Of a stretch of DNA of 21,358 nucleotides, positions 1-21,358 are shown one piece after another; positions within the stretch are counted from its first letter, which is position 1, and each line of letters opens with the position of its first letter. The DNA lies in IMG/VR virus record IMGVR_UViG_3300006334_000174, positions 1 to 21,358 of that record. One strand, 5' to 3'. The notes under the pieces were generated by a model, which worked only from the letters and a program-made list of their open reading frames with translations, did not search any database and was not told the origin of the DNA. This DNA comes from a virus. The position numbers and the translations under genes were made by a program.

Positions 1-575
1 TCTTTCCTAACAAGAAGTCTTACAGAAACTGATTGAACACGACCAGCAGATAATCGGGGGGCTACCTTCTTCCAAAGTAATGGAGATAATTCATATCCAA
101 AAAGCCTGTCCAAGATTCTTCTGGTTTCTTGAGCCTGAACAAGTTCCATATCAATTTCTCTTGTTTGATCTAAAGCTTTATTAATTGCCTTTTTTGTAAT
201 TTCATGAAAAACCATTCTCTTAGTTGGTATTTTAGGCTTAAGTATTTGCAAAAGATGCCAGCTAATACTCTCTCCCTCTCTATCTTCATCAGTTGCTAGT
301 AATAGTTGGGTCGCCCCTTTCAATGCATCTTTAAGTTCTTTAACAACCTTTTTTTTATCTTTTGGAACTATGTAAAGTGGTTCAAAATCTTCCGTTGTAT
401 TTACTCCTATTCTTGACCATTTTTCCTTTTTGACTGCAGCAGGTATTTCAGCCGCCCCTTTTGGAAGATCTCTTACGTGTCCCATAGAAGCAAGAACTTC
501 ATAATTAGAAGGCAAAAACTTTCTTATAGTTTTTGCTTTGGTGGGACTTTCAACAATAACTAGTGTGTGATCCAA
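1..575 (-). CDS. topA: DNA topoisomerase I, N-terminal part (cut by window edge)
   Basis: Type IA topoisomerase that relaxes negatively supercoiled DNA. Reading the minus strand from a TTG at 575 gives [20 protein letters not shown], the Toprim start with its VESPxKAKTI motif. The acidic Toprim motif [17 protein letters not shown] follows at about residues 95-110, and the strand-passage region reads [20 protein letters not shown] near residues 155-175. About 191 codons are present; the rest lies beyond base 1. The TTG start is chosen because the family begins directly with this beta strand. The sequence closely matches what I know of Prochlorococcus TopA, and the divergent neighbour ndhB fits that genome. 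This is cellular DNA, not phage DNA: T4-like phages use a type II enzyme. Confidence 0.93.
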
Positions 576-750
576 GGTTTATTTCAAAAATTGGTGTTTT
601 TGCTTAGTTAGGGCATATTATGATTATTTGAAACTTTTTCAAGTAATTTCTCTTGAAAATTTCAAAAATCATACCCACAAATTATAATCAAGTTAAGATT
701 AACTCTTTGACCATTACAATCAATCATCTAATTTAATCCTATTTAATAAA
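576..750. promoter_or_regulatory. topA-ndhB divergent intergenic region
   Basis: This AT-rich 175-bp spacer lies between two divergent host genes and must carry both promoters. On the plus strand TTGACC (about 708-713) is followed 16 bp later by TAATTT, a possible weak sigma-70 promoter for ndhB about 20 bp ahead of its GTG. No Shine-Dalgarno sequence is visible before either start, which is common in Prochlorococcus. I see no small gene here. Confidence 0.4.
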
Positions 751-1029
751 GTGCCCAACGAAATCTTTACAATTAATTTAAATGCTCAAGCCATTATTCC
801 AGAGGCTTTTATTTTACTAGGTATTGTTGGGACACTTCTTGTAGATTTAGCTGGAGAAAAAACTGCATCAAAATGGGCACCAATAATTTGCTATTTATCA
901 ATAGGCAGCTCTCTTATTAGTTTGGCATTGCAATGGAGTAATCCGGTAGAAAGTGCATTCTTTGGGTCCTTTAATTCAGATAATTTGGCAATCGCATTTA
1001 GAGCAATAATTTCATTATCAACCTTAATA
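751..1029 (+). CDS. ndhB: NAD(P)H-quinone oxidoreductase subunit 2, 5' fragment (truncated at chimeric join)
   Basis: NdhB is a proton-pumping membrane subunit of the cyanobacterial NDH-1 complex in thylakoids, used in respiration and cyclic electron flow. The GTG start gives [20 protein letters not shown], then a hydrophobic segment (about residues 15-32), a short loop with GEKTASKW, and a second hydrophobic stretch (about 43-61). The match to Prochlorococcus NdhB holds through [10 protein letters not shown], about residue 92. The family protein is about 500 residues, so more than four fifths is missing. The frame stays open to a stop at 1045-1047, but residues after about 93 are antisense phage sequence and not NdhB. 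The end given is the latest base that still reads as ndhB. Confidence 0.9.
1004..1029. other. host-phage junction with shared microhomology
   Basis: Upstream of this stretch the plus strand encodes NdhB; downstream the minus strand encodes a cyanophage structural protein. Over roughly these 26 bases both readings are sensible: plus-strand codons give AIISLSTL as expected for NdhB, and minus-strand codons give SIKVDNEII as expected for the phage family (a G-x-I-x-DNEII pattern). The two parents therefore probably shared about 20-25 identical bases here. That is the usual signature of a k-mer-mediated misassembly or a template switch during whole-genome amplification. A real recombinant is possible but less likely. 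Confidence 0.75.
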
Positions 1030-1310
1030 CTACCATTTCTTTCTTGATATCCGTCAATATCTTCGACAACAATCTCTGTGTCATTCAAACCTATTGCTTG
1101 AAGCACAGTCGTCTCGGATGTTAAGACATTTGACTGATAAGTGTCTAAGTCAAGATAATCGAGTACATTATTAAGGATGTCGTAGGGTCTACCTACTTTC
1201 TCCTGTGATTTGTAGTATTCTTGTAGTAGTTGGACAAAGGCACGGTCTTCTGATTTAATAAAATCAGGTAACTGTTGCTCAACTCTGTCAGAAACCTGTA
1301 CTCTAGACAT
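1004..1310 (-). CDS. cyanophage virion structural protein, N-terminal fragment (truncated at chimeric join)
   Basis: Starts [20 protein letters not shown] and continues with a helix-rich segment containing [15 protein letters not shown], then a conserved-looking acidic turn [20 protein letters not shown]. This resembles the N-terminus of large virion structural proteins that follow gp6 in T4-like cyanophages, where a QLPEF...FVxFLxxYY pattern recurs. About 100 codons are genuine. The open frame continues to 891, but that part (after NEII) is antisense ndhB. The start lies 4 bases after the gp6 stop codon on the other side of the block, consistent with a late tail/baseplate operon. I cannot name the T4 homologue. 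Confidence 0.7.
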
Positions 1311-1313
1311 AAC

Positions 1314-3437
1314 TTAGAAGCAGTCTTCTATATCGGGATAAGTGAATGTATCCGTGGGGTAATCAAGTATATTTAGCTCTCCACCACCAAAGTTAAATCC
1401 ACTGAAATTATTAGGATCGAAGATAGGGACTGATAAGTCATTGATCGTATAATCTATTGGATTTACGTCTGGGTTGAAGATAATTGGGTCTGTGCCTGCA
1501 GGAGGCTCAAGTGATCCACCGCTAGGGTAGACAACCACTGGAATTCTGTTTGTATCGTCAGGTGTTAGTGCAACGTTTAGAGGTCCTACACATACTTCAC
1601 CAGTATTGTAATTGACTGACCCGACATTATTGTTTAAGATGACTTCTGCCTCATCTCTAATAGTAACTAGCATCATGTTACCTTTACCGTCATCTCTTAA
1701 ATTTACAGGGACAAGAGTTTGTGAGGTATTGGAGTCAAAAACTGCAGTATCTACTTGGACAACACCACTAGTTAAGTTGGCATTATTAAGAAGACTCTCA
1801 GTATATCCAGTTGCATAGAATGTGCCTGATTTAACTACAGAGAAGGTTGGTTTACATGTGCCGTCAGACCCATCTGTGCCGTCCCCTGAGGTGCCGTTTC
1901 CATCGCCAGTGCCATTATCATCACTAGTGCCAGAATAGTCGCCTGGACGGAATAAAGGGTTGTTGAAATCTAGACATTGGTTGAATACTTGACCAAACTG
2001 GAATGTATCAAGATTCTGACCTAAAGTAATCTGAGTTGTGCTACCTGAGATAGCAGGATCAGAGTTATCGACTACTCCTGCATACTTAGATCCTTCAAAT
2101 CTGTTGTTGAATCTATTTGCAGCATTTTGTGCGTTGTAATCGTCGATATTTTTTAATACTTTAGTCCTTAGGTCATTAGAACTAAGATTAGTGTCATTAC
2201 CATTATAGTAAACGTAAGATTTAGGAATAACATAGAGAGTTGTAGGATCAATGATGATCGGATCGATAGCACCGATCGAATAATCTTTTAATTGATTCTT
2301 AATTCTGACTTTTGTAGTCTCATTCAACTTAGATCCAGTCTTAGGTCTAACTGCAACGTAAACTTTTCCATAAACAGGAGGATTTAACTTCTCACCACCA
2401 TATGCAACCACTGATCGTGATTGTGGATAGAGTTGTCTTACTAGATTCTCAAAATCTCTCTCTGTTACTGCTCTGTTTTGTGTTGTATACAATCTAGGAG
2501 CATTATACTTGATTGATACAGGTGATTCTCTGTCTTCACCGTCTGCTGCTTGGTTTTCGGTAACAACACTAATAGCATTGTTGCTAATTATACGTCCTTC
2601 GCTGTCATTTGCTGTCCCAATGAAAGTAAAGTCTCTTGCACCGTTTGCTTCTTTACCAACTGTCCTTACATAGTCAATTTTTACAAATTCACCGTCAACT
2701 AATTGTCTTCCTAACACTCCATCACCAAAAATTACCTTATAACGTAAATCATCAACTTCTTCAAGGAAGTAAATACGAGAATTACTGTCTAAGTTAACAG
2801 ATGAGGTTGCTCTATTGTAAATATCAATTTCTGATGACTGCACAGAAGGAGATATGTAAACAATCATCCTTTCAGTGTCTACATCTTCACTAGGAATAAT
2901 GTATTCTTGTCTTCTCGTGTTATTAACAACAAATGAGTAAGTAAGAAGGTTACCTTGATATGTTGCAAGACATCTAAATGTTGCTTTACCTGTAGATTGG
3001 TCAACAGGTGCTTGGACTTGAGTTAGAATTGTAAAAATATAGTCATCAAAGTTATTTTCAGCACTAAACGAGTCACCTTTGTTAATTGTAACCTGCTCAG
3101 GGTAAGTTAGACCGTTTGCACCGATTAAAGTCTGCACAGTTACTGTCACAAATGCTTTTGGAGACTTTACACTACGAGGAGTGTAGTTAAGTTGCTTAGC
3201 AACTTTAACAATATTGTCTCTGACAGTAGATGTTTCTAAGAATGCCTCATTCAGAGACATGTTTGCATTGAATGCAGTATAATATGTGTTATAAGCAAGA
3301 ATGTCTAGGAGGTAAGACGCAGCAGATCCCTCAAAGTCATAATCAGTAAACTCTGATCGAGTCCTGAGGTATGATCTTATCGATTCCTTGATTTCAAAGA
3401 AATCTAAGGAGGTTAATTCTGATGGTACTGCAGCCAT
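1314..3437 (-). CDS. 6: baseplate wedge protein gp6
   Basis: Baseplate wedge subunit (gpJ-like family), which forms the inner ring of the contractile-tail baseplate and joins neighbouring wedges. The 707-residue protein begins MAAVPSELTSLDFFEIKESI and has the strongly conserved N-terminal region (about residues 30-100) with FEGSAASYLLDILAYNTYY, EAFLETSTVRDNIVKVAKQL and NYTPRSVKSPKA, typical of cyanophage gp6. A GDGVLGRQL segment (about 240) and TERDFENLVRQLYPQ (about 320) are further family hallmarks. Residues about 500-530 form a low-complexity Gly/Asp/Thr/Ser insertion, and the C-terminus is unusually rich in Pro, Gly and Asn. The ATG overlaps the gp25 stop (TAATG), with GAGAGGA as ribosome-binding site. 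Confidence 0.92.
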   Translation of the reverse strand: MAAVPSELTSLDFFEIKESIRSYLRTRSEFTDYDFEGSAASYLLDILAYNTYYTAFNANMSLNEAFLETSTVRDNIVKVAKQLNYTPRSVKSPKAFVTVTVQTLIGANGLTYPEQVTINKGDSFSAENNFDDYIFTILTQVQAPVDQSTGKATFRCLATYQGNLLTYSFVVNNTRRQEYIIPSEDVDTERMIVYISPSVQSSEIDIYNRATSSVNLDSNSRIYFLEEVDDLRYKVIFGDGVLGRQLVDGEFVKIDYVRTVGKEANGARDFTFIGTANDSEGRIISNNAISVVTENQAADGEDRESPVSIKYNAPRLYTTQNRAVTERDFENLVRQLYPQSRSVVAYGGEKLNPPVYGKVYVAVRPKTGSKLNETTKVRIKNQLKDYSIGAIDPIIIDPTTLYVIPKSYVYYNGNDTNLSSNDLRTKVLKNIDDYNAQNAANRFNNRFEGSKYAGVVDNSDPAISGSTTQITLGQNLDTFQFGQVFNQCLDFNNPLFRPGDYSGTSDDNGTGDGNGTSGDGTDGSDGTCKPTFSVVKSGTFYATGYTESLLNNANLTSGVVQVDTAVFDSNTSQTLVPVNLRDDGKGNMMLVTIRDEAEVILNNNVGSVNYNTGEVCVGPLNVALTPDDTNRIPVVVYPSGGSLEPPAGTDPIIFNPDVNPIDYTINDLSVPIFDPNNFSGFNFGGGELNILDYPTDTFTYPDIEDCF

Positions 3438-3847
3438 TACGTCCTCTCTAGTATAAAGTCGATCTCTTTAAGGATTCTTTCTCCTACGATTGTATATTCA
3501 ACTCTAACTTCTAATGAGTTAGTGTCAAAACCGTCTTGCACATTAACAGATGTCACTCTGATACGTTTTTCGTATCTGTCTAGAGTGCTTTGTATTTCAT
3601 CTTTGATTGCCTCACCTGTAAAAACATCATAAGGCTCAAATAGTAGTCCAGTTACTCTAGATCCGACATCATACTGAAAGGGTTTCTCACCAATATCGGT
3701 TTTAATCAGATTTAGGACTGCCTGCTTGATTGCATTCTCATTTTTGACAGCACCAAAGTCGCGGCTATTAGGATTTGCTTTGAAAGACATTGCAAAATCT
3801 CTAAAACCACGACTTATGTTTTTATCTGATCGAATTCTGTATGACAC
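3437..3847 (-). CDS. 25: baseplate wedge subunit gp25
   Basis: A gp25/GpW family protein of 136 residues, the sheath-initiating wedge component that also has relatives in type VI secretion. It reads MSYRIRSDKNISRGFRDFAM, then IKQAVLNLIKTDIGEKPFQ (about 40-60) and the family signature GSRVTGLLFEP (about 62-72), followed by an alpha/beta C-terminus ending EIDFILERT. The start is GTG at 3847; no in-frame ATG lies upstream and the family N-terminus fits. The stop overlaps the gp6 start, so the two wedge proteins are probably translationally coupled. A late-promoter-like CTAAATA lies about 45 bases upstream, and an 8-codon mini-ORF ends in a TAGTG overlap with this GTG. Confidence 0.93.
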   Translation of the reverse strand: MSYRIRSDKNISRGFRDFAMSFKANPNSRDFGAVKNENAIKQAVLNLIKTDIGEKPFQYDVGSRVTGLLFEPYDVFTGEAIKDEIQSTLDRYEKRIRVTSVNVQDGFDTNSLEVRVEYTIVGERILKEIDFILERT

Positions 3848-3873
3848 TATGCATTAATAATGAATTTTGCCAT
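3847..3873 (-). CDS. possible 8-codon leader ORF coupled to gp25
   Basis: ATG at 3873 reads MAKFIINA and then TAG, whose last base pairs with the gp25 start as TAGTG. No Shine-Dalgarno site precedes either start codon. Because gp25 uses GTG and has no visible ribosome-binding site, reinitiation from this leader could help its translation. It could equally be chance: a 9-codon frame is short. Confidence 0.25.
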   Translation of the reverse strand: MAKFIINA

Positions 3874-3890
3874 AATATAGGTTACTTTAT

Positions 3891-3897
3891 TATTTAG
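3891..3897 (-). promoter_or_regulatory. T4-type late promoter-like motif upstream of gp25
   Basis: The minus strand reads CTAAATA here, overlapping the stop codon of the 46-aa gene. T4 late promoters are TATAAATA-like -10 elements recognised by the gp55 sigma factor, and cyanophages are reported to use related octamers. It is about 45 bases ahead of the gp25 GTG. There is no -35 element, as expected for a late promoter. Confidence 0.45.
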
Positions 3898-4034
3898 CCT
3901 TGTCCACGATACTTTTTACGAGGCTTATTTCTTGAGGTAGCAGACAATTTAGTATTTTGACTTTTACCTTGTCTAGTTTTCTTTGGTCTTGTATCTACTC
4001 CGCCAGATACAAACATGTTTGATCGTGTTGCCAT
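3894..4034 (-). CDS. 46-aa highly basic conserved phage protein
   Basis: Found by direct translation between gp25 and the PAAR gene. It begins MATRSNMFVSGGVDTRPKKT and ends KPRKKYRGQG, with about 12 Lys/Arg in 46 residues. A very similar tiny protein (RPKKTRQG...YSASSRNKARKRYRGQG-like) sits at this place in other T4-like cyanophages as I remember them. Function is unknown; the charge suggests binding to DNA, RNA or an acidic virion surface. ATG at 4034 follows the PAAR stop after 18 bases. Its own stop overlaps the probable gp25 late promoter. Confidence 0.8.
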   Translation of the reverse strand: MATRSNMFVSGGVDTRPKKTRQGKSQNTKLSATSRNKPRKKYRGQG

Positions 4035-4052
4035 AATAATTTAATAAGTTTA

Positions 4053-4583
4053 CTAACCTGCCCATACATTCATCGAGCCATATGCTACGACTGATGAGCA
4101 AGGATACGAGAAGCCAGGAAATCCGACTCCTAGTGGGTCTAACTGTCTAGCAATCAATCGCTTGAGTGCAAACACAGTTAAGGTTGTAGGATATAGAGTC
4201 CTATCATGTCCAATACCTCTATCCTCTGTCGTTAATACCGAGCAAGGGTAGGGCGTTGGTTTCGGACATAGTGATTTACCACATGGACACATATGGATCA
4301 CTATATTCGTACATGCAGATGGGTGTACAATGAATTTATCACCCGCCAACATGATGGGGAAACCATTGACTAATACTGTAGCACGATTTGGTGCTAAAGG
4401 TGTCAAAGGTATTAGACTAAGAGGTGGCCACCAACAAGTATATTCCTTAATACGAATAGTCCTTGTCCTTGGGATTGCTCCGCAAGACTCCGTGCTGTGA
4501 ATTGTGGGAGGTAAGCACAACCCATGTCCAGAATCAGGTAGACCATTGATAGCAGCAACTGGTTTTAGAAATCCAAATCCCAT
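4053..4583 (-). CDS. PAAR-repeat spike-tip protein (gp5.4-like)
   Basis: PAAR proteins cap the central tail spike of contractile phages and type VI secretion systems with a metal-bound cone. The protein has 176 residues, against roughly 95-100 for T4 gp5.4. The N-terminus GLPDSGHGLCLPPTIHSTES fits the PAAR opening (G-x-GHG-x-x-PPT). The centre carries ATVLVNGFPIMLAGDKFIVH (about 68-87) followed by the metal-ligand-like cluster HPSACTNIVIHMCPCG. The protein is very rich in Cys, Pro and His, and the last 75 residues are an unusual extension. The ATG overlaps the stop of the 1,223-aa gene (TAATG), so spike tip and large structural protein are co-translated. Assignment rests on motif and position. 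Confidence 0.75.
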   Translation of the reverse strand: MGFGFLKPVAAINGLPDSGHGLCLPPTIHSTESCGAIPRTRTIRIKEYTCWWPPLSLIPLTPLAPNRATVLVNGFPIMLAGDKFIVHPSACTNIVIHMCPCGKSLCPKPTPYPCSVLTTEDRGIGHDRTLYPTTLTVFALKRLIARQLDPLGVGFPGFSYPCSSVVAYGSMNVWAG

Positions 4584-7500
4584 TATCCCTGTCCCTCTAA
4601 TTCTCTGCCATCCAGATATGGGTATTTATCTTGGCACTCGTCAAAGAATGGATTACCTAAGTTTTTAATACTTCTTGCCAGTGCATTTGTGCCACCAGTC
4701 AGATAATTCATTATTTGCATCTTGCCTGTGTAGTCACCCATCTTGATCCTGTAACGCTCTGTTTCCATACGTTTAGGGTCAACGGCAATAGAGCAGTCTG
4801 CAACCCAGTCTAGGGCGTTACAGGTGTTGCACAGACCACCTCCTGAGCCTGGCCAATTACTACTTATAGTATTGTTTCCATTTGCTCCTGTATTTGTTGC
4901 TGAAGGCGGGGTGATCTCGTAGTAGGTTTGTCCCGCAAGCGGATTTCCATTGTCGTCCCATCCACAGTAGACATCAAGGACTCCATTCGTGTTACTTCCC
5001 TTACGCACAAATTTATCCCAACAATCGTGAGGAATATTGGTAGGGTCACTTGGACAACTCCCGCCATTGACTGAAAACTCAGTATAGCTTTGAGATCCTG
5101 GTGTGGGGACTCCATCGATTAGTGTGCTCCAATTAGAAGTAGTGTCCGTAGGACTGCCATCTAGGTTATTTCCTAACCACAAACTAAACTGTTGTGCTCT
5201 AGAATAGTTACTACGGTTATAATCATATGTATTTTCGTCAAGTCCGATTGGGACGTATTCTATACTATTGTTACTACCACGATAACAGCGACCTGGCACG
5301 TTACCTCGGGTGCAACTCCATGTTTTATACCCACCTGCGACATTTCTTTTAGGTGAAAGTTTGGGTTTTGGCAAAGTATTCAAGAATTTCATGAATGCTT
5401 GACCTTGATTACCTATTGTCTTTCCGTCAAATGAGAGTGAAACGGTAAATTCTGCTTTTTCATCATGCGGAGCACAGTATTTCCAAGGTAAATACCCAAA
5501 TGCCTTCCGCGATGCCCTAAATTCGTCTTGCACTTCGCCATAAAAGTTGGATCTTGGGTTTTCTTCCGCTTCCATATACGCACAAGGCATCTGAAACCAC
5601 TTTTTGATGTTGTGAATCACTGGTTGATCAACAATCATGCACCTATTTCCGTTAAAACTTCCGTAGAGACCACTAAATGACTCGCTGTCCGCACCAGATT
5701 GCTGCAATCCACCTAAAATATCGGAATATACACCGCTAGAAAACTTCTCTGCAGCAGGAGATGAGGTTTCATTAGGTCCTAACATCATTTGTGGAGGCTC
5801 TTGTGCACTCAAATTCTCAAAAGTCTCTACGGGAGGCATTGCTTCGACTAAAGGAAGACCCATATCTATCTGTATACAGTCCGCAGGGAGGTTTTGACAC
5901 AATACTGTCTTACCTTCTGGGTCAACTTCTGCGTATTCCATGTATGTAATCGGAATATTGCTAGTGTAACCCTTATTTACCTCTGCCATTTCGTCTGTAA
6001 CTACGTCACTACTGAGCGGATTGCCCTCAGTCTCGAAATCAAACATCTCTTCGATGTCAATTTTAGAGGAATCTAGTGTAGGCTCGTCTAATTTTGTCTC
6101 TACATCTATAGAAAGACCTGATTCTGCGATGTAAACCTGTGGAGGGAAGTGTGGATCGTATCCAGATCCACCATCTATCACGTCAATACGCTTAATAATA
6201 CCCGATTTAGTGATTCTTCCGACTCTAATCTCTGCATTACGGAATTGTTGCACCGTATCAAACTCTCTTTCCTTCCTATTTTGCAACACTTGGAGCTGTC
6301 TACGCTCAAATTTGTCTAAAGATATCTTCTGCTCACCTATTTCACCAGTAGAATTATACTCTGGGAAGGACTTTACAGGTGATCCGTAGTCTCTAAGGAA
6401 GGCACCACGCATCTGACGTGCTGTATCTGTGCTACTAAACTCCTCTAACTGACCAGGCTCCGCTACAGTTACGGTAGGATTGCGATATCCGACCCCACCA
6501 TTGATAACTTTGATCTCAACTATCTTACCTTCAGTGTCTACAATCGCTTCTGCCTCTGCTAAATCGAGTGTGCGTGTCGGTATAAGTGCCTTTGGATCTA
6601 ATTTTACCTTGTAGTATGAGATATTTTTCTCAAATTCATACACTCCAAAGAAGGCTGCCTTGTCTTCTATGCCATATCCTGCTAAAACTTGTATAGTTGC
6701 GACAGGAGGTGGGTCTTCACCCTCGTCTACAGGGTAAGGTCTGCTCGAAAACTGCTCTTGATAGGTAAATTTCTTACCTCTCTTGCGTCCATCCGCTGTT
6801 AATTCCATATATCCCGCATTCATTTTGCCACCGAAGTAGAAAATGCCCGCAATATTCCATCCGTTTATCTGCTCACCCTTCTTAAATGTGCCAGTTGTCG
6901 TCAAATATTTAAAAAATATCCTTGTAGTGTCTGTATCCGCAGTCCTAAATGACTCTTCTACGCCAGATCCCGCAGGTCCTGAGACATCTATGCGTGTCCT
7001 AGTCGTTTTCCACGAGTCTTCACGGATCTGATAGAAGTGAGAATACCATTCTTGGTTAACAACACAGGTATTATTGTTGTTTTGACGGTGATTTGGGCAA
7101 CAACCTGCATCTGAGAGTAGATATTGTATTCCAAATATAGGACCATTCCACGGATATGACGTGTCATACAGATAATACATGTATTGTGAGTCATATGCAG
7201 TCTGGAATCCTAGGAATCTAGGCACTGCTCCTTTGACTGCACCGTTTAATCCATACAACCACTCGAAGTTTGCGTCTCCATCTGCCTGCACACCACCTAC
7301 AATACCTGCATTTCCCGACTCACCAAACCCTGCAACGCCTGGTGTGCCTATAGGTTGACCAAATGCATTAGTCCCGAAGGAGTTTTTCCTATAAGACTTA
7401 TAACTAAACGGACTACTATCATTAGTATCCCATGTATACCAACCTGATTTGTCAATACACTGACCAGTAGGACCTATTTTACCTACATCTTTAAACTCAT

Positions 7501-8254
7501 TGTCTGATGCATCAGGGTTTTCTCCTTGAAAAACATACCCAAAGATACCCTGATATACATATTGACCTGCTCTCGCCTCTGCAGGAGCGATAGGACCACC
7601 ACTCAGGTTAACTTCTGCTGCAGGATTGATAGTATAGAAGTCATCTTCTGGGTCATAGAAGTAATGATAGAGGGGCACAGCGGTCTCTCCTGTCCCTGCA
7701 TAGGCATTTGCATCACTTTCTGACGTAAAAATATATCCTAGAGTCCCTACAAGGTAGTATGGTTTACCATTATTACTCGTAGGAGGTGTATTTGATAGTG
7801 ATAGTTTTGTATTATCGTCTCTTTGTCCTCGATACCAGATATAAACAGGCACAGAATTTGCAACTTGAGTATTCATCAAGTAAAAAACAGGGATCTGTCC
7901 CTGTCTAGGCTCTGGATTATACCCTCTTAATACTTTTTGCCACGACTCATTATCCCCAATAGCATGCTCTTTCGTCAACTCTGGGGTTTTTGCGTATTTG
8001 TGATCGTCTTTACTACCTCTATAGAAGCGATAAACAGGTTGTCTACCGTCATCACAGTTTGCAATGCAGGTTTTCTGCTCTTCTCCTATGTAATGCACTA
8101 TATCTTTGCCTAGTGGCATAGTGCCAGGACCTTCTCCTTGAAACTCAATCTCATAAGATTCGTTGTTTGCTTCGTCGAAGAAGGGTTTTACATAGTCTTC
8201 ACCGTCTATGGGGTTGGGAAACGATCGTTTAGTAGATAGGATGAAACAAGCCAA
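4583..8254 (-). CDS. 1,223-aa virion structural protein with DUF5648-like repeats
   Basis: Largest protein in the window, placed between the spike tip and the tail peptidase, so almost certainly part of the baseplate or a fibre. Residues about 72-126, 135-180 and 192-245 look like DUF5648-type repeats: each opens with a PVYRFYRG- or VPLYHYFYDP-type aromatic strand, has an acidic turn (KDDHKYA, PEDDFYT) and closes with a glycine-aromatic strand such as GIFGYVFQ. Two further beta repeats contain VINGGVGY (about 582) and VIDGGSGY (about 700). The C-terminal third is Cys/Trp-rich. The start is TTG at 8254, because an in-frame stop lies two codons further upstream and the first internal ATG is 45 codons on. 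Its end abuts PAAR by TAATG. T4 homologue not identified. Confidence 0.8.
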   Translation of the reverse strand: MACFILSTKRSFPNPIDGEDYVKPFFDEANNESYEIEFQGEGPGTMPLGKDIVHYIGEEQKTCIANCDDGRQPVYRFYRGSKDDHKYAKTPELTKEHAIGDNESWQKVLRGYNPEPRQGQIPVFYLMNTQVANSVPVYIWYRGQRDDNTKLSLSNTPPTSNNGKPYYLVGTLGYIFTSESDANAYAGTGETAVPLYHYFYDPEDDFYTINPAAEVNLSGGPIAPAEARAGQYVYQGIFGYVFQGENPDASDNEFKDVGKIGPTGQCIDKSGWYTWDTNDSSPFSYKSYRKNSFGTNAFGQPIGTPGVAGFGESGNAGIVGGVQADGDANFEWLYGLNGAVKGAVPRFLGFQTAYDSQYMYYLYDTSYPWNGPIFGIQYLLSDAGCCPNHRQNNNNTCVVNQEWYSHFYQIREDSWKTTRTRIDVSGPAGSGVEESFRTADTDTTRIFFKYLTTTGTFKKGEQINGWNIAGIFYFGGKMNAGYMELTADGRKRGKKFTYQEQFSSRPYPVDEGEDPPPVATIQVLAGYGIEDKAAFFGVYEFEKNISYYKVKLDPKALIPTRTLDLAEAEAIVDTEGKIVEIKVINGGVGYRNPTVTVAEPGQLEEFSSTDTARQMRGAFLRDYGSPVKSFPEYNSTGEIGEQKISLDKFERRQLQVLQNRKEREFDTVQQFRNAEIRVGRITKSGIIKRIDVIDGGSGYDPHFPPQVYIAESGLSIDVETKLDEPTLDSSKIDIEEMFDFETEGNPLSSDVVTDEMAEVNKGYTSNIPITYMEYAEVDPEGKTVLCQNLPADCIQIDMGLPLVEAMPPVETFENLSAQEPPQMMLGPNETSSPAAEKFSSGVYSDILGGLQQSGADSESFSGLYGSFNGNRCMIVDQPVIHNIKKWFQMPCAYMEAEENPRSNFYGEVQDEFRASRKAFGYLPWKYCAPHDEKAEFTVSLSFDGKTIGNQGQAFMKFLNTLPKPKLSPKRNVAGGYKTWSCTRGNVPGRCYRGSNNSIEYVPIGLDENTYDYNRSNYSRAQQFSLWLGNNLDGSPTDTTSNWSTLIDGVPTPGSQSYTEFSVNGGSCPSDPTNIPHDCWDKFVRKGSNTNGVLDVYCGWDDNGNPLAGQTYYEITPPSATNTGANGNNTISSNWPGSGGGLCNTCNALDWVADCSIAVDPKRMETERYRIKMGDYTGKMQIMNYLTGGTNALARSIKNLGNPFFDECQDKYPYLDGRELEGQG
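4623..4630 (-). promoter_or_regulatory. late promoter-like octamer upstream of the PAAR gene
   Basis: GATAAATA on the minus strand, inside the last codons of the 1,223-aa gene (the codons for DKY near its end). It matches an NATAAATA late-promoter pattern and lies about 40 bases before the PAAR start, leaving a leader of about 33 bases. Coding constraint could also produce it. Confidence 0.4.
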
Positions 8255-8255
8255 A

Positions 8256-8558
8256 TCAACCTAGACGCTCTTCCAGTTTATTTAGTCGTGAATACAGATC
8301 GTCCAATACTTCTTTGATATTCAGATGCTTCTCATACCCTTCTGGTTTATACTGAATCATATCAGGACCAGGTTTAGGATACTTACGAATGGCATCCTCA
8401 CAGATAGCAGTCCTTTTGGCAAGATTCTCTAATCCTTCACCGACCTTTTCTAGGCAGAAAGCGATTTTTTCCATATCGTCCATTCCTGCCGTTGGCAGAG
8501 GTTGAGTCGGATTAGAAGGATCCCCATAACTAATAGGACTCGTTGATTTAACTGGCAT
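8256..8558 (-). CDS. 100-aa hypothetical virion-block protein with C-terminal coiled coil
   Basis: Not recognised. The N-terminus MPVKSTSPISYGDPSNPTQP is Pro/Ser-rich and probably disordered. Residues about 28-55 are helical (EKIAFCLEKVGEGLENLAKR), and the last 20 residues NIKEVLDDLYSRLNKLEERL form a clear heptad coiled coil. No signal peptide or membrane segment is visible. It is separated from the next gene by a single base after its TGA, so it is in the same late operon as the large structural protein. It may be an adaptor or chaperone for that protein; this is inference from position only. Confidence 0.7.
   Translation of the reverse strand: MPVKSTSPISYGDPSNPTQPLPTAGMDDMEKIAFCLEKVGEGLENLAKRTAICEDAIRKYPKPGPDMIQYKPEGYEKHLNIKEVLDDLYSRLNKLEERLG
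8279..8285 (-). promoter_or_regulatory. late promoter-like motif before the 1,223-aa gene
   Basis: CTAAATA on the minus strand, the same heptamer as ahead of gp25, lying 24 bases upstream of the TTG start and inside the coiled-coil codons of the preceding gene. Recurrence of the identical heptamer before two late genes supports it, though coding sequence could give it by chance. Confidence 0.4.
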
Positions 8559-8578
8559 GTTTCACGCTCGCGATTTTT

Positions 8579-8743
8579 TTATTCGTCAACGGCTTTCAAT
8601 ATGATGGAGCCGTCTGTTTCCTCAGTATACTCTAGTTTGGTGCCTGCTTTCCATCCCATCTCTTCCCATAATTCAACTGGCAGTGTGATGAATAAATCGC
8701 CATAGTCATCGTCTTCTATTGTTAGAGTATATCTATTACTCAT
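8579..8743 (-). CDS. AbrB/SpoVT-fold (MazE-like) 54-aa protein
   Basis: Found by translation between the tail peptidase and the 100-aa gene. It begins MSNRYTLTIEDDDYGDLFIT and continues LPVELWEEMGWKAGTKLEY, then ends DGSIILKAVDE. This is the swapped-hairpin AbrB pattern: a strand, G-D-x-x-I-x-LP, a helix ending EMGWKAGT, and a final strand. The fold usually binds DNA as a dimer. Short proteins of this type occur in many marine myoviruses, as transition-state-like regulators or antitoxin relatives; no toxin gene is adjacent here. Its place inside the virion block is odd for a regulator. The ATG at 8743 follows the peptidase stop by 25 bases; no clear ribosome-binding site. Confidence 0.75.
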   Translation of the reverse strand: MSNRYTLTIEDDDYGDLFITLPVELWEEMGWKAGTKLEYTEETDGSIILKAVDE

Positions 8744-8768
8744 TAGTAGATGTTATGCTTGATACATC

Positions 8769-9248
8769 TTATGTAGACTTACCACGAATTGCACCTACGC
8801 ATGTCTCCATATAGAAACTATTACCAGGTGCTTTTAAGTCTGTAATCTGAGACTGTCCCCTATAAGGATGATGAAGCATAAACCCATCACCCAGATAAAC
8901 ACCTCCATGGTTAGGTGCTTGCCCATGTCTCTTAGTATAACCCCCTTCTAGAGGCGTATACCATAGTCTAAAGAGTATTATATCATCTTTCTGCAAAGAG
9001 TCAAGTGATGCTTTCTCCCACATCTCACTCTTCATTACATATTCTCCTTCTTCCGTGTCAATAGCATCATCAGTAAAAGCATATATCTGATCTAACTTAG
9101 TAAAGTCTCTTAGATCACGATTGCAATACAACCGATAGTATTTTCTTACACAATGGTAGCAACTCCATGAATGAATACTTCGCCACTCCTCTCCGAGTAA
9201 GTGTGAGTATTCCTTCTCAATCTCTTGTTGTTTCAGTCGTCTACCCAT
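8769..9248 (-). CDS. NlpC/P60-type tail-associated peptidase
   Basis: A 159-residue cysteine peptidase candidate that would cut peptide stems of peptidoglycan during entry, like lambda gpK-type tail proteins. The nucleophile region reads HSWSCYHCVRKYYRLY (about residues 26-41), matching the phage pattern D-C-x-x-L-V-R-x-Y-Y but with Ser before the Cys and a second Cys replacing the usual Leu. The catalytic-His region reads APNHGGVYLGDGFMLHHPY (about 111-129), a clear match to T-H-V-G-I-Y-L-G-D-x-x-M-L-H. Length fits the domain alone. It is the first well-supported gene of the late block, about 125 bases after a strong terminator. The ATG at 9248 lies inside the end of a possible 35-aa ORF. 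Confidence 0.82.
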   Translation of the reverse strand: MGRRLKQQEIEKEYSHLLGEEWRSIHSWSCYHCVRKYYRLYCNRDLRDFTKLDQIYAFTDDAIDTEEGEYVMKSEMWEKASLDSLQKDDIILFRLWYTPLEGGYTKRHGQAPNHGGVYLGDGFMLHHPYRGQSQITDLKAPGNSFYMETCVGAIRGKST

Positions 9249-9348
9249 GCGACCTCTCAGGGGGATTTTTATATTGGAAAAATTTTTTCATATCGATAAA
9301 ACAAATCACTCGCTTTGGGATACTTTTGTAGGTTAGGGAAGTAGGCAT
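9241..9348 (-). CDS. possible 35-aa ORF leading the late block
   Basis: ATG at 9348 gives MPTSLTYKSIPKRVICFIDM, then KKFFQYKNPPERSHG and TAG, overlapping the peptidase start by 8 bases (ATGGGTAG). It is basic and could be real, since most neighbours overlap in the same way, but I recognise no homologue. An AT-rich run with TATATAAAAA just before its ATG could be a late promoter for the peptidase, with this ORF incidental. Confidence 0.35.
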   Translation of the reverse strand: MPTSLTYKSIPKRVICFIDMKKFFQYKNPPERSHG

Positions 9349-9373
9349 TTTTATATATCGGATTATTAGATAT

Positions 9374-9403
9374 AAAAAAAGATCAACATTTTACTGTTGA
9401 TCT
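9374..9403 (-). terminator. strong intrinsic terminator
   Basis: On the minus strand AGATCAACA pairs perfectly with TGTTGATCT (9 bp) around a 6-base loop, followed at once by at least six T. It lies 11 bases after the DUF8033-like gene stop. It marks the boundary between the accessory/early-middle operons and the late virion block. Confidence 0.9.
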
Positions 9404-9414
9404 GTTTCTGTGTC

Positions 9415-9651
9415 TCATACTAGATTGTTGAGATACTCTTGTGTGACCTCTTCACACTCTGGTAAATCTGAATAACCACCTCTGAGCCATTTGTTTATAT
9501 GTCTGCTAGTGGTTACGCTCCAGTACTGCTCTGTCCTTACATAACCCTTACCGAATACATAAGCCGCAACTGGTGTTTTATAACTGAAAAATACTCTTGC
9601 GTTGTCTGTCTCGATTTCAGTTTGGTTTGCTGCGATTGGTGTTAGTTGCAT
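9415..9651 (-). CDS. DUF8033-like small phage protein
   Basis: 78 residues starting MQLTPIAANQTEIETDNARV, then VFFSYKTPVAAYVFGKGYVR and WSVTTSRHINKWLRGG. The combination LTPIAANQTE, VFFSYxTPVAAY and TSRHINKWL is characteristic of a small protein seen widely in marine phages, catalogued as I recall under DUF8033. Function is unknown; the fold is probably a compact alpha/beta domain. It is a one-gene transcription unit, with promoter module A upstream (9678-9736) and a perfect terminator downstream, so it may be expressed at high level. There is no Shine-Dalgarno sequence; the ATG follows CACAC as in several other module-driven genes. Confidence 0.78.
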   Translation of the reverse strand: MQLTPIAANQTEIETDNARVFFSYKTPVAAYVFGKGYVRTEQYWSVTTSRHINKWLRGGYSDLPECEEVTQEYLNNLV

Positions 9652-9677
9652 GTGTGCCCCTGTTTGTTTATATTATT

Positions 9678-9736
9678 ATAATAACCCATATTCCAGGAGA
9701 GTGGGGTGTATGTGTGCCACTTATTCAACTGGTACA
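9678..9736 (-). promoter_or_regulatory. promoter module A (GTGGCACA-N29-TATTAT)
   Basis: On the minus strand the left half TGTACCAG (9729-9736) and right half GTGGCACA (9713-9720) are 16 bp apart. Exactly 29 bp after the right half comes TATTAT (9678-9683), then AATAATATAAAC and the ATG 26 bases beyond the -10. The heptamer position carries CTCTCCT, not TACCGCA, so this copy is degenerate. The right half overlaps the end of the 62-aa gene's stop region. Confidence 0.6.
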
Positions 9737-9909
9737 TCATAACACATCCCTTCCAGGATCATATACTCACATAGTGGTGTATACTGTGTTAGACTCTCAT
9801 TTAACCCATAATCTATTAGTTGCTGACACATGTCTATTAATTCATCAGGTGGTAATCCTCCACTCTCATATAGGTCTAATAATACCGTGAGTTTGTGCGG
9901 TATAGTCAT
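9721..9909 (-). CDS. 62-aa hypothetical helical phage protein
   Basis: Starts MTIPHKLTVLLDLYESGGLP and continues PDELIDMCQQLIDYGLNESL. The pattern of two amphipathic helices with a LID-x-GL turn resembles a family of small cyanophage proteins of unknown function that usually read LIDTGLAWxLQG. It ends ILEGMCYDVPVE. The ATG overlaps the stop of the 56-aa gene (ATGA), making it the third gene of the operon from promoter S. It is acidic, with no membrane segment. Function unknown. Confidence 0.65.
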   Translation of the reverse strand: MTIPHKLTVLLDLYESGGLPPDELIDMCQQLIDYGLNESLTQYTPLCEYMILEGMCYDVPVE

Positions 9910-10076
9910 ATTTGTCTGCTGTGTCTGTTTGCATCATCTAGTGCTTGAGACTGGGATCGAAATGGACCATATTTCGTACACCCCAAATAATCATACTGCC
10001 AGAAGTATTTCCGAGACTTTTCCCATATCTTTATATTAACTGGGGGACTAGTCGGAAGTTGAAAAACCTTACTCAT
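9906..10076 (-). CDS. 56-aa hypothetical protein
   Basis: Recovered by translation. It begins MSKVFQLPTSPPVNIKIWEK and contains FWQYDYLGCTKYGPFRSQSQ, ending ALDDANRHSRQI. The aromatic strand followed by GPFRSQSQALDDA suggests a small beta-alpha domain; the motif is reminiscent of short cyanophage proteins but I cannot name it. The frame is bounded by ATGA overlaps on both sides (10074-10076 with the upstream gene, 9906-9909 with the downstream gene), which strongly supports it as real. Confidence 0.75.
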   Translation of the reverse strand: MSKVFQLPTSPPVNIKIWEKSRKYFWQYDYLGCTKYGPFRSQSQALDDANRHSRQI

Positions 10077-10219
10077 ATAGACCCCTCCGCGTCCCCTTCC
10101 GTGGGCTGTGGAAAACTCCCTGAGAAAACCTTTTCATTTCTTCTAGGTTTTTCTAGTTGCTTCGCTCTCTTCATCAGGTCATTATACTCTGTAAATGGCG
10201 AAGTAGCATCAAAAGGCAT
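10073..10219 (-). CDS. 48-aa hypothetical protein, first gene of promoter S operon
   Basis: Recovered by translation. It starts MPFDATSPFTEYNDLMKRAK and continues QLEKPRRNEKVFSGSFPQPT, ending EGDAEGSI. There is one basic helix and a Gly/Pro/Ser-rich acidic tail. It lies 39 bases downstream of a perfect sigma-70 promoter and overlaps the next gene by ATGA. A DnaA-box-like TTTTCCACA falls inside its codons for FPQ. GC content is higher than in the neighbours. Not recognised. Confidence 0.7.
   Translation of the reverse strand: MPFDATSPFTEYNDLMKRAKQLEKPRRNEKVFSGSFPQPTEGDAEGSI
10107..10115 (-). other. cyanobacterial-type DnaA box-like site (1)
   Basis: Minus strand TTTTCCACA, inside a 13-bp exact repeat (CTGTGGAAAACTC on the plus strand, 10106-10118) that recurs at 10430-10442. 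TTTTCCACA is the consensus I recall for cyanobacterial DnaA boxes. It lies in coding sequence, so it may be incidental. Confidence 0.3.
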
Positions 10220-10257
10220 AAGCGGGCAAAAAGAGTCAATTACTTAACTTCCTAATT

Positions 10258-10300
10258 ATCATAAGCGATTTGGGGCAAAAAGTCAACCCCCATGTGCCAC
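10258..10300 (-). promoter_or_regulatory. promoter S: canonical sigma-70 promoter with GTGGCACA box
   Basis: Minus strand TTGACT (10281-10286), a 17-bp spacer and TATGAT (10258-10263), an almost ideal sigma-70 promoter. GTGGCACA (10293-10300) lies exactly 29 bp upstream of the -10, the same distance as in the other modules, but the TACCGCA heptamer is absent. It drives the 48-, 56- and 62-aa genes and is probably an early promoter used by host RNA polymerase. Confidence 0.8.
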
Positions 10301-10430
10301 TTGTCTGGGTGTCCTCGTATTACTTGACAAAAAAACTTCGCTGTGTTACGCTCTTAGACAACTGAAAGATACAAGACGTAAGTATATTTATTTTCATATT
10401 TTTATTGTTTCTCACATTGTCTCTTTTGCC

Positions 10431-10439
10431 TGTGGAAAA
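10431..10439 (-). other. cyanobacterial-type DnaA box-like site (2)
   Basis: Second TTTTCCACA on the minus strand, in the same 13-bp exact repeat as the site at 10107-10115 and in the same orientation, 324 bases away. It overlaps the 3' end of the oxygenase gene. Confidence 0.3.
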
Positions 10440-10440
10440 C

Positions 10441-11073
10441 TCACTTATCTGGTATAAAATTAACTGTCATGCTTACACGATCGTCATAGGGGTTACCCTC
10501 GTATCCGTGTGTCATACTGGACGGATAAATTATAAGGTCTCCTTCCTTCATTGGGACGGTTGCTTCAGTCATATTAAATGCTGTATAATCCTTATTAGGG
10601 AATTGCATAACTGGGTAATAACTGCCTGCTACATTCCTTCTAAACTTCAAAGGCGAATGTCCCTCTTGGTAGTTTATTAACAATGTTGCTGAGTAGATAC
10701 AATTAGAATGCTCATGTGGTGCATATAATGCTCCCTTGGATGCTAACTCAAGATATGCATCAGATATGGCAAAATCGAGGTCATAGTAATATGCTCCCTC
10801 GTTGTAGTCTTTGCAACTCTTTAGCAAAAAATCGGCGACGCTCCGATTGTCTTCGAGAATTGTGTTTCTTTTTCCAATTTGTGATACATTGTGAGTTATT
10901 GCTAATCGATCATGCTCTGGTCGGATATCCTGAGTTTCTATCCACTTGAATATCTCTTTTTTAACTGTAGCAAAATTGGGGCAACTATAGACGCCTACTG
11001 GTAGGGCAAAAAGTGCATAAATTTCTGACTTGCCTGCCTTGGGTAGTGAGTCGCTTAGAGGATTAGAGTCCAT
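10441..11073 (-). CDS. 2-oxoglutarate/Fe(II)-dependent oxygenase (1)
   Basis: 210 residues of the double-stranded beta-helix family that hydroxylates substrates with O2 and 2-oxoglutarate. The iron region reads LYAPHEHSNCIYSATLLINY (about 117-136), with His120 and His122 as candidates. The distal part is GDLIIYPSSMTHGYEGNP with His189, and Arg199 in DDRVSMTVNF should bind 2-oxoglutarate. This matches the phage and marine group usually annotated as putative 2OG-Fe(II) oxygenase (H-x-H-x-N...FPS-x-x-x-H...R-x-S). The usual acidic ligand of HxD is not at the +2 position here. It is the last gene of the promoter B operon; its substrate is unknown. The ATG follows a run of six T with no ribosome-binding site. 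Confidence 0.82.
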   Translation of the reverse strand: MDSNPLSDSLPKAGKSEIYALFALPVGVYSCPNFATVKKEIFKWIETQDIRPEHDRLAITHNVSQIGKRNTILEDNRSVADFLLKSCKDYNEGAYYYDLDFAISDAYLELASKGALYAPHEHSNCIYSATLLINYQEGHSPLKFRRNVAGSYYPVMQFPNKDYTAFNMTEATVPMKEGDLIIYPSSMTHGYEGNPYDDRVSMTVNFIPDK

Positions 11074-11092
11074 AAAAAATTTGGCGTCCGCA

Positions 11093-11245
11093 TTAGTGCG
11101 GAATTGTGCGGATTACTAAATCAGGTGGTAGTATTATCTTAACTGGTTTAGTATTCTTATGTATGTTAGTTTTTTGTGCCTGCTGTCCTCTGATTGCTGT
11201 CAAAGTGTCGAGGTCATTCAAAATTTCCTGGAAAATGTCATTCAT
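11093..11245 (-). CDS. 50-aa hypothetical protein
   Basis: Starts MNDIFQEILNDLDTLTAIRG at 11245, 4 bases after the previous stop; an upstream in-frame start would overlap that gene heavily. The N-terminal half is an acidic amphipathic helix, and the C-terminal half is basic with NTKPVKIILPPDLVIRTIPH. No homologue recognised. Confidence 0.55.
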   Translation of the reverse strand: MNDIFQEILNDLDTLTAIRGQQAQKTNIHKNTKPVKIILPPDLVIRTIPH

Positions 11246-11249
11246 AGTA

Positions 11250-11387
11250 TTAATTATAACCTGCTTCCTGTATTTTGTCAAATACTGCTGACTGTTTGTC
11301 AGTTAACTCAAAATCCATATCTCTTAGGATATCGTAGAGTTTGATGATTTCATATTTCTCATCATATGATAGACTTAAATTAATCAT
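11250..11387 (-). CDS. 45-aa hypothetical protein of the INLx repeat family
   Basis: Starts MINLSLSYDEKYEIIKLYDI at 11387 and ends DKQSAVFDKIQEAGYN. The opening INLSLSYDEKYEI followed by a helix and a closing FDKI helix parallels the 55-aa (11607-11774) and 70-aa (12043-12255) proteins, which open INLTIEEHQSL and IDLTIGQYEML. The three are probably diverged tandem copies. A longer GTG-start version would overlap the upstream gene; the ATG 4 bases after that stop is preferred. Confidence 0.6.
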   Translation of the reverse strand: MINLSLSYDEKYEIIKLYDILRDMDFELTDKQSAVFDKIQEAGYN

Positions 11388-11391
11388 GATG

Positions 11392-11604
11392 TTAACCTCG
11401 TATCTCGTATTCAATGTATTCAACAGGATAACCAATAAATTCGCAAATTTGCTCTTTTAGGTCGTTATCGTCCTTCGCTCTCCATCTACCTATGCATCTT
11501 TGGTGCAATACATATTCCTCTTGGGGTGTATATTGCAAATCTGGGTCTCCGTCCCCAACTTCGCTTAGGTATAATTCAAGATCGGTCACTTTGTATAAAT
11601 GCAT
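11392..11604 (-). CDS. 70-aa acidic hypothetical protein
   Basis: Begins MHLYKVTDLELYLSEVGDGD and contains YVLHQRCIGRWRAKDDNDLK, ending QICEFIGYPVEYIEYEIRG. It is strongly acidic with an alpha/beta pattern. It starts 2 bases after the previous stop and ends 4 bases before the next start, so it is embedded in the promoter B operon. It is not recognised; a small ligand- or protein-binding domain is possible but unsupported. Confidence 0.65.
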   Translation of the reverse strand: MHLYKVTDLELYLSEVGDGDPDLQYTPQEEYVLHQRCIGRWRAKDDNDLKEQICEFIGYPVEYIEYEIRG

Positions 11605-11606
11605 AA

Positions 11607-11774
11607 TTAAAAGTCCTCGATTGTGAGATTGTTTACTGCATCAAATACCTTATCCTCCATTGAGTCAAAAGTTTCTGTGTCATATAGGTCACTTCTGTAT
11701 TTCATGCTTTTAGGATGACTTAACAGTTTTGTGAGTGATTGATGCTCTTCGATTGTGAGATTGATTTGTGGCAT
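11607..11774 (-). CDS. 55-aa hypothetical protein of the INLx repeat family
   Basis: ATG at 11774 overlaps the previous stop as TAATG, which fixes the start better than a longer GTG-type alternative. It reads MPQINLTIEEHQSLTKLLSH and ends DSMEDKVFDAVNNLTIEDF. The INLTI strand, the central helix and TETFDSM-DKVFDAV align by eye with the 70-aa protein at 12043-12255 (IDLTI ... TQTFDNMFDAVVNA). Paralogues in one operon suggest a local duplication. Function unknown. Confidence 0.65.
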   Translation of the reverse strand: MPQINLTIEEHQSLTKLLSHPKSMKYRSDLYDTETFDSMEDKVFDAVNNLTIEDF

Positions 11775-11899
11775 TACTGTGCGATCTCCCAAAAACGTGA
11801 ATTTGCGATCTCTTCCGCTTTCGCTTCGTCTCCATTGACTTCTACAAGTGCTTCCTCGTAGAGTGCTTCAATTAGATCGGTGTTTGCTTGGCAACTCAT
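11774..11899 (-). CDS. 41-aa hypothetical protein
   Basis: Recovered by translation: MSCQANTDLIEALYEEALVE, then VNGDEAKAEEIANSRFWEIA and Q. It is an acidic, almost wholly helical protein resembling short cyanophage proteins that open MSCxANTxxLExIYEE. It starts immediately after the previous stop (TAAATG) and ends in a TAATG overlap. Function unknown. Confidence 0.65.
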   Translation of the reverse strand: MSCQANTDLIEALYEEALVEVNGDEAKAEEIANSRFWEIAQ

Positions 11900-12046
11900 T
11901 TAGTCATCCTCCACTATAATGTTTGTTTGAATTTCAAAAAGAAATGGTGTTTCGTTAGTCTCTCTAACGTATGCTTCCATTAAGAGATCGGTAATTGTTT
12001 CTCTCTCCCGATCGGTAAGCAAGTCGTAAACGTCAACTGTCTTCAT
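11900..12046 (-). CDS. 48-aa hypothetical protein
   Basis: Recovered by translation: MKTVDVYDLLTDRERETITD, then LLMEAYVRETNETPFLFEIQ and TNIIVEDD. Two acidic helices are followed by a beta strand. The ATG overlaps the preceding stop (ATGA) and its TAA abuts the next ATG, so it is tightly embedded in the promoter B operon. Not recognised. Confidence 0.65.
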   Translation of the reverse strand: MKTVDVYDLLTDRERETITDLLMEAYVRETNETPFLFEIQTNIIVEDD

Positions 12047-12255
12047 TTTAGATAAGTCTCCGTAGCGTTAACAACTGCGTCAAACATATTATCGAAAGTT
12101 TGAGTATCGATACGAGGTCTCTGGTCATAACCTCTGTCATATGCATCACATAGTAGGTTATAAAGCATTTCGTATTGACCTATTGTAAGATCAATGTTTA
12201 AACCTTTTTTGTTAGAAATTTGCTTTCCGTAAGGTCTGACTCTAGTAGTTGACAT
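12043..12255 (-). CDS. 70-aa hypothetical protein, first gene of promoter B operon
   Basis: Starts MSTTRVRPYGKQISNKKGLN with a basic tail, then IDLTIGQYEMLYNLLCDAYD and a C-terminal helix TFDNMFDAVVNATETYLK. The core from IDLTI onward is a paralogue of the 55-aa protein at 11607-11774, with an added 18-residue basic N-terminus. It is driven by promoter module B and coupled to the next gene by ATGA. Function unknown. Confidence 0.68.
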   Translation of the reverse strand: MSTTRVRPYGKQISNKKGLNIDLTIGQYEMLYNLLCDAYDRGYDQRPRIDTQTFDNMFDAVVNATETYLK

Positions 12256-12285
12256 AATTGAAAACTTTGCTTTGTTTATACTAAT

Positions 12286-12344
12286 ATTATAGTGCTTAAT
12301 TGTATGGTAGTGTGCAAGTATGTGCCACTAATACAACTGTCACA
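12286..12344 (-). promoter_or_regulatory. promoter module B (GTGGCACA-N11-TACCATA-N11-TATAAT)
   Basis: Left half TGTGACAG (12337-12344), right half GTGGCACA (12321-12328), heptamer TACCATA, then TATAAT (12286-12291). All spacings match the other modules: 11, 7 and 11 bp. The leader to the ATG is 30 bases and opens ATTAGTATAAACAAA. It heads an eight-gene operon ending in the first oxygenase. Confidence 0.75.
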
Positions 12345-12363
12345 AATAGGGTTGACATTTTCA

Positions 12364-12699
12364 TCATAGGTATTCTATCTCTCCATTTTCAACTGCATCC
12401 ATGTATTCAACAAAATCGTTATGTGCCTTATCTTTTGTTTCTTGCCATTGATTCCAACATAGTTGTCTGTTAATGTCTAACAACTTGCCTAGGTTAACTC
12501 CTTCGAGGTCTGTCCACTCTGAAACATAACCTATTTGACTTTTATCATATCCTCCACTACTGTAGGATGGTGCACTAAGGAAATTAAAAGCAATGTCAAT
12601 AAAGAAGTGCCTACCAAATTCCTCGCTCTCAATAGTCTGCATAGGAATAAACTCTGTTTCTGTGGTTAGAGTATCTTTAAAAATGTAAGTAGAATTCAT
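12364..12699 (-). CDS. 111-aa acidic hypothetical protein
   Basis: Begins MNSTYIFKDTLTTETEFIPM and ends NDFVEYMDAVENGEIEYL. It is mixed alpha/beta, with a Ser/Gly/Tyr-rich centre SAPSYSSGGYDKSQIGY and a Trp-rich helix NRQLCWNQWQETKDKAHNDF. It has no membrane segment or signal peptide. It starts 5 bases after the stop of the 56-aa gene and is last in its operon; the promoter B dyad begins about 20 bases after its stop. Not recognised. Confidence 0.68.
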   Translation of the reverse strand: MNSTYIFKDTLTTETEFIPMQTIESEEFGRHFFIDIAFNFLSAPSYSSGGYDKSQIGYVSEWTDLEGVNLGKLLDINRQLCWNQWQETKDKAHNDFVEYMDAVENGEIEYL

Positions 12700-12704
12700 T
12701 AGAC

Positions 12705-12875
12705 TTAATCGTATAGTGGATAATAGACTTCTGTGTCAACTGCGTGCTTCATAACCTCATAGGTCGAAAATTCGGGGTCTGATAGGTCTTTACACGTTGA
12801 GAGTATGTTAATAACCTCTTCCATGAGATTTACTATCATTTTCTCTTTTGGTGTGCTTTTGTAAGTTTTCCTCAT
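12705..12875 (-). CDS. 56-aa hypothetical protein
   Basis: Recovered by translation: MRKTYKSTPKEKMIVNLMEE, then VINILSTCKDLSDPEFSTYE and VMKHAVDTEVYYPLYD. It has a basic start, two helices and an aromatic tail. The ATG overlaps the upstream stop as ATGA, and the next start follows 5 bases after its TAA. Function unknown. Confidence 0.62.
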   Translation of the reverse strand: MRKTYKSTPKEKMIVNLMEEVINILSTCKDLSDPEFSTYEVMKHAVDTEVYYPLYD

Positions 12876-13015
12876 GATACTGATTTAAGTTTGTCAAAGT
12901 GTGGATAGAATAGTTGATCAAGTATTTTCTCGGATAATACTTCTTCCTCGTCAGTCATTAGGCATCTATAATGTCTAAATGCTGAATAGATTAGTAAATA
13001 CTCTTCTCTAGTCAT
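12872..13015 (-). CDS. 47-aa hypothetical protein
   Basis: Recovered by translation: MTREEYLLIYSAFRHYRCLM, then TDEEEVLSEKILDQLFYPHF and DKLKSVS. It looks like a compact two-helix acidic protein. It overlaps the upstream gene by 8 bases and the downstream gene by ATGA, typical of this operon. Not recognised. Confidence 0.6.
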   Translation of the reverse strand: MTREEYLLIYSAFRHYRCLMTDEEEVLSEKILDQLFYPHFDKLKSVS

Positions 13016-13154
13016 TTTCTTCCTCCACTAGAAATTGCACATTGAATAATCCTTCAGTATCCTTACCATATTGTGCATATATGGCATTTTTCTCTATAAA
13101 CTCTGCTAAGAGTTTTTCTACCTTAGATCGAGGATAGATTTTGTAGTTAGTCAT
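13008..13154 (-). CDS. 48-aa hypothetical protein
   Basis: ATG at 13154 gives MTNYKIYPRSKVEKLLAEFI and ends GLFNVQFLVEEEND. A longer frame opens upstream, but this ATG overlaps the previous stop (ATGACTAA), which is the local rule. There is one helix and a beta hairpin, and the C-terminus is acidic. Function unknown. Confidence 0.58.
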   Translation of the reverse strand: MTNYKIYPRSKVEKLLAEFIEKNAIYAQYGKDTEGLFNVQFLVEEEND

Positions 13155-13335
13155 CAAGAAAGTCCCTCTCTGATTCGATTGATTGCATAAATTGAGAAAC
13201 AAATTTGTCAACTGTCTCTCTGATCTCCCACCTTGGGGACGGTATTAGATCGCCTTCCTCTCCAAAATAATAAAATTCTTTGTTGAGATTGCTTATCAGG
13301 TTGATTAGTGCTATTTCGTTTTTTGTGTAATCCAT
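13147..13335 (-). CDS. 62-aa hypothetical protein, first of a five-gene operon
   Basis: Starts MDYTKNEIALINLISNLNKE and continues FYYFGEEGDLIPSPRWEIRE, ending SQFMQSIESERDFLDD. Helix, loop, helix layout; acidic. The ATG is preceded by CTCAC, as in other genes that follow a promoter module, and by a weak module-like sequence (13336-13448). Not recognised. Confidence 0.62.
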   Translation of the reverse strand: MDYTKNEIALINLISNLNKEFYYFGEEGDLIPSPRWEIRETVDKFVSQFMQSIESERDFLDD

Positions 13336-13448
13336 GTGAGTTAGAATTGAATTGAGTGAATTGTCTGCACATAATGGTTAATAAGTGTGGACTTACATAA
13401 CTGCTCTTAGTAGGATAACCCCACAATGGTCAATGCCACTAGTGTGGA
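13336..13448 (-). promoter_or_regulatory. intergenic region with a degenerate promoter module (H)
   Basis: It contains GTGGCATT on the minus strand (13432-13439), overlapping a TTGACC. The -10 is unclear: 29 bp downstream the hexamer is AGTTAT, and TATGTA lies 3 bp further. No TACCGCA heptamer is present. The leader to the ATG is about 60 bases, longer than elsewhere. A promoter is expected here from the operon layout, but this copy is weak. Confidence 0.35.
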
Positions 13449-13904
13449 CTACCTATAGTATAGGTGTCCGCCTGCCCAGTCAACTTGCTTATAGTCATGC
13501 ATCATTGCTCTGTGTGACATGATTCTCATATCAAATCTGACTCCCTTAGCGGGTGCCTTCCATGATGATGCCTTATAAACTTCGCCTGTTTTCTTGTCAA
13601 CAAAACTATTGACTGATCTCTGTCTATACTCTTTATGAGTATCAGACCACTCACATTGCACAATTTTATAGTATTTCTTGCCTGCTACTGCTTCAAATTT
13701 CATTAACTTATCTGTGCCATTGCGAATTGCTTCAAGTTGCTCCTCTGCATATGCTGATAAGTCTTCTCTGCTTCCTGTGTATCGTGCTGAGTTGTTTGTC
13801 AACATATTGACCTTATAATGTCTGAAGTTGTCTTCAAGTGCTTCAGTATAGAGGTCAACCCAATTTGGAATAAGTTTTTCGATTGTTGGATTTGAAACAG
13901 TCAT
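13449..13904 (-). CDS. 151-aa conserved phage protein of unknown function
   Basis: Starts MTVSNPTIEKLIPNWVDLYT and ends VDWAGGHLYYR. The middle reads FEAVAGKKYYKIVQCEW (about 70-86), then SVNSFVDKKTGEVYKASSWK (about 99-118) and APAKGVRFDMR. This KKYYKI ... FVDKKTGEVYKxxSWKAPAKGVR block is common in marine T4-like and podophages, where it is annotated as hypothetical. The fold is probably a small beta domain and the surface is basic. It is a single-gene unit from promoter module C. Confidence 0.75.
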   Translation of the reverse strand: MTVSNPTIEKLIPNWVDLYTEALEDNFRHYKVNMLTNNSARYTGSREDLSAYAEEQLEAIRNGTDKLMKFEAVAGKKYYKIVQCEWSDTHKEYRQRSVNSFVDKKTGEVYKASSWKAPAKGVRFDMRIMSHRAMMHDYKQVDWAGGHLYYR

Positions 13905-13927
13905 GTGATTAATTTGTTTATACTATT

Positions 13928-13986
13928 ATTATAGTGGATAATTGTGCGGTAGCACATAGTTATGTGACACTAATTAAAGTGTCACA
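13928..13986 (-). promoter_or_regulatory. promoter module C (perfect dyad, TACCGCA, TATAAT)
   Basis: Left half TGTGACAC (13979-13986) and right half GTGTCACA (13963-13970) form a perfect inverted repeat, followed by N11, TACCGCA, N11 and TATAAT (13928-13933). The ATG lies 23 bases after the -10, with AATCAC directly before it. It is the cleanest copy of the module. Confidence 0.8.
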
Positions 13987-13990
13987 ATAC

Positions 13991-14380
13991 CTATTGCGGT
14001 ATTGCGAAATCTACGTTTATTCTTGCTCCTAACTCAACATAATGCTTAGTCAAGAAGTTTTGATATCTCTTTGCATTAGTGCCTAGGCATCTATCGATCG
14101 CTCTACCATTAAAACTGATCTCTTCAACTTCCCACTTATCATTTTTGATCATGTCATCTATTGACTGATCTGGGTTATACTTACCACCATGAATATTATA
14201 ATATCTGTCGTTAATGTCTGCCATGTAGTAAACTGTAGCGATCTCTTGACCATCTACCTTGATCACACTTGAGAATGCATTATCAGTCTGATACGAATTC
14301 AAAACAGTTACTCCGTTTCGTAATGACCCTGATTCTCTCTTGTCGATCATGTATAAAACTCTTGTTTGAAATCTGTCCAT
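13991..14380 (-). CDS. 129-aa hypothetical protein
   Basis: Begins MDRFQTRVLYMIDKRESGSL and ends YVELGARINVDFAIPQ. The centre has beta strands FSSVIKVDGQEIATVYYMAD followed by NIHGGKYNPDQSIDDMI and a C-terminal helix NAKRYQNFLTKHYVELG. It has no membrane segment. It is a single-gene unit between promoter module D (upstream) and module C, whose dyad starts about 5 bases after its stop. I do not recognise it; a small enzyme or DNA-binding role cannot be told from sequence. Confidence 0.68.
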   Translation of the reverse strand: MDRFQTRVLYMIDKRESGSLRNGVTVLNSYQTDNAFSSVIKVDGQEIATVYYMADINDRYYNIHGGKYNPDQSIDDMIKNDKWEVEEISFNGRAIDRCLGTNAKRYQNFLTKHYVELGARINVDFAIPQ

Positions 14381-14406
14381 GTGTGGTAACCTGATTGATT
14401 ACTCTT

Positions 14407-14465
14407 ATTATAGTCCTCTGAAATGCGGTATAGTGCTCCTGTGTGCCACTAAATCAACTGTCACA
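14407..14465 (-). promoter_or_regulatory. promoter module D (GTGGCACA-N11-TACCGCA-N11-TATAAT)
   Basis: Left half TGTGACAG (14458-14465), right half GTGGCACA (14442-14449), TACCGCA, TATAAT (14407-14412), with exact 11/7/11 spacing. The left half contains the stop codon of the upstream methyltransferase. The leader to the next ATG is 26 bases. Confidence 0.8.
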
Positions 14466-15372
14466 CCCCATTGATACGTTTTTCTGCTAATTCACTATAA
14501 TCACTATGCAATTCACATCCGAGGTAATCACGTCCTAATTGTTTACTTACCATTGCGGTTGTCCCACTACCCATAAATGGGTCGAGGACTAGATCGCCTA
14601 CTCTACTCCCTGCCAAAATACAGGGACTGATCAAGTCAGGTGGAAATACTGCAAAATGTGCTCCCTTATATGGTTTATTGGTTATTGACCATACTGATCT
14701 CTTATTCTTCTTAGGATAACTCTTAGTTAGTCCAGTATGGGGTTGTAATCCAGTCCCCTTATTGTGATACTTACCATTAACCCTATTTCTCACTCCCCAG
14801 TCTTTAGCATCCTCTTTGATTGCTTCATTGTCATAAAAGTATTTCTTATTCTTAGAGAATAAAAAGATATACTCATGAGACTTTGTGCATCTATCTCTTA
14901 CTGATTCTGGCATTGGATTAGGTTTATGCCAAATAATATCTTGCCTTAAAAACCATCCATCCTGACGTAAGGCGAATGCGAGCATCCAAGGAATTCCAAT
15001 TAAATCTTTTTCTTTTAATCCCTCTAACTTATTGCCACGTTTATTACATTTATCAGGTAAATCTTGCTTAGTCTTACTTACTGACTGTTTAGGATATGAC
15101 TGACCTTTTCCTGGTCTATAATTATAATAACTATCCCCAATATTCAACCATAATGTGCCATCATCCATTAAATTATCTCTTACCAGTCGAAAGATATCCA
15201 CCATATTATTAATATATTCTTCGGGTGTTTCTTCCTGACCTACTTGATTCTCTTCTCCACCATAATCCCTTAATCCATAATAGGGTGGACTAGTTACACA
15301 CATTTGTGCCTTATATTGCCATAACTTTGGTAGCGTCTCTCTGACGTCTCCATAATATATTTTATTTCTCAT
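14461..15372 (-). CDS. DNA methyltransferase, beta class (1), apparently orphan
   Basis: Amino-group DNA methyltransferase using S-adenosylmethionine; the product is N4-methylcytosine or N6-methyladenine. It has 303 residues. The catalytic motif IV is TSPPYYGL at 27-34, and the SAM-binding motif I is DPFMGSGTT at 264-272, so the catalytic motif comes first as in the beta class. Between them lie the conserved GTLWLNIGDSYYN (about 93-105) and a target-recognition segment. SPPY is commoner in N4-cytosine enzymes, but N6-adenine enzymes also use it. No endonuclease is adjacent: the upstream neighbour is a 36-aa basic gene overlapping by ATGA. It probably protects phage DNA from host restriction or affects expression. 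It is the last gene of the promoter E operon. Confidence 0.9.
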   Translation of the reverse strand: MRNKIYYGDVRETLPKLWQYKAQMCVTSPPYYGLRDYGGEENQVGQEETPEEYINNMVDIFRLVRDNLMDDGTLWLNIGDSYYNYRPGKGQSYPKQSVSKTKQDLPDKCNKRGNKLEGLKEKDLIGIPWMLAFALRQDGWFLRQDIIWHKPNPMPESVRDRCTKSHEYIFLFSKNKKYFYDNEAIKEDAKDWGVRNRVNGKYHNKGTGLQPHTGLTKSYPKKNKRSVWSITNKPYKGAHFAVFPPDLISPCILAGSRVGDLVLDPFMGSGTTAMVSKQLGRDYLGCELHSDYSELAEKRINGV

Positions 15373-15479
15373 CCGTATAAGTGCATATTGTAATGTTTTC
15401 TAGTTGGTTTATACTTTTGTTTAGGTTTTCTCTTAACCTCTAAGTATATCTTTAATAGTTTATCTGTTTTAAGTTGCAT
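15369..15479 (-). CDS. 36-aa very basic protein coupled to methyltransferase 1
   Basis: Recovered by translation: MQLKTDKLLKIYLEVKRKPK, then QKYKPTRKHYNMHLYG. About a third of residues are Lys, Arg or His. It overlaps the upstream gene by 11 bases and the methyltransferase start by ATGA, so it fits exactly between two genes. It could be a real DNA- or RNA-binding peptide, or a translation-coupling frame. Not recognised. Confidence 0.6.
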   Translation of the reverse strand: MQLKTDKLLKIYLEVKRKPKQKYKPTRKHYNMHLYG

Positions 15480-15702
15480 CTATATCTCTCTCCTCTGGAA
15501 AGTTAATAGGTGTGAAGTCATCCCACTTACACTTGTAAGAAGTGATTAGGGGTGATGCATAGTCACCACTCTCATAATCAATAACGTATGAGCAATGTGC
15601 ATCAAGATATGACTGGACTTCCTCGCATACATGATACAAATTGATCTCTGCATCCTTATTACACTTAACTCTAAGTGTGATCTCTAAAAATTGGTCACTC
15701 AT
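15469..15702 (-). CDS. 77-aa acidic hypothetical protein
   Basis: Starts MSDQFLEITLRVKCNKDAEI and continues NLYHVCEEVQSYLDAHCSYV, ending FPEERDIDAT. The strand-helix-strand layout with FLEITLRVK suggests a small ferredoxin-like fold. It is coupled to the upstream gene by ATGA and overlaps the downstream 36-aa gene by 11 bases. Function unknown. Confidence 0.65.
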   Translation of the reverse strand: MSDQFLEITLRVKCNKDAEINLYHVCEEVQSYLDAHCSYVIDYESGDYASPLITSYKCKWDDFTPINFPEERDIDAT

Positions 15703-15926
15703 GATGGGTTAAAAAAGTTGATAGATTGAATAAGTGTTAATTCATTATGATTATATACTGTCTCTCTGTCTCCATTGTCATCAATTAATACTGTCCAGTT
15801 TTCAGTCGGTGTAAATCCTTTTCTGTCAGTATCGTCCTTGATATAGTTAATCAAAACAGTATATACTTTGTTGTTGTAACTGACTTTATCGCCAATTCCA
15901 ATTTCTCTTTCATTATTATATTTCAT
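15699..15926 (-). CDS. 75-aa SH3-like hypothetical protein
   Basis: ATG at 15926 overlaps the previous stop as TAATG, preferred over an ATG three codons upstream. It reads MKYNNEREIGIGDKVSYNNK, then VYTVLINYIKDDTD and ENWTVLIDDNGDRETVYNHN. The pattern GIGDKVSYNNKVYTVL followed by short strands and ELTLI looks like a small SH3-type barrel, as in many phage proteins. Specific function unknown. Confidence 0.65.
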   Translation of the reverse strand: MKYNNEREIGIGDKVSYNNKVYTVLINYIKDDTDRKGFTPTENWTVLIDDNGDRETVYNHNELTLIQSINFFNPS

Positions 15927-16192
15927 TAACAACATACCTCTCTATTGTCAACAATTTCCGCCCATAATTGACTTGCTTTTTTAGGGTCATCTTCCTCTAC
16001 ATATTCCTTGAGATCGTCATAAATGTGCTCATCAACATTGTCAAATAAATGTCTCTTGAATTCATCCTCTTGCAATTCTTCAACAGACTCAAATAAGTAT
16101 GTTTTTGCCAAATCAATTATGTCATCTAAAAGCATTGAATTAACATAGTAGTCAACAAATTCCTTTTTAATTTCATCTAATTTTGCATTCAT
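15926..16192 (-). CDS. 88-aa acidic helical protein
   Basis: Starts MNAKLDEIKKEFVDYYVNSM at 16192, where the ATG overlaps the preceding stop (ATGA); an upstream ATG is less likely. It continues LLDDIIDLAKTYLFESVEEL with many Asp/Glu, and ends AEIVDNREVCC with a Cys pair at the terminus. Predicted all-helical and very acidic, it may mimic DNA or bind a basic partner, but that is only suggested by charge. Not recognised. Confidence 0.66.
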   Translation of the reverse strand: MNAKLDEIKKEFVDYYVNSMLLDDIIDLAKTYLFESVEELQEDEFKRHLFDNVDEHIYDDLKEYVEEDDPKKASQLWAEIVDNREVCC

Positions 16193-16353
16193 GATAAACC
16201 CTCCCATATTGAAATAAATGTGGTAATCCAGTCAGCATTCTTAACTGACATTGATGATAAATCTTGCTCATCAGCACTTAACATAGGTAGATTGTGATCT
16301 GTGCAATATTGCACATATATGTCACTTAACCAGTTGATTTGATTGTCATTCAT
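16189..16353 (-). CDS. 54-aa conserved small cyanophage protein
   Basis: Recovered by translation: MNDNQINWLSDIYVQYCTDH, then NLPMLSADEQDLSSMSVKNA and DWITTFISIWEGLS. The NWLS...NLPxxSADE...WxTxFxxxWE pattern recurs in a family of very small T4-like cyanophage proteins, of unknown function. Start and stop are in TAATG and ATGA overlaps, which fixes both ends. Confidence 0.72.
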   Translation of the reverse strand: MNDNQINWLSDIYVQYCTDHNLPMLSADEQDLSSMSVKNADWITTFISIWEGLS

Positions 16354-16616
16354 TATGCATGCTCCTTGAAAATTTTCTGAATTCTGTTGTAGTCAACCGC
16401 TCTTGCTTCGATAACCTGATCTCTAACTCTCTCTCTGTCTAGTGAGTCTCCACCACCCCATGTGACGTGGGTGCCTTCTTCACATAAATCTAAAACGTTG
16501 AGAGTTGCAAGTGCTAACTCTTGTCTTGTCAATCCTTGAATAGGATATAAACAGTCAGGATGCTCTGGACTGTAGAATGATTCACAATAGTCTAGGAATT
16601 CTTTGAAGTTGTGCAT
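16353..16616 (-). CDS. 87-aa hypothetical protein, first gene of promoter E operon
   Basis: Starts MHNFKEFLDYCESFYSPEHP and includes YPIQGLTRQELALATLNVLD, ending NRIQKIFKEHA. Helix-rich, with a loop THVTWGGGDSLDRERVR. The family resembles small cyanophage proteins of the form F-Y-x-P-x-x-x-x-Y...A...L, function unknown. The ATG lies 23 bases after the -10 of module E, preceded by AATCACTC. Its stop overlaps the next start (TAATG). Confidence 0.68.
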   Translation of the reverse strand: MHNFKEFLDYCESFYSPEHPDCLYPIQGLTRQELALATLNVLDLCEEGTHVTWGGGDSLDRERVRDQVIEARAVDYNRIQKIFKEHA

Positions 16617-16639
16617 GAGTGATTTGCTTAACTATTAAT

Positions 16640-16698
16640 ATAATAACAAAAAAGCATACAGTAGTGTGTTACTGTATGCCACTATCTGAAGTGTCACA
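16640..16698 (-). promoter_or_regulatory. promoter module E (GTGGCATA-N11-TACTGTA-N11-TATTAT)
   Basis: Left half TGTGACAC (16691-16698), right half GTGGCATA (16675-16682), heptamer TACTGTA and -10 TATTAT (16640-16645), with exact module spacing. The stretch between right half and -10 doubles as an intrinsic terminator. It drives a seven-gene operon ending in methyltransferase 1. Confidence 0.7.
16648..16679 (-). terminator. perfect intrinsic terminator nested inside promoter module E
   Basis: On the minus strand GCATACAGTA pairs perfectly with TACTGTATGC (10 bp, 6-base loop), followed by TTTTTTG. It would end transcripts of the small membrane-protein gene, whose stop codon lies in the loop and stem. 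The second arm is also the promoter's TACTGTA heptamer, so one sequence serves both ends of neighbouring units. Confidence 0.88.
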
Positions 16699-16830
16699 AT
16701 ATGCCTTGTCAACTTGGCATAACTCTTCATATAATCTATTGTTTCTCTCTGATCTATCGATCTTAAGAGTTGTCCTAATCAAATTCAAAAATACAAATGC
16801 AATAAAAATGTAGATTAAGTATGGTCTCAT
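16669..16830 (-). CDS. 53-aa single-pass membrane protein
   Basis: Recovered by translation: MRPYLIYIFIAFVFLNLIRT, then TLKIDRSERNNRLYEELCQV and DKAYCDTSDSGIQ. Residues about 4-19 form one transmembrane helix with a positive residue before it and basic residues after; the rest is a soluble, polar tail. It is a one-gene unit with its own sigma-70 promoter upstream and a perfect terminator over its stop. The last codons overlap promoter module E, so its tail sequence may be shaped by that element. Function unknown. Confidence 0.7.
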   Translation of the reverse strand: MRPYLIYIFIAFVFLNLIRTTLKIDRSERNNRLYEELCQVDKAYCDTSDSGIQ

Positions 16831-16852
16831 GATATTAGATGATGTATGGATT

Positions 16853-16882
16853 ATTATAGCATATTATTAAACTATATGCCAA
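16853..16882 (-). promoter_or_regulatory. sigma-70 promoter for the 53-aa membrane protein
   Basis: Minus strand TTGGCA (16877-16882), 18-bp spacer, TATAAT (16853-16858), ending 22 bases before the ATG. It overlaps the 3' end of the 77-aa gene. It lacks the GTGGCACA box and TACCGCA heptamer, so it is a different promoter type. Confidence 0.65.
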
Positions 16883-17105
16883 CATCCTTATCATTGAGTT
16901 GCTTATAATATGATTTGATTATTGTTTCTTCTTCGTTTTGATTATCCCACTTACTACTCAATTTCTCTAATTTATTACTGACTGACCTATTTAATTCATT
17001 ATGACCAAAATCATGATACTCTCGATCAATAACCTCTATAATATACTTCCACTCATTATGAGTAAAGTATTTAAGGATAGAATTGTAGTCTAGTTTGTTA
17101 TGCAT
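16872..17105 (-). CDS. 77-aa hypothetical protein
   Basis: ATG at 17105, one base after the previous stop (TAAAATG), gives MHNKLDYNSILKYFTHNEWK and ends IIKSYYKQLNDKDVGI. The longer frame from an ATG six codons upstream overlaps the preceding gene. Mostly helical and rich in Asn, Lys and Tyr. It is the last gene of the promoter F operon. Not recognised. Confidence 0.62.
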   Translation of the reverse strand: MHNKLDYNSILKYFTHNEWKYIIEVIDREYHDFGHNELNRSVSNKLEKLSSKWDNQNEEETIIKSYYKQLNDKDVGI

Positions 17106-17106
17106 T

Positions 17107-17277
17107 TTAGTATGATGATTCAATAGTTATTAAATCTTTAGGTGTGTCTTTAACTCTTGCATAGGTTATATCGTCAGTATGATATGACCTATAAATTCGT
17201 CCCCATATGAGATCGAATTCATCTTTGTTTAAGTTTTTAAAGATACATTGATCTTTAAAATAAATGTGATAAGTCAT
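17107..17277 (-). CDS. 56-aa conserved small cyanophage protein
   Basis: Recovered by translation: MTYHIYFKDQCIFKNLNKDE, then FDLIWGRIYRSYHTDDITYA and RVKDTPKDLITIESSY. A protein opening MTYxVYxKxxCIFxNLxxxEF is one of the recurrent tiny proteins of T4-like cyanophages as I remember them; function unknown. The layout is strand, helix, strand. The start lies inside the end of the upstream gene (23-base overlap). Confidence 0.72.
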   Translation of the reverse strand: MTYHIYFKDQCIFKNLNKDEFDLIWGRIYRSYHTDDITYARVKDTPKDLITIESSY

Positions 17278-17458
17278 TTAAGTCCTCTAAAAACATCCAT
17301 TGATACTCTGATTCCTCGGGGTCAACATTGTTAACGATAAACTCATTAAAGATAGCATCACTATTACCAATATTATTATTATTTACATGATGCTGTAATC
17401 TATTCATGTATGTTACTCTCATAGATGAGAGAGCGAATTCAAGGAAATTAGTATTCAT
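17255..17458 (-). CDS. 67-aa hypothetical protein
   Basis: ATG at 17458 gives MNTNFLEFALSSMRVTYMNR and ends EYQWMFLEDLNDLSHLF. It lies within the last codons of the oxygenase upstream (11-base overlap), which argues against a longer start 20 codons further up. Helical N-terminus with RLQHHVNNNNIGN linker and acidic C-terminus. Not recognised. Confidence 0.6.
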   Translation of the reverse strand: MNTNFLEFALSSMRVTYMNRLQHHVNNNNIGNSDAIFNEFIVNNVDPEESEYQWMFLEDLNDLSHLF

Positions 17459-17933
17459 TGTATTGTGGAAAATAATTAATATTAATAACACATCTATCTT
17501 GATGGGATGATGTGCCATAATGGTAGGTATCGGATGGGAAAATCACTATCCTACCACGTTTTGATTCAACCTTAGTCTCTCCTACTACTGTGTAACCATC
17601 ATTATCATTTACATAATAAATGCCAGTCAATGCATTAGGAAATTTGTGGTCGATATGTGGTTTATTACTATAGCATACTTCAGTCCTTAACTGCAAGTTT
17701 GCTTTAATCTTAATAAGTGCACATGCGTGTAACGTAGCAAGTAGGGGCATAATTGGTCTGCAATTAGATTGCTCAAAACCATTGTTGTAAAACATATGCA
17801 CCAGTTGTGATCTTGAATTTACATCAGTCGATACTATCCTACGACAGTATGACCATGAGAATGTGTTACCTAACAAGTGATTCTCAATCTCTTGCTGAGT
17901 ATTCACATCAACAAAATCATCAATTACTTTCAT
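17448..17933 (-). CDS. 2-oxoglutarate/Fe(II)-dependent oxygenase (2)
   Basis: 161 residues starting MKVIDDFVDVNTQQEIENHL. The complete facial triad is visible: His93-Ile-Asp95 in SNKPHIDHKFPN, and His138 in GRIVIFPSDTYHYGTSS, with Arg147 (HQDRCVININ) for 2-oxoglutarate. The strand TGIYYVNDNDGYTVV between them is typical of the phage-type prolyl-hydroxylase-like fold. The substrate is unknown; proposed roles for cyanophage members include nucleic-acid or protein modification and altering host metabolism. It lies 9 bases after the third oxygenase, from which it is highly diverged, in the same operon as the endonuclease and methyltransferase 2. Confidence 0.87.
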   Translation of the reverse strand: MKVIDDFVDVNTQQEIENHLLGNTFSWSYCRRIVSTDVNSRSQLVHMFYNNGFEQSNCRPIMPLLATLHACALIKIKANLQLRTEVCYSNKPHIDHKFPNALTGIYYVNDNDGYTVVGETKVESKRGRIVIFPSDTYHYGTSSHQDRCVININYFPQYNEY

Positions 17934-17942
17934 ATTATATCA

Positions 17943-18479
17943 CTATGCAACTAGTCGTAGTGGGATATCTTGTGACACTTCATTATCTGTTACATCATAT
18001 ATTGACCCGAGGGTTACTCTTATGCCACTATCAGGCGGTAGTCCCATGTGATATAGATGACTAGGAAATATAATCGCTTGACCCATATTAAATGGCACTC
18101 GCTTAACTATTTCGTTAGCATCATTGTAAAATACTGTGTCTCCTGTTTCGCCTGCTACATGATATACAACTGACATGAGACTTGACATATCTCCGTCGTT
18201 ATGTATCTGACTATCCATATTTGGAAATTGCACATTCAATAGTGTCCTTAAAGTCTTGGCATGTAGTCGGTGCTCCATGAGAGCATTAAAGTATTTGATA
18301 AACCACTCGTCCTCATAACCCACAAATTGTCCATTTTGCACTATCATTGTGCCAAAAAAACGTGCCCTATCATAGTCAGCATATGGACTGTTTGTCCATC
18401 TAACTGGGTATTCACTTAATCTACTTGCAACTGAGTCAACTAACCAGTCATCAAATAGACCACTAACAACTTCGATCAA
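17943..18479 (-). CDS. 2-oxoglutarate/Fe(II)-dependent oxygenase (3)
   Basis: 178 residues. Iron ligands are His93-Asn-Asp95 in DSQIHNDGDMSS and His144 in IIFPSHLYHMGLPPDSG; Arg154 (GIRVTLGSIYD) should bind 2-oxoglutarate. The core VVYHVAGETGDTVFYND is typical of the double-stranded beta helix. The start is TTG at 18479, overlapping the previous stop as TTGA; it gives MIEVVSGLFDDWLVDSVASR, which matches how related phage oxygenases begin, and no ATG fits. It sits directly before oxygenase 2, so the pair may act together or on successive substrates. Confidence 0.87.
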   Translation of the reverse strand: MIEVVSGLFDDWLVDSVASRLSEYPVRWTNSPYADYDRARFFGTMIVQNGQFVGYEDEWFIKYFNALMEHRLHAKTLRTLLNVQFPNMDSQIHNDGDMSSLMSVVYHVAGETGDTVFYNDANEIVKRVPFNMGQAIIFPSHLYHMGLPPDSGIRVTLGSIYDVTDNEVSQDIPLRLVA

Positions 18480-18673
18480 AAACCTTTACCTCGCTTTTTA
18501 GGTTTATCTATTACTTCAATTCTATCTATAAACATTCGTTTATTCCACCACGTCTCTTGGACTTCTTGCCATGATTCCATGACTTTTGTGCTCTGATCGG
18601 TGCATATAATTCTATAGTGATGCCTATCGTAAGGTTTATCACTTGTCTGTGTGAAGTAATCGGGTAGCGTCAT
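18476..18673 (-). CDS. 65-aa hypothetical protein
   Basis: Starts MTLPDYFTQTSDKPYDRHHY and contains CTDQSTKVMESWQEVQETWW, ending DKPKKRGKGF. The two beta strands, Trp-rich helix and basic C-terminal tail resemble small cyanophage proteins of the form YRIIC...FESWQEVQETWW...I-V-I. ATGA overlap with the upstream gene and TTGA overlap with oxygenase 3. Function unknown. Confidence 0.68.
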   Translation of the reverse strand: MTLPDYFTQTSDKPYDRHHYRIICTDQSTKVMESWQEVQETWWNKRMFIDRIEVIDKPKKRGKGF

Positions 18674-18888
18674 AATCTGTTGTTTAGTAATTGAATTTTC
18701 CAGTTATCATCCCCACCGTCTAGTCTATCAACCCAAAACCAGAAGTCAGGATAGTCAGGTGCTGAGCAAAATACTCTGTGTCCCCTGATCTCTTCAACAA
18801 TTACCTCATTCTTATTGTTGAGATACTTATTGAATATATGCTGTGCCTTATTTGACTTAGGCACTACAAGTGCTCTATTCTTTAGCAA
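18670..18888 (-). CDS. 72-aa conserved small cyanophage protein
   Basis: TTG start at 18888 overlapping the methyltransferase 2 stop (TTGCTAA). It reads MLKNRALVVPKSNKAQHIFN, then GHRVFCSAPDYPDFWFWVDR and GGDDNWKIQLLNNRL. LKNRALVVPKSNKA at the N-terminus and FWV...NWxI near the end match a recurrent tiny cyanophage protein of unknown function, which supports the TTG start. It ends in an ATGA overlap. Confidence 0.7.
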   Translation of the reverse strand: MLKNRALVVPKSNKAQHIFNKYLNNKNEVIVEEIRGHRVFCSAPDYPDFWFWVDRLDGGDDNWKIQLLNNRL

Positions 18889-19739
18889 TGGTCTAAATCC
18901 TCAATTAGTAGTCTAGTTAATAGGTTATCTTTAAATGGTAGCATTCGATCAACACACATTTTGTGATATGTTTTATCAATCTCAAAACCTATGTATCGTC
19001 TATTCTCTTCCATTGATACTTGTGCTGTAGTGCCTGCACCCATAAATGGGTCGAGGACTATATCGTTGACACTTGACCACGTTTTAATGTGACCTCGTGC
19101 CAACTCCTCAGGCATTGTTGCAGGATGTTTATATGATGCTTTACTACTTTGTCCAAAACCACCACTATTTTTAATTCTCCATATGTTTGTCCTTACTCCC
19201 CACTCCTTAATCGCATTGCTTTTACGATTAGGGTCATTTGTTGTGCCATCCTTATTGCGTGATGTAGCATTGCCCCATGATGTTATCCCTGCCCACTTGT
19301 TTTTCTTGTCTTGTATCAAATTGATTGTCTTGGGACGTCCCTTAGATAATATGAAACAATACTCAAATACTTGAGTGTATCTTACTGAGTGGACTCCACT
19401 AGCGAATGCTGTGCCTGTTTTCTCATAGATCATTGTGTCATGTAATCTCAACCCGAGATCCATAAAGTGTAAACATTGACGAAAACTAGATCCAGTTTCA
19501 GACCCCTTGATCGTAGCGTCGTTAACATTCCACATTATGACCCCACCGTCCTTGAGCACTCTAACTAATCCCTTAGCAACATCCTTGAATACATCAAAAT
19601 CCCACTTACTACTATCGTTGTATGTCCTTAGATCATCATATGGTGGGGATGTTACCACCAAATCTACTGACTTTTCATCCATGAGTTGCATACCTTCTAT
19701 GCAATTCATTAAGTAGGTGTTATTAGTTGATATCTTCAT
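18882..19739 (-). CDS. DNA methyltransferase, beta class (2), partner of adjacent endonuclease
   Basis: 285 residues. Catalytic motif IV is TSPPYDDL at 30-37, and SAM-binding motif I is DPFMGAGTT at 230-238, the beta-class order. Between them are WNVNDATIKGSETGSSFRQC (about 95-114), a mid-region RYTQVFEYCFILSKGRPKTI and a target-recognition stretch with GITSWGNATSRNKDG. SPPY suggests N4-cytosine but does not exclude N6-adenine. The ATG lies inside the last codons of the upstream endonuclease (17-base overlap), the organisation of a type II restriction-modification pair with the nuclease first. The remaining operon continues into small genes and two oxygenases. It shares little beyond the motifs with methyltransferase 1, so the two need not have the same target. 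Confidence 0.9.
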   Translation of the reverse strand: MKISTNNTYLMNCIEGMQLMDEKSVDLVVTSPPYDDLRTYNDSSKWDFDVFKDVAKGLVRVLKDGGVIMWNVNDATIKGSETGSSFRQCLHFMDLGLRLHDTMIYEKTGTAFASGVHSVRYTQVFEYCFILSKGRPKTINLIQDKKNKWAGITSWGNATSRNKDGTTNDPNRKSNAIKEWGVRTNIWRIKNSGGFGQSSKASYKHPATMPEELARGHIKTWSSVNDIVLDPFMGAGTTAQVSMEENRRYIGFEIDKTYHKMCVDRMLPFKDNLLTRLLIEDLDHC

Positions 19740-20337
19740 ATACTGTGTGGATAAATTTTTGTGTCCTTCTTACACTACCAAAGATAGGTGTAACGCACAT
19801 TTTGTCTTCGTTGTGAATTCTAAGAGTAGAGAATCCATTGTTGTTTTTACCAGTTTTTGTTACTGAGTCAGTCCATCCTGTTGCTTCATTCTGTTTAAGA
19901 GATAAGTCAACAATACAAGCAAATACACTTGGAAAGTCATTTTCTTTCTGTGTAAACTTGATGCAAAATATCTTGTCAACCTTAGTCTTACTATGATTGT
20001 TACCAGTAGCGAATGATGATGTGCTACTACCTAGTGACATTTTATTCTCGATCTCGTGCTCTAATAGTATAGCATCATAACCAACTGTCTCCTCTGTAAT
20101 GTAGTCAACACCTAACTCTTTTGCTGAGTCCTCAAGTGCAGGATTAAATATGTTTGCAAGAAACTTAGTCTTGTCAACTGTATTGTCTGCACCAAAGAAT
20201 GAGTCTAGGTCTGGTTTTTTACCACCACTACCGATCTCTAACATTTGTGCAACTCTACTAGTTGTCAATTCAATCGCTCTTGGAATAATAAGTGATAATG
20301 CTTCACTTAGTTGTCTGTTGTCTGCTCTGAGTTTCAT
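19723..20337 (-). CDS. probable type II restriction endonuclease (PD-(D/E)xK-like)
   Basis: 204 residues starting MKLRADNRQLSEALSLIIPR. A helical N-terminal domain (1-75) leads to VGYDAILLEHEIENKMSLGS, where Asp88 and Glu97-Asn-Lys99 fit the D...ExK active site of the PD-(D/E)xK nuclease fold. After it come SSTSSFATGNNHSKTKVDKI and strands FCIKFTQ and FACIVDLSL, a layout seen in type II restriction enzymes. The gene overlaps methyltransferase 2 by 17 bases and is first in the operon from promoter F. I recognise no close named enzyme, so the recognition site is unknown, and a non-restriction nuclease is possible. Assignment is by active-site pattern plus context. Confidence 0.68.
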   Translation of the reverse strand: MKLRADNRQLSEALSLIIPRAIELTTSRVAQMLEIGSGGKKPDLDSFFGADNTVDKTKFLANIFNPALEDSAKELGVDYITEETVGYDAILLEHEIENKMSLGSSTSSFATGNNHSKTKVDKIFCIKFTQKENDFPSVFACIVDLSLKQNEATGWTDSVTKTGKNNNGFSTLRIHNEDKMCVTPIFGSVRRTQKFIHTVYEDIN

Positions 20338-20360
20338 GTGATTAATGTCTGAATACTCTT

Positions 20361-20419
20361 ATTATACTAGTTAACCATGCGGTAGTGTATAATAGTGGTC
20401 AGTTTCTCAACTGACACAC
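20361..20419 (-). promoter_or_regulatory. promoter module F (TACCGCA-N11-TATAAT)
   Basis: TACCGCA, exactly 11 bp, then TATAAT (20361-20366), with 23 bases to the endonuclease ATG and AATCAC before it, as in module C. The upstream dyad is diverged: TCAGTT/AACTGA in place of the GTGGCACA half, but it occupies the same position. The stop codon of the small membrane-protein gene lies next to the -10. Confidence 0.75.
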
Positions 20420-20528
20420 TCATTCTATGATAACCTTGTGCAACCAATATCTGACCAGTAACAACAGATACTGTTGCTACTCCCCAGAATATGTAATACC
20501 ACTTTGATTTAATTTGATACCTTTTCAT
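20367..20528 (-). CDS. 53-aa single-pass membrane protein
   Basis: Recovered by translation: MKRYQIKSKWYYIFWGVATV, then SVVTGQILVAQGYHRMSVSV and EKLTTIIHYRMVN. A basic start leads into one transmembrane helix (about residues 11-30). KSKWYYIFWGVATVSVVTGQ is a strongly recurrent small cyanophage membrane protein, of unknown function. It starts 3 bases after the helicase stop. The last third is encoded by the promoter F module (dyad and TACCGCA), as for the 53-aa gene at 16669-16830. Confidence 0.75.
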   Translation of the reverse strand: MKRYQIKSKWYYIFWGVATVSVVTGQILVAQGYHRMSVSVEKLTTIIHYRMVN

Positions 20529-20530
20529 AA

Positions 20531-21358
20531 TTATATTAGGGCGGTAGGTGCCACTCCTTGAATAAAGATTTCATCAACAACTCTTTGTAGTCTCTTGACT
20601 ACTGCACTACCATAGTTATTGTGAATTGGGACTGTTAAGTAACCAGTTGGTTTTTTATAAAACTGACATGCACCTGCAGGAATGCGTCCCTCAGCAATAT
20701 TACGAGAGTCCTCTTTGTGCATTCTGATCACTCTACCAATAGTTTGTGCCATTGCAACAATATTAAGATTTCTCAATAATATACAATGGGTTAGACCATG
20801 CACATTGATACCTTCAGATAATATGCTGTAATGCATAACAACAAATTTCTTGTTGTCATCCTTACCCCAGTCAGACAATGTTTCCATGAATACTTCACGA
20901 TTAACTTTCTGATCATTGACATATGCACCATACTTTGATGTTACATGCAAATAGTCATAACCTCTGAGTCTCAACTGAGATAATAGAGTTGTATGACCTA
21001 TCATATTACCTAACTGAGCACTACTAGGGACTGCGATCAATACTTTACTAGCGTGATCTTCATCAAGTCCATCAAGTATCTCAGCAACTGTGTCTGTATG
21101 TGTCTCGTGCATAGTATCCTTCTCTAGTGTGCGATTAGAATTAAATGGCACAATAGTTGGCGATACAATACTACCGTTAGCGATCAACTCTGGTGCAGGG
21201 ACTGACTCTAATACTCCACCATAAACATATGTGTTATTCATACCACGAGTATAGATACCCTCTTGCTTACGAGCACTACGAGGTGTTGCTGTGAAAAAGT
21301 AACACTTCTTTGCTTCAAGACTAGCATCCATAGTTTTAGGGAAAAATCCTCTAGTAAC
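20531..21358 (-). CDS. superfamily 2 DNA helicase, C-terminal part (cut by window edge)
   Basis: 275 residues remain and the frame is open to base 21358, so the N-terminal nucleotide-binding motifs I and II lie outside; the internal ATG at 21331 is not the start. Motif III is KCYFFTATPRSARK (about residue 20), motif V is ILSEGINVHGLTHCILLR (about 177-194) and motif VI is QTIGRVIRMHKED (about 201-213), the ResIII/DEAD-like order. The TATPR and the long insert VYGGVLESVPAPELIANGSI resemble phage helicases related to type III restriction subunits and not T4 UvsW, but this is uncertain. Roles could be replication, recombination or transcription. It sits upstream of the restriction-modification genes, separated by a membrane protein and promoter F. 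Confidence 0.82.
   Translation of the reverse strand, partial: VTRGFFPKTMDASLEAKKCYFFTATPRSARKQEGIYTRGMNNTYVYGGVLESVPAPELIANGSIVSPTIVPFNSNRTLEKDTMHETHTDTVAEILDGLDEDHASKVLIAVPSSAQLGNMIGHTTLLSQLRLRGYDYLHVTSKYGAYVNDQKVNREVFMETLSDWGKDDNKKFVVMHYSILSEGINVHGLTHCILLRNLNIVAMAQTIGRVIRMHKEDSRNIAEGRIPAGACQFYKKPTGYLTVPIHNNYGSAVVKRLQRVVDEIFIQGVAPTALI

Follow-up and report, generated by a model that had tools for sequence, protein, structure and literature searches.

A set of repeated promoter-like sites in IMG/VR virus record IMGVR_UViG_3300006334_000174 bears on how T4-like cyanophages, which have no Alt, ModA, MotA, or AsiA, turn on their earliest genes. The window, by which we mean the whole 21,358-nucleotide stretch analyzed here, is a fragment of a Libanvirus-like (P-TIM40-like) T4-like cyanophage. 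A preliminary description had noted seven minus-strand sites in which a dyad lies a rigid 29 bp upstream of a -10 hexamer, and had proposed the heptamer TACCGCA, 11 bp before the -10, as the box of a MotA-like activator. By following these sites into related phages and their hosts, we arrive at a reading that is probably correct in outline: they form a class of early-region promoters whose -35 element is replaced by a dimeric, probably phage-borne activator positioned near -53.

Dyad promoters in the window

All seven sites are present at the base level on the minus strand. Site C is a perfect 24-bp palindrome (TGTGACACTTTAATTAGTGTCACA, 13963..13986) with TACCGCA in its spacer and TATAAT at 13928..13933, ahead of ORF 13449-13904 (DUF7717). 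Site D (TGTGACAGTTGATTTAGTGGCACA, 14442..14465; TATAAT, 14407..14412; ORF 13991-14380) carries the same heptamer, and its left half contains a TGA that also serves as stop codon for the methyltransferase ORF lying upstream (14461-15372). Site B (TGTGACAGTTGTATTAGTGGCACA, 12321..12344) has the spacer heptamer TACCATA and TATAAT at 12286..12291 before ORF 12043-12255, while TATTAT serves as the -10 both in site A (TGTACCAGTTGAATAAGTGGCACA, 9713..9736; -10 at 9678..9683; ORF 9415-9651) and in site E (TGTGACACTTCAGATAGTGGCATA, 16675..16698; -10 at 16640..16645; ORF 16353-16616). Site S (10293..10316; TATGAT, 10258..10263) combines a good right half (GTGGCACA) with a poor left half (GAGGACAC). Site F, which is orthologous to P-TIM40 46479, has a diverged dyad (TGTGTCAGTTGAGAAACTGACCAC, 20395..20418; right half CTGACCAC), TACCGCA in its spacer, and TATAAT at 20361..20366 before ORF 19723-20337. 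Sites B, C, D, and E have good left halves, and those of A (TGTACCAG) and F (TGTGTCAG) differ at one position.

Sites A, S, B, C, D, and E all have exactly 29 bp between right half and -10, as had been described. Site F departs from the description with 28 bp, although its 11-bp gap between heptamer and -10 is as reported. The left half had been placed 16 bp upstream of the right half; this is the distance between half-site starts, and the actual gap is 8 bp, giving a dyad of 24 bp. The heptamer reads TACCGCA at sites C, D, and F; B and E have related sequences, and A and S have neither.

Across the window, TGTGMCA and TGKCACA stand 10 bp apart six times, whereas other gaps average 0.7 occurrences and the reversed sequence has none. 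A scan with a position-weight matrix built from the isolate genomes recovered 11 sites in the window versus 0 in shuffled or reversed sequence. A further weak dyad (TGTAACAGATAATGAAGTGTCACA, 17971..17994, minus strand, gap of 31 bp) is doubtful as a promoter because its -10 immediately adjoins the ATG that opens ORF 17448-17933.

Consensus, spacing, and range of the promoter class

In total, 11 isolate genomes, the window, and 120 IMG/VR stretches yielded 478 distinct sites, with the consensus TGTGMCASTT-N4-AASTGKCACA, 28 to 30 bp (mode, 29), TATAAT, and an ATG about 30 nt downstream. When the gap was left free between 15 and 45 bp, a scan of IMG/VR gave 98 sites at 29 bp, 34 at 30 bp, and 12 at 28 bp, with 33 spread over the other 28 gaps, whereas the same pattern in bacterial genomes produced a nearly flat gap distribution. 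The 11 isolate genomes showed the same peak (8, 37, and 16 sites at 28, 29, and 30 bp; at most 8 at any other offset). Weight-matrix scanning found 6 to 21 sites per T4-like cyanophage, whereas shuffles gave 0 to 0.3 and reversed sequence none. At a stricter cutoff there were 3 to 16 sites per genome, which makes the dyad promoter a precise, countable signal with a strict spacing rule. This conservation strongly supports both the proposed promoter architecture of dyad, 29 bp, and -10 and the suggestion that the dyad is a site for a protein.

The sites are also placed before genes. Among 123 sites, 80.5% are followed within 6 to 45 nt by an ATG opening an ORF of at least 35 amino acids (16% for random positions), at a median distance of 30 nt, and site orientation tracks gene strand, including in the inverted block of P-HM2. 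A single dyad in P-HM2, at 39.3 kb, lies between divergent genes with a -10 on each side; genes flank the dyad in this way only there, and we therefore reject bidirectional use of every dyad. Antisense -10s found elsewhere (e.g., at 14442 on the plus strand of the window) fall in coding sequence.

The architecture is family-wide among T4-like cyanophages (Kyanoviridae), with few sites in S-WAM1 and none in S-SZBM1 at the strictness tested, and the dyad promoter was not found in T4, S-TIM5, Ma-LMM01, P-SSP7, or P-SS2. Eight of the 10 dyad promoters of P-TIM40 crowd into 48.9 to 55.0 kb, a region syntenic with the window, and the class is best read as serving mainly small genes of the hyperplastic region, from the helicase/methyltransferase block to gp25. 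Doron et al. reportedly described in 2016, for Syn9 and P-TIM40, a new early-gene control element that is conserved among T4-like cyanophages; given the likeness in location and in family-wide occurrence, we presume that the dyad is probably that element. In S-PM2, the ends of the mapped ORFanage deletion (5,799-15,339; PMC4503421) do not coincide with the dyad sites found.

The spacer, the -35 region, and embedded terminators

The dyad sites carry the TATAAT of a canonical sigma-70 promoter, and, as is typical of activator-dependent promoters, their upstream site stands at a fixed distance from the -10. As a class they do not have the canonical -35 (TTGACA at 16 to 18 bp): at least five of six -35 positions match in 5 of 61 sites, versus 0.9 expected. 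Site S in the window is also a canonical promoter (TTGACT-17-TATGAT), its -35 TTGACT lying inside the 29-bp spacer. Since Prochlorococcus promoters often have no clear -35, the missing element alone is no proof of activator dependence.

What the spacer can hold instead is seen in site E, where an intrinsic terminator (16646..16680, minus strand; stem GCATACAGTA/TACTGTATGC, then TTTTTT) overlaps the right half of the dyad and fills the spacer. P-TIM40 has kept it by compensatory changes (GCACATGGTA/TACCGTGTGC), and the two terminators have the same structure (-15.0 and -16.6 kcal/mol). Full intrinsic terminators occur in 47 of the 478 spacers, a minority of sites but far above the 0.85 seen in shuffles, and the 28- to 30-bp spacing is still kept in them. 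Sites P-SSM2 53915 and MbCM1 40243 also have an embedded terminator. A terminator inside a promoter looks new, and provides an example of a promoter whose -35 region can serve a terminator. Family-wide, information is found only in the dyad, the -10, and the start region; the family constants are the dyad and the -10 rather than a MotA-like box, because the spacer outside the P-TIM40 lineage is free sequence, a canonical -35, or a complete terminator.

A putative activator at the dyad and its alternatives

We suggest that the host's RNA polymerase, carrying its primary sigma factor, would read the TATAAT and the A-rich start region, while a dimeric protein on the 24-bp dyad (about -65 to -42, centered near -53.5) would recruit polymerase in place of a -35, an interaction that would fix the distance at 29 ± 1 bp. 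The spacer, free of -35 duty, could then hold the terminator of the upstream gene, and the stop for one gene and the start for the next would fit into about 60 bp. The activator would most likely be phage-borne, either delivered in the virion at injection or expressed from an immediate-early gene, because the hosts do not use the dyad site.

It is unlikely that the dyad is instead an operator at which a phage repressor would silence plain host-type sigma-70 promoters later in infection. Repressors typically do bind palindromic sites at promoters, and the minority of sites with TTGAC at the canonical 17 bp (only 12 of 478) could be strong unaided, but an operator at -42 to -65 needs no 29 ± 1 bp distance, and yet that distance is tightly kept; moreover, the majority of sites do not have a -35, and in many of them a terminator takes its place.

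Binding of the dyad by a Prochlorococcus or Synechococcus transcription factor hijacked by the phage would account for activity straight after injection, and 9 of 151 host-family genomes do contain near-matches to the dyad, albeit without the promoter spacing. We nevertheless judge this quite improbable: the remaining 142 do not have the dyad even when two mismatches are allowed, only 2 matches to the promoter arrangement were found in 300 host-family genomes, which leaves a host regulon unsupported, and neither a T7-like nor a siphovirus-type Prochlorococcus phage has any sites.

Very little likelihood attaches to the dyad being an RNA stem-loop that ends or processes the upstream transcript, comparable to the stem-loop half of the PeSL cassettes discussed below, with the -10 distance a matter of packing. 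The dyad does often overlap the end of the upstream gene (TGA is the stop codon in the left half of 47 of 135 TGTGA sites), and many spacers contain terminators, but it is base sequence that is conserved rather than pairing. At dyad pair 8/17, complementary bases are rarer than expected (132 versus 202), and on these statistics we reject an RNA hairpin; the commonest pair there is G/G. The real terminators sit in the spacer that follows the dyad, and packing would not fix 29 bp.

As for the heptamer, TACCGCA with 0 to 2 mismatches stands 11 bp before the -10 in 6 of 9 P-TIM40 sites and in 1 of 52 sites in nine other phages; within one mismatch it is found in 4 of 478 sites, all in P-TIM40 or the window, and the class thus does not share the MotA box that T4 middle promoters have about 11 to 13 bp before the -10. 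The model in which TACCGCA is the main activator box and the dyad an accessory is scarcely credible for the family, for although the 11-bp offset is exact in C, D, F, and P-TIM40 53796 and CACTACCG is retained between orthologous window and P-TIM40 promoters with diverged flanks, the element is restricted to that lineage, its columns carry near-zero information family-wide, the same letters form one arm of the terminator hairpin in site E, and cyanomyoviruses, as the preliminary description anticipated for MotA, have neither motA nor asiA (PMC2984593; PMC5780444). The heptamer may be a lineage-specific second element in P-TIM40-like phages.

Returning to the phage-borne activator, a search of dyad-phage proteins found no dyad-binding protein. 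The AbrB/MazE-like phrog_661 (8579-8743 in the window) is weakened as the factor by its absence from P-HM2 and S-CRM01, both of which have dyads. Thirteen ORFs of up to 250 amino acids are common to all 12 other dyad phages and were not found in T4 and S-TIM5; those scanned were exonuclease, gp33, terminase small subunit, gp3, UvsY, Sm-like, MazG, structural, or DUF proteins, with no evident DNA binder or recognized DNA-binding domain among them. As a tentative and rather doubtful extension, Kyanoviridae might deliver a dimeric activator of a not-yet-recognized family that reads a 24-bp dyad whose halves are preferentially unlike (one with CAG, the other with CAC) and stands in for -35 recognition by sigma region 4 so fully that a terminator can occupy the -35 region.

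Known systems resemble this arrangement in part. T4 middle promoters (MotA/AsiA) likewise join a sigma-70-type -10 to a substitute for the -35, but their MotA box lies at about -30, whereas the conserved cyanophage site is a 24-bp dyad near -53 in phages without motA and asiA. Class I activator promoters of the CRP type share a palindromic site at a fixed distance upstream of the -35 position; the half-sites and half-site spacing of the dyad differ, however, its center is near -53.5 rather than -61.5 or -41.5, and most dyad promoters have no -35. The dyad promoters give reason to seek a phage-borne activator, and their signal would allow early-type transcription units to be called directly from metagenomic contigs.

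PeSL (promoter-early stem-loop) cassettes, to which recombination and gene shuffling are ascribed, place a stem-loop beside an ordinary sigma-70 promoter, whereas the terminator of a dyad promoter lies inside the promoter, between the upstream dyad and the -10. These cassettes of T4-like phages (Arbiol 2010 and Comeau 2014, as cited in PMC4503421) are similar to dyad promoters in being compact units of terminator and early promoter between small hyperplastic-region genes, although only the terminator-bearing minority of dyad sites joins an intrinsic terminator to a presumably early promoter. PeSLs were judged sparse in S-PM2, where a stem-loop is listed at 11369-11391 (PMC4503421); this stem-loop is the spacer of the dyad promoter at 11347.

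Spacing of the dyad and the -10 hexamer

The preliminary description listed seven minus-strand promoter sites in the window (A, S, B, C, D, E, and F, between 9678 and 20419), and we confirmed all seven. The rigid 29-bp distance claimed between the right half of their 24-bp dyad and the -10 is exact in six, but site F has 28 bp and a diverged half. We used 11 complete T4-like cyanophage genomes for a family-wide test, and the dyad (TGTGMCA and TGKCACA with a half-site gap of 10) was over-represented in every one. TATAAT-like hexamers were found 28, 29, and 30 bp from dyads with at most one mismatch in 8, 37, and 16 cases, respectively, and every other offset from 0 to 100 had 8 or fewer. A scan of IMG/VR that allowed dyad-to-(-10) gaps of 15 to 45 bp recovered at least 98 sites at 29 bp, at least 34 at 30, and at least 12 at 28, with 33 sites over the other 28 gaps among the matches listed. 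The same pattern gave a near-flat gap distribution in bacterial and archaeal genomes, where a single P-TIM40-like contig assigned to Nonlabens contributed 3 of the 14 gap-29 matches. The dyad promoters of this contig (NZ_RMVE01000006.1, filed as Nonlabens xiamenensis) are nearly identical to those of P-TIM40, and its 188,235 bp approximate an entire P-TIM40-like phage genome, so that a cyanophage seems to have been included in the assembly.

Dyad sites are present in all 12 isolate T4-like cyanophage genomes counted (the 11 scanned with a weight matrix plus freshwater S-CRM01, by pattern search), with few in S-WAM1. Additional pattern-only searches identified one site in S-ShM2, five in Syn30, and none in S-SZBM1; searches of T4, S-TIM5, Ma-LMM01, the T7-like P-SSP7, and the siphovirus P-SS2 recovered none. 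The promoter arrangement occurs twice in 300 genomes of the Prochlorococcus/Synechococcus host family, and a relaxed dyad is found in 9 of 151, just one of which also matches the promoter pattern. In some host-family genomes these palindromes adjoin genes such as those for an integrase, a PglX-like methylase, or PIN or NACHT proteins (named from ORF reading, without a family search), and they could mark mobile islands or satellites.

Content of the spacer

The dyad and -10 have high column information, computed on 53 gap-29 sites and again on 280; values are moderate over the A-rich start region and fall almost to zero within the spacer. The heptamer TACCGCA, 11 bp before the -10 and initially proposed as a MotA-like box, is present in sites C, D, and F and in similar form in B and E, but is absent in A and S. 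It does not hold as a general element, being confined to the P-TIM40 lineage, with near-zero information in spacer columns family-wide; CACTACCG is conserved between orthologous promoters of the window and P-TIM40. Within the same dyad/-10 frame, site S has a complete canonical promoter, TTGACT-17-TATGAT, and among 478 pooled sites (genomes, window, and viral stretches; mutual identity <80%) TTGAC lies at the canonical 17 bp in 12 spacers (0.4 expected).

Complete intrinsic terminators occupy 47 of the 478 spacers (0.85 expected; shuffle maximum, 3), usually beginning 0 to 5 bp from the dyad with the T-tract running toward the -10. The terminator hairpin of site E begins inside the dyad and therefore falls outside this spacer-only count; between the window and its P-TIM40 orthologue it is kept through two compensatory changes and one G-U. 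In S-PM2, the structure at 11369-11391 that was listed as a candidate stem-loop for a promoter-early stem-loop cassette (PMC4503421) is the terminator within the spacer of the 11347 dyad promoter (11347-11399), which is itself missing from that listing.

Proposed recognition of the dyad

A dyad that worked as an RNA hairpin would show covariation toward pairing between facing positions across the 478 sites; complementary bases at pair 8/17 are instead depleted (132 versus 202 expected; Fisher p ~1e-13), and we rejected this candidate. G/G and C/C are favored there over G/C and C/G, the remaining pairs are close to independence, and unlike halves are preferred, with CAG at the end of one and CAC at the end of the other. 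These sequence statistics fit protein recognition of DNA. The unlike halves may perhaps reflect avoidance of perfect palindromes, our guess being via the phage's own SbcCD-like gp46/47.

Because the distance is strict, the -35 is lost, and a terminator is tolerated in its place, the arrangement seems best explained by an activator bound to the dyad, which would contact polymerase and replace sigma region 4. The distribution of phrog_661 and the small proteins common to dyad phages did not yield a dyad-binding factor. The window encodes a phrog_661 member at 8579-8743, a 54-aa AbrB/MazE-like protein; the family is present in nearly all tested Kyanoviridae, near gp25 in several.

Genomic placement and the window contig

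An ATG that opens an ORF of at least 35 aa lies 6 to 45 nt from the -10 in 80.5% of the 123 sites from the window and complete genomes (median distance, 30 nt), versus 16% of random positions. Most P-TIM40 sites fall at 48.9-55.0 kb, a region bordered by the methyltransferase/helicase block on one side and by tail genes on the other. Dyad promoters precede the peptidase gene adjoining gp46 in P-RSM4, Syn9, and P-HM2, cobS in P-HM2, and a cAMP phosphodiesterase gene in P-RSM4. Orientation tracks gene strand, the inverted P-HM2 block PHM2_056-064 having its sites inverted too, and a single dyad at 39292-39315, flanked on each side by a -10 at 28 to 30 bp, separates the divergent PHM2_064 and PHM2_066 and is apparently a bidirectional promoter. 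The dyad is frequently fused to the preceding gene's end, the TGA of TGTGACA serving as its stop codon at window site D, at P-TIM40 gp074, gp077, and gp079, and in P-RSM4.

Doron et al. 2016 reportedly described an early element in T4-like cyanophages. Genome position and this earlier report suggest early timing for the dyad promoters, and the reported element is likely the dyad found here. If so, the promoter class was already known, and the additions here would be spacing statistics at scale, range, the DNA-level test, embedded terminators, and the lineage-specific heptamer.

The window spans an entire virus record of 21,358 bases. From about base 1030 onward it is a T4-like cyanophage, its best match in the searched region being P-TIM40 (Kyanoviridae, Libanvirus), which is 81% identical where the two match and has its genes in a similar order over the compared part. 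Positions 1-1029 share 93 to 95% identity with Prochlorococcus-type chromosomal DNA (topA and an NDH subunit gene; about 15 host-family genomes) and stop abruptly where a phage virion-protein gene joins at about 1030. The left end of the contig is thus probably chimeric, and the promoters are located far to the right of this join.
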